From Halapricum salinum (GTDB taxonomy: Archaea; Halobacteriota; Halobacteria; Halobacteriales; Haloarculaceae): 64,000 nucleotides of DNA. The translations under genes were made by a program, and so were the position numbers. The notes beneath the pieces are model-generated. The model was given only the letters and a program-made list of their open reading frames with translations, ran no database searches and was not told where the DNA came from. Positions 1 to 64,000 of the stretch are shown in pieces. How positions within the stretch are numbered: the first letter of the stretch is position 1; each line of letters opens with the position of its first letter. The stretch lies in NCBI RefSeq assembly GCF_004799665.1, contig NZ_CP031310.1, positions 302,887-366,886 of the forward strand. Direction: 5' to 3'.

Positions 1-72
1 GACCGCTCCCGTCGAGACGAGCATGGCTGTCGAGGCGACGAGCGCGGCGACGAGGAGGACAGTTCGGGTCAC
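1..72 (-). CDS. N-terminus of an exported protein, cut by the window edge
   Basis: Reading leftwards from a GTG at 72, the frame stays open to the window edge and gives 24 residues starting MTRTVLLVAALVASTAMLVS. This is a short positive N-terminus followed by a hydrophobic helix, the form of a signal peptide. The segment LLVSTG is shared with the small exported protein at 6002-6373 (LLVSTGSFSTASADR), so it is probably a member of the same SipW-like exported group. The rest of the gene is outside the window. A CAATACAAGG motif lies about 55 bases upstream of the start. The call rests on signal character and one short match only. Confidence 0.55.
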   Translation of the reverse strand, partial: MTRTVLLVAALVASTAMLVSTGAV

Positions 73-126
73 GGATATCCAACGCTCCGGCAGGGAAGCT
101 CTGTTCCGTACGAGGGGGCCGACGAC

Positions 127-142
127 CCTTGTATTGATGTGC
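127..142 (-). promoter_or_regulatory. CAATACAAGG motif, upstream of the edge gene
   Basis: On the minus strand this reads GCACATCAATACAAGG. The same element, with one mismatch, lies at 222-237 in the opposite orientation, and a related copy at 5084-5099. Each copy points toward a gene start. It could be a promoter element or a regulator site; no standard haloarchaeal TATA box is obvious inside it. Confidence 0.4.
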
Positions 143-221
143 TTGAACGCTTCTGACTACCGTAGACATCCGCGGTATGGCAGTGACTGAGTGCATGTGA
201 TGGCCATCCAACAGCGTTCAC

Positions 222-237
222 GCACACCAATACAAGG
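222..237 (+). promoter_or_regulatory. CAATACAAGG motif, upstream of the 50-residue gene
   Basis: Reads GCACACCAATACAAGG on the plus strand, 30 bases before the ATG at 268. With 127-142 it forms a 16-base inverted repeat (15 of 16 matching) separated by about 80 bases, so the two divergent genes could share one regulator. Confidence 0.4.
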
Positions 238-243
238 TAGGAT

Positions 244-263
244 CCGTCCGAGTCTTCGGACGG
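244..263 (+). promoter_or_regulatory. Perfect hairpin directly before the start codon of the small gene
   Basis: CCGTCCGA, loop GTCT, TCGGACGG: an 8-bp perfect stem with a 4-base loop. Its 3' arm runs into GGAGG, which abuts the ATG at 268. If transcribed, the stem would partly bury the purine-rich translation signal. Whether the gene is translated from a leadered mRNA is unknown. Confidence 0.45.
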
Positions 264-267
264 GAGG

Positions 268-420
268 ATGTCACTGCAAGAACCAACCGAGCGGGTGAAT
301 CTGTCGTCGCTTCAGGAACACCTCACCGAAGCACTCGAACAGACGGACAACGAGCCAGCGAGGTATCACCTCAGAGAAGCGTATCAGAAAGTCATTATCA
401 TAGACGAAGAACGATCGTGA
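268..420 (+). CDS. Small 50-residue acidic protein of unknown function
   Basis: ATG to TGA, 50 residues, starting MSLQEPTERVNLSSLQEHL and ending KVIIIDEERS. The body (EHLTEALEQTDNEPARYHL) is a predicted amphipathic helix rich in Glu and Gln with no cysteines, signal peptide or membrane segment, so it should be cytosolic. Codon use is haloarchaeal and the third-position bias fits coding. It lies between the divergent edge gene and the end of the beta-helix gene on the other strand, and is preceded by the CAATACAAGG motif and a hairpin. I cannot assign a family; it could be a small regulatory or adaptor protein. Confidence 0.6.
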   Translation: MSLQEPTERVNLSSLQEHLTEALEQTDNEPARYHLREAYQKVIIIDEERS

Positions 421-470
421 AGATCACGAACAGTAGATTTTGTGAAAGAAAGTCGACAGGATTCTGATCG

Positions 471-2909
471 CTAAATACTACTGCTCGACCACGGATCGAA
501 GCGGAACGAGCCGCCTTCGACCTGCACTGAGACCGCACTACCTGCGCCGTTCGCGACCGCACCTGTGCTCGCATCTTCGACGGGATTGCCGACTAGCGTC
601 CCGGGACCCGTGTCGTCTCCCCACCAGTTCTGCGTGACGTCGAGCGTATGGTCCGGGTCCTTGGTTACGGCACCGATGGGGACCTGGACGAAGTTGTTGT
701 TCGTGACCGACACCAGATCGGCGTCTGCGTTCCCGTCGACGCCGAACGCGCTCCCTGGATAGGGCGCACTCGTCGGGTCAGTCGTGGGACTGAACTGCGA
801 TCCAGCCGTGTTCAGCCGGCGGATCGAATTGCCCTCTACAGCGACACTCTTTGGTGACACGCTACCGTAGCCGTCAGTAGTGGTGTGGGTCGATACGATC
901 CCCCAGGTCCATCCAGCAGAGTAGACGTCCTCGACAGTGTTTCCGAAGATATCGACACCGTCGACGGTTCCTTGCACCTTGATCGCCGATGCGCCACCGT
1001 AGTGTGGCCATTCTTTCGAGACGTCACCGTCGTTGACGATGTCACGGACGGTGTTATCCTGGACGACGACGCCACCGACGGGAGACTCACTGGCGTCGAA
1101 CACGTGGATCGCGTTGATCGTGGCCGGAGTGTCTATCCCGTCCGGAACTGTCGTGTTGTCCGCCCGGATCCCCTCAAGGAGGTTCGCCTCGACTGTGACG
1201 TCGTCTCCGGTGACCAGCAGCACGCTCGGATCGATGCCACCGGGCTGGAACACAGTTGAGGGCGCAAACCGGACCTTCCGAACAGTCGCGCCGTCAGCCT
1301 GGACCGACACTGTCCCGTCTACAGTAGCTGGATCACCGTCAGTCGGATCGGTCACTCCTTCGAGCGTCACGCGTTCGTCGACAGTGAGCGTCTCTTCGTA
1401 GGACCCGGGCGCGACGAGGACCGTATCATCGGTCGCTGCCCGGTCGAGCTGTTCACTGATTTGCGTGCCGATCTCTCTGGTCGGATAGGTGACGGTCTCT
1501 GCCGATTCGTCACCATCGTAGTCGTACTCGAACTCGGAGGTGGTTGCACGAGCGTCACTGCCAGTCCACGCGAGCACGCCACCGTTTTCGAAGCTATTCG
1601 CCTCGATCCACGTCGCCCAGGGCCACGGTGCGTCGTGAAGTGTTCCGATCCCCCACACGGGAGGAGTGTCGTCTGCAGTGAACTCGTTGTCTTCGAGCGT
1701 GGCTCCTCCGGCTGCCTTGTTCAACCACTCGATGTGATCGATCGCGCCCTGGAACCCGACCTCCGAAAGGGTATTGTTCTGCAGGACACGGTTGGAGGCG
1801 GACGAGTCGTTACCGGCCCCGTTGTTGACGGTCACACCACCCTCGATCAGATTGTTCTCTAAGGAGAACGACTGGACTCCCGAGTCGTTGAAGTAGACGC
1901 CACCGCCGCCATCGTTCGGGACGACCACAGAGTGTCTGAGGGTGAAGTTGTCCCCCGAGACCTCGACGTTCTTGTTCGGAGATGCTTCGGGATTCGCCCG
2001 GAGCTCTACGCCGTGGATCGTCACACCGTCTGCCGCGACGAAGGGGCCGTTCGTCCCGAACGGCGAGCTGGTCTGTGAGACGATCGTTGCCTGCACGTCG
2101 TCGGAGTCGGTAATCGGATCACCGCTCTCGTCGACACCGAGGATGGTGAGTCCATCGACATCGACGAAGAGACCGAACGAATAGGGGCTGTTGGTCGTCC
2201 CATAGGCGTCTCTGTTCTCTGCGATCTCTTCGTAGGTTCCCGGTTCGACGTGGATCGTACTCCCGGAGACATTGTCGATCGCCGACTGGAGTGAGCCGTA
2301 TTCGTTGCTTTCAGTCGGGTTCGTCGTCACGATCGCGAAGTCCCCACCGACGGGATCGACCGCGCCAGACGATTCCGGTTTGTCAACAGTCGCGTTGATA
2401 GTCACCGATAGCGTCCCGCCGTCGGTCACCGCTGTCGAGTCGACGTAGACCCCGATACTCGCGGCCTGACCGACACCGAGGCCGAGAACCTCGTCGGTAT
2501 CGTTGCGCAGTTTCTTGTCCTCGTTCCCGTCCGGGTAGAAGTAGACATCTCCGGGCTCGAATCCAACATCCGAAAAGTCCACCGACGCCCAGACGTAGAT
2601 GGTCTGCGTTCCGTTATTGGTGATTTGAAAGACGTCGTCGAACTGGTAGACTGAATCCGATCCAACGCCTGAAGCGTCGAACTCAGAGTTCGAAAAGTCG
2701 ATTCCGAGTGTTCCACCCTCGAGGGAGGCGTACGCGCCGTTTGGCCCACTCGACGGTTGCATCCCCAGCAACGCACTCGAGTCGCCAGCGACTTCCACAG
2801 AAATCGATCGGTTCGCGCTCACACTCGTGAACGCACCACTACCCATTGCGGCTGCCCCACCGGCAGCGAGCGATCCCACACCGAGCAAGAACTTCCGTCT
2901 GTGTGTCAC
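471..2909 (-). CDS. DUF1102-like Tat-exported protein fused to a right-handed beta-helix
   Basis: 812 residues, GTG start. Residues 1-33 are a twin-arginine signal (RRKFLLG, a Gly/Ala-rich core, then GAFTSVSANR), the same signal as the three genes upstream. Residues about 34-180 match those neighbours (VEVAGDSSALLGM, FQITNNGTQTIYVW), the DUF1102-type fold. From about 200 the protein becomes a parallel beta-helix with two starts of pectin-lyase type (SLQSAIDNVSGSTIHVEPGTYEE near 208 and a similar VLVAPGSYEETLTV near 495) and many Asn-rich rungs (DNTVRDI, GNTVEDV), ending in QNWWGDDTGPG. It is likely a surface protein binding or acting on polysaccharide, but no catalytic residues can be assigned. 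It is last in a four-gene minus-strand run. Its neighbours lack the helix, so this is a fusion. Confidence 0.8.
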   Translation of the reverse strand: MTHRRKFLLGVGSLAAGGAAAMGSGAFTSVSANRSISVEVAGDSSALLGMQPSSGPNGAYASLEGGTLGIDFSNSEFDASGVGSDSVYQFDDVFQITNNGTQTIYVWASVDFSDVGFEPGDVYFYPDGNEDKKLRNDTDEVLGLGVGQAASIGVYVDSTAVTDGGTLSVTINATVDKPESSGAVDPVGGDFAIVTTNPTESNEYGSLQSAIDNVSGSTIHVEPGTYEEIAENRDAYGTTNSPYSFGLFVDVDGLTILGVDESGDPITDSDDVQATIVSQTSSPFGTNGPFVAADGVTIHGVELRANPEASPNKNVEVSGDNFTLRHSVVVPNDGGGGVYFNDSGVQSFSLENNLIEGGVTVNNGAGNDSSASNRVLQNNTLSEVGFQGAIDHIEWLNKAAGGATLEDNEFTADDTPPVWGIGTLHDAPWPWATWIEANSFENGGVLAWTGSDARATTSEFEYDYDGDESAETVTYPTREIGTQISEQLDRAATDDTVLVAPGSYEETLTVDERVTLEGVTDPTDGDPATVDGTVSVQADGATVRKVRFAPSTVFQPGGIDPSVLLVTGDDVTVEANLLEGIRADNTTVPDGIDTPATINAIHVFDASESPVGGVVVQDNTVRDIVNDGDVSKEWPHYGGASAIKVQGTVDGVDIFGNTVEDVYSAGWTWGIVSTHTTTDGYGSVSPKSVAVEGNSIRRLNTAGSQFSPTTDPTSAPYPGSAFGVDGNADADLVSVTNNNFVQVPIGAVTKDPDHTLDVTQNWWGDDTGPGTLVGNPVEDASTGAVANGAGSAVSVQVEGGSFRFDPWSSSSI

Positions 2910-2927
2910 AGTTCGGTCACCAGTCGC

Positions 2928-2955
2928 AAACCCACCGGCGGAGTCGAACCGCCGT
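2928..2955 (-). repeat. tRNA T-arm-like hairpin repeat, copy 1
   Basis: In the direction of transcription: stem CGGCGG, loop TTCGACT, stem CCGCCG, then GTGGGTTT. The loop and closing pairs match the tRNA T-arm / B-box pattern GGTTCGANTCC. It lies about 20 bases before the start codon of the beta-helix gene. A second copy at 3727-3754 matches 27 of 28 bases. Just 5' on the minus strand is another stem, GTGCG/CGCAC. No acceptor or D arm completes a tRNA. Confidence 0.6.
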
Positions 2956-3024
2956 CCGTGCGTCCCGGATGGGGCGCACAGTGTCCGAGTGGGCGAACAG
3001 TTCGATGGCGATGCGTCTCGTGAG

Positions 3025-3705
3025 TCACGGCGTTTCGGCTGTGATCGTCAGTTGTCCCGAGAGATCGTCGCTGGTCGACCCACCGTGGGTGTCGATCTCG
3101 ATCGAGCTGAAGATCCGCTTGCCCAGGACGAACGAATCGCCACTCTGGCCCGTCGGGACGGTGACCGACCCGCCACCGGTCAGGCTACCGTAGTACGTCG
3201 GATTGCCGGGACCGAACGCCGGAGACGCGCCGTCGTAGACGTGAAAGCGAATCTCGGAGTTCCCTGGATCGCCGGCGTACGCGTACTCGAAGGTGAGTTC
3301 GTACTCCTGAGTGCCACGGTTCTCGATACCGAAGGCCGCACGCGGCGTGTACGTGTGGTTCGAGACCCAGTCGATGTTGTCGTCTCCGACCGGAACCCAG
3401 CCGCTCTCCTGATCCCAGTTCGGCGTGCCGATCCACGTCGTCGCATCGACGTTGACGCCGCTGGCACCACCCTGTGACACGTCGACGTCCAGCGTCCCGT
3501 CGCCGTTCTGGTGGACGAGCGCCGGATCCGACCCCTCGATCTTGTGGACGACGGGCGTCATCCTGAGGAGTGCCGTGTTGTCGCCGGCCACTTCGACCGA
3601 GACCTGGCGGTTGGCGCTCACGCTCGTGAACGCCCCTGACCCTATCGTGAGGGCTCCGCCGGCACTCAGTGAGCCCAGCGCAGCCAGTACGTTGCGTCGT
3701 TTCAT
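3025..3705 (-). CDS. DUF1102-like Tat/SipW-signal exported protein
   Basis: 226 residues from the ATG at 3705; an in-frame ATG four codons upstream is less likely because MKRRNVLAALG matches its paralogues. The signal peptide has the twin Arg (KRRN), a Gly/Ala core and GAFTSVSANR. The mature part begins VSVEVAGDNTALLRMTP and contains FGIENRGTQEYELTF, equivalent to the ITNNGTQ segment of its paralogues. It ends in a strand (SGQLTITAETP) typical of a beta-sandwich. No membrane anchor or cysteines are seen, so the protein is probably exported and folded outside the cell. Third gene of the four-gene minus-strand run, with a T-arm-like hairpin in its leader. Function unknown. Confidence 0.75.
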   Translation of the reverse strand: MKRRNVLAALGSLSAGGALTIGSGAFTSVSANRQVSVEVAGDNTALLRMTPVVHKIEGSDPALVHQNGDGTLDVDVSQGGASGVNVDATTWIGTPNWDQESGWVPVGDDNIDWVSNHTYTPRAAFGIENRGTQEYELTFEYAYAGDPGNSEIRFHVYDGASPAFGPGNPTYYGSLTGGGSVTVPTGQSGDSFVLGKRIFSSIEIDTHGGSTSDDLSGQLTITAETP

Positions 3706-3726
3706 GTGTAACCCCACCTACGGGGA

Positions 3727-3754
3727 AAACCCACCGGCGGAATCGAACCGCCGT
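3727..3754 (-). repeat. tRNA T-arm-like hairpin repeat, copy 2
   Basis: Same element as 2928-2955 with loop TTCGATT, 22 bases before the start codon of the gene at 3025-3705. It is followed by CCCC GTAGGT GGGG, a second small stem, then the start region. The segment AACCCCACCTAC (3710-3721, plus strand) recurs at 5009-5020 in the leader of the first gene of the run. Confidence 0.6.
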
Positions 3755-3819
3755 ACGCCAGCGTGGGAGGCCGTGTGCACAACGCCCGACTGTTCGTGTT
3801 GGGCGCTCGACTCTCGCGA

Positions 3820-4362
3820 TCAGTCGTGATTGCCACCGACTCGCTCGGCGACGACCGTCAGCGTCTCGTCATATTTGCCCGTGTCTGTTCCGTGCGTGTC
3901 GATGTACAGGCCGACGTTGATGTTCTCTCCGACTTCGAGCGTCGGCGGACTCTCGGAGAGGCGGCCCGCATCGGTGACGAGTGCCAGCTCCTTGAAGTCA
4001 CCACCGTCGTACGCACTCCAGACGGTGATCGGCTGCGTTCCGTGGTTGCTGATCTTAAGAAGATCGTGAAATTCATAGACGGAGTTCGGAGCAACGCCGT
4101 CTGCATCCGGGTTTTCACCATCGTCGTCACCTGGGATATCGAACTTCACGACCCTCCCGCCTGTGGAGGACCGTCCAGTCCGAACATCGCTGATTCCCTC
4201 GTCGACGTTGGGTTCGAGACGAAGAAATGCACGGTAATCTCTCGCGACGGCAACGGAAACGCTTCGCTCGGCGCTGACGCTGGTGAACGCACCGGTGCCA
4301 AAGGTGAATGTGCCGGCCCCGGCTAGCGCACCCACGCCCGCGAGGAGACTACGCCGTTTCAT
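3820..4362 (-). CDS. DUF1102-like Tat/SipW-signal exported protein
   Basis: 180 residues, ATG start. The signal reads MKRRSLLAGVGALAGAGTF and then GAFTSVSAERS, with the twin Arg and the conserved AFTSVSA segment. The mature domain has VAVARDYRAFLRLEP, then YEFHDLLKISNHGTQPITVW, and ends with VGLYIDTHGTDTGKYDETLTVVAER, the same core pattern as its neighbours (SISVEVAGD..., ITNNGTQ..., GVYVDS...GGTLSVTI). Predicted to be a secreted or surface beta-sandwich. The spacer to the upstream gene is 12 bases, so the two are almost certainly co-transcribed. Function unknown. Confidence 0.75.
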   Translation of the reverse strand: MKRRSLLAGVGALAGAGTFTFGTGAFTSVSAERSVSVAVARDYRAFLRLEPNVDEGISDVRTGRSSTGGRVVKFDIPGDDDGENPDADGVAPNSVYEFHDLLKISNHGTQPITVWSAYDGGDFKELALVTDAGRLSESPPTLEVGENINVGLYIDTHGTDTGKYDETLTVVAERVGGNHD

Positions 4363-4374
4363 CGGTCTGGGTCG

Positions 4375-4974
4375 TTAGTCCTGGTTCCCGCCGGTCTTTT
4401 CGGCGACGAACGTGAGGGTCCCTCCGCTGACCTGATCGAAGTCGACACCCTTCGGGATGTAGATCCCGATATTCGAGGCTGACTCGCCCGGAGTGAGCGT
4501 CGTGGTCTGGCTCGTATCGGCACTGGACAGTCCTGTGTTGTCGCTGCTGTCTCCCTGGGAGTTCTCCGCGTAGATTCCGAGGTACCCACCCTGGGACGCG
4601 ATCAGGTCTGAGTCGACCGAGAGGACGACGTCCTGGGTCCCGTTGTTGGTGATATCGAGCAGGTTGTCGAATATCGTCTTCGCGTTTCGGTTGATACCGG
4701 ACGCCGAGGAGCCCGCGGTATCATCGGCCTGCGTGAAGTCGAGACTGACAACCCCGTTTTCGTCAACGTCGACGTATTCTTGCGCGTTCGGGTACACGTT
4801 CCCGGCGTCGTCTTCGGCTTTACTGATACTGAGGAACGCACTCGCGTCACCAGCGACGTCGATCGAGAGCTCTCGGTCAGCTTCGACACTCGTGAACGCG
4901 CCACTACCCATTGCAGCTGCCCCACCGGCAGCGAGCGATCCCATTCCGAGCAGGAACTTGCGTCGTTTTGTCAT
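4375..4974 (-). CDS. DUF1102-like Tat/SipW-signal exported protein, first gene of the run
   Basis: 199 residues from the ATG at 4974 (MTKRRKFLLGMGSLAAGG). A 14-residue extension to 5016 is open but would put extra sequence before the twin-arginine signal. GAFTSVEADRELSIDVAGD marks the end of the signal and the start of the mature protein. LLDITNNGTQDVVLSVDS and SNIGIYIPKGVDFDQVSGG match the shared domain. No transmembrane anchor. Likely the promoter-proximal gene of the minus-strand run 4974-471; its long leader holds the CAATACAAGG motif and an AACCCCACCTAC element. The family is common in haloarchaea but has no established function. Confidence 0.78.
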   Translation of the reverse strand: MTKRRKFLLGMGSLAAGGAAAMGSGAFTSVEADRELSIDVAGDASAFLSISKAEDDAGNVYPNAQEYVDVDENGVVSLDFTQADDTAGSSASGINRNAKTIFDNLLDITNNGTQDVVLSVDSDLIASQGGYLGIYAENSQGDSSDNTGLSSADTSQTTTLTPGESASNIGIYIPKGVDFDQVSGGTLTFVAEKTGGNQD

Positions 4975-5016
4975 AGTTAGTCTACCTCTGTTTGTCCGCA
5001 CGCCCCCGAACCCCAC

Positions 5017-5367
5017 CTACCGGGTCGCTCCCATTCGGGGTCGTCTCCGGGACGTGCTTGTCTACTAACTATTCTGCTACCCACCTTGTATTGAGGTACC
5101 TGAGCGAGTGAGTGTCACCGTTTGAAATCAGGGATAGCACTCTTTGAAACCGGTCGTGCGGGTGCAAAGGCACCCTGAAATCAATGCGTACGACGCTGGA
5201 ATTAGTCACTCGGACTTTCTTTCGTACGAGTTGAGAAATATCAACAGCAATAATAGATAAACGCCCGCATGCACCGGGTTTAGGAAGAACCTACTCTCGA
5301 AATACATCACTATCCAACAGCTTTTTGTAGCATAGGTCACACTTGTCAGACACCAAGGTGGGACTCG
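5017..5367. other. Divergent intergenic region with regulatory motif and hairpin
   Basis: About 350 bases between the DUF1102-type run and the DUF7344-type gene. It holds the third CAATACAAGG copy (5084-5099, minus orientation), a hairpin GGGTGC-AAAG-GCACCC at 5160-5175 flanked by direct copies of TGAAATCA, and an AT-rich stretch near 5225-5260. Short frames here have no convincing coding character. Confidence 0.5.
5084..5099 (-). promoter_or_regulatory. CAATACAAGG motif, upstream of the DUF1102-type run
   Basis: On the minus strand it reads GTACCTCAATACAAGG, about 110 bases before the ATG at 4974. The core TCAATACAAGG is identical to the copy at 127-142. It links the regulation of this run with that of the gene at the left edge. 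Confidence 0.4.
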
Positions 5368-6000
5368 ATGGCAAGCTCGACTGGGGGTCTCCAGACCTCC
5401 GCAGGAGGAGTGGGAATCGAATCGGATCAATCGGCGGACGAGGGGCAAGAGGAAGTCGACGATCCGCTCACGCGTGACGATACGTTCGAGATCCTGAGCA
5501 ACCACCGGCGACGGTTCGCGCTGCATCACCTCCAGCAGAACGGCGACCGAGCGGATCTCGGCGATCTCTCAGAGCACGTCGCCGCCTGGGAGAACGACAT
5601 TGGCGTGGCGGAAGTCTCTTCGAGCGAGCGCAAGCGCGTCTACACCTCTCTTCAGCAGTTCCATCTCCCGAAAATGGACGAGAAGGGCGTCGTGGAGTTC
5701 GACGATCGCGAGGGCGTCGTCGAGCTCACGGCCGCCGCAGGGGACGTCGACATCTATCTGGAGGTCGTCGACGGCAACGACGTCCCGTGGAGCCAGTACT
5801 ATCTCGGTCTGGCCGCAGTAAACCTGGGCATCCTCGGGGCCGCGCTGGCGGGGCTCTACCCGTTCACACTCGTCCCATCTGCCGGTCTCGCGCTGCTCGT
5901 CGTCACGACGTTCCTCGTCTCCGCGCTCGTCCACACGTACTTCAACCGCACAGAGATGCGACTGGGCGACAGCGACACGCCACCGGAAGTGGAGGGGTGA
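5368..6000 (+). CDS. DUF7344-type winged-helix protein with two membrane segments
   Basis: 210 residues. The N-terminal 30 are acidic and disordered. Residues about 35-130 form a winged-helix-like domain of DUF7344 type (DDTFEILSNHRRRFALHHL, then SERKRVYTSLQQFHLPKMDE and a GVVEFD wing). Two hydrophobic helices follow (about 150-172 and 173-193), then a short charged tail. It looks like a membrane-tethered DNA-binding regulator. One base separates it from the small exported-protein gene downstream, and it diverges from the DUF1102-type run, so control of that locus is a reasonable guess. The family name is from sequence pattern; the regulatory role is inferred. Confidence 0.75.
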   Translation: MASSTGGLQTSAGGVGIESDQSADEGQEEVDDPLTRDDTFEILSNHRRRFALHHLQQNGDRADLGDLSEHVAAWENDIGVAEVSSSERKRVYTSLQQFHLPKMDEKGVVEFDDREGVVELTAAAGDVDIYLEVVDGNDVPWSQYYLGLAAVNLGILGAALAGLYPFTLVPSAGLALLVVTTFLVSALVHTYFNRTEMRLGDSDTPPEVEG

Positions 6001-6001
6001 G

Positions 6002-6373
6002 ATGACACGACGATGGGTGTACGGCGGACTGGTCGTACTCGCCATCTCACTACTCGTGAGTACCGGGAGCTTCAGTACAGCGTCAGCCGATCGAGACCTC
6101 GACGTCACCGTGGCCGACGATGCCTCCGCGTTCGTTGGATACGACGCCACCTGTACGAACGGAACGCTCTCGGTCACGATCGCGAACCGGTTCGACAGTC
6201 CGATATCGGGATCGGTCACGGTCGACGACTCGACGTCTGCCTTCGATTTGGTCTCACCCGGTGACGAAACAGTCGTCACTGTCAATTCGACGGCGGAAGA
6301 ACCAGTCACAGTCACCGTCGACGGTCCCGAGACGAGTGTCGAACTCGACCGCACAGCGCCTGCAACGTGTTGA
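6002..6373 (+). CDS. Small SipW-like exported protein with two cysteines
   Basis: 123 residues, starting MTRRWVYGGLVVLAISLLVS. The hydrophobic core is followed by TGSFSTASADRDLDVTVADD, the same arrangement as the DUF1102-type proteins (GAFTSVSADR...VEVAGD) but much shorter. The mature part is Thr/Val/Ser-rich beta sequence. Its cysteines are in DATCTNG and at the very last residue (APATC), so a disulfide linking the domain ends is possible. Its start follows the stop of the DUF7344-type gene by one base, so the two form an operon. Role unknown; it may be a mini-member of the same exported family. Confidence 0.7.
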   Translation: MTRRWVYGGLVVLAISLLVSTGSFSTASADRDLDVTVADDASAFVGYDATCTNGTLSVTIANRFDSPISGSVTVDDSTSAFDLVSPGDETVVTVNSTAEEPVTVTVDGPETSVELDRTAPATC

Positions 6374-6508
6374 GGAGCTGCACTGGAGAACGGATTCGGA
6401 TTCCACGAATTCGCGGGAGTGTGGGACCGCCGAACACAGTCTGCTTCTCGAACCGAGTCGTCCCTCTGGTCGGTCAGTTGGTAGCGGCGGCCGACCAGTC
6501 ACTGTCGA

Positions 6509-6847
6509 TCAGTCGTCGGCGGCCGCACCGTCGTCGGCCTGTTCGCGACGGACGACGTCACTCTCGATACTCGGCGGGTACTTCCCGCGATCCAGCTTGA
6601 GGTCCGACTGCGGGCGCGCCATACACGTGAGCGCGTACTGCTCACGTTCCTCGTCAGTGAGCCCGCGCGCGGCCGGCTGAGTCACCTCGCCGTCGACGAT
6701 CTCCGCAGAGCAAGCCAGACACATCCCGACCCGGCAGGAGTACTCCTGGGCGATCCCTTCGTCGATACACCGGCTCAGGATGGTCTCCTTGTCGGAGACG
6801 GTGATCTCCTCGTCCGTGCCCACGAACTCGACGGTGTACTCTGTCAT
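6509..6847 (-). CDS. [2Fe-2S] ferredoxin, plant/halobacterial type
   Basis: 112 residues, ATG start. The beta-grasp ferredoxin fold carries the cluster ligands in CRVGMCLAC and a distal cysteine in ALTCMARP, the CX4CX2C...C pattern of [2Fe-2S] ferredoxins. The acidic C-terminal tail (ADDGAAADD) is typical of halophiles. It should act as a cytosolic one-electron carrier. It is divergently transcribed from the geranylgeranyl reductase gene, about 100 bases apart. It lacks the large acidic insertion of the classic Halobacterium ferredoxin, so it is a shorter paralogue whose partner cannot be identified. Confidence 0.92.
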   Translation of the reverse strand: MTEYTVEFVGTDEEITVSDKETILSRCIDEGIAQEYSCRVGMCLACSAEIVDGEVTQPAARGLTDEEREQYALTCMARPQSDLKLDRGKYPPSIESDVVRREQADDGAAADD

Positions 6848-6947
6848 GCACTGTCTTTCGAGGAACCACTACTAAACGCTTTATTCCGACCTCGGTCGAG
6901 CGTGCCGGGAATAAAGAGTTTTGCTCGTGGGGTGTTCAACACAGTGC

Positions 6948-8318
6948 ATGACCACGCACGAGTACGACGTCGTCGTCGCCGGGGCCGGGACCGCGGGCTG
7001 TTACGCCGCGGCGACGATCGCCAACGAGGGACTGGACGTCGTCATCGTCGAGCGCAAAGACGAGGAGGAAGCCGGACACATCGCCTGCGGCGACGCGCTG
7101 AAGGGGGCCAGCGAATTCCCCGAAGCGATCCCCAAATCCCAGATCGAGCCGGCGTTTACGAACACGGATGTCGATCACGGCCGCTTCGAGATCCCCTCCG
7201 AAGACGCCGTGCTGGACATCCCCGTCCCGGGTGAACTCGCCGTCATCGACCGCTGGGAGTACGGCCGCCGGATTATCGACGGGGCCGACCGCGCGGGCGC
7301 CGACTTTCACTACGACACCGTGATCCAGAACGTCCGCCAGGACGCGTCGGGTCGCGTGACGGGCCTGGACGCCAAGCGCAAGGGCAGCGACGTCACCTAC
7401 GAAGCCGAGGTCGTGATCGACGGTGCAGGCGCGCTCTCGCTACTCCAAGACAAGGCCGACTTCTCGGCGGCGACCTTCGACACGAACGTCAACTACTCGC
7501 AGTTCTGTTCGGCCTACCGGGAGATCGTCCACGTCGACGAACCCGTCGAGTGGGACGACGCGCTGGTGTTCAAGCCGACCGAGCGCTCGGCCGGCTACCT
7601 CTGGTACTTCCCGCGGACGCCCACCGAAATCAACGTCGGGCTCGGGTTCCAGATGAACGAGGAACCGATGGAACTGGTCGAAGCGCTCAAACGGGATCTA
7701 CGCGAGCGACCGGAGTTCGAGAACGCGACCGTCGAGGACAAACTCGGCGCGGCACTGCCGACACGTCGGCCCTACGACTCGGCAGTCGCACCCGGCTACG
7801 TCGCGATCGGTGACGCCGCTGGTCACGTCAATCCCACCACTGGGGGCGGAATCGCTGGTGCAGCCTACGCCGGGAAATACGCCGGCGAACAAGCGATCAA
7901 AGCCATCGGCGAGGACGACCTCTCCGAGGCGGCGCTGTGGGAGTACAACGAGCGCGTGATGGATCACTTCGGCGCGCGCTACGCCGCACTGGATGTCTAC
8001 AACATCTTCACGACGGCCTACGACCTCGACGACCTGATGGCGCTGCTGGCGACGCTCCCCGTCGAGAACCTCTCGGAAGCGATCTACTCCGGTTCGACCA
8101 ATATCGGGCTGTGGCTCAAACTCAAGACGGCGATCAAGAGCTTCGGCCACTGGGGAACGATCCGGGACCTCTACCAGACCAAGCGGTTGGCAGACGACGT
8201 TCTCGACCACTACGAGGCCTATCCATCGAGTCCCGGAGCGTTCGACGACTGGCAAACACAGCGCGACACGCTGCTGGATCGCGTCTACGAGGCGACCGGC
8301 GCGGAACCGAAGTACTGA
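6948..8318 (+). CDS. Geranylgeranyl reductase family FAD-dependent oxidoreductase
   Basis: 456 residues from the ATG at 6948, chosen because MTTHEYDVVVAGAGTAGCYA puts the Rossmann motif (GAGTAG) at the start as in the family; an in-frame upstream start adds nine unlikely residues. The FAD-binding core includes VIVERKDEEEAGHIACGD, GYVAIGDAAGHVNPTTGGG and YAGKYAGEQAI. Members saturate the double bonds of geranylgeranyl groups in archaeal membrane lipids or respiratory quinones. Which substrate this one uses cannot be told. The neighbouring ferredoxin could supply electrons, but that is inferred only from proximity. Confidence 0.88.
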   Translation: MTTHEYDVVVAGAGTAGCYAAATIANEGLDVVIVERKDEEEAGHIACGDALKGASEFPEAIPKSQIEPAFTNTDVDHGRFEIPSEDAVLDIPVPGELAVIDRWEYGRRIIDGADRAGADFHYDTVIQNVRQDASGRVTGLDAKRKGSDVTYEAEVVIDGAGALSLLQDKADFSAATFDTNVNYSQFCSAYREIVHVDEPVEWDDALVFKPTERSAGYLWYFPRTPTEINVGLGFQMNEEPMELVEALKRDLRERPEFENATVEDKLGAALPTRRPYDSAVAPGYVAIGDAAGHVNPTTGGGIAGAAYAGKYAGEQAIKAIGEDDLSEAALWEYNERVMDHFGARYAALDVYNIFTTAYDLDDLMALLATLPVENLSEAIYSGSTNIGLWLKLKTAIKSFGHWGTIRDLYQTKRLADDVLDHYEAYPSSPGAFDDWQTQRDTLLDRVYEATGAEPKY

Positions 8319-8354
8319 GCGGTCTTCGATATTGTTCCGGTCGAAGGTGGTCGT

Positions 8355-8371
8355 CAACTTTTAAGTAGTTG
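8355..8371 (+). promoter_or_regulatory. TATA box inside a dyad, upstream of the pilin gene
   Basis: CAACTTTTAAGTAGTTG: a TTTTAAG TATA-like core flanked by inverted CAACT/AGTTG arms. It lies 120 bases before the pilin ATG, so a leadered transcript is implied. The dyad could allow a regulator to compete with TBP. Confidence 0.4.
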
Positions 8372-8492
8372 ATACGCAACGTTCTAGACGAGCACGCACC
8401 AGGTGGGGCCTCGCGATCGCCGCCGTCGGGCTGTGGGGAGTCCGGCGGCGGACGATCGACGAGCATCCGGGTTCGTGCACAGGGGGAAACCA

Positions 8493-8957
8493 ATGCACAC
8501 GCTACAAGACGACGACCAGGCAGTCTCACCGGTCATCGGTGTCATCCTGATGGTCGCGATCACAGTATTGCTCGCAGCAACAGCCGCGGTGTTCTTCTTC
8601 AATTTGGGAGAAACCCAGGACGAGATGGCTCCGACCGTAGCCTTCGATGTCGACTACGAACCGGGGAGTTCGGACGTCCTGACGATCACGCACAACACCG
8701 GAGACGACCTGACCGTCGGCGATCTGACAGTCGTCGTCTCCGGTGCCGATCCGAGTGGCGTCAACGAAAGACACGCCGTCGAGTCGATCTCGGCGTACGA
8801 CGCAGAAAGCACGCTGAACGCCGGTGATTCGATCACGATCTCCGAAGGGTCGCTGACCGGGAGCGACCTCGACCTCAGTGATGCGACAGTCAAGATTGTC
8901 TGGAATGGCCAGGGAACCTCCCAGAGCCGAACGCTCCGGGAGTGGCCGAGCGGCTAA
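8493..8957 (+). CDS. Archaeal type IV pilin
   Basis: 154 residues from the ATG at 8493 (MHTLQDDDQAVSPVIGVILM). The class III leader ends at DDQA with cleavage expected before VSPVIG, followed by the hydrophobic assembly helix (VILMVAITVLLAATAAVFFF). This is the canonical haloarchaeal pilin_N signature. The soluble part is acidic and beta-rich (PTVAFDVDYEPGSSDVLTI, DLTVGDLTVVVSGAD). The prepilin peptidase would process it and a PilB/PilC motor would polymerise it. It stands alone, 22 kb from the motor genes in this window, and is convergent with the amidohydrolase gene. An ORF extension upstream lacks a pilin leader and was rejected. Confidence 0.9.
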   Translation: MHTLQDDDQAVSPVIGVILMVAITVLLAATAAVFFFNLGETQDEMAPTVAFDVDYEPGSSDVLTITHNTGDDLTVGDLTVVVSGADPSGVNERHAVESISAYDAESTLNAGDSITISEGSLTGSDLDLSDATVKIVWNGQGTSQSRTLREWPSG

Positions 8958-9004
8958 CGTTTCCGGGCAGTCACTGTACACCCAGTATCGCTCTCTGGCG
9001 GTCG

Positions 9005-10282
9005 CTATTCGACCGGCGGGAGCCGTAGGATCGCCCGCGAGAGTACGTCGACACCGATCGACAGCGACGGTTCGTCGACGTCGAACGTGGCAGTGTGGTG
9101 ACCGCCAGGGTGGTCGGTCCCGATTCCGACGTAGGTAGCCAAGCCGCCGCGTTCCTGGACACGCTGCATGAGGAAGGTCGCGTCCTCGCTGCCGCCCAGC
9201 GGCGCACGTTCGAGCAGTGACGTTACCGATTCGACATCGTCGGCGGCCTCGGCGACGATATCGACGAGCGCCTCGTCACTCTCGGCGCTCGGGGCCTCCG
9301 CATGGGTAGCGATCGAGACCTCGCAGTCGTGCATCGCGGCGGCGTGTTCGAGCACGCGATCAGCCTTCTCGGACATGTACTCCATGAGAGCGTCGGTCTC
9401 GCCGCGGACTTCCCCCTCGATGTAGGCGTCTTCGGGGACGATGTTGGTCGCCGACCCGCCACCGACGTCACCGGCGTTGATCCGGGTCGCCCCGTCTTCG
9501 TGGCGCGGGATTGCATAGAGGTTCTGGACGGCGGTCGCCATGGCCTGGACGGCGTTGCGGCCGGCCTGCGGGTTCGCGCCGGCGTGGGCCGACTCGCCCC
9601 TGAAGTCCGCACGGAAGTGCCGGACGGCCAGGAAGTCACCGATCCCGGCGACCACCTCGCCGGTGGGATGATCGAGTCCGATATGCAGGGCAAAGAGGTA
9701 GTCGACGTCGTCGAGGTGACCGCTCTTGGCGATCGCTCTCCCGCCGCCGACGACCTCCTCCGCGGGCTGGAAGACGACTTTGAACGTGCCCCGAAAGTCA
9801 CTGTTGGCGATCGCTTCGAGGACACCCAGGCCGATCGTCGCGTGGGCGTCGTGGCCGCAGGCGTGCATCGCGGGCGTCTCAGCGCGGAACCCCTCGGCCG
9901 CGGGCAAGTGCTCGTCGTCGGTCGACTCCTCGCGAGGGAGGGCGTCGATGTCGACTCTGAGTGCGACGGTCGGTCCTTCGCCCCGTTCGAGGACGGCCAT
10001 CGCGCCCGTCTGGCCATCCCGAAGTCGGTCGAGCAACGCGAGGTCGACGTCTCGCTGGCGCGCCCGTTCGAGCCACGCCTCCAGGTCGGCGTCGTCGGGC
10101 ACGGCGGTTCGGCTCTCGGTGACCAGCAGGTCGGGACCGACGACGAGTCGGTCGACCCCGATTCGACGACACTCCTCGACGATGCGCACAGTCGTATAGA
10201 ACTCCCGCCAGGCAGGTTCAGGGTGGCGGTGGAACTCACGTCGGAGCCCGACGAGTCGGTCGTGGTCGATCGTCTCGGACAT
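9005..10282 (-). CDS. M20 family metallopeptidase / amidohydrolase
   Basis: 425 residues. Metal-binding motifs of the M20D (AbgA/IAA-amino acid hydrolase) type: RREFHRHPEPAWRE near the N-terminus, MHACGHDAHATIGLG near 140, FQPAEEVVGGG near 172 and the C-terminal HPGGHHTATFDVDE. The dimerisation domain lies between (VRHFRADFRGESAHAGANPQ...). It probably cleaves an amide bond of an N-acyl or aminobenzoyl-glutamate-like compound in the cytoplasm; the substrate is unknown. An insertion between residues 50 and 95 (LEAWLERARQRDVDLALLDR) is as in AbgA-like members. It is a single gene, convergent with the pilin and divergent from the HTH gene. Confidence 0.88.
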   Translation of the reverse strand: MSETIDHDRLVGLRREFHRHPEPAWREFYTTVRIVEECRRIGVDRLVVGPDLLVTESRTAVPDDADLEAWLERARQRDVDLALLDRLRDGQTGAMAVLERGEGPTVALRVDIDALPREESTDDEHLPAAEGFRAETPAMHACGHDAHATIGLGVLEAIANSDFRGTFKVVFQPAEEVVGGGRAIAKSGHLDDVDYLFALHIGLDHPTGEVVAGIGDFLAVRHFRADFRGESAHAGANPQAGRNAVQAMATAVQNLYAIPRHEDGATRINAGDVGGGSATNIVPEDAYIEGEVRGETDALMEYMSEKADRVLEHAAAMHDCEVSIATHAEAPSAESDEALVDIVAEAADDVESVTSLLERAPLGGSEDATFLMQRVQERGGLATYVGIGTDHPGGHHTATFDVDEPSLSIGVDVLSRAILRLPPVE

Positions 10283-10399
10283 GCGTGGACAGAGACGGGG
10301 CTGGTGTTTATATGATCCGGCGATCCGGGTTCGAGGGAGGGCGATTGGGAGTCCAATGTCGGTGGCGTTAAACCGCTGAGAAGAGTACGGATCTGTGAA

Positions 10400-10777
10400 A
10401 TGGTCCGTGACCCGTTCGCGGACGAGGACGCTCCTGAGTTGCAGGACGTACTCGATGCACTCGACGACCCGGAATGTCGGTCGATCGTCTCGGTGCTGGA
10501 CGAACCGATGACCGCCAGCGAGATCTCCGAGGCGAGCGACGTTCCGCTGTCGACGACCTACCGAAAGCTCGAACTACTGACCGAGGCGTCCCTGCTCAGC
10601 GAGGGCGTCGACATCAGACCTGACGGCCAGCACGCGAGCACCTACGAGATCGACTTCGAGGAGGTCGTCATCGCGGTGACCGACGACCGGGAGTTCGACG
10701 TCTCGATCGCTCGCCGTGCCCGGACGGCCGACGAACGCCTGGAGAACCTCTGGTCGGAGGTGCGCAAAGAAACATGA
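10400..10777 (+). CDS. Winged-helix HTH transcriptional regulator
   Basis: 125 residues. An ArsR/TrmB-like winged helix: LDALDDPECRSIVSVLDEPM, recognition region TASEISEASDVPLSTTYRKL, then a wing ending STYEIDFEEVVIAV. No ligand domain beyond the wing; the acidic tail RLENLWSEVRKET probably forms a dimerisation helix. It overlaps the membrane-protein gene downstream by four bases (ATGA), a pairing recurrent in haloarchaea, so it may regulate its own operon. Confidence 0.85.
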   Translation: MVRDPFADEDAPELQDVLDALDDPECRSIVSVLDEPMTASEISEASDVPLSTTYRKLELLTEASLLSEGVDIRPDGQHASTYEIDFEEVVIAVTDDREFDVSIARRARTADERLENLWSEVRKET

Positions 10778-11067
10778 GCCCGCATTTCGACATCGGCCTC
10801 CCGAGCGCCGTCGTCGCGTTCAAGACGATGACGCTGTTGCTCGGTGGCCTCATCACGTACTTCTCGTATCGAGCGTACAAGCGAACCGGCTCCCCGGCAC
10901 TCCGGGCGCTGGCGATCGGCTTCGGCTTCGTGACGATCGGCGCCTTACTGGCGGGCGTGACCGACGTCTTCGTCGATGTCCCCATCAACCTCACCCTGGC
11001 GATCGAGAGTGGACTGACCACGCTCGGATTCGCCGTCATCGTCTACTCGCTGTACGCCCAGGAGTGA
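10774..11067 (+). CDS. Small membrane protein of DUF7521 type
   Basis: 97 residues with three hydrophobic helices: VVAFKTMTLLLGGLITYFSY, LRALAIGFGFVTIGALLAGV and ALTLGFAVIVYSLYAQE-like C-terminus. The order HTH gene then this membrane gene, with a four-base overlap, matches the haloarchaeal DUF7521 pair. Function is unknown. Four 60-bp tandem repeats begin 12 bases after its stop. Confidence 0.75.
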   Translation: MSPHFDIGLPSAVVAFKTMTLLLGGLITYFSYRAYKRTGSPALRALAIGFGFVTIGALLAGVTDVFVDVPINLTLAIESGLTTLGFAVIVYSLYAQE

Positions 11068-11078
11068 GACGGTCCCTC

Positions 11079-11318
11079 GTCTCTCGGCTGGACTACTCGC
11101 ACATAAACGTGCTCGCGAGTCGGCCGTCGACAACTCACGTCTCCCGGCTGGACTGTTCGCGCATAAAAGCGCTCACGAGCCGGCCGTCGACAACTCACGT
11201 CTCCCGGCTGGACTGACTGCGCATCAACGCGCAGTCGTGCCGGCCGTCGACAGGTCAGGTCTCTCGGCTGGACTGTTCGCGCATAAAAGCGCTCACGTGC
11301 CGGCCGTCGACAACTCAC
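11079..11318. repeat. Four exact 60-bp tandem repeats with internal stem-loops
   Basis: Units at 11079-11138, 11139-11198, 11199-11258 and 11259-11318, each with CTCGGCTGGACT or CCCGGCTGGACT near the start and CGGCCGTCGACA near the end. Each contains a hairpin: GCAC-ATAAAC-GTGC in unit 1, GCGC-ATAAAA-GCGC in units 2 and 4, and an extended GACTGCGC-ATCAAC-GCGCAGTC in unit 3. The stem changes are paired, so base pairing is kept. The array fills the gap between two convergent genes. Because 60 is divisible by 3, it also gives an open frame of 20-residue repeats on the minus strand. Possible roles: bidirectional terminator, protein-binding array or structured RNA. Confidence 0.85.
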
Positions 11319-12118
11319 TCCTCGTCGCCCATCCGTTCGGTCGTCTCGACCAGCGGATGGCGGGCGTAGTCGACGATCGTGATGTCGTCGATCGACTCCA
11401 GTTGTTCGTCCTCGGAGGTCTTCGCCATCTCCAGGTCGACCGGCGTGTCGACAGCGATGACGTACGCCTCCATCTCCTCGATTCCGAGCTGGTTCGCGGC
11501 GGTCGTCCGGTGGTGGCCGTCGACCAGCAGGAGTTCCCCAGCGTTGTCGACGACGACCAGTGGCTCGGCGAGCCCGCGTTCGAGTTCGTAGCTGCGACCT
11601 TCGAGTTCGTCGGCGTACACCCGGGTCTGTGTCGGACGGAGGTCCGCGAGTTCGACCTGCCGGCGCTCCTGGGTCGTCTCGACTCCGTGCACGTCTTCGA
11701 TAGTCTCCTGGAGCTCCTCGACTTTGTCGGGCGTCGCGCGCTCGATCTGACTGCGGATCACGTCGGTGTTGGAGATGATCCCCACGAGATCACCGTCGCC
11801 GTCGACGACGGGCAACCGCTGGATGCCCGATCGGAGGATCACCCGCGCAGCGTCGTCAAGATCCATCTCGGGGTGGGCGACCAGCAGGTCGGCACTCATC
11901 ACGTCACGAATCGGGGTGTCGTCCTCGGCCAGCAAGAGATCGCTCGCGCTGACGAACCCCTCGACGTGGCCGTCGTCTGTGACGGGGAGGCCGCTGTGGT
12001 CGTCGCTGTCGGCGATGCGTGCGGCGACTTCACCCACCGTCGTCGTCGGCGCGACCGTCGAGACCTCCCGAGTCATGTACTCCTCGACTGTCGGCGACCC
12101 ATCGGAACTGGCCATCAT
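11315..12118 (-). CDS. CBS-pair protein with C-terminal ParB-like domain
   Basis: 267 residues from MMASSDGSPTVEEYMTREV at 12118. Two CBS domains (about 10-60: TVAPTTTVGEVAARIADSDD...; about 73-125: ADLLVAHPEMDLDDAARVIL...) are followed by a ParB/sulfiredoxin-type domain (about 155-225) with VELADLRPTQTRVYADEL and LLLVDGHHRTTAANQLG, where the GHHR box is the nucleotide-binding motif. CBS pairs sense adenine nucleotides, and the ParB fold is related to CTP- or ATP-using enzymes, so it may be a nucleotide-controlled enzyme or regulator. No partitioning partner is seen. The stop lies in the last tandem repeat. Confidence 0.82.
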   Translation of the reverse strand: MMASSDGSPTVEEYMTREVSTVAPTTTVGEVAARIADSDDHSGLPVTDDGHVEGFVSASDLLLAEDDTPIRDVMSADLLVAHPEMDLDDAARVILRSGIQRLPVVDGDGDLVGIISNTDVIRSQIERATPDKVEELQETIEDVHGVETTQERRQVELADLRPTQTRVYADELEGRSYELERGLAEPLVVVDNAGELLLVDGHHRTTAANQLGIEEMEAYVIAVDTPVDLEMAKTSEDEQLESIDDITIVDYARHPLVETTERMGDEE

Positions 12119-12153
12119 ACCGACTGACGGAGCGCCGACTGAAAAACCCACCG

Positions 12154-13683
12154 TCAGACGCTATCGTCGGTCAGGCTTTCGAGCGACTCGCCTTCTGGCG
12201 GGGAGACGACGACGCTCGTGTCGACGTCCTCGCTCTCGACGAGGTACTGCTCGCCCGTGGTCACGCCGAGCGGTCGGTTCCAGCGCGCTTCGAGCACGTC
12301 GAGGAACCGATCGGTGACGATACCCTCGGCGACCTCCTCGATCGGTGTCTCCTCGTCTTCCATGACGCCGAGTTCGATCTGTGCACCGGCCATGTCGGCG
12401 TGGCCGCCGGCGCTGCCGATCTGGCCGAACGCGTCGCGCAGCGCTTCGCCGAGGTCCAGATCCGCGCCCCTGGTGCGCGCGGAAACGTAGATCGTCCGGT
12501 CGTCGAGGCCGTAGACCAACGTCGTCGTCACGCCCTCGATGTTCAACAGGCGATCAGCCGCCTGGGCCAGGGCGTCGCGGTTGCGGAGCTGTCCGACACC
12601 GCTCAGTACGGCCGGGCCGTGTCGGGTTCGATTGGTGATCGCCCTGGCCAGCGTCTCCAGGGTCTCCGGCGCAATGGACGGGCTCTCGATCCGCTGGAGT
12701 GTTCCCAGATCCGCAGCGTCGAGCAAGGTCGCCGCCGCCTCGAAGTCGGGGGGGCTGACCTCCCGTCGGAACTCGTTGGTGTCGATCCGAATCCCGAACA
12801 GCAACGCCGTCGCGACGGTCTCGTCGATCCCGATGGTCGACTGCTGGAGGTACTCGACCAGCAGCGTACTCGTCGCGCCGACGTCGTGACGGAGATCGGC
12901 GTAGGTGGCGTCGACCGGCCCCCGTGGTGGGTGGTGGTCGATCACGATGTCGATCGGCGTGTCGTCGGGCAGCTGGTCGTTGACCCCCGGTCGGGAATGG
13001 TCGACCAGTGCGAACCCGTCGTACGCCTCGAGCGAGGCGTCGGGGTCGAGTTGTCGGAGATCGATGTCCAGAACGTTGACGAACGCCCGGTTCTCCTGGT
13101 GGCTGATCGTCCCGAAGTAACAGGCTTCGGCCGGGCAGCCGACGTGTTCGGCCAGCCGCGTGAGCGCGACTGCGCTGGCGATGGCGTCTGGGTCGGGATT
13201 GTCGTGCATGACGACCGCTAACTGCCCGTCGACGGCGTCGAGCGCTCGGCGCAGGTGTCGCATCCGGGCGCTCGCCTCCGTCACGCGCTCGGCAATCGAA
13301 GTCCCGAGCGCGGCCGTGGCATCGACGACACGGTCGGCGAGCCGTTCGATCGCGTCTAGCTCGACGCCGTTGGCCTGCGCTGGAACGTATCCCAGCGTGA
13401 ACGCCTCCGGGAACGTGGCGGCTGCCGTCTCCAGGGCCGAGACTGTCACTGCCGGATCGTCGTCGAGTGCGAGGACGCTTCCGATCTCGGTCTCGATACC
13501 CGACAGCGTCGCTGGATCGGACGGCTCACCGTAGACGATCGTCCCCTGGAAGTCGTCGGCCTCCAGGTCGTCGAGAAATCGTCGATCGGTGTTGCAGACG
13601 ACCAGCGGCTGGTGGTCGTTTCGAAGCCGACCGACGAACGTCCGTGCGAGTGAGCTACTGCCCACCACCAGCCGCGCACACAT
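12154..13683 (-). CDS. DHH family phosphoesterase with N-terminal TrkA-N domain
   Basis: 509 residues from MCARLVVGSSSLARTFVGRL at 13683; the nine upstream codons are not family-like. An N-terminal Rossmann TrkA-N/RCK domain (about 1-105) is followed by a DHH/DHHA1 phosphoesterase (about 155-470) with metal motifs HDNPDPDAIASAVAL, FALVDHSRPG and VIDHHPPRGP, and a C-terminal GSAGGHADMAGAQ motif as in DHHA1. Haloarchaeal members are annotated as bifunctional oligoribonuclease/PAP phosphatase-like or cyclic-dinucleotide phosphodiesterase-like proteins; the substrate here is unknown. It is 35 bases from the CBS-ParB gene and probably in the same unit, which points to nucleotide signalling. Confidence 0.85.
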   Translation of the reverse strand: MCARLVVGSSSLARTFVGRLRNDHQPLVVCNTDRRFLDDLEADDFQGTIVYGEPSDPATLSGIETEIGSVLALDDDPAVTVSALETAAATFPEAFTLGYVPAQANGVELDAIERLADRVVDATAALGTSIAERVTEASARMRHLRRALDAVDGQLAVVMHDNPDPDAIASAVALTRLAEHVGCPAEACYFGTISHQENRAFVNVLDIDLRQLDPDASLEAYDGFALVDHSRPGVNDQLPDDTPIDIVIDHHPPRGPVDATYADLRHDVGATSTLLVEYLQQSTIGIDETVATALLFGIRIDTNEFRREVSPPDFEAAATLLDAADLGTLQRIESPSIAPETLETLARAITNRTRHGPAVLSGVGQLRNRDALAQAADRLLNIEGVTTTLVYGLDDRTIYVSARTRGADLDLGEALRDAFGQIGSAGGHADMAGAQIELGVMEDEETPIEEVAEGIVTDRFLDVLEARWNRPLGVTTGEQYLVESEDVDTSVVVSPPEGESLESLTDDSV

Positions 13684-13721
13684 ACTCCGAGAGTGGGACC
13701 CACAGCGCAAAAAGACCGTCG

Positions 13722-14150
13722 CTACTTCAGTCGTTCCTGCAAGAAGGAGGGATGGGCGGCCGTGACTCCCTCGATCGAGAGGATCGACTCCTCGATGATG
13801 TCACCGAGCTCTTCGCCATCTCGGCCCCGGACCTCGGCCATCAGCATGTGATCGCCACTGGAGGTATAGAGGGCCTCGATCTCTTCGACCTCGCGAAGCG
13901 CCCGCGTCGCCTCGACGTAGCGTTCGCTCTCGACGTCGACCCCGACCATCGCGATGGACTGACTGGCGAGTTTCTTCGGGTCGACATCCGCCGAATACCC
14001 GACGATGACGCCCTCGTCTTCGAGTTTATTGATGTACTTCCTGACAGTAGGCTTGGAGACCTCTGCCCGGTCGGCGATCTCTGCGTAGGACGCCTGGGCG
14101 TCTTCTTCCAAGACGGCGAGGATACGATCCGCCGTCGACTCCGCGCTCAT
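13722..14150 (-). CDS. Lrp/AsnC family transcriptional regulator
   Basis: 142 residues from the ATG at 14150 (MSAESTADRILAVLEEDAQA). The N-terminal HTH (ASYAEIADRAEVSKPTVRKY) is followed by a RAM ligand/oligomerisation domain (SIAMVGVDVESERYVEATRAL, then SSGDHMLMAEVRGRDGEELG). Lrp-type regulators sense amino acids and form octamers on DNA. It lies 98 bases downstream of the oxidoreductase beta gene on the same strand. The order regulator-beta-alpha resembles the lrpA1-porB-porA order that I recall for Halobacterium, so control of 2-oxoacid or amino-acid metabolism is plausible. Confidence 0.9.
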   Translation of the reverse strand: MSAESTADRILAVLEEDAQASYAEIADRAEVSKPTVRKYINKLEDEGVIVGYSADVDPKKLASQSIAMVGVDVESERYVEATRALREVEEIEALYTSSGDHMLMAEVRGRDGEELGDIIEESILSIEGVTAAHPSFLQERLK

Positions 14151-14248
14151 AGACGTTTCTTTTCGGTCGACGAAAAAATACCTTGCGAACGTGAAAGCAC
14201 CCTTCGGCGTCGATCGTGACCCCGAAAAAGGCGTCCGAACTGGGACGC

Positions 14249-15184
14249 TTACTTGTGTTTGTCGATGAGTTCGTAGGATCGCTCCCACTCGGCGTCAGCG
14301 TCGAAGTACCGCTCTGCGAGCGGCTCATCGGGCATCTCGCCGATCATCCGTTTCTCCTCGCCGTAGGACGGCCGGTCGTCCTCGACGTAGTACCGGCCGG
14401 TCAGCACTTCGCCCTCGTAGAGCTTGTCCTCGGTCTGGTACATCATCTCCGCGGCCTCGCGACGGTCGGTGACGTCGTGTTCGTACTCGTCGGACTGCTG
14501 GATGTCTGTGTAGGGAACGTACTGCTTTGCGTCCTTGTTCCAGGTCGGGCACTGCGTCAGGAAGTCGATGTGCGCGAAGCCGTCGTGTTCGATGGCTTCG
14601 GCGATGATCTCCTTGGCCTGGTTGGGGTTGACCGCGGCAGTCCGTGCGACGTAGGATGCCCCTGCGGTCAACGCCAGCGAGAGTGGCCGCAGCGGCATCT
14701 TCGCGGAGCCGCTGGGCTGGGTCTTGGACTTGTGCCCCTTCGGCGACGTGGGCGAGGTCTGGCCCTTGGTGAGGCCGAAGATCTCGTTGTTGAACACGAT
14801 GTAGGTCATGTCGTGGTTCTCACGGGCGGTGTGGAGGAAGTGGTTCCCACCGATCCCGTAGCCGTCACCGTCTCCGCCGGCGGCGACGACCTCGACGCCG
14901 GGGTTTGCGAGCTTCGCCGCACGAGCGACGGGCAGCGAGCGCCCGTGGATCGTGTGGAAGCCGTAGGATTCGAAGTAGCTGTTGAGCTTGCCCGAACAGC
15001 CGATCCCCGTGAAGAGGGCGACCTCGTCGGGGTTGCGCCCGACTTCGGTCATCGCGCCCTTCAGGGCTTTCAGGACACCGAAGTCACCACAGCCAGGACA
15101 CCACGTCGGCTGGGGCTCGATGCCGGGTGTGAACTCGTTCTGGTCGATCTCGCGTTCCTCTCCGATTGCTGAGAATGCACTCAT
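14249..15184 (-). CDS. porB: 2-oxoacid:ferredoxin oxidoreductase, beta subunit
   Basis: 311 residues. Thiamine-diphosphate-binding subunit: WCPGCGDFGVLKALKGAM and TGIGCSGKLNSYF hold the cysteines that ligate the [4Fe-4S] cluster, and GGDGDGYGIGGNHFLHTARENHDMTYIVFNNEIFG is the TPP motif region. With the alpha subunit it oxidatively decarboxylates a 2-oxoacid to acyl-CoA and reduces ferredoxin. Haloarchaea have both pyruvate and 2-oxoglutarate forms; I favour pyruvate because of the Lrp neighbour and the fused alpha subunit of about 635 residues, but the symbol is tentative. The gene follows the alpha stop by two bases, so the two are co-transcribed. Confidence 0.85.
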   Translation of the reverse strand: MSAFSAIGEEREIDQNEFTPGIEPQPTWCPGCGDFGVLKALKGAMTEVGRNPDEVALFTGIGCSGKLNSYFESYGFHTIHGRSLPVARAAKLANPGVEVVAAGGDGDGYGIGGNHFLHTARENHDMTYIVFNNEIFGLTKGQTSPTSPKGHKSKTQPSGSAKMPLRPLSLALTAGASYVARTAAVNPNQAKEIIAEAIEHDGFAHIDFLTQCPTWNKDAKQYVPYTDIQQSDEYEHDVTDRREAAEMMYQTEDKLYEGEVLTGRYYVEDDRPSYGEEKRMIGEMPDEPLAERYFDADAEWERSYELIDKHK

Positions 15185-15186
15185 GG

Positions 15187-17094
15187 TTAGTCACCTGCCG
15201 CGGGTACGTACTTCATTCGGGTGTGTGGCAGTTCCCCGCCGTCGACGCTGGTCTCGAAGCCCTCGACGATTTCTCGGGGTTCGAAGGGGTTGCCGTTGTA
15301 CTTGAGGAGACTGGACATCTTCTCGCCGTAGCGGCCCAGTTCCTTCTGGATGAGTCCACGGAGCTGACCCGTGGCGTTCATCTCGACGACGACAGCTTCC
15401 TCGACCGATTCGAGGAAGTCGACGAGTTCGTTCTCGGCCAGCGGCATCAGGTCGGAGACGCCGATGGCTTTCACGGACTGGCCGTTGTCGTTCATCCGGG
15501 TGACGGCCTCGAAGACCGTGTCCTGGTGGCTGCCCCACGCGATGATTCCGTAGTCAGCATCCTCGGGACCGTGGTAGGTCTGGTGGGACGTCTCGGCGTC
15601 GTCCAGTTCCGCACGGATGTCGTCGAGCTTGTTGACGCGGCGGTCCATCTGGATGACCCGGTTCTCCGGGTCCTCGCTGATGTGACCGACCTCGTTGTGC
15701 TCGTTGCCGGTCGCGAGGAAGCGTCCGTCCTTCTGGCCGGGTACCGAGCGCGGGCTCACGTTCGAGCCGTCCTCGGGGTCGTGCTGGAAGCGCTTGAACT
15801 TCCCGGAAGCGTGGTGGGCAGCCTCGGCGATCTCGTCTTCGGTCAGCACCGAGCCGGGGTCGCTGTTGGGTTCCTCGTCGAAGAAGCTCTCGGGGACGTT
15901 CCGGAGTTCGCCCTGGAGCTTCTGGTCGTAGGCGACGATCGCCGGAATCTGGTAGTTGTAGGCGATCTCGAAGGCCTTGCGGGTCTGGGTGTAACACTCC
16001 TCGACGTTGGCCGGAGCGAAGACGACGCGCGCGGAGTCGCCCTGGCTGGTGTAGAGGATGTGTTCGAGGTCGCCCTGTTCGGGCTTGGTCGGCAGGCCGG
16101 TCGAGGGGCCGGCGCGCATCGCTTCGACCAGAACCACGGGAGTCTCGGTCATCTCGGCGAGGCCGAGCGGTTCGGACATCAGCGCGAAGCCACCGCCCGA
16201 GGAGCCGGACATGGCTTTGACGCCCATGTGGCTGGCACCGAGCGCCAGCGCCGCCGCGGCGATCTCGTCCTCGACCTGCTCGCTGATTCCGCCGAACTTC
16301 GGCAGGTTCTGGCTCATGATCGTGAACACGTCGGTCCACGGGGTCATGGGGTAGCCCGAGATGAACCGACAGCCCTCGTCGAGCGCGCCGTAGGAGATGG
16401 CGTCCGAACCCGACAGGAGGACCTGCTCCTCGTCGTGGCCGTCGCCGACCGGAGCCGACCAGTCGTGCGTGTGGTCGATCTCCTCCTGGGCGAGTTCGTA
16501 GGCGTCGGAGAGAACGTCGAGGTTGGCCTCCTTCATGTCGGCCTTCATGTTCTCGCTGATCAGCTCCTCGAAGTACGAGACGTCGATGTCCATCAGCGCC
16601 GCCGTCACGCCGACACCGGCGGTGTTGCGCATGACGTCCCGACCGTGCTCGCGGGCGATACCGCGAAGGTCGACTGGGTAGACGTGCCAGTCGTTCTCCT
16701 CGGCGCGCGCTTCGAGTTCGATCTCCTCGATGTCCTCCTGATCGAGCAGGCCTTCGTCGTAGACGAGGACGCCGCCCTCGTTCAGCTCGTCGAGGTTCTC
16801 TGTCAGTGGTTTCGTCTCCTCGTTGCCGTAGAAGGCGTCCTCGCCCGGGTTCCGGGCGAACGAATCGCCGAGTGTGAGGAGGAAGTTGTACCCGTCTCCG
16901 CGGGAGTTTGTGGGTCCGTTGCCGGCACGTACTTCCACGTACGTGTGGCCACCGCGGATCCGCGACGGGTAGTGGCGATGCGTGAAAACGTTAAGTCCCG
17001 ATCGCATCAGGGCCTTCGCGAAGTTCTGGCTCGTCGAGTCGATTCCGTCTCCGGAACCGCCTGCGATTCGCCAGATCAGGTCTTTCTCTGGCAT
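15187..17094 (-). CDS. porA: 2-oxoacid:ferredoxin oxidoreductase, alpha subunit (gamma-alpha fusion)
   Basis: 635 residues. The N-terminal gamma domain (about 1-190: DLIWRIAGGSGDGIDSTSQN, HRHYPSRIRGGHTYVEVR) is fused to the pyrimidine-binding alpha domain (about 210-600: SGSDAISYGALDEGCRFISG, YPMTPWTDVF, MKAMSGSSGGGFALMSEPLG). This two-subunit architecture is standard for haloarchaeal 2-oxoacid:ferredoxin oxidoreductases, which replace the dehydrogenase complexes in linking glycolysis and the citric acid cycle. Promoter-proximal gene of the alpha-beta pair; an AT-rich ATTATAATT at 17185-17193 on the opposite side of the spacer is a possible TATA box. Substrate not provable from sequence. Confidence 0.87.
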   Translation of the reverse strand: MPEKDLIWRIAGGSGDGIDSTSQNFAKALMRSGLNVFTHRHYPSRIRGGHTYVEVRAGNGPTNSRGDGYNFLLTLGDSFARNPGEDAFYGNEETKPLTENLDELNEGGVLVYDEGLLDQEDIEEIELEARAEENDWHVYPVDLRGIAREHGRDVMRNTAGVGVTAALMDIDVSYFEELISENMKADMKEANLDVLSDAYELAQEEIDHTHDWSAPVGDGHDEEQVLLSGSDAISYGALDEGCRFISGYPMTPWTDVFTIMSQNLPKFGGISEQVEDEIAAAALALGASHMGVKAMSGSSGGGFALMSEPLGLAEMTETPVVLVEAMRAGPSTGLPTKPEQGDLEHILYTSQGDSARVVFAPANVEECYTQTRKAFEIAYNYQIPAIVAYDQKLQGELRNVPESFFDEEPNSDPGSVLTEDEIAEAAHHASGKFKRFQHDPEDGSNVSPRSVPGQKDGRFLATGNEHNEVGHISEDPENRVIQMDRRVNKLDDIRAELDDAETSHQTYHGPEDADYGIIAWGSHQDTVFEAVTRMNDNGQSVKAIGVSDLMPLAENELVDFLESVEEAVVVEMNATGQLRGLIQKELGRYGEKMSSLLKYNGNPFEPREIVEGFETSVDGGELPHTRMKYVPAAGD

Positions 17095-17263
17095 GGGTAA
17101 ATCATCGGCCCCCTGCGGGTGCCGTAGTCTGAACCACGACTGGACCAGACAAAAGCGTTTTCACTGGCTGAGTCTCCAATAATGATTATAATTCCTTTGA
17201 AGGTCGAAGTCGAAATCAGCCCCGATCAGTCACCGGAATAAACAATTCTTGTTTGACATGAGA

Positions 17264-17270
17264 GTATATG
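17264..17270 (+). promoter_or_regulatory. TATA box of the UspA-like gene
   Basis: GTATATG, 39-45 bases before the ATG at 17309, in an AT-rich spacer (17150-17300) shared with the oxidoreductase operon. The spacing would place transcription start about 15-20 bases before the ATG. Confidence 0.45.
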
Positions 17271-17308
17271 ACCCTGAGGCTCATAGATTCTGCTAGGGGA
17301 TAACACAC

Positions 17309-17746
17309 ATGGTCGAGACGATCCTGTTAGCGACGGACGGAAGCGAACACGCCAAGCGAGCGACGGGGCACGCGATCGCGCTAGCGAAGCGTGAGGACGC
17401 GACGTTGCAGGCGGTATTTGTCGTCGACACGCGTGAGATGGGCGAGCCGGCGTTGAGCAGCGTCGAGATACTCATCAGCGAGTACGAAGACCGGGGGCGA
17501 GACGTACTGGCAGAGACCGAGGCGGTCGCGGCCGAACACGGCGTCGAGGTCGAGACGCGGTGCTGTCACGGGACCCCAGTCGAGGAGATCCAGGCGATGG
17601 CCGACGCAGTAGGTGCCGACATCATCGTCGTCGGCGAGCGCGGTGATATCCACGAGATCAGAGACGGCGAGGTCACCAGAGCGTTGCGTGAGCGCGACCA
17701 CCGCGTCGTCGTCGCCGACGGCGGGGAGCAGCCCGAATTCGAGTGA
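17309..17746 (+). CDS. UspA-like protein lacking the usual ATP-binding signature
   Basis: 145 residues. The N-terminus ETILLATDGSEHAKRATGHAI and the middle (ATLQAVFVVDTREMG; AVGADIIVVGERGD) are clearly universal-stress-protein. Normal ATP-binding members end with G-x2-G-x9-G-S/T before the last strand; here that stretch is GERGDIHEIRDGEVTRALRERDHRVVVAD, without the glycine-serine loop. It may therefore be a non-ATP-binding member. It stands as a single gene with its own TATA box, divergent from the porA-like gene. Confidence 0.85.
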   Translation: MVETILLATDGSEHAKRATGHAIALAKREDATLQAVFVVDTREMGEPALSSVEILISEYEDRGRDVLAETEAVAAEHGVEVETRCCHGTPVEEIQAMADAVGADIIVVGERGDIHEIRDGEVTRALRERDHRVVVADGGEQPEFE

Positions 17747-17765
17747 GAACACCGACCAGACGTCG

Positions 17766-18920
17766 CTACCGCGGCTGCTGGCGGTAGATAAGGTTGCGCT
17801 GGATGTCGTTGGCACCCTCGTAGATGACGGGGATCCGGACGTCCCGATAGACCCGCGCGATTCGACGATCCGTGAGCACCGAGCGCCCACCGTGGAGTTT
17901 CATGCCCTGTTCGGCACACGACGTCGCTACCTCGGTCGACTTGGTTTTGGCCATCGCCGCCCAGAAGCCGGCGTCGTCCTGATTCTGGACTTTCTCGGCT
18001 GCCCGCCAGTTCAGTGCGCGAGCCGACTCGAACTCCAGACGCATGTCCGCGAGCGTGTGCTGGACGGCCTGGAAGTCGTTGACGGTCTTGCCGAAGGCCT
18101 CGCGGTCGTGGACGAAGTCGTTCGCTTCCTCGATTGCAGCGGCGGCCAGCCCCAGGCCGTGCCCGCCGACGATGATCCGGCCGTGGTTGAAGAACTCCGC
18201 GAGCATGAAGAAGCCAGCGCCTTCTGCGCCGACGAGATTCTCCTCGGGGATTCGACAGTCGTCCAGTTCGATGTGGGCCTGCTTGCTCGCACGGAAACCC
18301 ATCTTCTCGGGGATGTGCTCGGCGTCGTAGCCCTCGGTATCGGTCGGGACGATAAAGAGTGAGTAGTTGCCGTACCGGTTGTTCGGGTCGTCGCCGGTTT
18401 TGGCGTAGAGTGTCACCCAGTCGGCCTCGACGCCGTTGCCGATCCAGTACTTCTCGCCGTTGATGACGTACTCGTCACCGTCTTTCTCGGCCGTCGTGGA
18501 CATCCCCGCCAGGTCGCTTCCAGTTTCGGGTTCCGAAACCGCGAGACCGGTGATCTGCTCGTTGTTCGCGACGGGGCGGATGTACTCGTCGATCTGCTCG
18601 TCGCTGCCGTGATGGTAGACGATCTCCGCACCGAAACTCGCCAGCTGGAGCGTGAGGGCGATCCCGGCGTCCGCGCGGTAGAACTCCTCGGCGATCGCGA
18701 GGACCTGCTGGAGGTCCAGTCCACGGCCGCCGTACTCCTCGGGGATGTCCTGGGCGACCAGTCCGGCGTCCATCCCGGCCTCGAGGATCTCCCAGGGATA
18801 CTCGCCGCGACGGTAGTACTCCTCGGCGTTCGGTTCGATGTGCTCTGCGGCGAATTCGCGAGCTTCTCGCTTGATCTCGCGTGCGTGTTCCGGGACGATA
18901 GTGTCCTCGAGTAAGTCCAT
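17766..18920 (-). CDS. Acyl-CoA dehydrogenase
   Basis: 384 residues. Complete three-domain architecture: N-terminal helices (EDTIVPEHAREIKREAREFA), FAD-contacting middle (LAVSEPETGSDLAGMSTTAE, KYWIGNGVEADWVTLYAKTG) and C-terminal helical domain. The catalytic base is the Glu in VIYEGANDIQRNLIY near the C-terminus, as in short/medium-chain acyl-CoA dehydrogenases. It catalyses alpha,beta-dehydrogenation of acyl-CoA with transfer of electrons to an electron-transfer flavoprotein. No other beta-oxidation gene is adjacent. The ATG at 18920 is followed by MDLLEDTIV, a usual start. Confidence 0.92.
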   Translation of the reverse strand: MDLLEDTIVPEHAREIKREAREFAAEHIEPNAEEYYRRGEYPWEILEAGMDAGLVAQDIPEEYGGRGLDLQQVLAIAEEFYRADAGIALTLQLASFGAEIVYHHGSDEQIDEYIRPVANNEQITGLAVSEPETGSDLAGMSTTAEKDGDEYVINGEKYWIGNGVEADWVTLYAKTGDDPNNRYGNYSLFIVPTDTEGYDAEHIPEKMGFRASKQAHIELDDCRIPEENLVGAEGAGFFMLAEFFNHGRIIVGGHGLGLAAAAIEEANDFVHDREAFGKTVNDFQAVQHTLADMRLEFESARALNWRAAEKVQNQDDAGFWAAMAKTKSTEVATSCAEQGMKLHGGRSVLTDRRIARVYRDVRIPVIYEGANDIQRNLIYRQQPR

Positions 18921-18991
18921 GATAGTCCCTGTTAGAACGGGGGCGGGAAATACGCAGTGGAACCAGGTACAACAGACAATTAGTTTTTTAT

Positions 18992-19833
18992 TTAATCCTT
19001 CCGACCGGATGAACTCGGTAAACGGGATGATCGCTCCTCAGTATATACTCGGCCACTGCTTACCGTGACAGTCGCTTCCTGGGTGAAATGATCGTCATCG
19101 AGGTCTGCGAGGCGGTCGCGAACTGCCGACTCGAACGCCCCCTTGTCGTCGCCAAACCGCTCGATCGACCCGAACGACAGCGAGAACACGTACCCGACGA
19201 TGCGTTCAGCATCCCACTCACGGTGGTGTTCGAACTCCGCCACCTCGACGTCTGAGAAGCCACACGCTCCGATCAATTCGTTCCAGGGGGTTTCGTATTC
19301 GATCGTCGCAGGATCGGTGCGGTCGGGGAGGTCGTCGAGGAACTCCTCGGCAACGTCGTACACCGTTTTTGCCACGGCTGTTGCCCCTGGGTGAGCCACT
19401 CTGGATCGTCGATGATCGCCACGCCGCCGTTGTCCTCGGTCAGCCCGTGGAGACGTTCGAGCGTTTCTTTCTGATCCATCCAGTGAAACGACCGCCCCAT
19501 CGTCGTCAATCGAAGCGGTTCGAGTTCGGTATCGAGGTCAGCGTCCGACCCGACGACCTACTCGATATTCGTCACGCCGGCGTCTTCGCCACATTGGCGA
19601 CCCGCTTCGATCATTGACTCGTTTGGGTCCATCGCGATGACGGACCCGGCATATTCCGATAGAGGGATCGCAATTTGGCCTGTCACACAGCCGAGATCCA
19701 GTAAACGAGCGTCGTCGGCGTGGTCGAACCGATCGACGACGTACGTGATCGTCTCCTCGCCGTATCCAGGACGACTCCCGGCGTAATACTCCGCTGTACG
19801 CTTGAATGGGTCTGCATCGGATGCGTGGGACAT
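18992..19833 (-). pseudogene. Decayed SAM-dependent methyltransferase
   Basis: One class I methyltransferase is spread over two frames. From the ATG at 19833 (MSHASDADPFKRTAEYYAGS) the SAM-binding motif reads LLDLGCVTGQIAIPLSEYAG, with Val in place of the usual second Gly of GCGTG. An in-frame TAG at 19558-19560 follows GVTNIE; the same frame resumes with VVGSDADLDTELEPLRLT and MGRSFHWMDQKETLERL. A frameshift near 19383-19390, in a run of five A (CAAAAAC), moves the rest into the frame that ends at 18992 (VYDVAEEFLDDLPDRTDP...). One added A would restore it. Two lesions plus the altered motif support true decay rather than sequencing error alone. Confidence 0.85.
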
Positions 19834-19915
19834 AGGAGACAAGAATCGAGTTTTGAGGATCAGATGATAAGTGTTCTTCACTTACCGAAATGGAGCGGAA
19901 CATCACGACGAGCAT

Positions 19916-20034
19916 ACGGCGAGCGAAGCGAGCCGTTTCACTTCTCGCGAGACGCGTAGCGTCGAGCGAGAAGAGTGTTTTTCCCCAAGTTTTTACGACG
20001 AGAGGTGCCCACAGCGAGCGCCGGCGGCGCTCGC
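19916..20034. repeat. Cluster of three strong inverted repeats
   Basis: Three hairpins in 120 bases. ACGGC...GCCGT at 19916-19936 around GAGCGAAGCGA. CTTCTCGC (19941-19948) with GCGAGAAG (19966-19973), enclosing a GA/GA internal loop, GACGC, loop GTA, GCGTC. GCGAGCGCC (20014-20022) with GGCGCTCGC (20026-20034) and a three-base loop. Runs of T follow the second (GTTTTT near 19977-19982 and 19990-19994). They lie between the decayed methyltransferase and cheC. They may be terminators for cheC (minus strand) or a dispersed palindromic repeat family. Confidence 0.7.
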
Positions 20035-20064
20035 GAGGACACCCGAGGAAGTAAAAAGTGGTTC

Positions 20065-20670
20065 TTAATTCACATCGATCTCCTGCATGAGGCCGACGAG
20101 TTCGTCGAGTTGGGGAAAGGTGTAGACGGTGACGTCGATATCGGAGTCAAGTGCGTGGATTCGGGAGTCGAACATCAGGGCCATGTTGGAGTCGCGGTCG
20201 CCGACGAGCTGGTCGACCATACCGCTGCCGGGGCCGTAGGTGAAGGTCGGTGTCCCCATGTCGATGGTCGTTTCGAGAACGTTGGCCCAGCCGTCGATGA
20301 ACCCGGACGTCATGATGTTACCGATCTCCTGGATGGCCGAGCGTTCCATGTCGGTAAATCCGTCCGAATCGGGGTCGGCCCCGCCCATGTCACCGAGCAT
20401 GCCCTGTGCGAGGGTCTTGGCGTTGGCGTAGTTCAGCAGGAAGAGGATGTGGCCGTGCGGTGGTTCCTGTAGCTGGATGGAGATCCCGATCAGTTTCTCG
20501 TCGCCGACGTGCGTCTTGATGTCGGGGATGTCGATGAAGTTGATCTTCGTGATCTCCATCTGGGTGTCCATCCCTGTCATCTGGCTGAGGTGGTCCGCGA
20601 CCGTGTTACCGCCCTCTTTGGCCATCTTGTTGAACAACGCTAGTTTCCGGATATCTATCATCAAACTCAT
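20065..20670 (-). CDS. cheC: Chemotaxis protein CheC (CheY-P phosphatase type)
   Basis: 201 residues. Two CheC active-site helices are present: KEGGNTVADHLSQMTG near residue 18 and DMERSAIQEIGNIMTSGFI near 105, each with the paired Glu and Asn (E-x2-N) needed for CheY-phosphate hydrolysis. The end, VTVYTFPQLDELVGLMQEI, is family-like. CheC interacts with CheD and with the archaellum-linked signalling proteins. No che operon is adjacent here, so this is a stand-alone paralogue. ATG at 20670 chosen (MSLMIDIRK); the ATG at 20661 is also possible. Confidence 0.88.
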   Translation of the reverse strand: MSLMIDIRKLALFNKMAKEGGNTVADHLSQMTGMDTQMEITKINFIDIPDIKTHVGDEKLIGISIQLQEPPHGHILFLLNYANAKTLAQGMLGDMGGADPDSDGFTDMERSAIQEIGNIMTSGFIDGWANVLETTIDMGTPTFTYGPGSGMVDQLVGDRDSNMALMFDSRIHALDSDIDVTVYTFPQLDELVGLMQEIDVN

Positions 20671-20767
20671 AGGTGCGACTGGGGCTTATCGCTCCCTTTC
20701 CGCGCCTCCCTCTTAAGTTATGAAGCCCTGATTTTCGTTGGCGAGAATCGGTTCGGACCGATCCAGC

Positions 20768-21988
20768 CTACGAGGGTCTGCCGACGACGTCTTGATCAGT
20801 CGGTCCCTGCCCGTCGAACTCGTCGACGAACGCGTCGAGCTGTGCCGGGTCGTCGCGTCCGGGCAACGGGCGGTCGGCAGTCTCACACGTGGCGCCGACG
20901 TCGAGGCGATCACAGACCAGGTCGGCCGTCGACTCGGCCATCTGCCGGTAGGTCGTCAGTTTCCCGCCGACGACGCTGACCATGTTTTCGACGCCATCGT
21001 CGGCGTGGTCCAGGCGGAAGAAGCCCCGTGAGATGCCGCGGCCGCCGCGTTCGTCCTCGTCGGGCGCGTAGAGCGGGCGGACACCCCACCAGGTTCGAAC
21101 GACTGGCGCGTCCGCGACCGGTGGCAACATCTCCGCGCACTCCTCGACGGAGCGTTCGACTTCCCACTCCTCTTTCGGGTAGTCGTCCGGGTCTTCGACG
21201 GCGACGCTGGTCGTCCCGAGGACGGCTTCGGACTCGTGAGGCACGACGATGTCGCCGTCGTCGGGGTCCCGACAGCGGTTGAGCACCGGTCCGAGGCCGT
21301 CGTACTCGACCGAGACCATCACGCCCCGGGTCGGTCGCATCGAGACGTCGAGACCCGCCATGGCAGCGAGTTCCCCGGCCCAGGCACCGGCCGCGTTGAC
21401 GACGTACTCGGCGTCGATTCGGTCGTCGACCGTCCCGCCGACCTCAACCCCGGTGACGCGGCCGTCCGAGACGACGACGTCTTCGACGGGTGCGTGCGGA
21501 TGGATCGACGCGCCGTGGTCGCGAGCGTCGGCCGCGTTGGCCGCCACCAGCCGCGAGGGGTAGATGACGGCGTCGGGCACCTCGAACGCTCGCTCGACGG
21601 CCGCCGAAATCTCGTCGACGCGCTCGCGAACTGCGTCCGCGTCGAGAGAGGTCGTCGGGATGCCGATCTCCTCGCAGGCCGATCGCTTGGCCTCGAAGTA
21701 GTCGGGGTCGTCACCCTCGAGCTGGACGAACAGCCCGCCCGTATCGCGGATACATGCACCCGCGATCTCACGGAGAATCTCGTTCTCCCGGATACACTCT
21801 TCGGCACCGACGGCGTCGGCTTCAGCGTACCGTGCGCCACTGTGCAGGAGGCCGTGTGACCGGCCGGACGTGCCGCTCGCGAGACCGTCGCGTTCCACGA
21901 GCGTGACGTCGATACCCCGGAGGGATAGATCGCGTGCGACGCCGACGCCGGTCGCACCGCCGCCGACGACGAGAACTGTCGTTTCCAT
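20768..21988 (-). CDS. FAD-dependent glycerol-3-phosphate dehydrogenase-like oxidoreductase (short GlpA)
   Basis: 406 residues from METTVLVVGGGATGVGVARD at 21988. FAD motif GGGATGVGVARDLSLRGIDVTLVERDGLASGTSGRSHGLLH, DAO-fold region (YVVNAAGAWAGELAAMAGLD) and C-terminal NMVSVVGGKLTTYRQMAEST match GlpA. GlpA proteins of haloarchaea are usually near 570-590 residues and end in a BFD-like iron-sulfur domain; this one stops after RDDPAQLDAFVDEFD and lacks it, and no glpB or glpC follows. It may be a degenerate paralogue or use another acceptor. Monocistronic on the minus strand. Confidence 0.8.
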   Translation of the reverse strand: METTVLVVGGGATGVGVARDLSLRGIDVTLVERDGLASGTSGRSHGLLHSGARYAEADAVGAEECIRENEILREIAGACIRDTGGLFVQLEGDDPDYFEAKRSACEEIGIPTTSLDADAVRERVDEISAAVERAFEVPDAVIYPSRLVAANAADARDHGASIHPHAPVEDVVVSDGRVTGVEVGGTVDDRIDAEYVVNAAGAWAGELAAMAGLDVSMRPTRGVMVSVEYDGLGPVLNRCRDPDDGDIVVPHESEAVLGTTSVAVEDPDDYPKEEWEVERSVEECAEMLPPVADAPVVRTWWGVRPLYAPDEDERGGRGISRGFFRLDHADDGVENMVSVVGGKLTTYRQMAESTADLVCDRLDVGATCETADRPLPGRDDPAQLDAFVDEFDGQGPTDQDVVGRPS

Positions 21989-22059
21989 ACGTGTCATTCG
22001 ACTGCAGAGCTAAATGCGCTCCGACGGATTCGACTGCCGAGCGGTCCCGAATCCGACCC

Positions 22060-22725
22060 TCACTCGGTTCGGAAACTGACAGCGACGCCCTCGCCCACGG
22101 GGAGCAGAGTGGTCTGGAAGTCCGGAGCAGCACGCACAGCCTCCAGATAGTCGGCGATACCCGCGCTCATCTCGTCGGTGTCGACGGCCTCGCCTTCGAG
22201 CAGCGCCTGCACGTCCTCGGAGTCGATCGTCCCCCCGGCGACAGCGTTGTCCGCCAGCACGACGCCGCCGGGCGCGACCTTCTCACGGACCGTCTCGAAT
22301 GCCTCTCGATACCGCGTCTTTTCGTTGTCGATCAACACCACGTCGAAGGGGCCGTCGTACCCCTCGACTGTGTCGATTGCGTCACCCAGTTCGAAGTGTG
22401 CGGTCGAGTCGAAGTCACCGCGAGCGAGATACTCCTCGGCGAGGTCGAGTTCGTCTTCGTCGACCTCGGTCAGGACGATCTCCCCGTCCCCATCGAGCGC
22501 ACGGGAGAACCAGTACGCGGAGTAGCCGTAGCCGGAGCCGAATTCGAAGATCCGCTCGGCATCGACCATCCGCGCGAGCAGTTCGAGCCAGCCACCGACC
22601 GCGGGACCCACGGTCGGAAAGCCCTCGCGCTCGGCGTAGTCGTCCATCTCCGCGATGATCTCGTCGCCGTCGGGACCGACGACTTCGGCGAACGATTCGA
22701 CGGTGTCGGGGATCGGGTTGGCCAT
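22060..22725 (-). CDS. O-methyltransferase, catechol-type family
   Basis: 221 residues from MANPIPDTVESFAEVVGPDG at 22725; a longer frame extends upstream but overlaps the divergent gene. SAM-binding motif I is IFEFGSGYGYSAYWFSRALD, acidic loop LTEVDEDELDLAEEYL, and FDVVLIDNEKTRYREAF contains the motif with the metal/substrate acid. This fits the methyltransf_3 (caffeoyl-CoA/catechol O-methyltransferase) family; the true substrate is unknown. Divergent from the beta-propeller gene, with starts 86 bases apart. Confidence 0.85.
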   Translation of the reverse strand: MANPIPDTVESFAEVVGPDGDEIIAEMDDYAEREGFPTVGPAVGGWLELLARMVDAERIFEFGSGYGYSAYWFSRALDGDGEIVLTEVDEDELDLAEEYLARGDFDSTAHFELGDAIDTVEGYDGPFDVVLIDNEKTRYREAFETVREKVAPGGVVLADNAVAGGTIDSEDVQALLEGEAVDTDEMSAGIADYLEAVRAAPDFQTTLLPVGEGVAVSFRTE

Positions 22726-22810
22726 GGCCAGGCGAACGGTCGGCAGCGGGAAAACGTTGGCTTCCACCTCCCGGCGAGCCACAAAATACTTTCCAGAAAC
22801 CCCTGAACGA

Positions 22811-24133
22811 ATGTCCATGGATACGGGAGACGGTGGGCTCTCTCGGCGGTCGGTACTGGGTGGTGTCGCCGCGACCCTCACCGCTGGCGCAGGGTGTCTG
22901 GGTAGTGGACTGTCGCCCGCGTCGAAGCCGGGCGATTGGCCACAGCGCGGCTACGACGCCGGCCACACGAACTACAAGACGGCGGGTTCGCCACCGCTGG
23001 ACGACGCCAGCCTCGCCTGGCAGGTCGGGGAGACCGCCGCGACTGTCGACACGCGGAACATCTCGGAAGACATCTGGCACGCAGGCCTCGTCGTCGGGGA
23101 CGGGACTGTGCTCACCCAGCGAGGAACGACGATCGCGCTCGACGACGGCCGAGTGAAGCGTCGGACGGAGTGTCTGGACGAAGGAGGTCGGCCAGCACTC
23201 GTCGGCGTCGCACGAACAGAATCGTACGCCGACGGTGTCCTCCTGTCGACGGCCCTGGATCGCGGGCCGGCAGCCGATCACGACGGACCAGAGTTGTACG
23301 GTCTCCGGCCGTCGATCCCCCAGAGTCCGGGCGGTCGCTGTGCGGCGAGTCGCCGGTGGACCGCGGGGTCGCCGCGCGACGTTCGGGTCACGCGGGCCGG
23401 CGCGATCACCGACGGAACGGTACTGGCGGCCAGCGAGGGACTCGCTGCGATCGACGCCGACGACGGGAGCGTCTCCTGGCGAGCAGCAGGACGAGAGGTC
23501 GAGGCGTTCTGTGCGACCGGCGAGCACGTGTTCGTCCAGCGCCAGCCACTCGACGCTGCGGACGCGCTTTCGATCCTCGACCGCGACGGCGGAGAGAGAC
23601 AGACGACACTCGGGACCGCCGTCGACGATCGACTCGTCGCAGCCCGGGACGGGATGGCGTATCTCCGCACGGCCACCGCCGCGATCGCGCGCGACCTCGA
23701 CCGGGATCGTGAGCCGACGGCGCGGCTGGTCGCCGTCGACGGCGCGGCCGGCGAGATCGAGTGGCGGACCGACTTGACCGAGGCCAGCGGCTTCGGGGCA
23801 GCGATCCGTGAGATCGGTGGCGTCGCAGTCGGCCCCGACTCGATATTCCTCACGGTCCAGGGCGACGGCGGCACGACGGTCTGTCTCGCACTCGACGTTC
23901 GGGATGGGAGCGTCCAGTGGTCCCGACGGACATCGGCCAGCCCGTGGGTCGTCGCCACGGACGAGGCCGTCTATCTGAGCGGCGGAGACGTGGCCTGTCT
24001 CGACAGGTCGACTGGCGAGGTCCGGTGGCGTTGGTCACCGGCGTCCGCGAACGCTCGCGGCCCTCTCGTGATCGCCGACAGACGGTTGCTCGTCCCTGGA
24101 GAGTACACGCTCTACGCACTGGAGGAAGCATGA
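22811..24133 (+). CDS. Tat lipoprotein with PQQ-like beta-propeller, module 1
   Basis: 440 residues. The twin-arginine signal SRRSVLGGVAATLTAGAGCLG ends in a lipobox (GAG-C), so it should be a lipid-anchored extracytoplasmic protein. The rest is a seven- to eight-bladed PQQ-like/Ig propeller: KPGDWPQRGYDAGHTNYKTA, AIDADDGSVSWRA, VDGAAGEIEWRTD, DVRDGSVQWSRRT, LDRSTGEVRWRWS. No clear PQQ-ligand residues are visible, so this is a binding or scaffold propeller. It overlaps the membrane-protein gene by four bases. A second copy of the pair follows at 25076-27552. Confidence 0.8.
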   Translation: MSMDTGDGGLSRRSVLGGVAATLTAGAGCLGSGLSPASKPGDWPQRGYDAGHTNYKTAGSPPLDDASLAWQVGETAATVDTRNISEDIWHAGLVVGDGTVLTQRGTTIALDDGRVKRRTECLDEGGRPALVGVARTESYADGVLLSTALDRGPAADHDGPELYGLRPSIPQSPGGRCAASRRWTAGSPRDVRVTRAGAITDGTVLAASEGLAAIDADDGSVSWRAAGREVEAFCATGEHVFVQRQPLDAADALSILDRDGGERQTTLGTAVDDRLVAARDGMAYLRTATAAIARDLDRDREPTARLVAVDGAAGEIEWRTDLTEASGFGAAIREIGGVAVGPDSIFLTVQGDGGTTVCLALDVRDGSVQWSRRTSASPWVVATDEAVYLSGGDVACLDRSTGEVRWRWSPASANARGPLVIADRRLLVPGEYTLYALEEA

Positions 24134-24951
24134 CTGTCGACGAAGCCGCGACGACGAATCGACAGAGCGACGACGCGACCAGTGGCCTGTGGCTGCTGCG
24201 GCGAGGGTGGTTCGTGCTCGCTGGCCTCCTCGCGACAGCCGCGCTCGTCGGAGTTCGCTCCCTCTCGATTCCCCTGGCGGAGACGACCTATCAGCTGGAA
24301 TTTCCCTACCTCTCGTTTGCGGTCTCACTGGTCCCCGCCTGGGTCGCACCCGTCACGCTCCGGCCGGAGGCGCTCTGGGGGCTGAAGCCCGCGTATCTCG
24401 CAGTGACGGTCGGACTCTGGACTCTGGCCGTGCTCGCGGTCGTGATAGCGGCCGGCCTGTTCTGGTGGGGGCTCGATCGCGACTCCGGCGTGCTCGCGCC
24501 GCTGTCCCGGCTGGGCTGGCTCGTCGCCTACGGCCTCGCGGCGGTCGTGCTGACCGTCTTCGGCAGCGACCTGCTCGTCGGCTCGCTTCCGGCCGACTGG
24601 GCGGGCCTCGAATGGGGCTGGACGCTCCTGCTGGCGCTGGTCGCAGGACGCTTGTTCGTGGCCCCCGTCGCGATCGTCCGGGACGGTCGGCGACCACTGG
24701 ACGCGGTCCGCTGGAGCATTCGATCGCTCGCAGGAGTTCGGTGGACGGTCAGATGTACGGGCCTCGTACTCCTGCTGGCGTTCGCGAGCCGGGTCGTGAC
24801 CGCTCCCTTCGGCGCGCTCGGTGGCGGACTGGTCGGACTCGCGCTCACCGTCGCCGTCGGGACTGCGCTCGTCGGCTCGGCTCACGCCTACGCGATGGCG
24901 TTCGTCTACGATCTGGTAGCGGGCAACCAGACCGAGGGGCGAGAGTCTTGA
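24130..24951 (+). CDS. Polytopic membrane protein, module 1
   Basis: 273 residues. Six or so hydrophobic helices (WFVLAGLLATAALVGVRSLS, AVTVGLWTLAVLAVVIAAGL, WLVAYGLAAVVLTVF, TLLLALVAGRLFVAPVAIV, VLLLAFASRVV, LVGLALTVAVGTALVGSAH). The signature LFVAPVAIVRDGRRPLDAVR is repeated in the paralogue at 26446-27552 (QLFVAPVTIVRDGRGPIEAI), and a similar segment SIPLAETTYQLEFPYLSFAV occurs after helix 1. It is translationally coupled to the propeller lipoprotein. Function unknown; it may anchor or receive a signal from the propeller. Confidence 0.7.
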   Translation: MTVDEAATTNRQSDDATSGLWLLRRGWFVLAGLLATAALVGVRSLSIPLAETTYQLEFPYLSFAVSLVPAWVAPVTLRPEALWGLKPAYLAVTVGLWTLAVLAVVIAAGLFWWGLDRDSGVLAPLSRLGWLVAYGLAAVVLTVFGSDLLVGSLPADWAGLEWGWTLLLALVAGRLFVAPVAIVRDGRRPLDAVRWSIRSLAGVRWTVRCTGLVLLLAFASRVVTAPFGALGGGLVGLALTVAVGTALVGSAHAYAMAFVYDLVAGNQTEGRES

Positions 24952-25075
24952 TGTCCACCCAGCGTTCACAGTGTGCGAAGAGACGTCCCCGACAGAGATC
25001 GTTCCACAGATCTCTCTCGTTAGTTGTGACGATCGAGTGAAAAGATAGAAGTGCCGCGGCCGAAACGAATGCGTC

Positions 25076-26449
25076 ATGGATTCGGTTGGGATCTCGCGCC
25101 GCTCGGTTCTGGGCGGCGTCGCAGCCGCGATGGCAGGGAGTGGCTGTCTCGCGACTGGGAAAACAACGCAACCGCGGGCGAGCGACTGGCCGCAACGAGG
25201 CTACGACGCTGGCGGGACCTTCTACAAGGACGCTGGATCACCACCTGTCGAAGACGCCGAGGTCGCCTGGGCTGCAGTGGTGGACAACAGCCTGTACGAA
25301 GCCATCGATCACCGATGGCACGACGACTGGCGATGGAACCACTATCGTGATCTCACGTACCAGCGCCACATCGGGAGCCTCGCGTACAAGTACGACCGGA
25401 CGCCTCTGGTCACCGTCGGCGAGCGAGCACACCTCAGCGGGTTAGAAGATTCGATCGTCGATCTGACCGACGGCACGAAAACCGAGCGCGACGACTGCGA
25501 GGATCGCGCACTGGTCGGTGCTGCCCGGACAGACACGTACCGGGACGGAATGCTCGTCGGAACGGGAGTCAGCGACGGTGCTGACTGCCGCGGTCGCTGT
25601 CACGTCCTCCAGGGGTTTCGACCCCCAACTGAAGATCGGGCGTGGTGTGAAGGGTCCAAGCGCTGGACGGCCGGTGCACCCCAGGACCTCCCGGCGACCG
25701 CGGTGGCGGGCCGAATCGAGGACGGGACGGTCGTGACGGTCGTTCCCGAATCCGAACCCCCCTACCGGGTCGTCGGGATCGACGCCGATGACGGGCGTAT
25801 CGAGTGGGAGAACACGGTCTCCCACGGCGTCCACCGACTTCGCGTCGAGGACGGAGTGGCCTACGCGTCCGTCGTCGGCGAGGACAGTGGGGAGATGACG
25901 ATATTGGATGACTCTTCGATCCGCCAGCGCGTCGAGATCGAACCGACGGACCTCCTCGAAGCAGTCCGGGACGGCGTGGCCTATCTCCGGGATTTCAGAA
26001 CCGACGAGGCGCCTCCGTCGATCAAAGCGGTCGACGCCGCGTCCGGCGAGACGAGACGACTCCTGGATGGATCGACGGTTTCGCAACGAATCGGCGGCAC
26101 GCCGACCGGCGTCGGCGACCTCGTCGTGGGACCGGATCGGCTGTTCGCCAGCGTGAACACCGAAAACGGAGACGAGGGGGCAGTGCTCGCACTGGACCAT
26201 TCGGACGGAGCGATCGAGTGGGTGCGCCAGTTCCCGGGGTGGCTTCGACTCTGCGGGACTGACGACGCCCTGTACGTAGCAGGGTATCCACACACGTACG
26301 CGCTGGATCCGGCGTCGGGCGGTCGCCTGTGGTCGGTCAGATTGCCCCCCAGTCCCAGTTTCGGCCCCGGCGTGTATCGTCCGGTCGTGGCAGATTCGAA
26401 GGTTCTCGTTCCACTCGAAAGGCGTCTCGTCGCCCTGGAGGAACCATGA
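25076..26449 (+). CDS. Tat lipoprotein with PQQ-like beta-propeller, module 2
   Basis: 457 residues, paralogue of 22811-24133. Signal SRRSVLGGVAAAMAGSGCLA with lipobox GSG-C. Shared landmarks: DWPQRGYDAGGTFYKDAG, ALVGAARTDTYRDGMLVG, SKRWTAGAPQDL, GIDADDGRIEWE, AVDAASGETRR, ALDHSDGAIEWVR. Two or three extra cysteines (DDCEDRA, GADCRGRCH, AWCEGSKRW) may form disulfides outside the membrane. It starts 124 bases after the module 1 membrane gene and overlaps its own partner by four bases. Confidence 0.8.
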   Translation: MDSVGISRRSVLGGVAAAMAGSGCLATGKTTQPRASDWPQRGYDAGGTFYKDAGSPPVEDAEVAWAAVVDNSLYEAIDHRWHDDWRWNHYRDLTYQRHIGSLAYKYDRTPLVTVGERAHLSGLEDSIVDLTDGTKTERDDCEDRALVGAARTDTYRDGMLVGTGVSDGADCRGRCHVLQGFRPPTEDRAWCEGSKRWTAGAPQDLPATAVAGRIEDGTVVTVVPESEPPYRVVGIDADDGRIEWENTVSHGVHRLRVEDGVAYASVVGEDSGEMTILDDSSIRQRVEIEPTDLLEAVRDGVAYLRDFRTDEAPPSIKAVDAASGETRRLLDGSTVSQRIGGTPTGVGDLVVGPDRLFASVNTENGDEGAVLALDHSDGAIEWVRQFPGWLRLCGTDDALYVAGYPHTYALDPASGGRLWSVRLPPSPSFGPGVYRPVVADSKVLVPLERRLVALEEP

Positions 26450-27552
26450 CGGTCGCCGAACGCGCGAACCGAGACCGTCGGACGTGGCGACAGCGTGCCC
26501 GCGCAATAGCGATGTATGTCGCGATATTCTCCGTCGCCGGAACAGTCGCGTTCGCGGCGATACTGCTCTATCGGCAGCTATCGATCCCGCTGGCCGACCA
26601 GATCACGACCCATCCAGTCTTCTCGAGCAGACCGACCGCGGTCCCGGTCTGGGTCGACCCGGTCGGCCTTGAGGTAGAGGCGCTGTTCGGCCTGCGGCTG
26701 GTCCCGCTGGTGGCGGCCGTCGGCCTGTGGGCGGGCTCGATCGGCGCCGTTGCGCTCGCCGCCGGACTCGCCTGGTGGTGGTGGTCCGACAAGAGTACGT
26801 CCGCCCGCCTGCCCCCGCTCTCTCGGCTGGGATACCTCGTTGTCTACGCCCTCGTCACCACCGGGCCCTTGTACGTGCTCGTGCCCTGGCTCCGCGACCT
26901 CGGGTCTGCGATCTCCGAACCGGAACTCGGACTGCTGATCGGTCTCGCTATCGTCGCGACCGCGCTGTGGGCCGGTGCGATCCTGGTTGTCACCGCACTC
27001 GATTCGACCCTGTTCGGACGTAGCACGTCGCTCTGGTCGATGCCGCCCTCCCGCCTCCAACACGTCGTGATCTACGCCGGGGCTGTCGTCGCCGCCCTGC
27101 TCGTCTTCGCGCTCGGATTCCTGTCGACACCACGATTCGACCAGATCTCCTGGGTCGGACTCGCCGGCGCGCTCGGGATCGTCGCGATCGTCGTGGTTTC
27201 CGGGCAACTGTTCGTCGCACCCGTAACGATCGTCAGGGACGGACGCGGGCCGATCGAGGCGATTCGCTGGAGCAACGCGTCGATCGCTGACAGCGGGGCG
27301 ATGGGTGAAGCAATCCTAAGCGTCTTTTCGCTGAGCGTCTTCGTCCGTGGGGCAGCCCATCTGACGACCGTGCCGGCCGATCCGATCGTCGGACTGGCAC
27401 TCGCGACGATCGCGGGAACGGCAGTCGTCGGTTCGATCCACGCGCTGCAGATGGCCTCGGTCTACCGGACGATCACCGAGGATTCGAACGCCGCAGAATC
27501 GATCACCGATTCCGCCCGACCGGGAACTGCACCTGCTCGGGATGCTCGTTGA
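26446..27552 (+). CDS. Polytopic membrane protein, module 2
   Basis: 368 residues with about eight hydrophobic helices. Paralogous to 24130-24951: RQLSIPLADQITTHPVFSSR, LPPLSRLGYLVVYALVTTG and QLFVAPVTIVRDGRGPIEAI correspond. It is longer by an insertion between the two conserved halves (TALDSTLFGRSTSLWSMPPS). The last 50 bases overlap the convergent MscS fragment. Function unknown. Confidence 0.7.
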   Translation: MTVAERANRDRRTWRQRARAIAMYVAIFSVAGTVAFAAILLYRQLSIPLADQITTHPVFSSRPTAVPVWVDPVGLEVEALFGLRLVPLVAAVGLWAGSIGAVALAAGLAWWWWSDKSTSARLPPLSRLGYLVVYALVTTGPLYVLVPWLRDLGSAISEPELGLLIGLAIVATALWAGAILVVTALDSTLFGRSTSLWSMPPSRLQHVVIYAGAVVAALLVFALGFLSTPRFDQISWVGLAGALGIVAIVVVSGQLFVAPVTIVRDGRGPIEAIRWSNASIADSGAMGEAILSVFSLSVFVRGAAHLTTVPADPIVGLALATIAGTAVVGSIHALQMASVYRTITEDSNAAESITDSARPGTAPARDAR

Positions 27553-27880
27553 AGTCGGCGAGCACGCGCTCGTAAAGGGCGTTTTTCGTCCGCTGACCCC
27601 GGCGCGGATGGACGAGATAGCGCAGCCGCAGGGTGACCCAGGACTGTTCCTGAACGACGTTCACGGTCGGGCGATCCTGCACGTCGAGTTCCACGGGCGT
27701 CTCCGCAAGCTGACTGCGATAGCGTTCGACCCGGCGAGCCATCTCGTCGCCGAGGAAGTCGTCGGCCACCTCGGCCATCGTCTGTCGGGCGAACTCCAGG
27801 TCAGTCTCGTAGGCGACCTGGATCTCGATCTCGTTCCAGATGAACGGGACGATCGCGAACACACCGACGTGTCTGGCCAC
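27503..27880 (-). pseudogene. C-terminal fragment of an MscS-type mechanosensitive channel
   Basis: 125 residues from a GTG at 27880. It carries only the cytoplasmic alpha/beta end of MscS-family channels: IWNEIEIQVAYETDLEFARQ, RPTVNVVQEQSWVTLRLRYL, HPRRGQRTKNALYERVL, ending FPVGRNR. No transmembrane helices or beta domain precede it; the sequence upstream is non-coding and then the RidA gene. It is most likely a remnant after loss of the 5' part, though a small expressed cytoplasmic protein cannot be excluded. Its 3' end overlaps the opposite membrane-protein gene by 50 bases. Confidence 0.65.
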
Positions 27881-27925
27881 ACTCGGGGCTGAGGGCCTGA
27901 AAACCGTTTGGCTCGCTCTCTTTCC

Positions 27926-28312
27926 TCAGCAGTCTACGACCGCCTCGACTTCGACCTCGACACACAGGTCGGGATCGATCAACGACGCAACTTCGACCAT
28001 CGTCGCAGCCGGCCGCACGTCGTCGAAGAATTCGCTGTGGGCGCGGCCGATCTCGGGCCAGTCGTCGGCATCGGTGACGTACATGCGCGTCCGGACCACG
28101 TCCTCGATAGTCGCTCCGGCCTCCGCGAGCGCGTCCGCGACGGTTTCGAGCGCGACCCGGGTCTGTTCGGAGGGCGTCCCGGACAGCGGTTGGCCATCCT
28201 CGTCGGTCGCCGTCGTGCCCGAAACACAGACGCGGTCGCCGGCCGGGACTGCTCGCGAGTAGCCGACGTTCTCTTCCCACTCGGTGCCGCTTGAAACACG
28301 TTGTCGTTCCAT
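27926..28312 (-). CDS. RidA family protein
   Basis: 128 residues from MERQRVSSGTEWEENVGYSR at 28312. RidA/YjgF fold: SRAVPAGDRVCVSGTTATDE, SEQTRVALETVADALAEAGA, then VVRTRMYVTDADDWPEIGRA, and the Glu-rich end VEVASLIDPDLCVEVEVEAV. The conserved Arg in VRTRMYVTD is present; in true RidA it holds the imine substrate. Some members hydrolyse reactive enamine/imine metabolites. Followed downstream by the MscS fragment on the same strand. Confidence 0.88.
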   Translation of the reverse strand: MERQRVSSGTEWEENVGYSRAVPAGDRVCVSGTTATDEDGQPLSGTPSEQTRVALETVADALAEAGATIEDVVRTRMYVTDADDWPEIGRAHSEFFDDVRPAATMVEVASLIDPDLCVEVEVEAVVDC

Positions 28313-28349
28313 GTCGGGTGCGTCCAGAGCTGCGAGGAAAAAGACGCCG

Positions 28350-28940
28350 CTAGACGTTCCAGTAGTCCGGTTCGTTCCCCGCTTTCCACTTGATCGAACA
28401 GCCACGCGAGGGCTTGTCCTCGGCCTCGACCGACTCGCCGGCGAGCACCGTCTCGACGTACTCGCGCATCTCGTACTCGCTCGGGTCGTCGTCGGGGTTG
28501 AGCGCGTCGTCGATCCGCCCGTGATAGGCCAGCCGGAAGGTCCCCGCGTCGTTGGCGAAGAGGAACGGGTCGGGCGTACAGACCGCGCCGTAGGCCGCCG
28601 CCACGTCCTGGGACTCGTCGTAGAGGTAGGCGTCGTAGTCGATCGTCCCCTCCTCGACCAGTTCCTGCATGCGCTCGAAGGAGTCGTCCGGGTACTCCTC
28701 GGCGTCGTTGGAGCTGATCCCGACGACTGCGAGGTCGTCGTGCTCGCCCGCGAGGTAGTTCAGTTCCGCGAACTTCGCTTTGGCGTACGGGCAGTGGTTG
28801 CAGGTGAATACCACGAGCAGCGCGTCGTAGTCGTCGAAGTCCTCCAGCGTGTAGGTCGTGCCGTCCGTCCCGGGGAGTTCGAAGTCCGGTGCGGCGTCGC
28901 CACGCGAGAGTCGGTGATCGGCAGTGTCGAGCGAAACCAT
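28350..28940 (-). CDS. Thioredoxin-fold redoxin family protein
   Basis: 196 residues from MVSLDTADHRLSRGDAAPDF at 28940. AhpC/TSA-type thioredoxin fold with the motif VFTCNHCPYAKAKFAEL (CxxC), then VVGISSNDAEEYPDDSF and the cis-Pro region AVCTPDPFLFAND. A further Cys is in KPSRGCSIKWKAGN near the C-terminus. Cytosolic thiol-disulfide oxidoreductase or peroxidase-like protein; the substrate is unknown. Same strand as RidA, 37 bases apart, and the two may be co-transcribed. Confidence 0.87.
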   Translation of the reverse strand: MVSLDTADHRLSRGDAAPDFELPGTDGTTYTLEDFDDYDALLVVFTCNHCPYAKAKFAELNYLAGEHDDLAVVGISSNDAEEYPDDSFERMQELVEEGTIDYDAYLYDESQDVAAAYGAVCTPDPFLFANDAGTFRLAYHGRIDDALNPDDDPSEYEMREYVETVLAGESVEAEDKPSRGCSIKWKAGNEPDYWNV

Positions 28941-28991
28941 GTCGGGCGACCCTTCGGGCGGGACGCTCAAAGACCTTCGTCCTCGCGTCGA

Positions 28992-30269
28992 TCAGCCGTC
29001 CGTCGCATCGCTTGCGTGTGCCACGGACGCGTCACCGATAGCGAGCACGACGAACGTGAACGCGAAGGCGACGACGCCGATGGCGGCCATCGCCCAGAAC
29101 ACCGTCCGGATCGACGTCGCTTCCGAGAGCGCGCCGAAGACGGGTGGCGCGACCGCGCCGCCGCCGGAGATGCCGATAGTGAGCAGGCCGAAGTTCTTCC
29201 CGAGGTCGTCCCGCGTCGAGAGGGCGTCACCGAGCGTCGACAGCGCCGGGCGGGCGGCCTTGATCGTCGCGGCAAACACGAGCGTCACCGCCAGCGCGAG
29301 GACGATCGGCAGGACCGCGCTCGCCAGCACCACGGCGACGACGGTCACGCCCGCGAGTCCACCCAGAACCGTGTTTCGCGGGCCGTAGCGGTCGGTCAGC
29401 CACCCGCCACCGAGGATCGCCACCGCGCCGACGACGAGCATCGCCGAGACGAGCAGGTTCGCCGTCGACGCGTCGACGCCGTAGCCGTCGGTCAGCAAGG
29501 GTGCGGTATAGGCCTGGATCCCCCAGACGACCATCGAGACCAGAAACCACAGGAGCGTGAGGAGGACGATCGCCGTCGCCGAGAGCGTCGACCGAACACC
29601 GGCGAGTGCCCTGCGCGGGAGCGTCCGAAGCGGCCGTCGTTTCTCGCGAGGTGCACCTGATCGACTCCCCGGTGCGTGCGTGACCGACCGCGGGAGGCGC
29701 GTGACGACCAGCCACAGACAGCCGATGGCGTAGAGGCCACCGAGTACCGCGAGCAGCGCGATGGCGGCGCGCCAGTCGCCGGGGACCGCCGCCGAGGAGA
29801 CGACGCCGACGACCGCCGGGGGCGCGGCGAATCCGAGCGCACCAGTAAATCCATGAATCGAGTAGGCGCGACCGCGCGCACTCGGCTCGGTCGCCGCAGA
29901 GAGCATCGGATAGTGGGCGGGATGGTGGCCAGCGATTCCCACGCCAGTCACGGTCGCCGCGGCCAGCAGCCAGGGATAACTCTGGGCCGTCGCCGTCAGC
30001 GCCGCGCCGACGGCACCGACGGTCAGCGAGATTGCGAGAACGGCCCGCCGACTGTAGGCGTCCGAGAGATAGCCGAAGGGCAACTGTAGCGCGACGACGA
30101 CGAATCCGACCAGCCCGAGCGCCAGCCCCGACTGAGCCGTCGAGATCCCCAGTTCGGACTGGAGTGGGCCGAAGACCGGCGGCAACAACATGAAGTAGGC
30201 GTGATTGACGAAGTGCGAGCCGCCGATCAGCGAGACGACGAGCGTGCTCGTCGGGTTCGTCGATGACAC
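28992..30269 (-). CDS. MFS transporter
   Basis: 425 residues with twelve predicted helices in two halves. Motif A-like loop GYLSDAYSRRAVLAISLTVG lies after helix 2 and a second one (GGWLTDRYGPRNTVLGGLAG) after helix 8. The basic central loop (SRSGAPREKRRPLRTLPRRA) separates the halves. It is probably a drug- or metabolite-efflux-type permease; the substrate is unknown. Divergent from no close gene; the stop is 51 bases from the start of the redoxin gene. Confidence 0.88.
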   Translation of the reverse strand: MSSTNPTSTLVVSLIGGSHFVNHAYFMLLPPVFGPLQSELGISTAQSGLALGLVGFVVVALQLPFGYLSDAYSRRAVLAISLTVGAVGAALTATAQSYPWLLAAATVTGVGIAGHHPAHYPMLSAATEPSARGRAYSIHGFTGALGFAAPPAVVGVVSSAAVPGDWRAAIALLAVLGGLYAIGCLWLVVTRLPRSVTHAPGSRSGAPREKRRPLRTLPRRALAGVRSTLSATAIVLLTLLWFLVSMVVWGIQAYTAPLLTDGYGVDASTANLLVSAMLVVGAVAILGGGWLTDRYGPRNTVLGGLAGVTVVAVVLASAVLPIVLALAVTLVFAATIKAARPALSTLGDALSTRDDLGKNFGLLTIGISGGGAVAPPVFGALSEATSIRTVFWAMAAIGVVAFAFTFVVLAIGDASVAHASDATDG

Positions 30270-30349
30270 TGACGGGCGTTCGGTCGGGTCGCGTTTAGAC
30301 CTCTCGACTCACGGGTCGCTGGAGCGTCACTCCCGACGACCGACCCCGA

Positions 30350-30670
30350 TCACGCGCTCTGCCTCTCCGGGTCCACCTGTTCACGGACGGCGTCCTCGAA
30401 CGCCGCCGCCCGCTCGTAGACTGTCGAGTCGCCGACGATCTCGTAGGTCGCCTCCTCGGCATCCTGGACCGATTCGAGCAGCCCGATCGCAGCGAGTTCG
30501 TCCAGCGCGTCCGAAAGATACAGGTCCTTCAGCGGGACGCCAGCCGCGTCGGCCAACTCCGAGCGCGTGTAGGAGTGGTCCGGATCCAGTTCGAGGACTG
30601 CACCGATGAGTGCGGCCGCACCGTCGTTGTCCGCGACGAGCGCCCACCCGCCTGTCGCTGTCTGATCCAT
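30350..30670 (-). CDS. Small winged-helix protein
   Basis: 106 residues. Helix-turn-helix pattern: AAALIGAVLELDPDHSYTRS, ELADAAGVPLKDLYLSDALD, ELAAIGLLESVQDAEEATYE, and a wing strand. MarR/PadR-like size but no ligand domain. It lies upstream of and divergent from the PilB/TadA-type ATPase gene, 150 bases away, so it may regulate the pilus operon. This last point is inference from position. Confidence 0.75.
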   Translation of the reverse strand: MDQTATGGWALVADNDGAAALIGAVLELDPDHSYTRSELADAAGVPLKDLYLSDALDELAAIGLLESVQDAEEATYEIVGDSTVYERAAAFEDAVREQVDPERQSA

Positions 30671-30759
30671 CGCCAGCCACTACGGATATGAGTCTGTTAA
30701 ACGTTCCTTACTCCACGGAAATATCGACGTATCATACCGCAGGAATCGCCCCAAAAGAA

Positions 30760-30775
30760 CACGAAAAATATTAAC
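30760..30775 (+). promoter_or_regulatory. AT-rich promoter of the pilus operon
   Basis: The stretch CGAAAAATATTAACG lies about 50 bases before the ATG at 30821 and is the best TATA candidate for the PilB/TadA-type gene. The divergent winged-helix gene starts at 30670, so the spacer holds both promoters. Confidence 0.4.
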
Positions 30776-30820
30776 GATTGACGTAAAGCTTTTTCCTCAG
30801 TACCGACGAATGGAGTATTA

Positions 30821-33355
30821 ATGGCAATCGATGACACAGACGGGGGGGAGAGTGAGGAGACTCGCTCTAGCAGTGACCGGCTCTTACAGAACGTCAACGA
30901 AGAGGCCGGTGCCGGGTACAGCTGGTCGGACTTCCGGCGTGAGCACCACGACGGTGGTCGGTTCGACCGCAGCAAGTATCTGGGTTTCGACCCACAGCGA
31001 ACCGACGACTACCTCGAAGACGGTGCCAGTGCCGGGAAGACCCTCGATCAATACTGGCAATCGTTTCTGGATCTGGAGACGACGCCGGTGGTAAAGGGCA
31101 GCTACCGGCTCGAACACTTCAAGCGAGAGTACTACTACGAAGAGGGCGACCGGGCACCGCGTGACGGCGACGGGAACAAGATCCCGTTCGAACTGGAAGA
31201 GTACCTCGGCTTCGGCGAGGACGAAGTCGAAGGGGAACTCAGTCTCGCCGAGGACCGCGCGAGCACGCTCAAACATCTCGTCGACGAGCGGACCGTCGAC
31301 GTCAACGAGGAATTAGACGAGGACGCCTTCTTCTCGACGGTCGAGGGGCACACGACCGTCGTCAATCGCTACGACCTGGAGAAGACCGTCCCCCTGGAGA
31401 AGAAAAAGCACTTCTACGAGGTCGAACGCTACTGGGTGAACAAGCCATACGCGTGTGTCATCATCTTCCACTCGCGCAAGGAGAACGAACGCAAGTACTA
31501 CGTCGTCGAGCCGTATCTCAACGAGATAGAGGTCAATCTACAGGACTTTCTGGCGCGCAAGCTTCGAACGGCGATCAAGTACTCCGACGACGACATCGTC
31601 GTCGACGGCTCCGAGGCCGATCGCGCTGACGTCATCCAGCGCGAGACCGAACAACTCCTCCAGCGCTACGACCTCTACAGCGAGCCAGTCAAAAACGGCA
31701 GCGGCACCGTCGGGACGATCAAGGGACTGCTCGGGATGGGCAGCGACGTCGAGGAGGTATCGGGTGAACTCGAAGGAATTCTGACTCGGCCCGAGCCGGC
31801 GGTTTTGGCCGAAGACTCCAAGACGCTCACCGAGTACCAGGTCGAGAAACTGCTGTACAAACTCAAGCGAAACTTCATCGGCTATCAGAAGATCGACCCG
31901 ATCAAACACGACATCAACGTGGAGGACGTCTCCTGTGACGGGTACAACTCCCGGGTGTTCGTCTATCACACCGAGTACGAGAACATCATCTCGAACGTCG
32001 AACACGGCAAGTCCACGCTGGACGACTTCGTTGTCAAACTCGCCCAGCGCTCGGGCAAAGGGATCTCCAAACGGCAACCGCAGGTGGACGCGACCTTACC
32101 GGACGGGTCGCGCGCCCAGCTTACCCTGGGTGACGAAGTCTCGGACCACGGGACCAACTACACGATCCGTCAGTTCAAGGACGTCCCGTTCACGCCGATC
32201 GACCTCATCAACTGGAACACGTTCAGCCTGGACCAGATGGCGTTCCTCTGGCTCTGTATCGAGAACCACAAGAGCCTGATCTTCGCCGGCGGGACGGCCT
32301 CGGGGAAGACCACCAGCCTGAACGCGGTCTCGCTGTTCATTCCCTCGAATTCGAAGATTGTCTCCATCGAGGACACCCGCGAGGTCGAACTACCCCAGCG
32401 AAACTGGGTCGCCAGCGTCACCCGTCCCTCCTTCGGTGAGGACGACAAGGGTGACGTCGACGAGTTCGATCTGCTGGAGGCCGCACTGCGACAACGCCCC
32501 GACTACATCGTGATGGGTGAGATTCGTGGTGAAGAGGGTCGAACCCTGTTCCAGGTCATGTCGACGGGTCACACCACGTACACGACGTTCCACGCCGACT
32601 CCGTGGGCGAGGTCATCAAGCGGTTCACGACCGACCCGATCAACGTCTCGAAGACGCTGTTCACGGCGCTGGACCTGGTGAGCATTCAGACACAGACCCG
32701 GACCGACGGCAAGAAGGTCCGCCGGAGCAAGTCACTGACCGAGATCAACGAGTACACGCCCGAGAACGACGAGATCAACGTCCGGGACGTCTACCAGTGG
32801 CAAGCCGACACCGACCAGTTCATCCAGATGGGCAATTCCAACACCCTCGAAGAGATCAAGTTCGACCGCGGGTGGGGTCAGGACCGCCTGGACGAGGAGT
32901 TGTTCAAACGCAAGGTCGTCCTCGCGTATCTCATCGAGAACGGACTCAACACCTACACCCAGGTCGCCGCGACGATCCAGGCGTTCATCAACGATCCCGA
33001 TACGATCATGACGCTGATCGCCAACGACCAGCTCGAACGCAGTCTCGAGGACCTCCGGGAGATGGAGTCCGTCGAAATCGAAGTCGACCAGGAGAAAGAG
33101 GAACTCGTCCCGCGGCCCGATCCGGGCGAGGACATGCGCGAGGAGGCCCAGGAGATCCTGGACAACGCCGACCCGCTGTTCAGGCAGTTGCGGGCGTCCG
33201 AGACGTCGGACATCGTCAGTGCCCTCACAGGTATCGAGTCCGAGGAAGACATCACACCCGTGCCCGCAGACGAAGAGGAAGACAGCCAGGAAGAGACCGT
33301 CGAGTTCGGTCAGTTCGTGCCGAAAGCCGGTGCGGAGGCGACTGACGACGGATGA
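30821..33355 (+). CDS. Type II/IV secretion ATPase (PilB/TadA type) for an archaeal pilus
   Basis: 844 residues. A long acidic N-terminal domain (about 1-330) precedes the ATPase core. Walker A is GGTASGKTTSLNAV near 489, aspartate/arginine box SIEDTREVELPQRNW near 515, Walker B DYIVMGEIRGEEGRTL near 560 and histidine box GHTTYTTFHADS near 580. The C-terminal part (about 700-844) is acidic with DADPLF-like helices. It powers polymerisation of pilin subunits by the partner at 33352-35523, which it overlaps by four bases. In Haloferax the corresponding pairs are named PilB and PilC; no number is given here because copies vary. Confidence 0.9.
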   Translation: MAIDDTDGGESEETRSSSDRLLQNVNEEAGAGYSWSDFRREHHDGGRFDRSKYLGFDPQRTDDYLEDGASAGKTLDQYWQSFLDLETTPVVKGSYRLEHFKREYYYEEGDRAPRDGDGNKIPFELEEYLGFGEDEVEGELSLAEDRASTLKHLVDERTVDVNEELDEDAFFSTVEGHTTVVNRYDLEKTVPLEKKKHFYEVERYWVNKPYACVIIFHSRKENERKYYVVEPYLNEIEVNLQDFLARKLRTAIKYSDDDIVVDGSEADRADVIQRETEQLLQRYDLYSEPVKNGSGTVGTIKGLLGMGSDVEEVSGELEGILTRPEPAVLAEDSKTLTEYQVEKLLYKLKRNFIGYQKIDPIKHDINVEDVSCDGYNSRVFVYHTEYENIISNVEHGKSTLDDFVVKLAQRSGKGISKRQPQVDATLPDGSRAQLTLGDEVSDHGTNYTIRQFKDVPFTPIDLINWNTFSLDQMAFLWLCIENHKSLIFAGGTASGKTTSLNAVSLFIPSNSKIVSIEDTREVELPQRNWVASVTRPSFGEDDKGDVDEFDLLEAALRQRPDYIVMGEIRGEEGRTLFQVMSTGHTTYTTFHADSVGEVIKRFTTDPINVSKTLFTALDLVSIQTQTRTDGKKVRRSKSLTEINEYTPENDEINVRDVYQWQADTDQFIQMGNSNTLEEIKFDRGWGQDRLDEELFKRKVVLAYLIENGLNTYTQVAATIQAFINDPDTIMTLIANDQLERSLEDLREMESVEIEVDQEKEELVPRPDPGEDMREEAQEILDNADPLFRQLRASETSDIVSALTGIESEEDITPVPADEEEDSQEETVEFGQFVPKAGAEATDDG

Positions 33356-35523
33356 GCCTCGACACACGGTCGCCGGAGGCCAGCCTCGGTGGCACTGGCA
33401 CGCTCGGGGACACGTTCTATCCACTCTTCCAGTGGCTGTTCGACGACGAGGGCGACTTCGTCAGTAGCGTCGAGACGAAACTCGCCGAAGCGCGGATGGC
33501 CGACAACGTCGAGATGTTCCTCTCGCGTGCGCTCGCGGTCGGGACCATCGCAGGCGTCGCGCTGTGGCTGGTCGGGACGCTGGTCGGGTACATGCTCGTC
33601 ACCGTGTTCCTCCCCGACGATTTCCTCATCCTCGGGATCGATTTCGGCCAGTACAACGCGCTGGTCAACGCCATCAAACTCCCGGTGATGATACTGGTCT
33701 CGGGGCTGTTCTTCGGCTCGATCGGCTTCGCGATCGGGTTCGGCTCGCTCGTGTCGATCCCGTACTTTCGATCGTCGGCACGCAAGCGCGAGATCAACGT
33801 CCTGCTGTCGGACTCGATCTCCTTTATGTACGCGCTGTCGGTCGGAGGTCTGAATCAGCTGGAGATCCTCCACGCGATGGGCAAAGCCGAGGACACCTAC
33901 GGCGAGGTCGCAAAGGAGTTCCAGTCGATCGTCCTCGAAACGGAATACTTCGACACGGACTACCGGACTGCGGTCCGCAACCAGGCGTTGCAGACCCCCA
34001 GCGACGAGCTGAGCCAGTTCCTGACGGACATGCTGTCGATCATCAACTCCGGCGGGGACATGACGAGTTTCCTCGAAGACCAGAAGAACAAGCACATGCG
34101 GACGGCCAAACAGGAACAGCAGAAACTGCTGGAGACCCTGGAGCTGTTCGGCGAGATGTACATGACGCTGTCGCTGTTCCCACTCCTGCTCATCATCATC
34201 CTCGTGATCATGAACATGATGGGCAACGCCAGTTCGACGCTGATGTACGGGACGGTCTACGGGCTGATCCCACTGGTCAGCGTCGGCTTCCTGGTGCTGG
34301 TCTCGACGGTCACGCAGGACACGATCGGTGACGGTTACCTCCAGCCCGATCGGGACGAAGACGACCGCGTCGAGAGCAGCGGCGGCATCTTCCAGCTTGG
34401 GCTGATCGAGAGTTTCACCGGCGAGTACAGCGTCTTCGATCGGATCAAGAACAAGGAGGGGTCCTATCAGGTGATGGAGATCGTCCGTGAGCCACACATC
34501 TTCTTCCGCGACAACCCGACGTACGTACTCGCGGTGACCGTCCCGCTCTCGTTGCTGGCGCTGGGGATCTCGCTGTTCGCAGGCTGGGCGCCGATGCCGT
34601 TGCCGTTCGATAGCTTCATCTGGGGAGAGAAAGGCTTCGCGAAAAACCCCGTCCAGGCGACGTTCTTCTGGGTGTACGTCCCGATGTACATCAACTTCAT
34701 TCCGCTGGCGATCTTCTACGAGTGGAACCAGCGCTACCGCAAGTCCGTCATCGGCAACCTCTCTGAGAACCTTCGGAAGTTGGCCAGCGCCAACGACACC
34801 GGGATGACGCTGCTGGAGTCGATCCAGGTCGTCGCCGACACTTCCTCGGGCCGACTCGCAGAGGAGCTGGAGACGATCCACGCCAAGACCAACTACGGGA
34901 CGAGTCTCAAACACAGCTTGCGGGAGTTCAACAACAAGTTCCACGTCCCGCGGATGGCCCGGACTGTGAAGCTCATCAGTGAGGCCCAGGAAGCCTCCAG
35001 TCAGATCCAGGACGTGCTCTCGACGGCCGCCCAGTCGAGCGAGAACCAGGACGACATCGATCGGGAGCGCAAGTCCCGCACGCGGATGCAGGTCGTGATC
35101 ATCATCATGACCTACCTGACGCTACTGGGGGTCATCGCATTGCTGAAATTGCAGTTCCTCGATACGATGCAGGGACTCGGAGAAGCGACCCAGGGCGCCT
35201 CCGGTGATGCACCGTCTGGAGCGAGCTTCAGCGGCGATCTGGGGCCGCTGTCGATGCTGTTCTTCCACGCGGTGACCCTGCAGGCGATCCTGTCGTCGTT
35301 CATCGCCGGATACATCCGGGACGTCAATCTCATCTCGGGCGTGAAGTTCGCAGTGATCCTCTCGACAATCGCGCTCGTGGTCTGGATCGCCGTCGGTGGC
35401 GGAAACACCGGCGGCGGCGGCAACGAAACCGAGGCAGCGCTGCTGTTGCTGCTGGTCGGCCCAACCGCCGGAACGCGAGCGCGGATCAGAGAACGTCTGG
35501 TCCAGTGGAGGAATCGGGTCTAG
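33352..35523 (+). CDS. Type II secretion F family membrane platform (PilC/TadC type)
   Basis: 723 residues with about nine membrane helices and two GspF/TadC cytoplasmic domains (about 140-270: ARKREINVLLSDSISFMYAL, NQLEILHAMGKAEDTYGEVA; and about 450-570: YRKSVIGNLSENLRKLASAN, TGMTLLESIQVVADTSSGRL). The TM segments include LFPLLLIIILVIMNMMGN, and FFHAVTLQAILSSFIAGYI near the end. It forms the inner-membrane base on which the ATPase acts. Its stop is two bases before the first pilin-like gene. Confidence 0.9.
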   Translation: MSLDTRSPEASLGGTGTLGDTFYPLFQWLFDDEGDFVSSVETKLAEARMADNVEMFLSRALAVGTIAGVALWLVGTLVGYMLVTVFLPDDFLILGIDFGQYNALVNAIKLPVMILVSGLFFGSIGFAIGFGSLVSIPYFRSSARKREINVLLSDSISFMYALSVGGLNQLEILHAMGKAEDTYGEVAKEFQSIVLETEYFDTDYRTAVRNQALQTPSDELSQFLTDMLSIINSGGDMTSFLEDQKNKHMRTAKQEQQKLLETLELFGEMYMTLSLFPLLLIIILVIMNMMGNASSTLMYGTVYGLIPLVSVGFLVLVSTVTQDTIGDGYLQPDRDEDDRVESSGGIFQLGLIESFTGEYSVFDRIKNKEGSYQVMEIVREPHIFFRDNPTYVLAVTVPLSLLALGISLFAGWAPMPLPFDSFIWGEKGFAKNPVQATFFWVYVPMYINFIPLAIFYEWNQRYRKSVIGNLSENLRKLASANDTGMTLLESIQVVADTSSGRLAEELETIHAKTNYGTSLKHSLREFNNKFHVPRMARTVKLISEAQEASSQIQDVLSTAAQSSENQDDIDRERKSRTRMQVVIIIMTYLTLLGVIALLKLQFLDTMQGLGEATQGASGDAPSGASFSGDLGPLSMLFFHAVTLQAILSSFIAGYIRDVNLISGVKFAVILSTIALVVWIAVGGGNTGGGGNETEAALLLLLVGPTAGTRARIRERLVQWRNRV

Positions 35524-35525
35524 CT

Positions 35526-35984
35526 ATGCGATGGGTGGGTGATACCCGGGGACAGACACTGCAGGATTTCGCCGTCGGGGTCGGGATCTTCCTGATCGCG
35601 TTCATCTTCGTGCTGTCGCTGTTCCCGGGGCTGTTGACGCCGTTTCAATCCTCGGCCAGCGGGGCAGAACGGGCCCAGGCCGAGCAGGTGTCGACGCAGA
35701 TGTTGAACACGCTCTCGGATGGGTCGGCACCGAACCACCTCAATACGGCAGAATTGACGACCGTGCTCGGCGGATCGGAGGCCGACTTGCTGGATCGCTA
35801 CGGCTTACCGATCGCGGCCAACATCAACGTCACCGTCGAGACGCTCGACGGGACCAGAAACATCTATACCACGAACAACGAGGTCGGCGACCGTGAAGTA
35901 GCGACGTCTGCTCGCATCGTGACGCTGGACGGCGACAACCCAGATTGTGAGCCGGCGTGCCGACTCGTGGTACGGGTGTGGTAA
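35526..35984 (+). CDS. Pilin-like protein A, cassette 1
   Basis: 152 residues. Class III leader with MRWVGDTRG then QTLQDFAVGVGIFLIAFIFV; the RG-Q junction fits prepilin-peptidase cleavage. The soluble part includes SASGAERAQAEQVSTQMLNT and ends ACRLVVRVW. Equivalent of A' at 44212-44766 (DDRG-QTTLDFTIGVTIFVVV, ending FLVVQLW). It is probably a minor pilin or assembly factor. The first of the downstream block after the platform gene, two bases away. DUF7287-like in size and pattern. Confidence 0.82.
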   Translation: MRWVGDTRGQTLQDFAVGVGIFLIAFIFVLSLFPGLLTPFQSSASGAERAQAEQVSTQMLNTLSDGSAPNHLNTAELTTVLGGSEADLLDRYGLPIAANINVTVETLDGTRNIYTTNNEVGDREVATSARIVTLDGDNPDCEPACRLVVRVW

Positions 35985-35985
35985 C

Positions 35986-36636
35986 ATGCGCGGCCAATTA
36001 CACTCCGAAGACCGTGGGCAAGCGTTCACGCTGGAGGGGATCATCAGCGCAGTCATCGTGCTGACGGCGCTTTTGTACGCCCTCCAGGCGGTCGTCATCA
36101 CGCCGACGACTGGGGGCACTGTCGATCAGGGCGTCCGGACGGAACTCCAGCAGCAGGCCGACGACATCCTCGCCATCGCGGGCGGGGACGACGACGGGCA
36201 GTTGTCGGAGCTGACCCGCAACTGGTCACAGAGCCGACGGACGTTCTACGGCGCTGTCAACCCGAACATCGGATTCGGCAATCAGCGCCTTCCCGGGGAG
36301 TTGGGAACGCTCCTGAACGAGACGTTCGACTCTCGGGATCGCCAGTACAACGTCGAGATGCGCTACCTCCCGAAAGATCCCACCGATGGGATTCAACGGA
36401 CGGTCATCGCCTCACGCGGAACGCCGTCGGATAGCTCTGTGATGGCCTCCTACCGGATCACGCTGTACGACAACATGACGCTGACCTCGCCGACAGCTGG
36501 ATCGGCCGAGTTGTGGCAGTACGACACGTCTCCGACGACGAACCCGATCGACGGGAAGAGCGGCTACTATCCCGTCCCGAACGCCGTCTCGGGACCGGTG
36601 TATAACGTCGTCGAAATCAGGGTGATCGTCTGGTGA
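35986..36636 (+). CDS. Pilin-like protein B, cassette 1
   Basis: 216 residues. MRGQLHSEDRG-QAFTLEGIISAVIVLTALLYALQ is the leader plus assembly helix, with a Gly-Gln junction. The soluble part contains QQQADDILAIAGGDDDGQLS, RRTFYGAVNPN, and ends VEIRVIVW. B' at 44760-45341 has the same layout (NRG-QAHTLEAVVAALLLLSSLV, ending RVEVVVWRI). DUF7288-like. The start is one base after the A stop. Secreted to the outer membrane face after cleavage. Confidence 0.82.
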   Translation: MRGQLHSEDRGQAFTLEGIISAVIVLTALLYALQAVVITPTTGGTVDQGVRTELQQQADDILAIAGGDDDGQLSELTRNWSQSRRTFYGAVNPNIGFGNQRLPGELGTLLNETFDSRDRQYNVEMRYLPKDPTDGIQRTVIASRGTPSDSSVMASYRITLYDNMTLTSPTAGSAELWQYDTSPTTNPIDGKSGYYPVPNAVSGPVYNVVEIRVIVW

Positions 36637-37664
36637 TCGAACGACTCGAACCCGATGACGGAGCGGCGCTATCCGACCGGCGGGGACAGTTGTTGCTCGT
36701 CGGGGCCGTCGCACTGGCGATCATCATCCTCGGGCTGTCCATCGTCGTCAACACCGTCCTGTTCACCGAGAACGTCGGGACCGGTGAGGCCCGGGTCGAA
36801 GCACCCGCGATCGAGGAGTTCTCCTTCGAGGCCCAAAAGAGCGCTCGCTCGCTGATGCTTCGGGTGAACGGTGCCGATCGAACGGATGCGATTGCGGACG
36901 TGAACGCGAGTATCGGCGCGCAACTCGCCAATTATAGCGACGCTGTTGCGCGATCGTATGCCGCCAGCGGGACTGTCTTCGTCGACGTCTCGTACAACGA
37001 CACGCTCAGAAACGGGACGCGGATCGTCCAGGGGAGTGACCGAAAGTTCACCTACCCGGCCGCACACGACAGCGGCCTGAGTTCGAACCGCAGTGACTGG
37101 TCGCCTGTGGCAGATCCAACGGAGGTCGGCTGGATGGTCTTCAACGTCGACCTGCGGAACACGAGTGGCCAGCAGACGACCGTCGAACTGACCAACGACA
37201 CCGGCGCGACGCTCACGTATCGGTTCAACCGATCGAACGGTGGAAACGGAGCAGACCTTCGGATCGAAGCCACGAACTCGGCCACGGGTGGGACCGAATC
37301 GGCCTCCTGTGAGTCGACGGGTGGTCGCGTCCTCCTCGACATGCGCCGCGGGGAGGCGTTCCTGAGCGAGTGTACCTTCCCCGAGATCGGATGGATCGAA
37401 CCGCCATATTCAGTCACGATTACCAAGGGTCACCGTCTGGCCGGTCAGTACGACATCATCGTCAACGAGAGCTGGCACACCGCGGAATCCAGCACGATCG
37501 ACGCCGAAGACGGCGGGACTGACCGTCCGTATCCACACTGTCCCGACGGCGTCGAAGAGCCCTGTCTCTCACCGGTCGTCTGGCAGGGGCAGGTCGATCT
37601 GACCTACCGATCTGCAGACGTGAATTTCGCCACCGTGCGGAACATCACCGTCTACGACCCCTGA
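36633..37664 (+). CDS. Pilin-like protein C, cassette 1
   Basis: 343 residues, GTG start overlapping the B stop by four bases. Leader SDRRG-QLLLVGAVALAIIILGLSIVV, with VNTVLFTENVGTGEARVEA after the helix. C' at 45329-46294 matches that region (ERA-QIMLVAAFVLAVTFIA, LNSVIYTENLATRGEDA). A long extracellular part with cysteines at ASCESTGG, SECTFPE, YPHCPDG and EPCLSP, probably disulfide-bonded. DUF7261-like. A gap of 248 bases with a promoter follows. Confidence 0.82.
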   Translation: MIERLEPDDGAALSDRRGQLLLVGAVALAIIILGLSIVVNTVLFTENVGTGEARVEAPAIEEFSFEAQKSARSLMLRVNGADRTDAIADVNASIGAQLANYSDAVARSYAASGTVFVDVSYNDTLRNGTRIVQGSDRKFTYPAAHDSGLSSNRSDWSPVADPTEVGWMVFNVDLRNTSGQQTTVELTNDTGATLTYRFNRSNGGNGADLRIEATNSATGGTESASCESTGGRVLLDMRRGEAFLSECTFPEIGWIEPPYSVTITKGHRLAGQYDIIVNESWHTAESSTIDAEDGGTDRPYPHCPDGVEEPCLSPVVWQGQVDLTYRSADVNFATVRNITVYDP

Positions 37665-37770
37665 AACAGCCTAACGAGGGGATCTCGAGGAGCGATCGAT
37701 GACCGTGGAGACAGGGCGACGCCGGCCAACTCGAGCGAATCGCTGTTTTCACGCTCGCTAGTCACTCCAC

Positions 37771-37803
37771 TATCTCTATATGGGAGGATCGTTTACGTTA
37801 ACG
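37771..37803 (+). promoter_or_regulatory. Internal promoter before the D gene
   Basis: TATCTCTATATGG (37771-37783) is a TATA-like element, and the palindrome CGTTAACG at 37796-37803 lies close to the expected transcription start. It would give a leader of about 105 bases before the ATG at 37913, so D, E and F could be expressed independently of A-C. Confidence 0.4.
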
Positions 37804-37912
37804 AACAACCGGGGAGTACCGGCGGTCGAACGGGTCCGACGGACGCCCCGATCCGGATGACGGTGGAAAGTATGGGTTCCCCCGTCATCGACGGCAACAG
37901 AGGGAAATCAGG

Positions 37913-40561
37913 ATGATCGAGGGAGACGTAGAACAGCGTGGGGATCGAACAGCATTCGGGGACGACGAGCGGGCGCTCTCGACGCCGGTGACGCACGCGT
38001 TGACGATCGCGATCACCGGCCTGTTGATGATCACGCTCGTCAGCACGGCGAGTGGCTTTCTGACCGACCAACAGGAGTTCGCCGCCCGTGACGAAGTCGA
38101 GACGATCGGCAATCGACTGGCCGACGACGTCCAGGAAGTCATCGGGCTGAGCAACGAGAGCGGCTCGGCGACCGTCTACGTCAACCAACCCGATTCCATC
38201 ATCGGGAGCCAGTACCACGTCACCTACGAGGAAGACGACGACTGTGACACGAGAGCACACACGTCGGATCAGTGTCTCGTCGTCTCGGTCGTCGACATGG
38301 ACGTCTCACAGACGGTCCCGGTCACCGTCCCGGGCGACGTCGAGGTGGACGTCAGCCGGGCGAACCCGTCGACGTTCAAGTTGACCGCCGAAAACAGCGG
38401 TGCAGGGAGCGGAAACGACGCCGTCGTTCCGATGTCCCGAACGATGCGGGTCGGTGTCGGGCGGAACGTCGACAGCAACGCCTACAGCGAAGTCGTCGAT
38501 CCGAATCCCCAACCGCCGGCCATCAACAATATCGAATACGCACCCGGGTATCCCGTGGTCGACACCCCGATCACGTTCACCGCAGATGCCGAAGATCCCG
38601 ACGGGACCATCATCGACTACGAGTGGTCGATCAACGACTCGGTCGTCGATTCGGGAAGCGATCTATCCTCGTACACGACGACACTCCCACCCGGCCGCCA
38701 CAGCGTGACGGTGCGCGTCGAAGACGACGAAGGGCTGACAGCGAATCAAACCACGACCTTCAGAGTCTCCGGCGTCTCGTACAACAACGACCTCGAGAAA
38801 GTAGCGGGTGGCTCGGAAGGTCGCTGTTCCGGTGTCAACGCAGAGTTGAGCCTGACGAACCAGCTGAGCGAGGAAGTCAAGCTGACGGACATCTACGTCG
38901 ATCCACCGGAGAGCGTCAACTTCCTCGAATACGGTGACGAAGACGACCACGAAGTCGCGTTCGACCTCGACGACGACGGGTCTTACGACGAATTCTACGA
39001 GTTCGGGCGGATCGACCTCAGGGACAAACCCGACGGGACGTTCCTCAGCCTCCCCGGAGACTCGCCGCTGGAGATCGACCCGGGACAGGACGTGGGCGTC
39101 AGTATCTGTCGGTTCAAAGGCGGTGGCAACGTCGAAGAAACGAACTTCAGCTTCCGGTACTGGCACGACGGCGTGACGAATCGGACGAGCATCACGCCGA
39201 GTAACCAACTGATATCCGACTACTCGGTCGACGCCGCCAGTGGCGACGTGGTCGTCACCATCGACTCGAACCGACAGCTCGGATCGCTCGACGCCGAAAT
39301 ATCGAACGCCTCGAAGAGCGCTGACCTCTCGCTCTCGGACTTCACCGAAACCAGTTCCGGTGGCACCTACCAGTACGAGGCGGCGCTCACCGTCTCCTCG
39401 GGGACCCACACCGTCGAACTGACGGGCGCCGAAGACACCGACGGGAGGCCAGCCGTGACGCTGCCGCGGTCCGGGACGGCCACCATCCTCGGCGGCGGAG
39501 CCTACGCCTGGCAGACCGAGAGCGACTGGGACGCGCATCAGTCGTCGGTTGGCGTCGTCCACGACGACTACGGCGACTACACAGCCGACAGTGTCGCGCT
39601 CGGACGACCGCCGGGCAGTGTCGACTCGTCGCTGGTGAGTTACTGGCCGTTCGACGGCGGCTCCGTCGCGGACGTCGTCGGAGACAACGACGGTATCATC
39701 CACGGCTCGCCGACGGTCACCAGTGAGGGGATCAGTGGGACCAGCGCGCTGCGGTTCGACGGAGAGGGGGACTACGTCGAGGTGCCAGCCGACAGTTCAC
39801 TCGAGATGTCCGACGACGATCAGGTGACGGTCTCGATGTGGGTGAACAAACACCGGAAAGGCGGATGGACGACCCGAACACTCTTCGAAAAGGACTCTTC
39901 GTACCGGATGGCGCTAGACAGTGGCGACGACTTCATGTTCAGCATTTACGAAAGGTACAGTTGGTGGGGTGACTGGGAAGACTCACCCAAGATGGACATA
40001 TACGAGTCGACGAACAAATACTATCACGTCGTCGGTGTGTTCGACGGCGCAGACGTCAAAGCGTTCGTCGACGGTACATCACTCGGGGCAAACGGGGCTC
40101 CCGACGAGATCGCAGACGCGAGCGGAAGCGGGATTGGTATCGGGGGGAGTCTCGACGAACCCGATCAAGATACGAACGCGAACATCGACGACGTCCGGAT
40201 CTACGACACCGCGCTGAACGCGAATCAGGTGAAGCGACTGGCGAACGTGACCAGAGGATCGATCGTGACCGACAAACGGACGGGGTCGACGATCAGCAAA
40301 CACAGCGACGTCAAAGTCAACTACGAGGCCGACATCGACGCCGGTGAGACGATCACGCTGACGGTCTACGCCGAACCGGATAGCGGCTCGGTGAAGTCGG
40401 ACTCGGTCACGCTCGAATCCAGCGACAGCGGCTCCGGAACTGTCTCGCTCACCGGGATCAACAAGGACGCGGACACGTTCTGGGTCCGTGCGGAGCTGAA
40501 CTCGCCGTCGAGCAAGCGCAGCCCCGAACTGCACGGCGTCGTCCTCCAGGAGGGATCGTAA
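37913..40561 (+). CDS. Pilin-like protein D with PKD and LamG-like adhesive domains
   Basis: 882 residues. Leader and helix: DDERA-LSTPVTHALTIAITGLLMITL (about 18-50), then FLTDQQEFAARDEVETIGNR, equal in place to D' (FVTEQRETSIRTEMEVLGEQ). About 200-287 is a PKD/Ig-like domain (ITFTADAEDPDGTIIDYEWS...HSVTVRVEDDEGL). About 570-775 is a concanavalin/LamG-like domain (YWPFDGGSVADVVGDNDGII, ALRFDGEGDYVEVPADSSLE, DDVRIYDTALNANQVKRL). D' has 156 residues and neither domain. This is probably a tip adhesin or receptor-binding minor pilin. The next gene starts directly after its stop. Confidence 0.85.
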   Translation: MIEGDVEQRGDRTAFGDDERALSTPVTHALTIAITGLLMITLVSTASGFLTDQQEFAARDEVETIGNRLADDVQEVIGLSNESGSATVYVNQPDSIIGSQYHVTYEEDDDCDTRAHTSDQCLVVSVVDMDVSQTVPVTVPGDVEVDVSRANPSTFKLTAENSGAGSGNDAVVPMSRTMRVGVGRNVDSNAYSEVVDPNPQPPAINNIEYAPGYPVVDTPITFTADAEDPDGTIIDYEWSINDSVVDSGSDLSSYTTTLPPGRHSVTVRVEDDEGLTANQTTTFRVSGVSYNNDLEKVAGGSEGRCSGVNAELSLTNQLSEEVKLTDIYVDPPESVNFLEYGDEDDHEVAFDLDDDGSYDEFYEFGRIDLRDKPDGTFLSLPGDSPLEIDPGQDVGVSICRFKGGGNVEETNFSFRYWHDGVTNRTSITPSNQLISDYSVDAASGDVVVTIDSNRQLGSLDAEISNASKSADLSLSDFTETSSGGTYQYEAALTVSSGTHTVELTGAEDTDGRPAVTLPRSGTATILGGGAYAWQTESDWDAHQSSVGVVHDDYGDYTADSVALGRPPGSVDSSLVSYWPFDGGSVADVVGDNDGIIHGSPTVTSEGISGTSALRFDGEGDYVEVPADSSLEMSDDDQVTVSMWVNKHRKGGWTTRTLFEKDSSYRMALDSGDDFMFSIYERYSWWGDWEDSPKMDIYESTNKYYHVVGVFDGADVKAFVDGTSLGANGAPDEIADASGSGIGIGGSLDEPDQDTNANIDDVRIYDTALNANQVKRLANVTRGSIVTDKRTGSTISKHSDVKVNYEADIDAGETITLTVYAEPDSGSVKSDSVTLESSDSGSGTVSLTGINKDADTFWVRAELNSPSSKRSPELHGVVLQEGS

Positions 40562-41359
40562 GTGTCCGAACGGAGACGAGGCCGAGCGGTTAGCGACGTC
40601 GTCGCGTTCACGCTGATGTTCGGGATCATCCTGACGTCCGTCGGGCTGGTCGCGACGTTCGGGCTGGCCGAATTGAACTCGTTCAACGAGCACCAGAAAA
40701 TCGAGAACGCGGATCGAACGTTCGAGTTGATCGCGCGGTCGTTCGACGAACTCGAGGAGAGTCAGGCGACCGTCCGAACCGAGGCGATCGAACTCGGTGG
40801 CAGTTCGATCACCGTCGAAGAGTCGTCGTCGCTGACGGTGACGGTCAGAGACACAGACACGGGAACGACACACACCGAGTCGTTCCCACTCAACACCCTG
40901 CAGTACGAAGTCGATAACCGACTGATCGGCTACGAGAATGGCGCGACCTACCGCGTCCGGACGAACGCCGACGGCGGCATCATCAACCGCGATCCGGGAC
41001 TCGTCTGTTCCGACGGGCAAGCCGTCCTCTCGCTGGTGACAATCAGGGCCGAAGAAGATCGGTATATCAGCGGTAGCGGGACGCTGCGAATCACCGGCCG
41101 TCTGAACGACAGTTCGTTGTTGTATCCGGTGTCGGACACCGACGTCGGCAATGCATCGGCGGCCGATCAGGTCGATCTGCAGTTCACGTTCAGTGGCGAG
41201 AGTCGCGCTCGCGAATGGGCCAATCACTTCGACCGTGCGCCGGGCGACTGGTCTGTCACGAGTCAGACCGACACGTCGGTGACGGTCCGGTGTGGCGCCA
41301 GCGAGGATCTGGACCACGTCTACGTCCGCCGATCGATCATCGAAGTCAGCTACTCATGA
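40562..41359 (+). CDS. Pilin-like protein E, cassette 1
   Basis: 265 residues, GTG start directly after the D stop. Leader GRA-VSDVVAFTLMFGIILTSVGL followed by LAELNSFNEHQKIENADRTF. E' at 46759-47532 has the same form (DRG-LSEVLGFALVFALVVSTVI, RDAEELNNAERAFDVLADNM). DUF7289-like. The soluble part is beta-rich with cysteines in GLVCSDG and TVRCGASED, and ends VRRSIIEVSYS. Minor pilin or assembly factor. Confidence 0.82.
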   Translation: MSERRRGRAVSDVVAFTLMFGIILTSVGLVATFGLAELNSFNEHQKIENADRTFELIARSFDELEESQATVRTEAIELGGSSITVEESSSLTVTVRDTDTGTTHTESFPLNTLQYEVDNRLIGYENGATYRVRTNADGGIINRDPGLVCSDGQAVLSLVTIRAEEDRYISGSGTLRITGRLNDSSLLYPVSDTDVGNASAADQVDLQFTFSGESRAREWANHFDRAPGDWSVTSQTDTSVTVRCGASEDLDHVYVRRSIIEVSYS

Positions 41360-41435
41360 CCCGGAACCCAACCGTCATCGGCAGTCGTCAGCCAGCTTCG
41401 AGAGAGCGGACGCACACCTGTTTAGGAGTAGATCT

Positions 41436-43751
41436 ATGAGAGCAACGCGTGGAGACAACGAAATGACAGAACGGGGGCAGTGGCGCATCGACGAACGAGG
41501 GGCCTCAGAGGTGATCGGGGCGGTGTTGATCATCGGGATGGTCATCACGGGGTCGTTGATCGTCGTCTATTTCGGTGCGGACACGATCGAGCGGACCGAA
41601 CAGGGCCAGAGCGACGAGTCGGCCCAGATCGGTATCCAGGAGATCGACTCCCGGCTGAGCACGCTCGCGTCGTCGAGTGCAGCGAAGACGGTCAACTTCG
41701 AGATCGGCTCGAACATCGAACGGAACGCGTACCTGACCGAGGACGAAGGGTATCTGAGCATCACAGTAGACGAGCGAAGCGCGTGTTCGGTTCGAGAGCC
41801 ACTCGATTCGATCCGGTTCGAACGTGACGACGGAGAGATCATCGCCTACGAGGCCGGTGGGACGTGGGTCAAATCCCGGAACAACGGGACCGTTCTCAGG
41901 ACGGCCCCGGACGTCTCCTATCGCAACGGGACGATCGACGTCTCGCTGTTGAACATGACCGGACAGGTCCAAGGCGGGGTCAACCAGGCCGTCGCGGACG
42001 TGAACACCTCGCGCATCGATACGAAAAACGCCGTAGACACGCTCATGCAGGGTGAGTGTGTCCGGCCGGACAACGTGACGATGCGGATCCAGAGCGACTT
42101 CTACCGGGCGTGGACGGACTACCTCGAAGAGGAAACCGGCCTGCAGAATGGGACGCCCGCCGACCCGGGCGACAGTTATCTCACCGTCGACGAGTCAGAA
42201 CAGATGGTCGAAGTCTATCTCAATCAGAGTGCGCTCCCCCGACGGACCGACGACGCGCGGAACAACGTCGTCAACGTCACGGGCTCGGACTACATGAAGG
42301 ACGTCTCGATCACTGACGACGGCATTATGATCACCAAAGGTGTCGACAACACCTATACGGTCTACAGCGAGCCGCTCTCCGAGCGGCCCGAACTCGGAAC
42401 TGTCAGACAGATTTCAGAGGCAGTAAACGTGACCCGGCCGCCGCTCGACGTTGTGTTCGTCGTCGACGAGTCGGGGTCGATGGCACAGTCCGCTGGTAGT
42501 CGATTCAAGTACGAAGCCGTTCGCGAGTCCATGCAGAACTTCACGACGTATCTCGATAGCGACATGGACCGCGTGGCTCTTGCAGGGTACAACCAATACC
42601 ACGAGGAAGGGTCGGGAGGGACATACGAGCTCCACGGAGAAGAACGTGAAATCAACGAAGGGACCAACAGAGGTGTGATCTACAGAACGAACGGCCGGAT
42701 GTTGACGAGTGACTTCGCGGAATTCAACAGTTCGACGGTCTACGAGACCGAAGCGATCGGTGGGACGTACTCTGCCGGAGGGATGACGAAAGCGGCGACG
42801 ATGCTCGATCTCCGGAGTAACGAGAGTCGGAACACGATTGTCGTGATGCTGACTGACGGCAAAAATACCGGCGACGACTACTGGTACATCGGCGACGACG
42901 AGTATGATGGAAGTGACGGCGCGTCGATCGAAATCGCTGACCGCATGAATCGGACAGGGACGGTCACGTACACGATCGGCTTTTCTGACAACGAAGACGA
43001 CGTCGACGACGGCTTCCTCAAGAACACCGCTACCGAAGGCGGCGGCGAGTACTACTTCGCGGAGGACTCCGAAGAACTCCAAGAAGTATTCTCCGCCATC
43101 GCTGAGGACGTCTCCAGCACCAACCAGGTCGGCCACTACGGCCTGACGACGAACCTCTCGCACAACGGGACGGTGAATCCTCCCCAGATCACCGGTGACA
43201 CGAGCCGAATCGCGACCGTGACCGAGGACGGCGAGGAGTGGATGAATATCAACGATCCGACGTCCCCGTCGACGTTCAGTCACGCGTTCGCAGTCACCGG
43301 TGGCGACATGGTGAACTTCACGGCGAATAGATTCGATTGTGACAGATGGGTCGGGACCGGACAGTCGAAAGTCATCAACGGCTCCTCAGTTCCGGTCACC
43401 CGCTGTGCGGAGATGAATACGACCGATCCGACGGTCGTCGAGGGCGACAACGTCACCGTCTTCACCAAAGGCGACTCCGCGACGTTCAACGACTTCCTCG
43501 ACAACACGACCGCCGCGGAGTGGCAAACGAACCTCACCGAGGCGCTGGACAACTACGGCGGCCTCTACAACGAAACCTCCGAGAAGCTAACCCTCCAGAG
43601 CAATCAGGTGCTGGTCCTCTATGACTTCCCCGACGGCAAGAACACCGACAACCGGATGTTGATGCTCTACAGCATCGGCCTCTCCGAAGAAGAGGCCCGA
43701 CCGACTGGAATCATCGACTTCGACGTCGACAACGTCGAAATATCGAGCTGA
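41436..43751 (+). CDS. Pilin-like protein F with von Willebrand A domain
   Basis: 771 residues from the ATG at 41436, where TTAGGAG lies in good position; the ATG at 41463 is also possible. Leader and helix DERG-ASEVIGAVLIIGMVITGSLI, then a DUF7289-like region (RSACSVREPLDSIRFERDDG...). From about 335 to 540 a vWA domain: VVFVVDESGSMAQSAGSRFK gives the MIDAS DxSxS, with TYSAGGMTKAATML and VVMLTDGKNTGD the other MIDAS loops. The C-terminal part has NHGT-type beta repeats. vWA pilins usually bind ligands or surfaces, so this is an adhesion candidate. It closes cassette 1. Confidence 0.83.
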   Translation: MRATRGDNEMTERGQWRIDERGASEVIGAVLIIGMVITGSLIVVYFGADTIERTEQGQSDESAQIGIQEIDSRLSTLASSSAAKTVNFEIGSNIERNAYLTEDEGYLSITVDERSACSVREPLDSIRFERDDGEIIAYEAGGTWVKSRNNGTVLRTAPDVSYRNGTIDVSLLNMTGQVQGGVNQAVADVNTSRIDTKNAVDTLMQGECVRPDNVTMRIQSDFYRAWTDYLEEETGLQNGTPADPGDSYLTVDESEQMVEVYLNQSALPRRTDDARNNVVNVTGSDYMKDVSITDDGIMITKGVDNTYTVYSEPLSERPELGTVRQISEAVNVTRPPLDVVFVVDESGSMAQSAGSRFKYEAVRESMQNFTTYLDSDMDRVALAGYNQYHEEGSGGTYELHGEEREINEGTNRGVIYRTNGRMLTSDFAEFNSSTVYETEAIGGTYSAGGMTKAATMLDLRSNESRNTIVVMLTDGKNTGDDYWYIGDDEYDGSDGASIEIADRMNRTGTVTYTIGFSDNEDDVDDGFLKNTATEGGGEYYFAEDSEELQEVFSAIAEDVSSTNQVGHYGLTTNLSHNGTVNPPQITGDTSRIATVTEDGEEWMNINDPTSPSTFSHAFAVTGGDMVNFTANRFDCDRWVGTGQSKVINGSSVPVTRCAEMNTTDPTVVEGDNVTVFTKGDSATFNDFLDNTTAAEWQTNLTEALDNYGGLYNETSEKLTLQSNQVLVLYDFPDGKNTDNRMLMLYSIGLSEEEARPTGIIDFDVDNVEISS

Positions 43752-43853
43752 GTGCCGTTCGGCAGTTCGTGCCCTCGTCCGAACGTGCGCTGACTGCGAT
43801 CGAATCAGCGTACCGCTGTCGCTGACTCCCTGGGTACGGCAGAGGAATCGGAA

Positions 43854-43925
43854 TGGACTCGCCGGGATTTGAACCCGGGGCCTCTCCCATGCCAAGGGAG
43901 TGATCTACCACTGATCTACGAGCCC
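43854..43925 (-). tRNA. tRNA-Ala (anticodon GGC)
   Basis: 72 bases on the minus strand, 43925 down to 43854. Acceptor GGGCTCG pairs with CGAGTCC, with A as discriminator. Anticodon arm CTCCC-TTGGCAT-GGGAG places GGC at positions 34-36, and the T arm is CCGGG-TTCAAAT-CCCGG. No CCA is encoded. No intron. It lies between pilin cassettes 1 and 2. Confidence 0.96.
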
Positions 43926-43955
43926 GCGACGCACCCAGAGATACCCGAGGGGTTT

Positions 43956-43962
43956 TCTTAAA
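43956..43962 (-). promoter_or_regulatory. TATA box of tRNA-Ala
   Basis: On the minus strand GGGTTTAAGAAAACCC; the TTTAAG core is 31-37 bases before the tRNA 5' end, a normal archaeal spacing. The flanks GGGTTT/AAACCC form a dyad. Confidence 0.6.
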
Positions 43963-44211
43963 CCCATCGAACCAGACCGCCGTCCGTCGGGGGGTAGTTT
44001 CTTCAGGATTGATAATTCGGCCACAATAGCTAAGCCAGTTCGCCGCGGACGGTTTTGGCAAGCGAATCGAGCGATCCAACCGAGACACCTGGGGAAATCG
44101 TGTACGTATCTGATCCGTCGGGACGGCCGCTGGCGACCAGAGCCAGCAAACGCGAGCTGACCACTCGAGCGACAGTGCCACAGCGCGCACTCGCATGGAG
44201 GGGAGGCGGGG
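43963..44211. other. Spacer between tRNA-Ala and cassette 2
   Basis: About 250 bases. The purine-rich GGAGGGGAGGCGGGG just before 44212 is a plausible ribosome-binding region for A'. No attachment-site repeat of the tRNA 3' end was seen in the window. A minus-strand frame (to 44242) overlaps the A' start and was not accepted as a gene. Confidence 0.4.
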
Positions 44212-44766
44212 ATGCGTAGAGACGACCGTGGACAAACGACACTCGATTTCACGATCGGCGTGACGATCTTCGTGGTCGTCCTCGCCGGTGTGTTTCTGTT
44301 CGTCCCGGGAACGCTCCAGCCCTTCGAAGAAGGTGGCCAGGAGAACATCGTCACCGCCAATCGAGTTGCCGATCAGCTGAGCGAGCACGTGCTCGCAGAG
44401 CCGACAGAGCCCTACGTGCTGGAGAACGGCTGTGTCGTCCCCTTCTTCGACGAATCGGAACCAGTCCCCGCAGAGTGTAACTACGAGGGCGGAACCCTTC
44501 AGGAGCGGGTTGGATACGGCGATTTCCAGTTTGCGAACGTCTCGATCCGGGGATCGGTTGCCGGGAGTTCCGAGGTCGAACAGTTGTGTTACGAAAGTGC
44601 GAATCCCGCCGGGTCGCGGCTCGAATCCGGGAGCGACTGTGGTGAGTCAGACGACACCCGGTTGGCCGTGGGTTCGGACCTCGAGGGTGTCGAGTCGTCG
44701 GTGACCGCCCGCCGAGTAGTCGAACTCGACGACCAGACGGTCTTTCTGGTGGTGCAACTATGGTGA
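44212..44766 (+). CDS. Pilin-like protein A', cassette 2
   Basis: 184 residues. Leader MRRDDRG-QTTLDFTIGVTIFVVVLAGV, then FLFVPGTLQPFEEGGQENIV, which parallels LSLFPGLLTPFQSSASGAER in A. Cysteines in LENGCVVPFF, AECNYEG, EQLCYES and GSDCGES. Ends VFLVVQLW. First gene of cassette 2; overlaps B' by seven bases. Likely a minor pilin handled by the same motor, as no second ATPase is present. Confidence 0.82.
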   Translation: MRRDDRGQTTLDFTIGVTIFVVVLAGVFLFVPGTLQPFEEGGQENIVTANRVADQLSEHVLAEPTEPYVLENGCVVPFFDESEPVPAECNYEGGTLQERVGYGDFQFANVSIRGSVAGSSEVEQLCYESANPAGSRLESGSDCGESDDTRLAVGSDLEGVESSVTARRVVELDDQTVFLVVQLW

Positions 44767-45341
44767 ACCGAGGACAGGCCCACACGCTCGAGGCCGTCGT
44801 CGCAGCCCTGTTGTTGCTGTCGAGCCTCGTCTTCGCACTCCAGATCACGGCCGTGACACCGTTGTCTGCCAGTACGTCGAACCAGCACATCGAGAATCAG
44901 CAGCAGGCCAGCGCTGCGGGGATCCTGTCGATCGCCAGTCAGAACGGAGACCTGAAACGGTCGGTGTTGTACTGGAACGCGACCGGCCAGCGGTTCCACA
45001 ACGGGACGATCAACGGCTACTACACGGAGACGATGCCGACCGAGTTCGGCCGGTCGCTGGAGGAGGCGTTCGGGGATCGCGGGATCGCCTACAACGTCTA
45101 CGTCACCTACACCGAGCCGGACGGCGGCGTGGTCCGTGACGAGATGATATATCGGGGCGAGCCCAGCGACAACGCCGTGATGGCGAGTCGAACGCTCGTA
45201 TTGACCAACGAGAGCCGGCTCCGGACCGAAGAGCTGGGACTCGGGCCGCAGATCGACTCGGATAACTTCTACGCGCCAGACATCGAGGACGGCGGGTACC
45301 ACAACACGATCCGCGTGGAGGTGGTCGTGTGGCGGATCTGA
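44760..45341 (+). CDS. Pilin-like protein B', cassette 2
   Basis: 193 residues. Leader MVNRG-QAHTLEAVVAALLLLSSLV and ALQITAVTPLSASTSNQ after it, matching B (ALQAVVITPTTGGTVDQ). Ends RVEVVVWRI. It also shares SDNAVMASRTLVLTNESRL with SDSSVMASYRITLYDNMTL of B. No cysteines. Overlaps C' by 13 bases. Confidence 0.82.
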   Translation: MVNRGQAHTLEAVVAALLLLSSLVFALQITAVTPLSASTSNQHIENQQQASAAGILSIASQNGDLKRSVLYWNATGQRFHNGTINGYYTETMPTEFGRSLEEAFGDRGIAYNVYVTYTEPDGGVVRDEMIYRGEPSDNAVMASRTLVLTNESRLRTEELGLGPQIDSDNFYAPDIEDGGYHNTIRVEVVVWRI

Positions 45342-46294
45342 ACGGCCGTCGGACCAGCCGCGGCGGCGAGCGAGCCCAGATCATGCTCGTCGCGGCGTTC
45401 GTGCTGGCGGTGACGTTCATCGCGCTCGCCGTGATGTTGAACTCGGTGATCTACACCGAGAATCTGGCGACACGTGGCGAGGACGCCCACGGCTCGGAAG
45501 CGATCGCCTACCGAGCAGACATGGCCGCCGGAACCGAACGGCTCATCGAACACGTCAACGAGAACCAGACCGGAGAGTCCTACGACGACCACGTCGCGAA
45601 TCTCACCACGTCGATCGCCGCGATGGACAATGGCACAGCACCGATCGTCGCGACCGGCGGCACCCGGACCAAGGTTTCGGTGATGAGCGTAACGCGTGGA
45701 ACGCGTATCGGACAGTTCAACACCGCACGGAACTTCACGGACGTCGGTGCAACCACCGACTGGGAACTGGCGAACTCCATCGAGGGGACGCGCGCGTTCA
45801 GAATCAACATCACAGATTCGAGTCAACTGGTCGAGGAGGACCTCATCTCGTTCCTGGGTGGGGGTATCGATCCATTCACCGTCCGTGTCGACGACGGCAC
45901 CGACGACTGGGCAGTCCGGATCTACGAAGACGACACGACGGACAACGTCATCGTCGACGTCGAGGGGGCCGGAGAGTGTGAAGTCGGTGAGAACCCGGAG
46001 ATCGACCTCACTGCCGGGACCATCAACGGCGAGCCCTGTGGGCCGCTATCGTTCGGAGACGGTGTCTCGACGCCGTACTCGCTGCGCTACGAGCAGGCCG
46101 ATCAGATCCAGGGCAACTTCTCGCTGGTCGTCGATTCGACCAGTTTCACCAGTAGCCACTACAGTGCTGACGAGGACACGCCCTTTGCGGACGATCAGGC
46201 CATCTACGCGGCGACGATCCGCGTCCTGCACGAGTCGGCAGATCACGTCTACGCGACCGACGCAGAGGCGATCCCGGGTGAGAACGATGCGTAA
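45329..46294 (+). CDS. Pilin-like protein C', cassette 2
   Basis: 321 residues, GTG start. Leader RGGERA-QIMLVAAFVLAVTFIALAV then MLNSVIYTENLATRGEDAHG, the C-type signature VNTVLFTENV/LNSVIYTENL. The soluble part has two cysteines (GAGECEVGE, GEPCGPLSF). N-glycosylation sequons such as NTT, NGT and NFT occur. Ends IRVLHESADHVYATDAEAIP, similar to the end of C. Overlaps D' by eight bases. Confidence 0.82.
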   Translation: MADLNGRRTSRGGERAQIMLVAAFVLAVTFIALAVMLNSVIYTENLATRGEDAHGSEAIAYRADMAAGTERLIEHVNENQTGESYDDHVANLTTSIAAMDNGTAPIVATGGTRTKVSVMSVTRGTRIGQFNTARNFTDVGATTDWELANSIEGTRAFRINITDSSQLVEEDLISFLGGGIDPFTVRVDDGTDDWAVRIYEDDTTDNVIVDVEGAGECEVGENPEIDLTAGTINGEPCGPLSFGDGVSTPYSLRYEQADQIQGNFSLVVDSTSFTSSHYSADEDTPFADDQAIYAATIRVLHESADHVYATDAEAIPGENDA

Positions 46295-46757
46295 GAAAGG
46301 ACAGTTCGACGGCGACGACCGCGGCGTCTCGATGACGGTCAGCTACATCCTCGGGCTGTCGATCGCCTTCCTGCTGGTGATCGGGCTGTTCCTCACGGCC
46401 GGCGATTTCGTCACCGAGCAGCGCGAGACGAGCATCCGCACGGAGATGGAAGTCCTGGGCGAACAGATCGCCACCGACATCACGCTGGCCGACCGAATGG
46501 CACAAACGACGACCGACAACGAAACCGTCGTCGTCAGGCGGTCACTCCCCTCCAGGGTCAGCGGGACGGGATATACGATCAGCGTGACTGGCGGCGACGA
46601 TCCCTATCTCGTGTTGACCTCACAGGACCCGGAGATAACGGTCGAGGCCGAGTTCTCCAACCAGACCGACGTCGAGATGAGCCGACTCAACGGCGGGTCG
46701 ATACTGGTGAACTACACCGACAGCGACACGCTGGAAGTCCAGCGGAGTGATCGATAG
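46287..46757 (+). CDS. Pilin-like protein D', cassette 2 (short form)
   Basis: 156 residues. Leader DDRG-VSMTVSYILGLSIAFLLVIG then FVTEQRETSIRTEMEVLGEQIATDI, the D signature. Lacks the PKD and LamG domains of D at 37913-40561 and ends GGSILVNYTDSDTLEVQRSD, so it is the likely ancestral size of the family (DUF7266-like). One base separates it from E'. Confidence 0.82.
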   Translation: MRKKGQFDGDDRGVSMTVSYILGLSIAFLLVIGLFLTAGDFVTEQRETSIRTEMEVLGEQIATDITLADRMAQTTTDNETVVVRRSLPSRVSGTGYTISVTGGDDPYLVLTSQDPEITVEAEFSNQTDVEMSRLNGGSILVNYTDSDTLEVQRSDR

Positions 46758-46758
46758 G

Positions 46759-47532
46759 ATGGACCAGCGACCCGGGAGCGGACGCCTGGATGACCGAGGC
46801 TTGAGCGAAGTCCTCGGGTTCGCGCTGGTGTTCGCGCTGGTCGTCTCGACGGTGATTCTGGTCGCGTTGATCGGGTTCGGATCGCTCGAAGAGACGCGCG
46901 ACGCCGAGGAACTCAACAACGCCGAGCGCGCGTTCGACGTGCTCGCGGACAACATGGCCGACATCTACGAGGAAGGTGCGCCGAGTCGAGCGACCGAGAT
47001 TAGCCTCCAGAGCGCCCAGCTACAGGTCGGCGATCCGATCATGATGAACGTCTCGGCTATCAACGCGTCGGGCGGGACAGAGGTCAACCAGTTCCCGATC
47101 GACCCCATCGTCTTCGAGAGCGGTGATTCGAAGGTCCTCTACGCCGGTGGGGCGACGTTTCGCACACAGGGAGACAACGGCGTGATGGTGGCGGGCCCGC
47201 CGCTGGTCAACGCCTCCGAGAATCTCCTGCTCCCGATCGTCCAGACGCGCCACCGCGGAGACGTCACGAGTACGAGCGGCCAGACGGTCCGCGTGCGGGC
47301 CGTGAATCGTCAGCGCCGGTCCGTGCCCGGATTCAACGAGGATCCGACCAGCCACCAGAAGATCATCCTCAATATAACGTCGCCGCGAGCCGGCCTGTGG
47401 AAGTCCTATCTCACGGAGCAACAGCAACTGTCGTGTGTCACACCTCGCGAGGACAACGTCCGCTGTACGGTCGACGATCCCGAGTCGGTGTTCCTGACGC
47501 GGACGTTGATCATCTACGAGTTCGAGACCTGA
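46759..47532 (+). CDS. Pilin-like protein E', cassette 2
   Basis: 257 residues from the ATG at 46759; a GTG at 46747 would overlap D'. Leader DDRG-LSEVLGFALVFALVVSTVILV followed by ETRDAEELNNAERAFDVLAD, matching E. DUF7289-like, with the middle GDSKVLYAGGATFRTQGDNG parallel to RLIGYENGATYRVRTNADGG of E. Ends RTLIIYEFET. Last plus-strand gene of cassette 2. Confidence 0.82.
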   Translation: MDQRPGSGRLDDRGLSEVLGFALVFALVVSTVILVALIGFGSLEETRDAEELNNAERAFDVLADNMADIYEEGAPSRATEISLQSAQLQVGDPIMMNVSAINASGGTEVNQFPIDPIVFESGDSKVLYAGGATFRTQGDNGVMVAGPPLVNASENLLLPIVQTRHRGDVTSTSGQTVRVRAVNRQRRSVPGFNEDPTSHQKIILNITSPRAGLWKSYLTEQQQLSCVTPREDNVRCTVDDPESVFLTRTLIIYEFET

Positions 47533-47562
47533 TCCAGTCGGAAGCGTGACCCACAGCCACTT

Positions 47563-49134
47563 TCAGGCGTCCAGGCTGACCTCGATTTCGTTTTTGGTGA
47601 TGTGCAGGAACGTCACGAACCGACCGGCCGTCGACTCCTGATAGAGCAGCGTCCCCTGCGAGGGATCTTGCTGGATCGGCGTGCTCCCGCCCGGCCCGGT
47701 CTTGGCGTGTAGTCTGATGTTCGGTCCAGCCTCGCTCAGGTAGTGGTCGACGATGTCCCCGAGCATACAGCCCGTACTGGTATCACCCTGCGTGTAAGTC
47801 CCGGGCTCGCAACTGCTGATCGAACCGTGGCCGTCGAGCGTGACCTCGTTTTTCATCGACCAGTCGTTGATGTTCGAGCCGAAACACCACTGGTTGCCGT
47901 CACAGACACTGCCGCCACTACCGCCGCCCGTGCTGACGCCGCTGTCACTGTAGGCCATCTCGGTGGCGCTGTCGGTACTGGTGAGGTCGAGAGTGAGCTG
48001 CGGCTCGCCGTCGTTACAGCCCCACGTGACCGCGCTGGAACTGGCCGGAATCGTCGTCTCCCAGAGCTCGTACTCCTCGTGGCTGCTGCCGTTGTAGTAA
48101 TACTGGGCGACGTAGACGTCGGTTGTGTCGCCGCAGTCGAAATTCCCGGAGATATCCGGCGAGATGTGTAATTCCCACTGGGCTCCGGACTCGTTTTCGT
48201 GCCAGTAGGAGAACTCGTTCGTCCCGCCACCGTTGCCGTAGACGAGCGAAGTGTCGAACTGATCAAGCGGGTGATCCTCGCCGATTCCCGAGGCTTCGAC
48301 GTAGTCTTCGGTCCCGAACGTCGGCAGTTCGAACTCGCCGGGCGGCCCCGAGATGGTCGAGAGCGTCAGCGTCACTTTCTCACCGTCTCTGGTGACCTCA
48401 CCCGTCGTCCGCTGTCTGAAGTACGATTCCCACCCGTCGGCGTACTCGCTCTTGACAGTGACGTTGACGGTCCCGGTGCGAATGGGGTTGGTGTAGTTGC
48501 GGTAGTCAGTCGAGGCTGTCTCGTCGTACGGTGCACCGACGCCGTCGTCCTCGTCGGTCGTCCGATTCGGATAGACGAGCCGTGCCTGCTGGAGCGGGCG
48601 CACGTTCATATCGACGCTCCCGCTCGCCGAACCCTCCCCGTTGACCCGGATCGCCGGCAGCGTCAACGTCGCTCCGCGGTAGTGAAACTCGGGTGGGGAG
48701 ACCATCCGCGCGTCGCCGTTGCCCTCGACCTGCCAGACGCCACCGCCCTGATAGGCGATGATCCCCGAGTCACTCTCGTAGACGACCTTTCCGAGCGACT
48801 CGTTGAATATCACTTCGCTGTGTGGTGGATTCTCCGCCGTGTAGTTGTGATGTGTCACGCGCAGCCAGCCGTCGCCCTCGTGGACGGAGACTGCCCCACC
48901 GCCTTGCCCGAGCGAGACGGTCTGTCCGCCCGAGTCGCCGAGGGCGACCATCGCTGCACGAGAGTCGAACAGCGTCATCGAGTTCTCCGCGCGCTGGTAC
49001 TCGATACTCGACTGAGTGTCGAGGATCCCGCTCCCGCCGATAGCGACGGTCAATCCCGCACCCGCGATGACGAGTGCGAAGATGAGGACGAACCCGATCG
49101 TCTCCGACTGGGCCCGCGAGAACGTGTCGGTCAT
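47563..49134 (-). CDS. Pilin-like protein of DUF7289 type, opposite strand
   Basis: 523 residues. Leader TFSRA-QSETIGFVLIFALVIAGAG then DTQSSIEYQRAENSMTLFDS, as in the E/F group. The first 230 residues match the E/F domain (VVYESDSGIIAYQGGGVWQV), and the rest is a cysteine-bearing beta domain (FDCGDTTDVYV, WGCNDGEPQL, SVCDGNQWCFG, SSCEPGTYTQGD). It is convergent with E' (stops 31 bases apart) and stands in the place where an F' gene would be expected. It has its own promoter region at 49135-49350. Confidence 0.8.
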   Translation of the reverse strand: MTDTFSRAQSETIGFVLIFALVIAGAGLTVAIGGSGILDTQSSIEYQRAENSMTLFDSRAAMVALGDSGGQTVSLGQGGGAVSVHEGDGWLRVTHHNYTAENPPHSEVIFNESLGKVVYESDSGIIAYQGGGVWQVEGNGDARMVSPPEFHYRGATLTLPAIRVNGEGSASGSVDMNVRPLQQARLVYPNRTTDEDDGVGAPYDETASTDYRNYTNPIRTGTVNVTVKSEYADGWESYFRQRTTGEVTRDGEKVTLTLSTISGPPGEFELPTFGTEDYVEASGIGEDHPLDQFDTSLVYGNGGGTNEFSYWHENESGAQWELHISPDISGNFDCGDTTDVYVAQYYYNGSSHEEYELWETTIPASSSAVTWGCNDGEPQLTLDLTSTDSATEMAYSDSGVSTGGGSGGSVCDGNQWCFGSNINDWSMKNEVTLDGHGSISSCEPGTYTQGDTSTGCMLGDIVDHYLSEAGPNIRLHAKTGPGGSTPIQQDPSQGTLLYQESTAGRFVTFLHITKNEIEVSLDA

Positions 49135-49350
49135 TATATTTGGTTCGTCTCTGGATATGCAAAGCTCTATTGGCCGTTTCTCAGCGATGAGTCTCGGCCC
49201 GGATAGAAACCGTCAAGTGGCCCAGCGAGAAGAGGACAGTGGGAACACACGACCGCAAATCTGACTCGCCGTCCGATTGGGCGGCTCCGGGATTGCGGAC
49301 GTGTCCGGCGTCACGCGCCGACCGCAGCCCTGCTGCAGACGCGCGAATGA
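49135..49350. other. Intergenic region between the DUF7289-type gene and rps15
   Basis: About 215 bases before the palindrome. It carries the promoter of the minus-strand pilin-like gene near 49135-49165 (an AT-rich TATAT stretch close to the start codon) and GC-rich sequence with CTGCTGCAG near 49330. No gene is visible. Confidence 0.4.
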
Positions 49351-49430
49351 TAGTGCCCCGTTGTAAGTTTGTTCCGGCTCGACCGCACGCCTTCGTGCGG
49401 TCTACCGGGAAATCGTTACAACGGACACTA
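49351..49430. repeat. 80-bp nested palindrome, possible MITE or leader structure
   Basis: Outer arms TAGTGCCCCGTTGTAA (49351-49366) and TTACAACGGACACTA (49416-49430) are complementary apart from one mismatch/bulge. Inside are TTCCGG/CCGGGAA and a perfect GACCGCAC-GCCTTC-GTGCGGTC stem (49381-49402). The ends are flanked by TGA on both sides, which could be a short target duplication. It lies 45 bases before the rps15 start. Either a miniature inverted-repeat element or a structured leader. Confidence 0.7.
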
Positions 49431-49474
49431 TGACGCCACACGCACCAGCGGTCAGTGTCGTTCCAATCAGAACT

Positions 49475-49939
49475 ATGGCACGAATGCACACACGCCGCCG
49501 CGGCTCGTCCAGTTCGGACAAGCCCGTGGCAGACGAACCGCCGGAGTGGAGTGACGTAGACGAAGACGCGATCGAACAGCGCGTCGTCGAGCTGGCCGAA
49601 GACGGCCACAGCCCCAGCCAGATCGGGCTGAAGCTGCGCGACGAGGGCGTTCAGGGCACGCCGATCCCTGACGTCAAGCTCGCGACGGGCAAGAAAGTCA
49701 CCGAGATTCTCGAAGAGAACGACGCCGAGGGCGACCTGCCCGAGGACCTCTACAACCTCTTCGAGCGCGCCGTTCGCCTGCGCGAGCACATGAACGAGAA
49801 CCCTGGTGACCACCAGAACAAGCGCGCCCTGCAGAACACCCAGTCGAAGATCCGCCGCCTGGTCGATTACTACCGCGGCGACGAACTCGACGAGGACTTC
49901 AAATACACCTACGACGTCGCCAAAGAGTACCTCGAGTAG
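49475..49939 (+). CDS. rps15: 30S ribosomal protein S15
   Basis: 154 residues from the ATG at 49475 (MARMHTRRRGSSSSDKPVAD); the frame extends upstream but archaeal/eukaryal S15 starts here. Contains the family's EPPEWSDVDEDAIEQRVVEL, ARDGHSPSQIGLKLRDEGVQ-like and HMNENPGDHQNKRALQNTQS-KIRRL segments that bind 16S rRNA. First gene of an operon with the RecJ-like, pcc1 and rps3ae genes; the next start follows its stop directly. An 80-bp palindrome lies in its leader. Confidence 0.96.
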   Translation: MARMHTRRRGSSSSDKPVADEPPEWSDVDEDAIEQRVVELAEDGHSPSQIGLKLRDEGVQGTPIPDVKLATGKKVTEILEENDAEGDLPEDLYNLFERAVRLREHMNENPGDHQNKRALQNTQSKIRRLVDYYRGDELDEDFKYTYDVAKEYLE

Positions 49940-51070
49940 ATGTCTACCGCCGGTCGATCCCACGAGGACGCCCCCGCCGCCAGCGACGTTGCTGGCCGGC
50001 TCCAGACTGCCGGATTCGTCCGGCTGGTCGCGGCCGCCGACGCCGACTCGCTGGCAGCCGCTGGTGTCCTCGCGCGCAGCCTCGACGCCGTCGACACGCC
50101 CTTCCAGATCAGTGTCGCACGGCCCTGGGCCAGCGCCGATCGGACGACCGACGCGGACCTGACCGTCGCGCTCGGTCCTGCGGGCGTCGCGGCAGATGTC
50201 GCGCTGCCCGGGATCACCGAATCCGCGAGCGCGACCGCGTTCGAGGCGGCTCGCGAACTCGACGCAGACAGCGCCGAGCCGGTGCTCGCACTCGCCGGGT
50301 CGCTGACCGCGGACGCACCGACCACGTCCTCGCTCGCCGAGGTCGCAGGTCTCGATCGACGGCCCGGTGTCGCGATTCCGACGGCGGACGTCGCCGATGG
50401 ACTCGCCCACACGACGCTGACGCACGCGCCGTTCTCGGGCGACCCCGAGGCCGCCCGCGAGGCGCTCTCGGGACTCGACACAGACGCAGACGACTACGGT
50501 CGGCAGGTCGCCTCGGTACTCGCACTCGCAGTCCTCTCGACCGAGACGGCAAGCGAGCGCGCGGCCGAGACGATCGGCCGGGCACTCCATCCCTACGGCG
50601 GTGGGCCCTTCGAGACAGTCGGCGGCTACGCCGACGTTCTGGAGGCCACAGTCAGAGAGGATTCCGGGACGGCCGTCGCGCTGGCGCTGGGCCACGACGT
50701 CCACGACGCCGCGCTCGACGCCTGGCGACGCCACGCCCGCAGCGCCCACGCGGCGATCGACGCCGCGACCACGGGTCGCTACGACGGGCTGTTCGTCGCT
50801 CGCGACGACGGCGACGTCCCGGTCGAGACGGTCGCCCGGCTCTTCCGGGACGTCCGCTCGCCCGAGCCGGTCGTGCTCGCGCTGACGGACGGCCGGGCCG
50901 CCGCGGCCGCCACGCCTGAGGCCGACATCGATCTCCAGGCAGTCTTCGAGACCGCGATCGAGTCCCTGGGATCGGGGACCGCGTTCGGGACGCCCCGGCG
51001 CGCGGTCGCCAGCGTCGACGCCGAGACCGCGGACGTCATCATGGCCGTCCGGGAGGCGATGCAGGTATGA
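49940..51070 (+). CDS. RecJ-like DHH-superfamily protein, degraded active site
   Basis: 376 residues. The N-terminus VRLVAAADADSLAAAGVLAR is where RecJ/DHH proteins have the metal motif DxDG; here it reads DADSLAA without the Gly, and no DHH triad is seen downstream. The C-terminal part (DIDLQAVFETAIESLGSGTA, RRAVASVDAETADVIMAVRE) is like DHHA1. It is probably a non-catalytic relative or a GINS/RecJ-associated factor. It starts directly after rps15 and overlaps pcc1 by four bases, a gene order conserved in haloarchaea. Confidence 0.75.
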   Translation: MSTAGRSHEDAPAASDVAGRLQTAGFVRLVAAADADSLAAAGVLARSLDAVDTPFQISVARPWASADRTTDADLTVALGPAGVAADVALPGITESASATAFEAARELDADSAEPVLALAGSLTADAPTTSSLAEVAGLDRRPGVAIPTADVADGLAHTTLTHAPFSGDPEAAREALSGLDTDADDYGRQVASVLALAVLSTETASERAAETIGRALHPYGGGPFETVGGYADVLEATVREDSGTAVALALGHDVHDAALDAWRRHARSAHAAIDAATTGRYDGLFVARDDGDVPVETVARLFRDVRSPEPVVLALTDGRAAAAATPEADIDLQAVFETAIESLGSGTAFGTPRRAVASVDAETADVIMAVREAMQV

Positions 51071-51309
51071 CCCGGAGACTGGTCGTCCGGACCGAACACG
51101 ACGATCCGGAGACTGCAGCGGCAGTCGCGGCCGCGATCGAGCCGGACAACACCGACGAGATGACGACCCGGGTCGACGGCGAGACGATCGAGACGACCAT
51201 CGACCGGGAGACGACCGGCGGACTTCACTCGACGGCAGACGACTACGTCGTCAACCTCGACGTCGCAGTACAGTGTACGACTACCAACGACAACCACGAT
51301 AACACATGA
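51067..51309 (+). CDS. pcc1: KEOPS complex subunit Pcc1
   Basis: 80 residues. Pcc1 fold: VVRTEHDDPETAAAVAAAIE, MTTRVDGETIETTIDRETTG, then VVNLDVAVQC near the end. Pcc1 dimerises and binds Kae1 and tRNA in the KEOPS complex, which makes t6A37 in tRNA. The placement between a RecJ-like gene and rps3ae is typical for haloarchaea. Confidence 0.88.
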   Translation: MTRRLVVRTEHDDPETAAAVAAAIEPDNTDEMTTRVDGETIETTIDRETTGGLHSTADDYVVNLDVAVQCTTTNDNHDNT

Positions 51310-51947
51310 GCGAACGATCCGTATCCAAGCAGAAGCAACAGAAGCGGTGGTACACCGTCCTCGCCCCCGAGCAGTTCGGGCGGGAGGAACTCGGTCAGAC
51401 ACCGGCAGATGAACCCGAACAGCTCTACGACCGCACCATCGAAACCACGCTGGGCGATCTGAAGAACGACGCCAGCGAGAACAACACGAAGCTGACGTTC
51501 CGGATCAACGACGTCGGCAGCGACACGGCCTACACCGAGTTCGTCAAGCACGAACTCACCCGTGACTACGTCCGCAGTCTCGTCCGCCGTGGCTCCTCGA
51601 AAGTCGAGGCGTTCATCACGGTGCTGACGACGGACGACTACCGCGTCCAGATCCAGCCCGTCGCGCTCACCACGAAAGACGCCGACGAGAGCCAGGAGAA
51701 GGCCATCCGCCGGACGATGATTGACATGGTCAAGGAGACCGCCGTCGATCACACCTTCGAGGACCTCATCGACAGCGTCGTCGAGGGTCGACTCTCCTCG
51801 GCGATCTACAACGAGGCCAAGACGATCTACCCGCTGCGACGGGTCGAGATCCAGAAGGCCACCCTCGAAGCTCACCCCGAGGAAGTCGCCGCCGAAGAAG
51901 AGACCAGCGTCGACGTCGACGAAGACGACGTCACTGTCGACGAGTAA
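51306..51947 (+). CDS. rps3ae: 30S ribosomal protein S3Ae
   Basis: 213 residues. Typical: KQKQQKRWYTVLAPEQFGRE, ETTLGDLKNDASENNTKLTF, FVKHELTRDYVRSLVRRGSS, and RRVEIQKATLEAHPEEVAAE near the C-terminus. Archaeal/eukaryal-specific small-subunit protein (eS1). The acidic C-terminal tail (VDVDEDDVTVDE) is halophilic. Last gene of the S15 operon. Confidence 0.95.
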   Translation: MSERSVSKQKQQKRWYTVLAPEQFGREELGQTPADEPEQLYDRTIETTLGDLKNDASENNTKLTFRINDVGSDTAYTEFVKHELTRDYVRSLVRRGSSKVEAFITVLTTDDYRVQIQPVALTTKDADESQEKAIRRTMIDMVKETAVDHTFEDLIDSVVEGRLSSAIYNEAKTIYPLRRVEIQKATLEAHPEEVAAEEETSVDVDEDDVTVDE

Positions 51948-51988
51948 CGACTGTTTTCGCCTTCGGATTCGTTTTCGTTCCGCGTCCC

Positions 51989-52396
51989 CTATTCAGTCAC
52001 TTCGATCCGACCGACCATCCCGCCGCTCTCGTGTGGGATGCAGAAGTAGTCGTAGGTGCCCGGAACTTCGACGGTGTAGCTGAAGGTTTCGCCGCCGTAG
52101 ATGTTGCCGCTGCCGTCGTCTCGCCAGGCCTCGCGGGCGGCGTCCTCGCTCTCGAAGCCGCCGGTCGCGAAGAAGTCGGCTCCCTCGGGAAGCGCGCTCT
52201 CGTAGGCGGTGACGGTGTGGGCGCGGGAGTTGGTGTTGCGCCAGACGACTTCCGTGCCGACCGGGACTTCGATGGTCTCGGGTTCGAAGGCCATCGAGGA
52301 CATGCCGATGTCGTAGTCGTCGTCGCCCGCGAGCACGCCGAGACAGCCGCTGGCGAGGGTGGCCGCGCTGGTCGCCAGAAACGCCCGTCGATGCAT
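51989..52396 (-). CDS. Halocyanin-like blue copper lipoprotein
   Basis: 135 residues from MHRRAFLATSAATLASGCLG at 52396. The Tat-like signal has a lipobox with the Cys in SGCLG. The plastocyanin domain has its copper ligands: His in NTNSRAHTVTA, and Cys, His and Met in YDYFCIPHESGGMVGRIEVT. It would carry electrons at the membrane exterior. An upstream in-frame extension was rejected. It is a single gene, convergent with rps3ae, divergent from the CDP-alcohol transferase gene. Confidence 0.9.
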   Translation of the reverse strand: MHRRAFLATSAATLASGCLGVLAGDDDYDIGMSSMAFEPETIEVPVGTEVVWRNTNSRAHTVTAYESALPEGADFFATGGFESEDAAREAWRDDGSGNIYGGETFSYTVEVPGTYDYFCIPHESGGMVGRIEVTE

Positions 52397-52487
52397 ACTC
52401 GACCGTCGGGACCGGATCGTGAAAGGGGCCTCGGTTCGGCCGCCGTGTATCGAACGGACTAAGAGTGCCCTCGGCGAGAGAGCAGGT

Positions 52488-53192
52488 ATGCAGCTCCGGC
52501 CTCGCTTCGTCGGTCGCCTCGGCGTCGCCGACGCCGTGACCGTCGCCAATGCGATGCTGGGCTTTCTGGCGGCCGTGGTCGCGACGATCGATCCCGCCCT
52601 GGCCGCCCGCCTCATCCTGCTCGCGGGGATCGCCGACGGTCTCGACGGCGTGCTCGCACGCCGCTACGGGAGCACGCAAGTCGGCGAGTACGTCGACTCG
52701 CTGGCAGACGTGGCGTCGTTCGGGGTCGCCCCCGCAGTCCTGGTGTTCGCCATCGCCCGCCAGGAGTGGGGACTCACGCTGTCGGAGGTGGCACTAGCCG
52801 ACGCCGTGGTCCTGATCGTCCCCGCCCTATTCGTCGCCGCTGCGGTCGTCCGACTGGCGATGTACACGGCCTACGATCTGGCCGAGCGGACGACCTGCGG
52901 CGTCCAGACGACGCTGGCCGCGACGGTGCTGGCGGCGGCGTACCTCTCTGGAATCGCCGATCCGGCGATCCTCCTCGGCGCGACAGGAGTGTTCGTCTAC
53001 CTGATGATCACCTCCATCGAGTATCCCGAACTCACGGATAGAGACGCGCTGGCGATGGGTGCCGTCCAGTTCGGGGCCGTTCTCGCGCCGACGCTCGGCC
53101 CACGCGTCCTCCCGCGGGCGCTGCTGGCGGCCGCGCTGGCGTATCTGTTGCTCGCGCCACTGTTCTACGCGCCGGATGGTCGAGCCGACTGA
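52488..53192 (+). CDS. pssA: CDP-alcohol phosphatidyltransferase (PssA-type)
   Basis: 234 residues from MQLRPRFVGRLGVADAVTVA at 52488. CDP-alcohol motif DGLDGVLARRYGSTQVGEYV followed by DSLAD, matching the family's D-x2-DG-x2-AR...G-x3-D-x3-D. About eight hydrophobic helices. It is likely to make archaeal phosphatidylserine (archaetidylserine) from CDP-archaeol and serine, but an inositol-phosphate or glycerol-phosphate acceptor cannot be excluded. Divergent from halocyanin. Confidence 0.82.
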   Translation: MQLRPRFVGRLGVADAVTVANAMLGFLAAVVATIDPALAARLILLAGIADGLDGVLARRYGSTQVGEYVDSLADVASFGVAPAVLVFAIARQEWGLTLSEVALADAVVLIVPALFVAAAVVRLAMYTAYDLAERTTCGVQTTLAATVLAAAYLSGIADPAILLGATGVFVYLMITSIEYPELTDRDALAMGAVQFGAVLAPTLGPRVLPRALLAAALAYLLLAPLFYAPDGRAD

Positions 53193-53267
53193 ATCGAAGG
53201 GGCACGGCCGACCCGGGCGGCGAGTCGAAGGGAAACGCTCTTGGCCGGGACAGCCACACTCACGAGC

Positions 53268-54560
53268 ATGAGCAACGGGGACGACGAAGACGCGCCGGCC
53301 GAGGAGACAGCGGCCGAAGAGACGGCCAGCGGGGACGAGGTCGCGCTGACCGACGTCGAGGACTTCCAGTCGCGACTCGACGACGTCGACGCGACACTCG
53401 ACGACGCCGAGACGGAAGCCGACCTCGACGACGTCGAGGCCACCCTCGACGCCACCGCCGAAGCCCTCGAAGCGGCCGACCTGCCCGAACCGGACGACGA
53501 CGACGAGCAACCGCCCGCCGAGGCCATCGAAGAGCGGATCGACGGCCTCCGGAGCGACCTCGAAGACGCCCGCGGCCCCTATCTCGAAGACGTCATCGAG
53601 ATCGTCGAGAGCGTCGCCGGGACCATCCGCGAGACGCGCTGGACCGACGACGGCGCTGGCGAAGTCGAGGCGGCCGTGACGGCCTTCCTCGAAGACGTCG
53701 ACGAGGCGATCGACGCCGACGTCGGGGCGAGCGGCGACGCCGCCGAACTGCTCGATGCGGTCGGCGACACTCTCGGCGGGATCTCGCTCGATCCCGACGG
53801 CGACAGCGAGACGATCGCGGCACTCCTTTCGGCCGCTACCGAACTCGACGACGCCGTCGAGGCCGCCGAGGCCTGGGACGACCTCACAGTGCGGGAACAA
53901 CTCACCGAGGAGGGCTTCTACGACGTCCTCACCTCCGAGCGACGCAAGGACTACCCGCCGGAGTGGAGCGCGGTCAAACTCTACGAGAAGCAGTATCAGA
54001 AGACCGGCGACCCCGAAGCCGTCGAGATGATCCTGCTCGCGCTGGAGAAACTGACCTCGGACTTCATGGAGGAGAACTGCCTCGACTCGCTGAAGCGGAT
54101 CGGTCCCGAGGAGGCTGTCGATCCGGTGCTCCAGCGCGCGAGCAAGCGCGACAAACTCGCCATCGACGTGCTGGGCAAGATCGGCTCCGAGGAGGCACTC
54201 GACACGCTGGTGGACTTCATCGACGGCGACGGCGACCCGGCGCTCCAGCAGGCGACACTCCGCTCGCTCGGCGCGATCGGGAGCGAGGAAGCCACCCAGG
54301 CCGTCGCGAACCGGCTCGACGCCGACAACCCGGACGTTCGCAGTGCCGCAGCGCGCTCACTCGGCCGGGTCGGTGACACGCGCGCTATCGAGCCGCTCGC
54401 CGACATTCTGGCAGACGATCCCGAAGAGAGCGTCCGCGCCAGCGCGGCCTGGGCGCTCGTTCAGATCGGCACCGAGTCCGCGCTCGAAACGGTCTCCTCG
54501 CACTCCGACGACTCCTATCTCGTCGAAGCCGAAGCCGAGAAAGTGACGCGCTCGGCCTGA
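53268..54560 (+). CDS. HEAT-repeat protein with an acidic coiled N-terminal half
   Basis: 430 residues from MSNGDDEDAPAEETAAEETA at 53268. Residues 1-220 are strongly acidic and helical with repeating DDVDATLDDAETEADLDDVE-type segments. About 270-420 are HEAT/PBS-lyase repeats: ESALDTLVDFIDGDGDPALQ-like, QATLRSLGAIGSEEATQAVA, RSAAARSLGRVGDTRAIEPL, RASAAWALVQIGTESALETV. The linker TEEGFYDVLTSERRKDYPPE lies between. A protein-protein scaffold; the partner is unknown. Its stop is 33 bases before the PLD-like gene. Confidence 0.82.
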   Translation: MSNGDDEDAPAEETAAEETASGDEVALTDVEDFQSRLDDVDATLDDAETEADLDDVEATLDATAEALEAADLPEPDDDDEQPPAEAIEERIDGLRSDLEDARGPYLEDVIEIVESVAGTIRETRWTDDGAGEVEAAVTAFLEDVDEAIDADVGASGDAAELLDAVGDTLGGISLDPDGDSETIAALLSAATELDDAVEAAEAWDDLTVREQLTEEGFYDVLTSERRKDYPPEWSAVKLYEKQYQKTGDPEAVEMILLALEKLTSDFMEENCLDSLKRIGPEEAVDPVLQRASKRDKLAIDVLGKIGSEEALDTLVDFIDGDGDPALQQATLRSLGAIGSEEATQAVANRLDADNPDVRSAAARSLGRVGDTRAIEPLADILADDPEESVRASAAWALVQIGTESALETVSSHSDDSYLVEAEAEKVTRSA

Positions 54561-54593
54561 GGTTTATCCCGGAAGTCGACGCTACCGCGTGGT

Positions 54594-56219
54594 GTGCGTC
54601 GGCTCGTCGCCGTGTTCGTCCTCGTCACGCTCGCGTTGACAGCTGCAGCTGGGCCGTCAGTCGGCCAGCAGCCCGACACCGAACGGAACGTTACTGGTTC
54701 GCCGGTACCGACCATCACGGCCGTCTACCCGAACCCGGTCGCCGACGGCGACTCGGGCGAGTTCGTCGTCCTCTCGGTCCCGAACGGAACAGACCTCGAA
54801 TCCTACCGGTTCGGCGACGACGAGGGCACAGTCGAATTACCGAATCGGACGGCGAGCGGCCGGGTCGTCCTCGCGACCGAACCCGAGGCAGTCCCGGAGT
54901 CGGTCGCCGGCCCGATCCTCGAGTGTTCGGGCTGCCCTGAACTCGCAAACAGTGGGGAACCGCTCACCCTGCGCGGTCCGAACGGGACACTCGACACGGC
55001 CGAGTACGCAGACGCACCAGAAGGAGAACTCTTCTATCCGGGGACCGAGCGACGATGGCGACCGCTCGGTGCGACCGACTTCGAGCCGGTCGTCGCTGGG
55101 CCGGGACAGGTCCAGGCGTTCACGCTGCCGGATTCGCCCGACGTGCCGCGCGAGACGCTTGCAGACGCCGACGAGCGAATCCTGCTGGCGGGGTACACCC
55201 TCACCGACGACCGAGTGGTCGACGCGCTCGTCGCGGCCCGCGAGCGCGGGGTCGAGACGAGGGTCCTGCTCGATGGCTCGCCGGTCGGCGGGTTGACGAA
55301 ACCGAGTGCGGACGCGCTCGATCGACTGGTCGCGGCGAACGTCTCCGTCCGGCTGATCGACGGCCCCGCTGCTCGCTACAGATTTCACCATCCGAAATAC
55401 GCTGTCGTCGACGACGAGGCAGTGGTCCTGACCGAGAACTGGAAGCCCGCGGGTGTCGGCGGAACGTCCAGCCGCGGCTGGGGTGTCGTCGTCGACTCAC
55501 CGCGCGTCGTCGACGGACTCGTCCGAACCTTTCGTGCCGATTCGGGCTGGAAGGACGCGATCGAGTGGGCGCAACTGCGCGAAAACGAGTCGTTCGAACC
55601 TGCGTCCCCGACTGTCGGTCGCTATCCCTCGCGGGTCGACCCCGAATCGGTTCGGGTCGACCGGGTCGAACTGCTGGTCGCACCCGACAACGCCGCGGGT
55701 CGCGTCCGAGAGATTCTCGCCAACGCCAGCGACTCCATCAGGATCGTCCAGGTGTCGATCGGCGGCCGCGACGACGTGCTCTTAGTCGAGTCGATCGAAG
55801 CCGCCCGTCGAGGCGTCGAGGTAGAGATTTTGCTGTCGAATACGTGGTACACCCGCGAGGAGAATCGACGACTGGCCGACGAGCTTCGAACGCTGGCAGA
55901 CCGCGAGGATATCCCCCTGTCGGTTCGCCTCGCGGAGCCGGGCGGGCGCTACGAGAAGATCCACGCCAAGGGCGTCCTCGTCGACGGCAACACGACGATT
56001 GTCGGCAGCCTCAACTGGAACGCCAACGCCTACCGGGAGAATCGCGAAGTAGCACTCGTCCTCCACGGCGAGGAAGCCGGCGCGTACTTCGGGGGCGTCT
56101 TCGAGCGCGATTGGGAGGGTGGGATCACGCTGGTTCCGCTCGGCCTGCTCGCAGTTGTCGTGCTGGCGCTGTCGCTGGCGGGGATGGTCGCACGGAGAAT
56201 CAGCTTCGATCCCGGCTAG
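54594..56219 (+). CDS. Secreted phospholipase D-like protein with lamin-tail domain
   Basis: 541 residues, GTG start. A signal peptide (about 1-24), a lamin-tail-type beta domain (about 40-160: ITAVYPNPVADGDSGEFVVL...) and two phospholipase D units. HKD-type motifs: HHPKYAVVDDEAVVLTENW near 263 and HAKGVLVDGNTTIVGSLNWN near 463, both with the H-x-K-x4-D core. A C-terminal hydrophobic helix (VPLGLLAVVVLALSLAGMVA) anchors it to the membrane, outside the cell. A nuclease or phospholipase role is possible. Follows the HEAT gene on the same strand. Confidence 0.85.
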   Translation: MRRLVAVFVLVTLALTAAAGPSVGQQPDTERNVTGSPVPTITAVYPNPVADGDSGEFVVLSVPNGTDLESYRFGDDEGTVELPNRTASGRVVLATEPEAVPESVAGPILECSGCPELANSGEPLTLRGPNGTLDTAEYADAPEGELFYPGTERRWRPLGATDFEPVVAGPGQVQAFTLPDSPDVPRETLADADERILLAGYTLTDDRVVDALVAARERGVETRVLLDGSPVGGLTKPSADALDRLVAANVSVRLIDGPAARYRFHHPKYAVVDDEAVVLTENWKPAGVGGTSSRGWGVVVDSPRVVDGLVRTFRADSGWKDAIEWAQLRENESFEPASPTVGRYPSRVDPESVRVDRVELLVAPDNAAGRVREILANASDSIRIVQVSIGGRDDVLLVESIEAARRGVEVEILLSNTWYTREENRRLADELRTLADREDIPLSVRLAEPGGRYEKIHAKGVLVDGNTTIVGSLNWNANAYRENREVALVLHGEEAGAYFGGVFERDWEGGITLVPLGLLAVVVLALSLAGMVARRISFDPG

Positions 56220-56229
56220 CCCGTCGCCG

Positions 56230-58134
56230 TTAGTCCTCGTTCGGCAGGGACACCGAACTGTGGAGGTCTTCGTCGAGTTCGGCCTCGGCCATCTTCTCGA
56301 CGAGGGCGTCGAGGATCTCCTCGCGCTTGCCGCGGACGAACTTGATCGAGCCGACGACGAGGTGGCCGCCGCCGCTGACGCCCGCGCCGGGGTGTTCCTC
56401 GCGTAGCTCCTCGACCATCTCGGGGATGTCCAGCCGGACGCCGTCACTTCGCAAGACGGCGAAGTCGGGGCCGTAGCCGATGGTGATGACCGGTTCGCCG
56501 GTCTCGGCGACTTTCTCGTCGTGGACCGCGCCGGTGGTCTTGCCCGGCGCGGGGTAAGTGAACCGCCGAGCGTGGTTCTCGACGTCGAGCTTGTAGAGGT
56601 GGGCGTCGTTGTCGAGTCGCTCGTGGTCGAGGTGGGGCATGGCGTTGTCGAGCTGGCGCTGGATGTCGCGCTCGGAGCGCTCGGCCAGGAACTCGACTAA
56701 CTCCTCGTGACGGTCGCGGTCGTCACAGTCGACGTTCAACACGTCCGTGATGAGCGGCCCGCCGTCGTCGTATCGGAGGTAGTTCGTCGCGTAATCCAGC
56801 GCCTCGCCGATCTCGCGGAGTTCGGCGCGGTCGTAGCCTTCCTCGCCCGCGAGGTCGAGGTAGTCCGCCATCGCGTTAGCTTCCGAGCGATCCGACAGCC
56901 CTGCCACGGCGGGGACGTGCCGGAGGTCGTCGGTCAGGTCGGGCGCGATCATTCGCGCGAGTTCGACGCACATCATGCCCGTGGTGATCCGGTAGTCCTC
57001 GCCGTGGATGTAGGGGTTGACGTGCTCCTCCAGCAGGGAGTCGACTGCCTCCGGGTCGGGGTGGTGGTGGTCGACGACGACGATCGGGATGTCGTAGTGC
57101 GCGAGGTTCTCGTAGGCGGGGACGTCCTCCTCGGTCGAGCCGTTGTCCAGCATCAACAGGAGCGGGAGCTTCTGGCCGTGGCGAGAGCGGTTTTCCAGCG
57201 CGAAGTTCAGATCCCGGGTGACGTCTTCCATCTCGTAGAAGGGGGCCTTGCTCGGGAGTCGCTTGAGGAGGTGGCGGGCGGCGTCGGCGTCCTCGTAAGT
57301 CTCCGCGACGAAGCGTTCGAGTGCGAGTTCGACCGGAACGCTCGCACAGATCCCGTCGCCGTCGGCGTGGTGGCGCATCCGGATCGGCCGGCCTTCCAGC
57401 ACCGTTTTGCGAAGCAGTCGAGCGACGTCTTCGAGGTCCTCACGGAGCGGTTCGAAAGCCTCCCACTCGACGAGCGGCTCGACGTCGTGGGGCTCGGCCG
57501 CCGTTTCGAGGGCGTCGTCGAGACGCTCGCGGAACTGCTCGGCCGTCGTGCCTTCGACGCGGTCGATCGATTCGACCTCGATCTGGACGCCCCCGTTTCG
57601 GGACTCGACGTGGCCGCTAAGCCGGACCACGTCGTCGAGTTCGATCTCGGGGTAGGCGCGGACGCCGGCGTCTTCAAAGGCGGCACAGGGGACGACGCCG
57701 GTCTCGTCGCGGACCTGGAAGATGGTCGGGCCGCCAGTCTGGTTGATCTGGACGACCGTGCCGTCGAGGTGGACGGTCGAACCGACCTGCTCGTCGAGGT
57801 CGTCGACGGTCGTCTGGTCGCCGTAGTCGACGGCTTCGGTCGTGTACGATTCGGGCGCGCGTTCCACGAAACTCAGATCACCGTTCTCGCGTTCGTCGTC
57901 GAGTTCGACGATCAGTTTGTCGCCGACGTCGTAGCTGGCGAACAGGTTCGATTCGTGGACCAGGCCCGAGACCTGATCGGAGACGTCGACGAAGACGCCG
58001 TAGTCGACGACGCCGTTGACGGTCGCGTGATAGAGCGCACCCGATTCGACGGCCTCTCGACCGCACCGCGGGTCGAGGTCGTAGACCGTCGGCTCGGACT
58101 CCGCAGGAGATGCGTCGGTTGCCGATGGTGTCAT
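56230..58134 (-). CDS. RecJ-like DHH nuclease with S1 and OB-fold domains
   Basis: 634 residues from MTPSATDASPAESEPTVYDL at 58134. Domain order: S1 RNA-binding (about 30-95: ALYHATVNGVVDYGVFVDVS), OB fold (about 115-195: VGSTVHLDGTVVQINQTGGP), then DHH/DHHA1 (about 255-630). Catalytic motifs RHHADGDGICASVPVELALE and IVVVDHHHPDPEAVDSLLEE are intact, and DHHA1 ends with HPGAGVSGGGHLVVGSIKFV. It is a probable ssDNA/RNA exonuclease. Convergent with the PLD-like gene, ten bases apart. Confidence 0.88.
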   Translation of the reverse strand: MTPSATDASPAESEPTVYDLDPRCGREAVESGALYHATVNGVVDYGVFVDVSDQVSGLVHESNLFASYDVGDKLIVELDDERENGDLSFVERAPESYTTEAVDYGDQTTVDDLDEQVGSTVHLDGTVVQINQTGGPTIFQVRDETGVVPCAAFEDAGVRAYPEIELDDVVRLSGHVESRNGGVQIEVESIDRVEGTTAEQFRERLDDALETAAEPHDVEPLVEWEAFEPLREDLEDVARLLRKTVLEGRPIRMRHHADGDGICASVPVELALERFVAETYEDADAARHLLKRLPSKAPFYEMEDVTRDLNFALENRSRHGQKLPLLLMLDNGSTEEDVPAYENLAHYDIPIVVVDHHHPDPEAVDSLLEEHVNPYIHGEDYRITTGMMCVELARMIAPDLTDDLRHVPAVAGLSDRSEANAMADYLDLAGEEGYDRAELREIGEALDYATNYLRYDDGGPLITDVLNVDCDDRDRHEELVEFLAERSERDIQRQLDNAMPHLDHERLDNDAHLYKLDVENHARRFTYPAPGKTTGAVHDEKVAETGEPVITIGYGPDFAVLRSDGVRLDIPEMVEELREEHPGAGVSGGGHLVVGSIKFVRGKREEILDALVEKMAEAELDEDLHSSVSLPNED

Positions 58135-58236
58135 GTTGGATAGGACTCGGCTCTGTCGGGGTTTCAAGCTTTGGAAACGGTCGCCACTCACGCGAGCCTC
58201 GAAGGGTCTAAAAGGTGGCCGAACCGAGGGAGAGAC

Positions 58237-58752
58237 ATGCGGCTGTTCCGCAACTCGGAGGTCGTCGGTATCGCCGAGTCGGCACTCACGTTCGCGCTGG
58301 AAGCCTCACGGGACAGCCACCCCAACGAGTACATGGGGCTGTTGCGGGGCGAGGACGCCCGCAAAGTCGGCCTCGACCGCCGCGGGACCGTCCTCACGGA
58401 CGTCCTCGTGATCCCCGGCACGGAGTCGAACTCGGTCTCGGCGACAGTCAAGACAAGCATGATCCCCAACGACGTCCGCGCTGCGGGCTCGATCCACTCC
58501 CATCCGAACGGTGTGCTCCGCCCCTCCGACGCCGATCTGGCGACGTTCACGAAAGGCGAGGTCCACATCATCGTCGGCGCGCCGTACGAGCGCGGCGACT
58601 GGCAGGCCTTCGATCAGGAGGGGAGGCCGATCGACCTGGACGTGCTCGACATCGAGTTACCCGAGGAGTCGTTTTTCGACTTCACACAGGAAGACATCGA
58701 CCGCGAGATGGCGCCAAGCGAAGAGGACGACCGCGGCGGGTGGTTCTTTTGA
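58237..58752 (+). CDS. JAMM/MPN+ metalloprotease
   Basis: 171 residues. JAMM motif: Glu in [11 protein letters not shown], then [20 protein letters not shown] with H-S-H-P...S...D. Its archaeal relatives are Zn-dependent desampylases that remove SAMP ubiquitin-like proteins; in Haloferax the comparable protein beside ribL is HvJAMM2, from memory. The C-terminal tail [20 protein letters not shown] is acidic. Overlaps the ribL-like gene by four bases. Confidence 0.87.
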
Positions 58753-59177
58753 CGCGCGTGGTCGCCCAGGGGACGTTCGACATCCTCCATCCCGGCCATC
58801 TGCACTACCTCGAAGACGCCGCCGCCATGGGCGAGCGACTCCACGTCATCGTCGCCCGCAGCGAGAACGTCACGCACAAGGAACCGCCCGTACTGGCGGA
58901 TCGCCAGCGCGTCGAGATGGTCAGTGCCCTCGACCCTGTGGACGAGGCCCAGCTCGGCCACCCCGAAGACATCTTCGTCCCGATCGAGGAGATCGATCCC
59001 GACGTGATCGTGCTGGGCCACGACCAGCACCACGACGAGGAGGCCATCACCGACGCGCTCGCGACCCGCGGGATCGACTGTGAGGTCCGGCGCGCGAGCG
59101 CGCGAGAACCGCGATACGACAGTGAGTTACTCTCGACGGGCCGGATCATCGATCGGATCGTCGACCGCCGGTGCTGA
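58749..59177 (+). CDS. ribL: FAD synthase (RibL-type cytidylyltransferase fold)
   Basis: 142 residues from a TTG at 58749; a GTG at 58758 is the alternative. N-terminal [20 protein letters not shown] contains the HxGH motif and the C-terminal [12 protein letters not shown] has the R-x2-x-S-T-like loop. Archaeal RibL transfers AMP from ATP to FMN. The start overlaps the JAMM stop by four bases (TTGA), implying translational coupling. Confidence 0.85.
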
Positions 59178-59216
59178 TTGCCTCGGACCGTCGCATGAGT
59201 TCCACCCGGATCCAGA

Positions 59217-59591
59217 TCACGCGACGCTGAGGCCGGAGTCCGTCCGTTCGATCTCGACGCTCCGAGGGACTTCTTCCCGCACGACCGGCGTCAGTTCGAG
59301 CAACTCCTGGTCGTCCGTCTCGACCCACTCGGTTCCGCGCTCCGGATCCCATGCGAACGGGGTCCAACTGTTGGACTCGAACCGTTCCCAGATGTCGACT
59401 CCCCCGTAGTACTCCCCGTCGTTACCTCGATACAGCATCAGTCTGAACCCCCTCCTCTCCCACCCTGTTCCGACCTCGATGCACCCGGCTGTTCCACATA
59501 CTGTCCTGACGTGGTGCCCGTCCACTTGATACGCTGTCCCGACATGGTGACCGTCCCCTTGGATCTCTTTGTCGGATGCGCTCTCTCGCAC
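59217..59591 (-). CDS. Conserved-looking hypothetical protein
   Basis: 124 residues from a GTG at 59591; the true start is uncertain because the AT-rich TATA candidate (ATTATTAATA at 59601-59610) is very close. Middle part VCGTAGCIEVGTGWERRGFRLMLYRGNDGEYYGGVDIW, then a DPERGTEWVETDDQELLELT. It has the pair of cysteines in VCGTAGC. No known family recognised. The coding bias is weaker than for neighbours, so it may be spurious. Confidence 0.45.
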   Translation of the reverse strand: MRESASDKEIQGDGHHVGTAYQVDGHHVRTVCGTAGCIEVGTGWERRGFRLMLYRGNDGEYYGGVDIWERFESNSWTPFAWDPERGTEWVETDDQELLELTPVVREEVPRSVEIERTDSGLSVA

Positions 59592-59651
59592 CCGAGTATA
59601 ATTATTAATAGCTCGGATTAGATCGGCGTGGGTGCTTATGCAGAAGTGTTT

Positions 59652-60320
59652 TTAAATATCGTCTGTGATGGCGTCTTCGACGAGTTTCTCGACGCCGTCG
59701 CGAATGTGTCTGGAGAGCGTCTGTGGCGTCACGCCGAAGTCTTCGGAGAGGTCTTCCAGCGTCGTCCTGCTGGGCGTCTCGAAGTAGCCGTGTTCGTGTG
59801 CCAGCGCCAGTGCCTCCCGCTGTCGGTCCGTGAGTGTTTGCCGTCCGGTTTCGAGACCCCGTTCGACGTACAGTCGCTCGACGTCGACGTAATCGCAGAT
59901 GTCTCGCGCGCTCCGGCGAAATGCGGAGAGCGAGTCTCGGCCGGGACATCGGGCTCGTAGGTGCAACCCGTCCGCGTCACGGCTGGCCTTGATCGTGGTG
60001 ACGTCGAGCTCGCGAAACAGGGGAAACACGAGCGGTTGCTCGGGCGGGAACGACCGGGTCCTGACGTGATAGAGTGCCTTCTCACCGATTTCAGCTACGA
60101 CGTACCGCTCGGCCACGCTATCGTCGGCGCCGAGCGCCGCGTCGAACGCGTCGAGATCGTCACCCGAGCACCACCAGAAGAAGACGTACCGGGTGTTCCC
60201 CTCTCGATCGCTCACGTAGTGGAAATCCTCGAAGGTGGCTTCGACGCCGTGGTCCACGTCGAACGCCTCCTCGAAGAGGATGAGGTTCCCGTGGAGTCGC
60301 AACACAGCGACGATGCTCAT
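59652..60320 (-). CDS. HTH_10 (bacterio-opsin activator type) transcriptional regulator
   Basis: 222 residues. C-terminal HTH_10 domain: TDRQREALALAHEHGYFETP, SRTTLEDLSEDFGVTPQTLS, RHIRDGVEKLVEDAI. The N-terminal part (about 1-150) is a sensor-like domain without a recognised ligand motif (VEATFEDFHYVSDREGNTRY, EKALYHVRTRSFPPEQPLVF). Single gene on the minus strand. The promoter region TTACGTATTTTTG lies 15-30 bases upstream of the start. Confidence 0.88.
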   Translation of the reverse strand: MSIVAVLRLHGNLILFEEAFDVDHGVEATFEDFHYVSDREGNTRYVFFWWCSGDDLDAFDAALGADDSVAERYVVAEIGEKALYHVRTRSFPPEQPLVFPLFRELDVTTIKASRDADGLHLRARCPGRDSLSAFRRSARDICDYVDVERLYVERGLETGRQTLTDRQREALALAHEHGYFETPSRTTLEDLSEDFGVTPQTLSRHIRDGVEKLVEDAITDDI

Positions 60321-60380
60321 ACGCCAAATCGTTCACAAAAATACGTAATAGTGATGGGCGACTGCCGAACGACGCCTGTT

Positions 60381-61541
60381 CTACAACAGATCAGCGTCAG
60401 CGAGCCGCTCGACGGCTTCTTCCAGCCGTTCTTTGCTCGCGGCGTAGCTCAGCCGGACGTAGCCGGGCGTGCCGAACGGACTCCCCGGGACGGTGGCGAC
60501 CTGCGCTTTCTCGACGGCTTCCTCGGCCCAGGCCTGGTCGTCCTCGCGGACGGGCAGCATCAGGTAGAACGCGCCTTCCGGGACGGGGACGTCCTTGCCG
60601 TGCTCGGCGAAGAGATCGATCAGCATGTCGCGGCGTTCCTCGAATGCGTCGCGCATCTCGACGATCTCCTCGTCGACCTCCTCCAGTGCGGTGACGCCGG
60701 CGTGCTGGACGAAGTTCACGGCACAGGTCACGGAGTGGCTGTGGAGTTTGCCGGCCTGCTCGACGATGGACTCGGGGGCGGCGAAGTAGCCCAGCCGCCA
60801 GCCCGTCATTGCGTAGGCCTTCGAGAAGCCGTTCAGCGTGATCGTCCGGCCTTCCATCCCGTCGAGGGTACCGAGACTGATCGCTTCGGCGTCGCCGTAG
60901 GTGATCTCCTTGTAGATCTCGTCCGAAATGACGGCGAAGTCGTGCTCGACCGCGAGGTCGCGCACGCCTTCGAGGGCCTCACGGGAGTAGACCGCACCGT
61001 GGGGGTTGCCCGGACTGTTGACGACGAGCAGTTCAGTGTCGTCGCTCACAGTCGCTGCGAGTTCGTCCAGCGCGGGTTCGAGATCGAAGTCGTACTGGGA
61101 GGTGTCGACCCGCGAGAGCGAGCCGCCGGCGAGTTTGACCATCGCCTCGTAGGAGACCCACGCGGGATCGAGCAGGCACACTTCATCTCCGTCGTCGATC
61201 ACGGTCTGGAAGATCTCGTAGAGGGCCTGCTTGCCGCCGGGGGTGACGATGATGTTCTCCTCGCCGTACTGGGTGAGGCCGTCGGCGTGGAGTTTGTCGA
61301 CGATGGCGTCTTTGAGTTCGGGGATCCCGTTCGAGGAGGTGTAGCCGACGTCGCCGGCGTCGAGCGAGTCTTTGGCGGCCTGTTTGATCGACTCGGGAGT
61401 GTCGAAGTCCGGCTCTCCGACAGAGAGGTCGACGACGTCCTCGCCCTGGGCTTCCAGTTCGGCGGCGAGGTTCGAGATGGCGATGGTCGCGGACGGTTCG
61501 ACTCGCTGGACACGGTCTGAAAAGTCTGGTTCGTACGTCAT
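60381..61541 (-). CDS. Class I aminotransferase (aspartate aminotransferase-like)
   Basis: 386 residues from MTYEPDFSDRVQRVEPSATI at 61541. PLP Lys lies in ITLNGFSKAYAMTGWRLGYF near 240; phosphate-binding and substrate residues are in VTPGGKQALYEIFQ, VVNSPGNPHGAVYS and GTPGYVRLSYAASKERLEEA. Fits the AspC family (aspB-like); substrate spectrum unknown. Overlaps ribH by four bases (ATGA), so the two form an operon. Confidence 0.9.
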   Translation of the reverse strand: MTYEPDFSDRVQRVEPSATIAISNLAAELEAQGEDVVDLSVGEPDFDTPESIKQAAKDSLDAGDVGYTSSNGIPELKDAIVDKLHADGLTQYGEENIIVTPGGKQALYEIFQTVIDDGDEVCLLDPAWVSYEAMVKLAGGSLSRVDTSQYDFDLEPALDELAATVSDDTELLVVNSPGNPHGAVYSREALEGVRDLAVEHDFAVISDEIYKEITYGDAEAISLGTLDGMEGRTITLNGFSKAYAMTGWRLGYFAAPESIVEQAGKLHSHSVTCAVNFVQHAGVTALEEVDEEIVEMRDAFEERRDMLIDLFAEHGKDVPVPEGAFYLMLPVREDDQAWAEEAVEKAQVATVPGSPFGTPGYVRLSYAASKERLEEAVERLADADLL

Positions 61542-61951
61542 GATTGGAGTGCTGAAACGATGTCGAGCGCGCTCGTTACGGCCTCGCCGCCCTTCTGGGT
61601 GCGGGCCGCGGCTTCGTCCTGGCTCATGCCCGGACCGATAATTCCCAGTGTGACCGGTGTGTCCCGATCGAGACTCACGTCGGTGAGCGCCTGGGCGGCC
61701 GCGTGGCCGATGATCTGGTCGTGGTCGGTGTCGCCGGCGATGATGACCCCGAGGACCACGACGGCGTCGATGTCCTCCCGGCGGGCCAGTCGGTCGGCCG
61801 CCAGCGGCGTATCGTAGGCCCCGGGAACTTCCAGCGTTTCGACAATTTCGGTGTCTGCGTCGGCGGCGGCCTCGCGGGCCGACTGCTCCATCTCCGAGAG
61901 GACGTCGCCGTGTTTGTCGTACTGGCCGATCACCAGCCCGAGACTGACCAT
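61538..61951 (-). CDS. ribH: 6,7-dimethyl-8-ribityllumazine synthase
   Basis: 137 residues from MVSLGLVIGQYDKHGDVLSE at 61951. Lumazine synthase features: VETLEVPGAYDTPLAADRLA, VVVLGVIIAGDTDHDQIIGH (His in the phosphate pocket) and TPVTLGIIGPGMSQDEAAAR. It catalyses the last-but-one step of riboflavin synthesis. The aminotransferase starts within its stop. A flavin link to the ribL-like gene 2.4 kb away is possible. Confidence 0.9.
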   Translation of the reverse strand: MVSLGLVIGQYDKHGDVLSEMEQSAREAAADADTEIVETLEVPGAYDTPLAADRLARREDIDAVVVLGVIIAGDTDHDQIIGHAAAQALTDVSLDRDTPVTLGIIGPGMSQDEAAARTQKGGEAVTSALDIVSALQS

Positions 61952-62062
61952 ACCTGCGAGGTCGGTGCCGTGGGTGAAAGATGTACCGTTCCCGGCCTGA
62001 CCGGGACCCACACCGAGCCGAGACCGGAAAACTTCTATCGTCCCGCCCTGGCATTGGTGACG

Positions 62063-63958
62063 ATGGCTGACTCCCCGTCGGATCAGCGTCCTGACCCCCG
62101 CGAGGCGTTCGCCGACGCGCTCCCGTTCTGGCTTCAGGGGCCGAACGGTGTCGTCGCCGCGGTGGTCTGTGTCGCCGTCCTCGCACTGGTCGCCCGGCTG
62201 ACCCTGCTGGGAGCGCGTCCGGCCCACTTCGACGAGGCTCGCGTCGCCTACTGGGCGCTGTACGCGCTCGAAGACGGTCACTTCGCCTATCGATCGATCA
62301 TCCACGGGCCGTTCATCCAGCACGTCGACCGCTGGCTGTTCGGACTCGTCGGAGCCAGCGACTTCACGATGCGGCTGCCGGTCGCGCTCGTCGGCGGCCT
62401 CTTTCCGTTGTCGGCGCTACTCTTTCGTGATCGCCTCCGCAGCGAGGAGACTGTCGCACTGGCACTGTTTCTGGCGTTCAATCCCGTCCTGCTGTACTAC
62501 TCGCGGTTCATGCGCAGCGACGTGCTGGTGGCGGCGTTCATGTTCACGGCACTGGGGATGCTCGTCCGATTGGTCGACCGTCGCAAACCCAGGTATCTCT
62601 ACGGCGCGGCGTTGTTCCTGATGCTGGGGGTCGCCTCCAAGGAGAACTCGGTGCTGTACCCCCTCACGTGGGCCGGCGCGCTCACACTCGTCGCCGGACT
62701 CAGGTGGCTCGGCATCGGGACGCTCGTCCACGATCGACTGTTGAATCGCCCCGAATTCGAGTGGACGGGGATCGACTGGCCGTTCGGGTGGGTATCGACG
62801 CTCCGGACACGAGTTCGGACCCTCCGAAACGATCCCGACGAGAGACGACACGCGCTCCGCTTCGTCGGCCACGGAGTCGCGGCGGTCGCGCTGTTCGGGT
62901 TTCTCTGGCTGTTCATGTTCGCACCCCGCGGCGACGGCCTCGATGGAATGCGGACGAACCCCCTGGGGTCGCCCTCGGTGGGGCTGTGGGAGGCAGTCGG
63001 TGATCCCGGGAAGTGGCCGGCGCTGTTCGACGCCACGTACTCGCAGTTCGCCAGCGAGTATCCGGCGTGGGGCGACAGGGCGGACGGACTCGCGTTCGAG
63101 GCGTATCGAGATCGCCTCGAATCGGCCGTGTTCGACGGCCTGATCGAGACGTCTGCGGCGCTGATCTTGCTGGCGGTTGCGGGCGTCGTCCGTGAGTGGT
63201 ACAGTGCCGAGGGGAGACGGCCACTCGTGTTCTTCCTCTGCTTCGCGGGGGCCGCGTCAGTGGTCGGATACCCAGCGGCACTGTCGATCGGCGGCGGCTG
63301 GAAGTGGAACAACATCCACATCCTCGTCCCGCTTGCAATCCCGGCCGCGGTCGGCCTGGGCGTGTTCTATCGCTGGGGGCGCGACGCCCTCGCCGAGAAC
63401 GACCCGATCGACGTGGGACTGACCTCGCTGATCCTGCTGTTGATCGTCGCGTCGGTGGCCTGGAGCGGGGCCACCCACGTCTACACTAACCCCCAGCACG
63501 AGAGTAACGAACTCGTGCAGTTCGCCCAGCCACACGACGACCTCGATCCGATGCTGGAGACGCTCGAGGAGGCGTCCGACTCCGAGGGCTTGGACGCGAT
63601 CGTCTACAGCGAATCCGGCGAGTGGGAGGAGATCGGCCACGCCTCTCTGCTCAACAACCAGGGGATCGACAACTACTGGAACGTCAGGCCGACGTGCACG
63701 GACCTCGGCGTGTTCCTACCCGCACACTGGCACTTCCAGCAAGCGGGCGTCAACGCGACGTGTGACTATCAGCCCGAGGCCTTCAAACAGCGAGTGACCG
63801 AGAAGAACGTCCCGGTCGTCGTGACGAAAGTCCGTGACGACACGGTCCCGCGGGAGTGGCTCCGCGAGCGATTCACCCACGTCGGCAACTTCAGTATGCG
63901 CTACACCGACCGGGCGGACCCGACCCTGGAAGTGTGGTCGCGCGTCGACGAAAACTGA
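62063..63958 (+). CDS. Agl23-type membrane protein (TIGR03663 family)
   Basis: 631 residues. Glycosyltransferase/PMT-like topology with about twelve hydrophobic helices, starting MADSPSDQRPDPREAFADAL. The first extracellular loop carries RPAHFDEARVAYWALYALED with the acidic residues of GT-C enzymes, and SKENSVLYPLTWAGALTL lies further on. The C-terminal about 130 residues (HESNELVQFAQPHDDLDPML, ...) are extracytoplasmic. Haloarchaeal relatives are annotated as flippase activity-associated protein Agl23; I could not verify the activity. Divergent from ribH; the remaining 42 bases to the window end hold no gene. Confidence 0.85.
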   Translation: MADSPSDQRPDPREAFADALPFWLQGPNGVVAAVVCVAVLALVARLTLLGARPAHFDEARVAYWALYALEDGHFAYRSIIHGPFIQHVDRWLFGLVGASDFTMRLPVALVGGLFPLSALLFRDRLRSEETVALALFLAFNPVLLYYSRFMRSDVLVAAFMFTALGMLVRLVDRRKPRYLYGAALFLMLGVASKENSVLYPLTWAGALTLVAGLRWLGIGTLVHDRLLNRPEFEWTGIDWPFGWVSTLRTRVRTLRNDPDERRHALRFVGHGVAAVALFGFLWLFMFAPRGDGLDGMRTNPLGSPSVGLWEAVGDPGKWPALFDATYSQFASEYPAWGDRADGLAFEAYRDRLESAVFDGLIETSAALILLAVAGVVREWYSAEGRRPLVFFLCFAGAASVVGYPAALSIGGGWKWNNIHILVPLAIPAAVGLGVFYRWGRDALAENDPIDVGLTSLILLLIVASVAWSGATHVYTNPQHESNELVQFAQPHDDLDPMLETLEEASDSEGLDAIVYSESGEWEEIGHASLLNNQGIDNYWNVRPTCTDLGVFLPAHWHFQQAGVNATCDYQPEAFKQRVTEKNVPVVVTKVRDDTVPREWLRERFTHVGNFSMRYTDRADPTLEVWSRVDEN

Positions 63959-64000
63959 CTGGGCGTCGCGAGTTGGGACCACGGGCGGCCTCTCGTCGCC

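Follow-up and report, generated by a model that had tools for sequence, protein, structure and literature searches.

We consider it rather probable, from sequence comparison, that a single PilB4-like motor in Halapricum salinum serves two self-contained pilin kits, one stable and the other exchangeable. Both lie in the window, the stretch of 64,000 nucleotides analyzed here. Each kit is predicted to consist of five small pilins (A-E) and a large modular pilin, F, whose binding module would face outward. Kit 1 (35.5-43.8 kb) occupies a slot in which at least three ancient types would replace each other as complete kits, and kit 2 (44.2-49.1 kb) would be the older kit between tRNA-Ala and rpsO, passed on mostly vertically. 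The gene positions below agree with those of an earlier sequence-only reading, with likely slightly later starts for A (ATG at 35526), B (35986) and F (about 41463). From its later start F has 763 aa, and its relatives have 717-794 aa.

30821-33355, plus strand: PilB4-like assembly ATPase (T2SSE; PF00437, 1.9e-32), 844 aa; motor
33352-35523, plus strand: PilC/TadC-like platform protein (PF00482, 1.7e-25), 723 aa; left border of the exchange slot
35524-43853, unstranded: exchange slot from the PilC stop codon to tRNA-Ala, here with kit 1 (A-F) inside; from DNA comparisons between loci
35526-35984, plus strand: A, pilin of kit 1 (DUF7287), class III signal peptide
35986-36636, plus strand: B, pilin of kit 1 (DUF7288)
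36633-37664, plus strand: C, pilin of kit 1 (DUF7261)
37913-40561, plus strand: D, modular pilin, DUF7266 stem with PKD (Ig-like) and LamG (ConA-like lectin) by Pfam
40562-41359, plus strand: E, pilin of kit 1 (DUF7289)
41463-43751, plus strand: F, modular pilin, DUF7289 stem with VWA by Pfam; minus strand in relatives
43854-43925, minus strand: tRNA-Ala(GGC), 3' end toward the slot; integration site in a relative
44212-44766, plus strand: A', pilin of kit 2, the stable kit (DUF7287); model pLDDT 88
44760-45341, plus strand: B', pilin of kit 2 (DUF7288)
45329-46294, plus strand: C', pilin of kit 2 (DUF7261)
46287-46757, plus strand: D', pilin of kit 2 (DUF7266), without extra modules
46747-47532, plus strand: E', pilin of kit 2 (DUF7289); model pLDDT 88
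47563-49134, minus strand: F', modular pilin, DUF7289 stem with DUF7308 by Pfam; place and strand alike in the kits of other families
49430-49939, plus strand: rpsO (S15; PF00312/PF08069), right anchor of kit 2 by synteny

One motor and two paired kits

The open reading frames of the ATPase and the platform protein are adjacent, with an overlap of 4 bp. The locus combines a T2SSE (VirB11-type) ATPase, an adjacent TadC/T2SSF platform gene and pilins with class III signal peptides; its designation as PilB4-like is by pattern, namely a long ATPase with its own pilin set, and a DUF7288 gene in the H. volcanii control. HVO_1160 is the PilB4 of H. volcanii, and arCOG03926 is a PilA-related major pilin. 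The earlier claim that there is only one motor is correct for the locus. The genome has five T2SSE ATPases but only one motor of this type, and the closest other PilC is only 33% identical.

The sequence-only reading had proposed that one ATPase/platform pair is followed by two parallel pilin kits, and the gene families bear this out. Five Pfam families are shared pairwise: DUF7287 by A and A' (9e-37, 2e-41), DUF7288 by B and B' (9e-56, 1e-64), DUF7261 by C and C' (2e-9, 5e-8), DUF7266 by D and D' (3e-15, 1e-27) and DUF7289 by E and E' (5e-37, 2e-62). All 12 kit proteins carry a class III signal peptide. As a control for generic leader peptides, the alternative under which the pairing was to fall, profiles of the two kit types were compared 5 by 5 with the first 45 residues cut off. 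The diagonal stayed at 95.8-99.9% probability (E 7e-9 to 6e-32), no off-diagonal cell exceeded 1.7%, and leaders were thereby rejected as the source of the similarity. Searches of the genome found only two B-family (DUF7288) genes, placed all DUF7289 genes above the curated cut-off inside this locus, and recovered no kits of this type beyond these two. A literature search on the DUF names found nothing.

The suggestion that F' is the partner of F held in part: both share the DUF7289 stem, but their end modules are unlike (VWA in F, DUF7308 in F'), so F' is the counterpart of F by stem only. The end of F varies with the kit across loci and may be VWA, CARDB, VWA plus CARDB, or DUF7308. D and F each join a pilin N-terminus, with signal peptide, to a non-pilin domain. 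In F the sequence DESGS matches the DxSGS motif, one part of a MIDAS. The strand of F is inverted relative to its relatives, yet no good inverted repeats were found around it, and an invertible phase switch was rejected.

The kits share 25.9% amino-acid identity and are anciently diverged by sequence. Plain duplication of one kit in this lineage, now partly redundant, would account for the like gene order, and the kits had indeed been described as a duplicate of this genome. We regard this as very improbable, since the kits fall into distant clades, each a separate lineage common to many genera, and kit 1 has orthologues without the motor (G161b, G197b, G086c). Moreover, in two close genome pairs both kits have dN/dS values of 0.08-0.41, far under 1, indicating purifying selection on both kits in the pairs tested. 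A recent duplication was rejected on the basis of the trees and because each kit has orthologues beyond this genus.

An exchange slot between the platform gene and tRNA-Ala

The borders of the slot were drawn from DNA comparisons of G041/G059, G079/G089, G177b/G204 and G000/G177b, among about 70 loci from genomes sampled at one per species. Across loci the slot measures 135 bp to 20 kb, and in Haloarculaceae it contains one of three or more kits of ancient divergence, is empty or carries foreign DNA. In G041 and G059, which belong to one genus, the DNA is 96.3% identical over 8.2 kb, a match that stops 4 bp before the PilC stop codon and restarts about 130 bp short of tRNA-Ala; the kits in between are unrelated. 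PilC is 99.1% identical in this pair and the kit 22.8% at the amino-acid level. The flanks have 94-96% DNA identity around kits without a DNA match, and half or more of the genes nonetheless have a homologue in the other slot (A, B, C and E in both slots, D by profile), as in a homeocassette. In G204 and G177, PilC is 91.7% identical, kit 2 71.0% and the slot kit 29.9%. By these comparisons the slot is an exchange site for whole kits with sharp borders.

Phylogenetic tests point the same way. Grouping the slot kits into a single clade was rejected by AU tests both in genus g1 (p 3e-5) and in G041/G059/G114 (p 1e-66). Over 153 pairs, PilC identity correlates more with kit 2 (r 0.86) than with the slot kit (r 0.63). 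The nearest-neighbor type is concordant for A-E in 313 of 321 genes, in three main types, and kits therefore appear to travel whole. Since one kit is exchanged in a slot and the other is stable, the locus is not a simple duplication.

An integrated element with a tyrosine recombinase occupies this tRNA-Ala in G204, and about ten loci have copies of the 22-bp tRNA 3' end close to the slot. However, no such element in the loci compared was found to contain a kit, and on the left the slot is bordered by the PilC stop codon rather than by an att copy. Transport of kits by an integrase was therefore rejected and recombination between the flanks preferred. Kits would probably replace one another when the conserved flanks recombine homologously, and the tRNA-Ala, which also attracts integrating elements, would assist.

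Distribution in haloarchaea and the motor of kit 2

DUF7288 is present in 185 of 194 haloarchaeal genomes, and gene maps confirm the A-B-C-D-E order in further haloarchaea. Two or more copies occur in no more than 4 of the 154 genomes from outside Haloarculaceae. Almost all other haloarchaea thus have one kit, and in most haloarchaea a single kit stands behind the same motor type. Within Haloarculaceae, 37 of 67 genomes have at least two kits, and 33 of these 37 have a single PilC of this type. Halapricum sp. CBA1109 has three tandem kits and one motor. Three kit types occur together in L094, so the types are not strictly exclusive.

Kit 2 in Haloarculaceae adjoins tRNA-Ala and usually rpsO too. 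On this sequence evidence it is a member of a stable lineage linked to tRNA-Ala and rpsO, and the A'-F' kit is largely vertically inherited in the family; "stable" is meant relatively, because L094 has a diverged version and some genomes have lost the kit. Kit 1 is a member of an exchangeable lineage, which in other genera is sometimes accompanied by the motor and sometimes not. The motor directly adjoins the kit-2 type in G161, G201, G207, G208, L114 and L116, and slot kits in the other loci. The slot kit alone accompanies the motor in L095, G079, G089 and G225. Genomes with a single kit are consistent with one pilin set sufficing for a pilus.

The locus motor would assemble the products of either kit, which may be expressed independently. 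Several observations weigh against this: the four other T2SSE ATPases of the genome could assemble kit 2; the four remaining multi-kit genomes have a second PilC (43-58% identical); and G044 and G073 retain a PilC of 60-62% identity with no DUF7288 gene detected. Another motor, for example a PilB3-like one, may thus assemble kit 2, whose nearness to the locus motor would then be historical. The further ATPases favor this, as do the several genomes in which kit 2 is remote from the motor and the rescue of a Haloferax pilB1-C1 mutant by PilB3-C3 (PMC6491452). We nevertheless judge it unlikely, because kit 2 directly adjoins the locus motor in the kit-2-only genomes L114 and L107, single-kit families keep the motor-kit operon, and genus g12 lost kit and motor together (jointly absent in 6 of 6 genomes).

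Discussion

We favor assembly of both kits by the locus motor. PilB4-type loci of Euryarchaeota consist of an ATPase and a TadC-like platform followed by their own pilin set, which is suggested to include a major pilin (Makarova et al. 2016, PMC4858521). The variable-length minor pilin of such loci, arCOG02911, is prone to duplication (PMC4858521) and resembles E and F here. In those loci it is often the motor that is duplicated and not the pilins (PMC4858521), whereas here the kit is multiplied and exchanged and the motor is single.

The nearest precedents are the Halorubrum homeocassettes and the interchangeable tips of Myxococcus. In Halorubrum ezzemoulense (Islands 25/26, PMC11078007), divergent pilin islands likewise lie in the same place directly behind tadC, with neighboring core genes nearly identical between strains. 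There, in another family, each genome has one island, flanked on the right by an alanyl-tRNA ligase gene (PMC11078007), while the present locus combines the slot with a second stable kit and has tRNA-Ala as its right border, and loci of this type reach three tandem kits. The Kil (Tad) pilus of Myxococcus also has one motor for several minor-pilin sets, which are paralogous and include one large modular pilin apiece (PMC12075869), and the same arrangement is found here. The Kil system is bacterial, with four interchangeable tips of three pilins each at separate loci and experimentally proven function (PMC12075869); ours is archaeal and tandem, with five small pilins and a large one, and its function is putative.

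By analogy with Kil, both kits might be minor-pilin priming or tip complexes on a common filament, with its major pilin encoded elsewhere. We hold this possible but doubtful. Several kits per motor, each with small pilins and a large modular one, recall the KilLMN tips (PMC12075869). The Streptococcus sanguinis tip pilins PilB (VWA) and PilC (Ig and ConA-like lectin; PMC8179133, PMC9934059) have the same pair of module types as F (VWA) and D (Ig-like PKD with LamG) in one pilin set; their stem families differ from those of F and D, and the likeness is probably convergent. Against shared tips, the analysis identified no major pilin apart from the kits, and tips and separate filaments look alike in sequence. 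Because PilB4-type sets are predicted to carry their own major pilin (PMC4858521), separate filaments are as possible as alternative tips. The E' model has a 60-residue N-terminal helix and a beta domain; neither it nor the A' model matched a PDB entry with E below 0.001, and this lack of a solved pilin match counts against two pilin kits on one motor.

If this motor does assemble either kit, a cell could hold two surface specificities and lineages could change one in a single step. More tentatively, the PilC-to-rpsO interval of Haloarculaceae may be a loading bay for pilin kits, with tRNA-Ala as integration point. Complete adhesin kits would be gained, swapped and lost there through recombination of the flanks while the motor stays constant, and single cells might carry two or three tandem specificities deployable by it. 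The locus would be the archaeal equivalent of pilus tips that can be interchanged, its VWA and lectin modules resemble those found in modular pilins of bacteria, and it offers a concrete place to study the role of PilB4-type pili. It is also a natural experiment on type IV pilus modularity: with a motor protein 99% identical before kits only about 23% identical, it becomes testable which PilB/PilC surfaces read pilins and which of the pilins determine the specificity of adhesion. Since viruses are known to use pili as receptors, the locus may also be relevant to virus escape. Wholesale swaps of the slot kit suggest a means to change the adhesion target of the cell while the machine stays unchanged.

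Organization of the locus

The locus, on a haloarchaeal chromosome of 3.45 Mb (window, 302887-366886), is an archaeal type IV pilus system with a PilB4-like arrangement (PMC4858521). The nearest named relatives of its PilC are from Halapricum (78-80%), followed by Haloarcula, Halomicrobium, Halorhabdus and Salinibaculum. The motor (30821-35523) lies upstream of pilin genes A-F, in the following order.

Features of the pilus locus in the window
30821-33355, plus strand: PilB4-like ATPase
33352-35523, plus strand: platform protein PilC
35524-43853: interval from the PilC stop codon to tRNA-Ala (the slot), filled by kit 1, genes A-F
Next, minus strand: tRNA-Ala(GGC)
Next: genes A'-E' of kit 2
Next, minus strand: gene F' of kit 2
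Next: rpsO

The sequence-only reading had held that the two kits pair gene by gene, and a Pfam search bore this out: the members of each A-E/A'-E' pair belong to one family, and F and F' have a DUF7289 stem in common with different ends. Generic leaders do not account for the pairing, as profiles stripped of 45 residues (the leader and part of the first helix) still matched strictly one-to-one between kit types. All 12 pilin-like proteins carry a class III signal peptide and, after it, a hydrophobic segment, by a loose criterion that also matches 494 of 4886 background ORFs (≥150 aa), a background that includes many true pilins. In the predicted structures of A' and E' (pLDDT 88) a long helix at the N-terminus is combined with a beta domain, the architecture expected of pilins; no solved structure matching these two models was found. 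The VWA pilin gene F (41463-43751) is a plus-strand gene in the window, but most relatives that carry the same kit have it on the minus strand. The whole gene is inverted, with 41490-43739 aligning in reverse to genome G204, and a search for flanking inverted repeats found no good ones.

Distribution and types of kits

Of 194 haloarchaeal genomes sampled, 185 carry gene B (DUF7288). It is nearly always single-copy outside Haloarculaceae (two copies in 4 of 154 genomes); within this family, two or three copies occur in 37 of 67 genomes. Gene maps showed the usual haloarchaeal layout to be ATPase-PilC-A-B-C-D-E, in many genomes with an F type on the opposite strand, and the block order seen in the window thus recurs elsewhere. 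In G122, G088 and G070, tRNA-Ala follows the kit ahead of rpsO.

In a tree of concatenated A-E from 91 kits, those between tRNA-Ala and rpsO, including the window's A'-E', form one clade (the tRNA type) beside a single kit of another family (G070). Motor-adjacent kits split into distant clades, namely type i, the VWA type and a third loose type. The duplication of one kit envisaged earlier therefore falls short. The arrangement is real and well above chance. Type i kits, found in Haloarcula, Halomicrobium, Salinibaculum, Halovenus and others, have an F of at least ~1180 aa that carries CARDB, VWA or both. The VWA type, to which the window's A-F belong, is shared by Halorhabdus and others and has an enlarged D, with PKD and LamG in the window. 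Depending on kit type, F carries VWA, CARDB repeats, VWA plus CARDB, or DUF7308. Halapricum sp. CBA1109 has the motor, a type i kit, tRNA-Ala, a VWA kit and a tRNA-type kit consecutively on a single contig. In 313 of 321 nearest-neighbour tests (three main types) the five genes pointed to the same kit type, so the kits move as units.

Kit exchange behind an unchanged motor

The motor tree tracks genera, and kit types are scattered over it. The sharpest case of kit exchange is G041 and G059, from the genus of Halomicrobium katesii (G114). Their DNA is 96.3% identical from the upstream region through ATPase and PilC, ending 4 bp short of the stop codon of PilC; identity (94-96%) returns ~130 bp before tRNA-Ala and continues through rpsO. 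The slot kits show no DNA match and a protein identity of 22.8%. In genus g1, the slot of G177 holds type i and those of G204, G212, G069 and the window hold the VWA type. G177 and G204 share 91.7% identity in the motor, 71.0% in the second kit and 29.9% in the slot kit; the motor and second kit of G177 are consistent with g1, but its slot kit is not. The window/G177 alignment ceases 61 bp short of the PilC stop, and that of G079/G089 breaks at the PilC stop itself. AU tests within both genera (that of G041/G059 and g1) rejected common ancestry of the slot kits.

The slot is nearly empty (135-884 bp) in L114, L116 and G208. At L100 (12-19.6 kb) an unrelated low-GC (0.517) stretch of 7.6 kb, which encodes a metallo-beta-lactamase-fold protein alongside unassigned genes, replaces the kit. 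In two genomes of a Halorhabdus-like genus (g6; G050, L088 and G079, L089) the motor-adjacent kit is inverted, with E facing PilC.

Other rearrangements were also observed. Part of a further kit lies nearby in G050 (L088), and in Salinibaculum litoreum (G196, L080/L081) the tRNA-type kit and tRNA-Ala together have the reverse orientation with respect to the motor. G041 (L090, 14873-15817) has lost B'-E' of its tRNA-type kit between A' and the F' end, and its slot holds another kit. A lone type i F gene (~1260-1290 aa) adjoins tRNA-Ala, upstream, in G055 (L018/L019) and G106 (L020/L021). In G055 the kit and motor are ~170 kb away from it, a trace of a former tandem arrangement.

tRNA-Ala as an integration target

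The 3' end of tRNA-Ala faces the slot, near which additional copies of the tRNA's last 22 bases occur in ~10 loci, with zero in 1.46 Mb of shuffled sequence. In G204 (L125/L126) a perfect 22-bp copy, 10.7 kb off, bounds a lower-GC block, an integrated element.

Lower-GC block of G204 (oriented joined coordinates of L125/L126)
~18.2-28.9 kb: tyrosine recombinase/integrase (PF00589), putative DNA methyltransferase, possible primase-like gene

Because this PF00589-bearing element is bounded by a perfect 3'-end copy, tRNA-Ala is a real integration target; kits themselves might conceivably enter by this route.

Does one motor serve both kits?

Comparative data are consistent with the earlier proposal that one motor serves both kits. 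With the motor, the tRNA-type kit occurs alone in L114 and L107 and the slot kit alone in L095, G079, G089 and G225; other genomes with the motor have both. In six loci the motor's immediate neighbour is the tRNA-type kit; elsewhere it is a slot kit. Other motors of the genome may be involved instead of a sole shared one. A single PilC of the window's type was found in 33 of the 37 multi-B Haloarculaceae genomes. All six genomes of genus g12 of Haloarculaceae (G182, G199, G205, G213, G219, G226) lack both B and this PilC, and an intact close PilC is missing in 7 of 9 B-less genomes examined. In two close pairs, the genes tested from either kit show purifying selection (dN/dS 0.08-0.41 across both kits; motor, 0.07-0.09). 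In G140 (L128) PilC is frameshifted into open frames of 240 and 501 residues, reflecting either sequencing error or motor decay.

Relation to known systems

The exchange principle has been reported for homeocassettes of Halorubrum ezzemoulense, which include a pilus pair located behind tadC (PMC11078007). That a single machine can use several sets of minor pilins is an established idea for the Kil pilus of Myxococcus (PMC12075869), and modular pilins with VWA and lectin modules are established for S. sanguinis (PMC8179133, PMC9934059). In the open-licence papers searched, we found no description of a haloarchaeal genome in which one motor is followed by a stable kit and an exchangeable one, with as many as three kits in tandem; paired kits may already be noted in the supplementary tables of Makarova et al. 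From these genome comparisons, we propose that a shared motor with exchangeable kits is characteristic of Haloarculaceae, and that at the protein level the kits may provide alternative tips or separate pili.

What the first reader, a model, noticed from the sequence alone, without database searches (positions are those of the whole stretch)
41436..43751. Pilin-like F with a complete vWA MIDAS
After the class III leader (ERG-ASEVIG) the protein has a von Willebrand A domain with DESGSMAQS, a Thr-containing second loop and TDGK. vWA on pilin-like proteins can bind surfaces or mediate metal-dependent adhesion. Together with D this gives two adhesive modules in one cassette.
Basis: partly seen in the sequence, partly recalled or inferred. 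Interest (0 to 1): 0.55.

Follow-up and report, generated by a model that had tools for sequence, protein, structure and literature searches.

The report
Archaeal pilus-tip adhesin with vWA head
A salt-loving archaeon carries a pilus gene cassette in which one pilin bears a metal-binding von Willebrand A domain and another a sugar-binding domain, an arrangement that resembles the sticky pilus tip of an unrelated bacterium and suggests that adhesive pilus tips were built the same way twice.

Summary
Window 41436/41463-43751 (+) encodes a pilin-like protein (F) with a class III-type leader, a DUF7289 module, a vWA domain and a C-terminal module. All five MIDAS residues (D335, S337, S339, T435, D465) are invariant in 22 of 22 orthologues aligned, while the loops beside them are the least conserved part of the domain. 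The predicted vWA fold matches solved vWA domains, including the Streptococcus sanguinis minor pilin PilB (Z 18.4). F sits next to a five-gene pilin cassette in 22 of 22 haloarchaeal genomes; PilB/PilC genes are adjacent in 15 of 22. In these cassettes the DUF7266 pilin (D) always carries a PKD-bearing extension (273-766 aa), against 9-59 aa in 87 of 87 other cassettes. Beyond PKD, D carries a ConA-like (9), malectin (1) or ricin-B (1) domain, or nothing named (11). The 22 form one clade, so the pairing arose once. Most likely F and D are modular minor pilins exposed at the pilus tip, F binding ligand through Mg2+. Fold and conservation are shown; pilus incorporation, tip position and adhesion are inferred.

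The parts
41463..43751 (+). F: DUF7289-vWA modular pilin, 762 aa (alternative start ATG 41436, 771 aa)
   Evidence: open frame; Pfam DUF7289 + VWA; orthologues
41463..41576 (+). class III-type leader (predicted cleavage after G13) and hydrophobic N-terminal helix, residues 1-38
   Evidence: sequence; TIGR02537 match under cut-off; R12 invariant in 22 of 22
41496..42179 (+). DUF7289 pilin-like module, residues 12-239, invariant C108 and C199
   Evidence: Pfam PF23960
42447..43094 (+). vWA domain, residues 329-544
   Evidence: Pfam PF00092 1.2e-11; structural matches
42465..42479 (+). MIDAS motif 1 D335-x-S337-x-S339 (DESGS)
   Evidence: sequence; invariant in 22 of 22
42594..42761 (+). hypervariable insert beside the MIDAS, residues 378-433
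   Evidence: mean pairwise identity 0.27 against 0.71 for strand 1 with motif 1; length 33-60
42765..42767 (+). MIDAS motif 2, T435
   Evidence: invariant in 22 of 22
42855..42857 (+). MIDAS motif 3, D465 of LTDGK
   Evidence: invariant in 22 of 22
43119..43748 (+). C-terminal beta-rich module, residues 553-762, invariant C626 and C648, no Pfam name
30821..33355 (+). PilB3-like assembly ATPase
   Evidence: Pfam T2SSE 1.9e-32, PilB3_C
33352..35523 (+). PilC/TadC-like membrane platform protein
   Evidence: Pfam T2SSF 1.7e-25
35505..35984 (+). A: DUF7287 pilin-like
35947..36636 (+). B: DUF7288 pilin-like
36633..37664 (+). C: DUF7261 pilin-like
37913..40561 (+). D: DUF7266 pilin with PKD and Laminin_G_3 (ConA-like lectin) modules
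40562..41359 (+). E: DUF7289 pilin-like, no extra module
47563..49134 (-). G: DUF7289 + DUF7308 long pilin, convergent with the second cassette (44212-47532); paralogous counterpart of F

Best explanation
F is a modular minor pilin. Its N-terminal DUF7289 part is processed as a class III prepilin and enters a type IV pilus built by the adjacent PilB/PilC machine together with pilins A-E. Its bulky vWA head and C-terminal module would not pack inside the filament, so it sits at or near the tip, where the MIDAS holds a divalent metal (probably Mg2+, abundant in brine) that is completed by an acidic group of the ligand. The hypervariable loops around the MIDAS set which ligand is bound. D is its partner: a second modular pilin that carries an exchangeable carbohydrate-binding head on a PKD stalk. 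Together they would give the pilus a two-headed protein- or glycan-binding tip. Shown here: frame, domains, fold, intact and invariant MIDAS, variable surrounding loops, constant linkage to the cassette, and the D extension occurring only with the vWA pilin. Inferred: prepilin processing, incorporation, tip position, metal binding, adhesion and the nature of the ligand.
For: VWA and DUF7289 in all 9 members scanned. MIDAS invariant in 22 of 22, four invariant cysteines. Loops beside the MIDAS at 0.25-0.27 mean identity against 0.40-0.71 for the rest of the domain. F adjacent to the A-E cassette in 22 of 22 genomes and PilB/PilC adjacent in 15 of 22. D extension 273-766 aa in 22 of 22 vWA cassettes against 9-59 aa in 87 of 87 others. 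Three unrelated sugar-binding folds at the same place in D. Foldseek's best matches are Gram-positive pilus-tip adhesins SpaC and PitA, with RrgA at rank 9; VIA places S. sanguinis PilB 7b7p at Z 18.4, rmsd 2.5, 195 aligned. 22 N-x-S/T sequons against a shuffled mean of 9.1, maximum 17 in 500, consistent with an exposed surface protein. In S. sanguinis a vWA pilin with a working MIDAS is an adhesin modelled at the tip (PMC8179133, passages) and a ConA-like lectin pilin is modelled in the same complex (PMC9934059, passages).
Against: No experiment on any member was found. The pilin module's fold is not shown (pLDDT 22-62 by blocks over residues 1-200), and the leader scores below the NCBIfam cut-off. 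The structural list also holds many vWA proteins that are not adhesins (TFIIH subunits, ArnAB), within about 2 Z units, so the fold alone says nothing about function. The vWA cassettes are one clade, so the D-F pairing is a single evolutionary event, not repeated co-gain. PilB/PilC were not found next to the cassette in 7 of 22.
Confidence: 0.68

Rival explanations
1. F is mainly a priming or mechanosensing tip component, like PilY1: the vWA domain starts filament assembly or senses surface tension, and binding of an outside ligand is secondary.
For: PilY1 and minor pilins prime the pilus, and its vWA domain is discussed in surface sensing (PMC7541494, PMC9210963: search listing and start of abstract only). 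F is always in the cassette with five other pilin-like genes.
Against: The loops round the MIDAS are the most variable part, as expected of a binding face rather than an assembly surface; paralogous cassettes have the same pilin set without any vWA.
Confidence: 0.15
2. F is a TadG-like structural protein: the vWA domain ties the pilus to the cell envelope or S-layer rather than to an outside target.
For: [quoted passage not shown]
Against: No Tad/TadG domain in Pfam scans of 9 orthologues; MIDAS intact with variable rim; D carries exchangeable lectins, which an anchor does not need.
Confidence: 0.08
3. F keeps a class III-type N-terminus but stays in the membrane as a stand-alone surface adhesin outside any pilus.
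For: PilB/PilC were not found next to the cassette in 7 of 22; other vWA-DUF7289 proteins (7 loci, L086-L092) lie away from any such cassette.
Against: F lies next to the A-E set in 22 of 22; ATPases can act in trans, and the own genome has 5 T2SSE-family matches.
Confidence: 0.09

Closest known systems
Streptococcus sanguinis PilB (vWA modular minor pilin) with PilC (ConA-like lectin modular pilin)
   Same: A class III prepilin with a C-terminal vWA domain and complete MIDAS, encoded in the same pilus locus as a second pilin with a ConA-like lectin module (PMC8179133, PMC9934059; passages); vWA parts superpose at Z 18.4.
   Different: Archaeal; the pilin module is DUF7289, not the bacterial pilin model; an extra C-terminal module follows the vWA; D has a PKD stalk and a variable lectin; four other pilin-like genes. 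Probably convergent (inference).
PilY1/PilC of diderm type IVa pili
   Same: vWA-bearing protein associated with minor pilins at the tip (PMC8179133 discussion passage).
   Different: PilY1 is not a pilin and has a beta-propeller; F is a pilin-like protein without one.
TadG of Tad pili and ArnB of Sulfolobus
   Same: vWA proteins linked to type IV filament systems (PMC4858521).
   Different: ArnB is a regulator of archaellum expression; TadG is proposed as an anchor; a DUF7289 module with a lectin partner is not described for either in the passages seen.
Paralogous haloarchaeal cassettes with DUF7305, DUF7308 or CARDB pilins in the same place
   Same: Same A-E gene order and a long, mostly convergent DUF7289 pilin.
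   Different: Other C-terminal modules, and D without an extension.

Membership tests
vWA domain (PF00092) | profile match above gathering score | tested here: met
   45.6 bits against 23.8; VWA in 9 of 9 orthologues
vWA domain (PF00092) | alpha/beta vWA fold | tested here: met
   VIA Z up to 19.6 over residues 327-552
MIDAS-type vWA | DxSxS, Thr and Asp residues present and conserved | tested here: met
   22 of 22
MIDAS-type vWA | binds Mg2+ or Mn2+ | not testable with these tools
   needs purified protein
modular type IV pilin | class III signal peptide and hydrophobic N-terminal helix | tested here: inconclusive
   visible in sequence and conserved in orthologues; NCBIfam model below cut-off
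modular type IV pilin | pilin fold of the N-terminal module | tested here: inconclusive
   long helix then strands in the model, low pLDDT; DUF7289 has no function name in Pfam
modular type IV pilin | extra domain not specific to pilus biology | tested here: met
   vWA
modular type IV pilin | incorporated in a filament, at the tip | not testable with these tools
   needs pili
S. sanguinis PilB family | bacterial pilin module (IPR012902) | tested here: not met
   no bacterial pilin model among Pfam matches of F at E 0.01; works like PilB, not filed as a member
PilY1 | C-terminal PilC/PilY1 beta-propeller | tested here: not met
   no such Pfam match
TadG | Tad N-terminal domain | tested here: not met
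   no such Pfam match

The most novel reading that the evidence does not exclude
Haloarchaeal type IV pilus cassettes have a dedicated effector slot: a sixth DUF7289 pilin, usually convergent with the five-gene set, whose C-terminal head is exchanged between lineages (vWA, DUF7305, DUF7308, CARDB). When the head is vWA the DUF7266 pilin is also turned into a carrier for exchangeable lectins, an archaeal convergence on the S. sanguinis PilB/PilC tip.
Probability: 0.45. Interest if true: 0.66.

Novelty: new variant of a known kind. Interest (0 to 1): 0.5.

Why it matters
Modular pilins have been surveyed in bacteria; the passages of PMC8179133 and PMC10191384 seen here speak of bacteria, and the archaeal census PMC4858521 mentions vWA proteins only as regulators and as TadG in its main text. 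A clade of archaeal pilus cassettes with the same pair of heads (vWA and ConA-like lectin) would suggest that adhesive pilus tips were built in the same modular way in both domains of life. It offers testable roles for several Pfam families of unknown function (DUF7261, 7266, 7287, 7288, 7289, 7305, 7308); one of them, DUF7288, was found in 138 of 145 haloarchaeal genomes searched.

Tried and rejected
No fold is claimed for the C-terminal module, because the structural rows hardly cover it. phmmer against PDB sequences gave 0 matches at E 0.01. A viral-contig scan found no relative (102 pattern matches, 0 confirmed).

A phase-variable inversion of F was considered because F is convergent with E in 20 of 22 cassettes but on the same strand in the window. 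The inverted repeats listed (25 longest of 33) include none with one arm in each flank of F, and the spacer before F has no clear match in the five relatives compared, so I treat it as a single-gene rearrangement of the lineage (inference). Reading the co-occurrence of vWA-F and extended D as repeated functional coupling was rejected, since the 22 cassettes are one clade.

Other vWA-DUF7289 proteins with a different build (L086-L092) were left out of the 22 because no cassette lies near them. G004's copy is split between two frames in a fragmented assembly and was left out of alignments. The 22 vWA cassettes were chosen for having F. The 86 survey regions were a hand selection from the DUF7288 places displayed (thinned where one genus was over-represented, and places already fetched were skipped), so the class frequencies are not abundances; the genome-level count is 17 of 292 with a full-length F (which scored at most 3 candidates a genome, so a lower bound). 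Some searches that brought in orthologues used patterns or profiles that include the MIDAS, which can favour intact sites; against this, a Pfam scan of all 29 'other' sixth pilins found no vWA at all.

The search over the phylum (196 genomes) gave many matches outside Halobacteria; those displayed cover the vWA part and little of the C-terminal module (not all matches were displayed).

Papers: searches. None held any of six DUF names; Halapricum + pili + adhesion gave 0. Most subscription papers and all preprints are missing from the library, so absence is limited to it.

Full report
What is there. The window lies in a 3.45 Mb genome of the genus Halapricum: same-genus genome G003 has a contig of the same length, with F at the same place, as a Halapricum hydrolyticum record. 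The finding is an open frame on + ending at 43751. Starting at ATG 41463 it gives 762 residues: class III-type leader DERG|ASEVIG, DUF7289 (12-239), vWA (329-544) and a C-terminal part without a Pfam name. Upstream on the same strand lie a PilB3-like ATPase, a PilC-like protein and five pilin-like genes: A DUF7287, B DUF7288, C DUF7261, D DUF7266+PKD+Laminin_G_3, E DUF7289.

Is the MIDAS real. In an alignment of 22 orthologues every one has D335, S337, S339, T435 and D465, while the mean majority share in vWA columns is 49% and only 14 of 228 columns are invariant. In a wider set of vWA proteins found by profile the same residues recur, but fragments and unrelated vWA proteins were in that set. 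The segments flanking the site are the least conserved of the domain: residues 378-433 at 0.27 and 466-490 at 0.25 mean pairwise identity, against 0.71 for strand 1 with motif 1 and 0.40-0.42 for the rest, with lengths 33-60 and 12-45. A constant metal site in a variable rim is what a ligand-binding vWA domain is expected to show (general knowledge of integrin I domains, recalled).

Fold. AF2 with 9 sequences gave mean pLDDT 53.9; the vWA part is at 53-88 by blocks of ten apart from the variable insert (28-35), and the N-terminal part is poor. Foldseek: 155 PDB matches at E<=0.001, led by the pilus adhesins SpaC and PitA, with RrgA at rank 9; S. sanguinis PilB D319A is rank 31. VIA: Z 19.6 to a Bacteroides vWA protein, 18.4 to PilB 7b7p over 195 residues, and similar Z to non-adhesive vWA proteins.

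Neighbourhood. F is next to the A-E cassette in 22 of 22 genomes with a full-length F that I fetched with flanks. It is convergent with E in 20, on the same strand in the window, and upstream of A on the same strand in G019. PilB/PilC genes were found beside it in 15 of 22; in the other 7 the fetched stretch holds none, and for two MAG contigs (L036, L037) that stretch is short. In a class-wide search 17 of 292 genomes have a full-length F (lower bound).

Survey of cassettes. I examined 110 distinct DUF7288 cassettes: the 22 with F and 88 others, the latter from 86 regions picked, the window and L083. A long DUF7289 pilin was found with 76 of 110: vWA 22, DUF7308 25, other 29; none in 34, one of which (L111) had only 4.3 kb downstream. 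Of the 29 others, 22 carry DUF7305 and 4 CARDB; none carries vWA. D's extension past DUF7266 is 273-766 aa in 22 of 22 vWA cassettes and 9-59 aa in 87 of 87 others in which D was found (1 of 88 had none). A DUF7288 tree puts the 22 vWA cassettes on one side of a branch (SH-aLRT 95, one change), so this pairing is best explained by a single origin.

D's head. All 22 D proteins have DUF7266 and PKD. Beyond it: ConA-like Laminin_G_3 in 9 (window, L035-L039, L074, L076, L093), malectin in 1 (L040), ricin-B-type in 1 (L077), nothing named in 11 (L033, L034, L075, L078-L085). Within the genus it is present in the window and G001 and absent in G002 and G003. Three unrelated sugar-binding folds at one place point to a lectin role for D where a head is present.

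Mechanism. The closest worked-out case is S. sanguinis: PilB has a vWA module with a metal-binding MIDAS needed for twitching and adhesion and modelled at the tip (PMC8179133, passages); PilC has a ConA-like lectin module, and a PilABC tip complex is modelled (PMC9934059, passages). F and D carry the same two kinds of head on unrelated archaeal pilin-like modules. I therefore infer a tip-exposed, Mg2+-dependent adhesin (F) with a lectin partner (D). Processing, incorporation, tip position, metal binding and ligand are not shown.

Further signs of an exposed protein: four invariant cysteines, 108/199 in the pilin part and 626/648 in the C-terminal part (pairing inferred), and 22 N-x-S/T sequons against 9.1 expected from shuffles.

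Novelty. The archaeal type IV pilus census (PMC4858521: passages and one section read) mentions vWA proteins in its main text as ArnB-type regulators and TadG, not as pilins; its supplementary tables were not seen. No paper in the library holds the DUF names searched, and five hold 'modular pilin' with 'archaea', of which I saw passages of two. I rate it a new variant of a known kind: modular pilins are known; an archaeal cassette with this pair and an exchangeable sixth pilin was not found in print by these searches.

Noticed in passing
window 44212-47532 (+) and 47563-49134 (-): A second pilin cassette with the same five-gene order (A2-E2), whose convergent long pilin carries DUF7308 instead of vWA; G146 (L083) has both cassettes side by side as well.
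   Followed up: yes
window 43854-43925 (-): tRNA-Ala (GGC) between F and the second cassette; tRNA-Ala also lies just upstream of F in L081, L082 and L083. F alone is inverted in the window relative to 20 of 22 cassettes.
   Followed up: partly
window 8517-8750 (+): PilA-like Pilin_N match, one of 14 in the genome; candidate for a major pilin.
   Followed up: no
L086-L092: vWA-DUF7289 proteins of another build with no A-E cassette within the fetched region.
   Followed up: partly
L112:8140-9549, L173:4961-7633: DUF7305 pilins also match pAdhesive_15 (ice-binding-like adhesive) or Bactofilin models, hinting at beta-helical heads.
   Followed up: no
G004:C238 (L010): The same-genus copy of F is split between two frames in a fragmented assembly; assembly error or pseudogene not resolved.
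   Followed up: no
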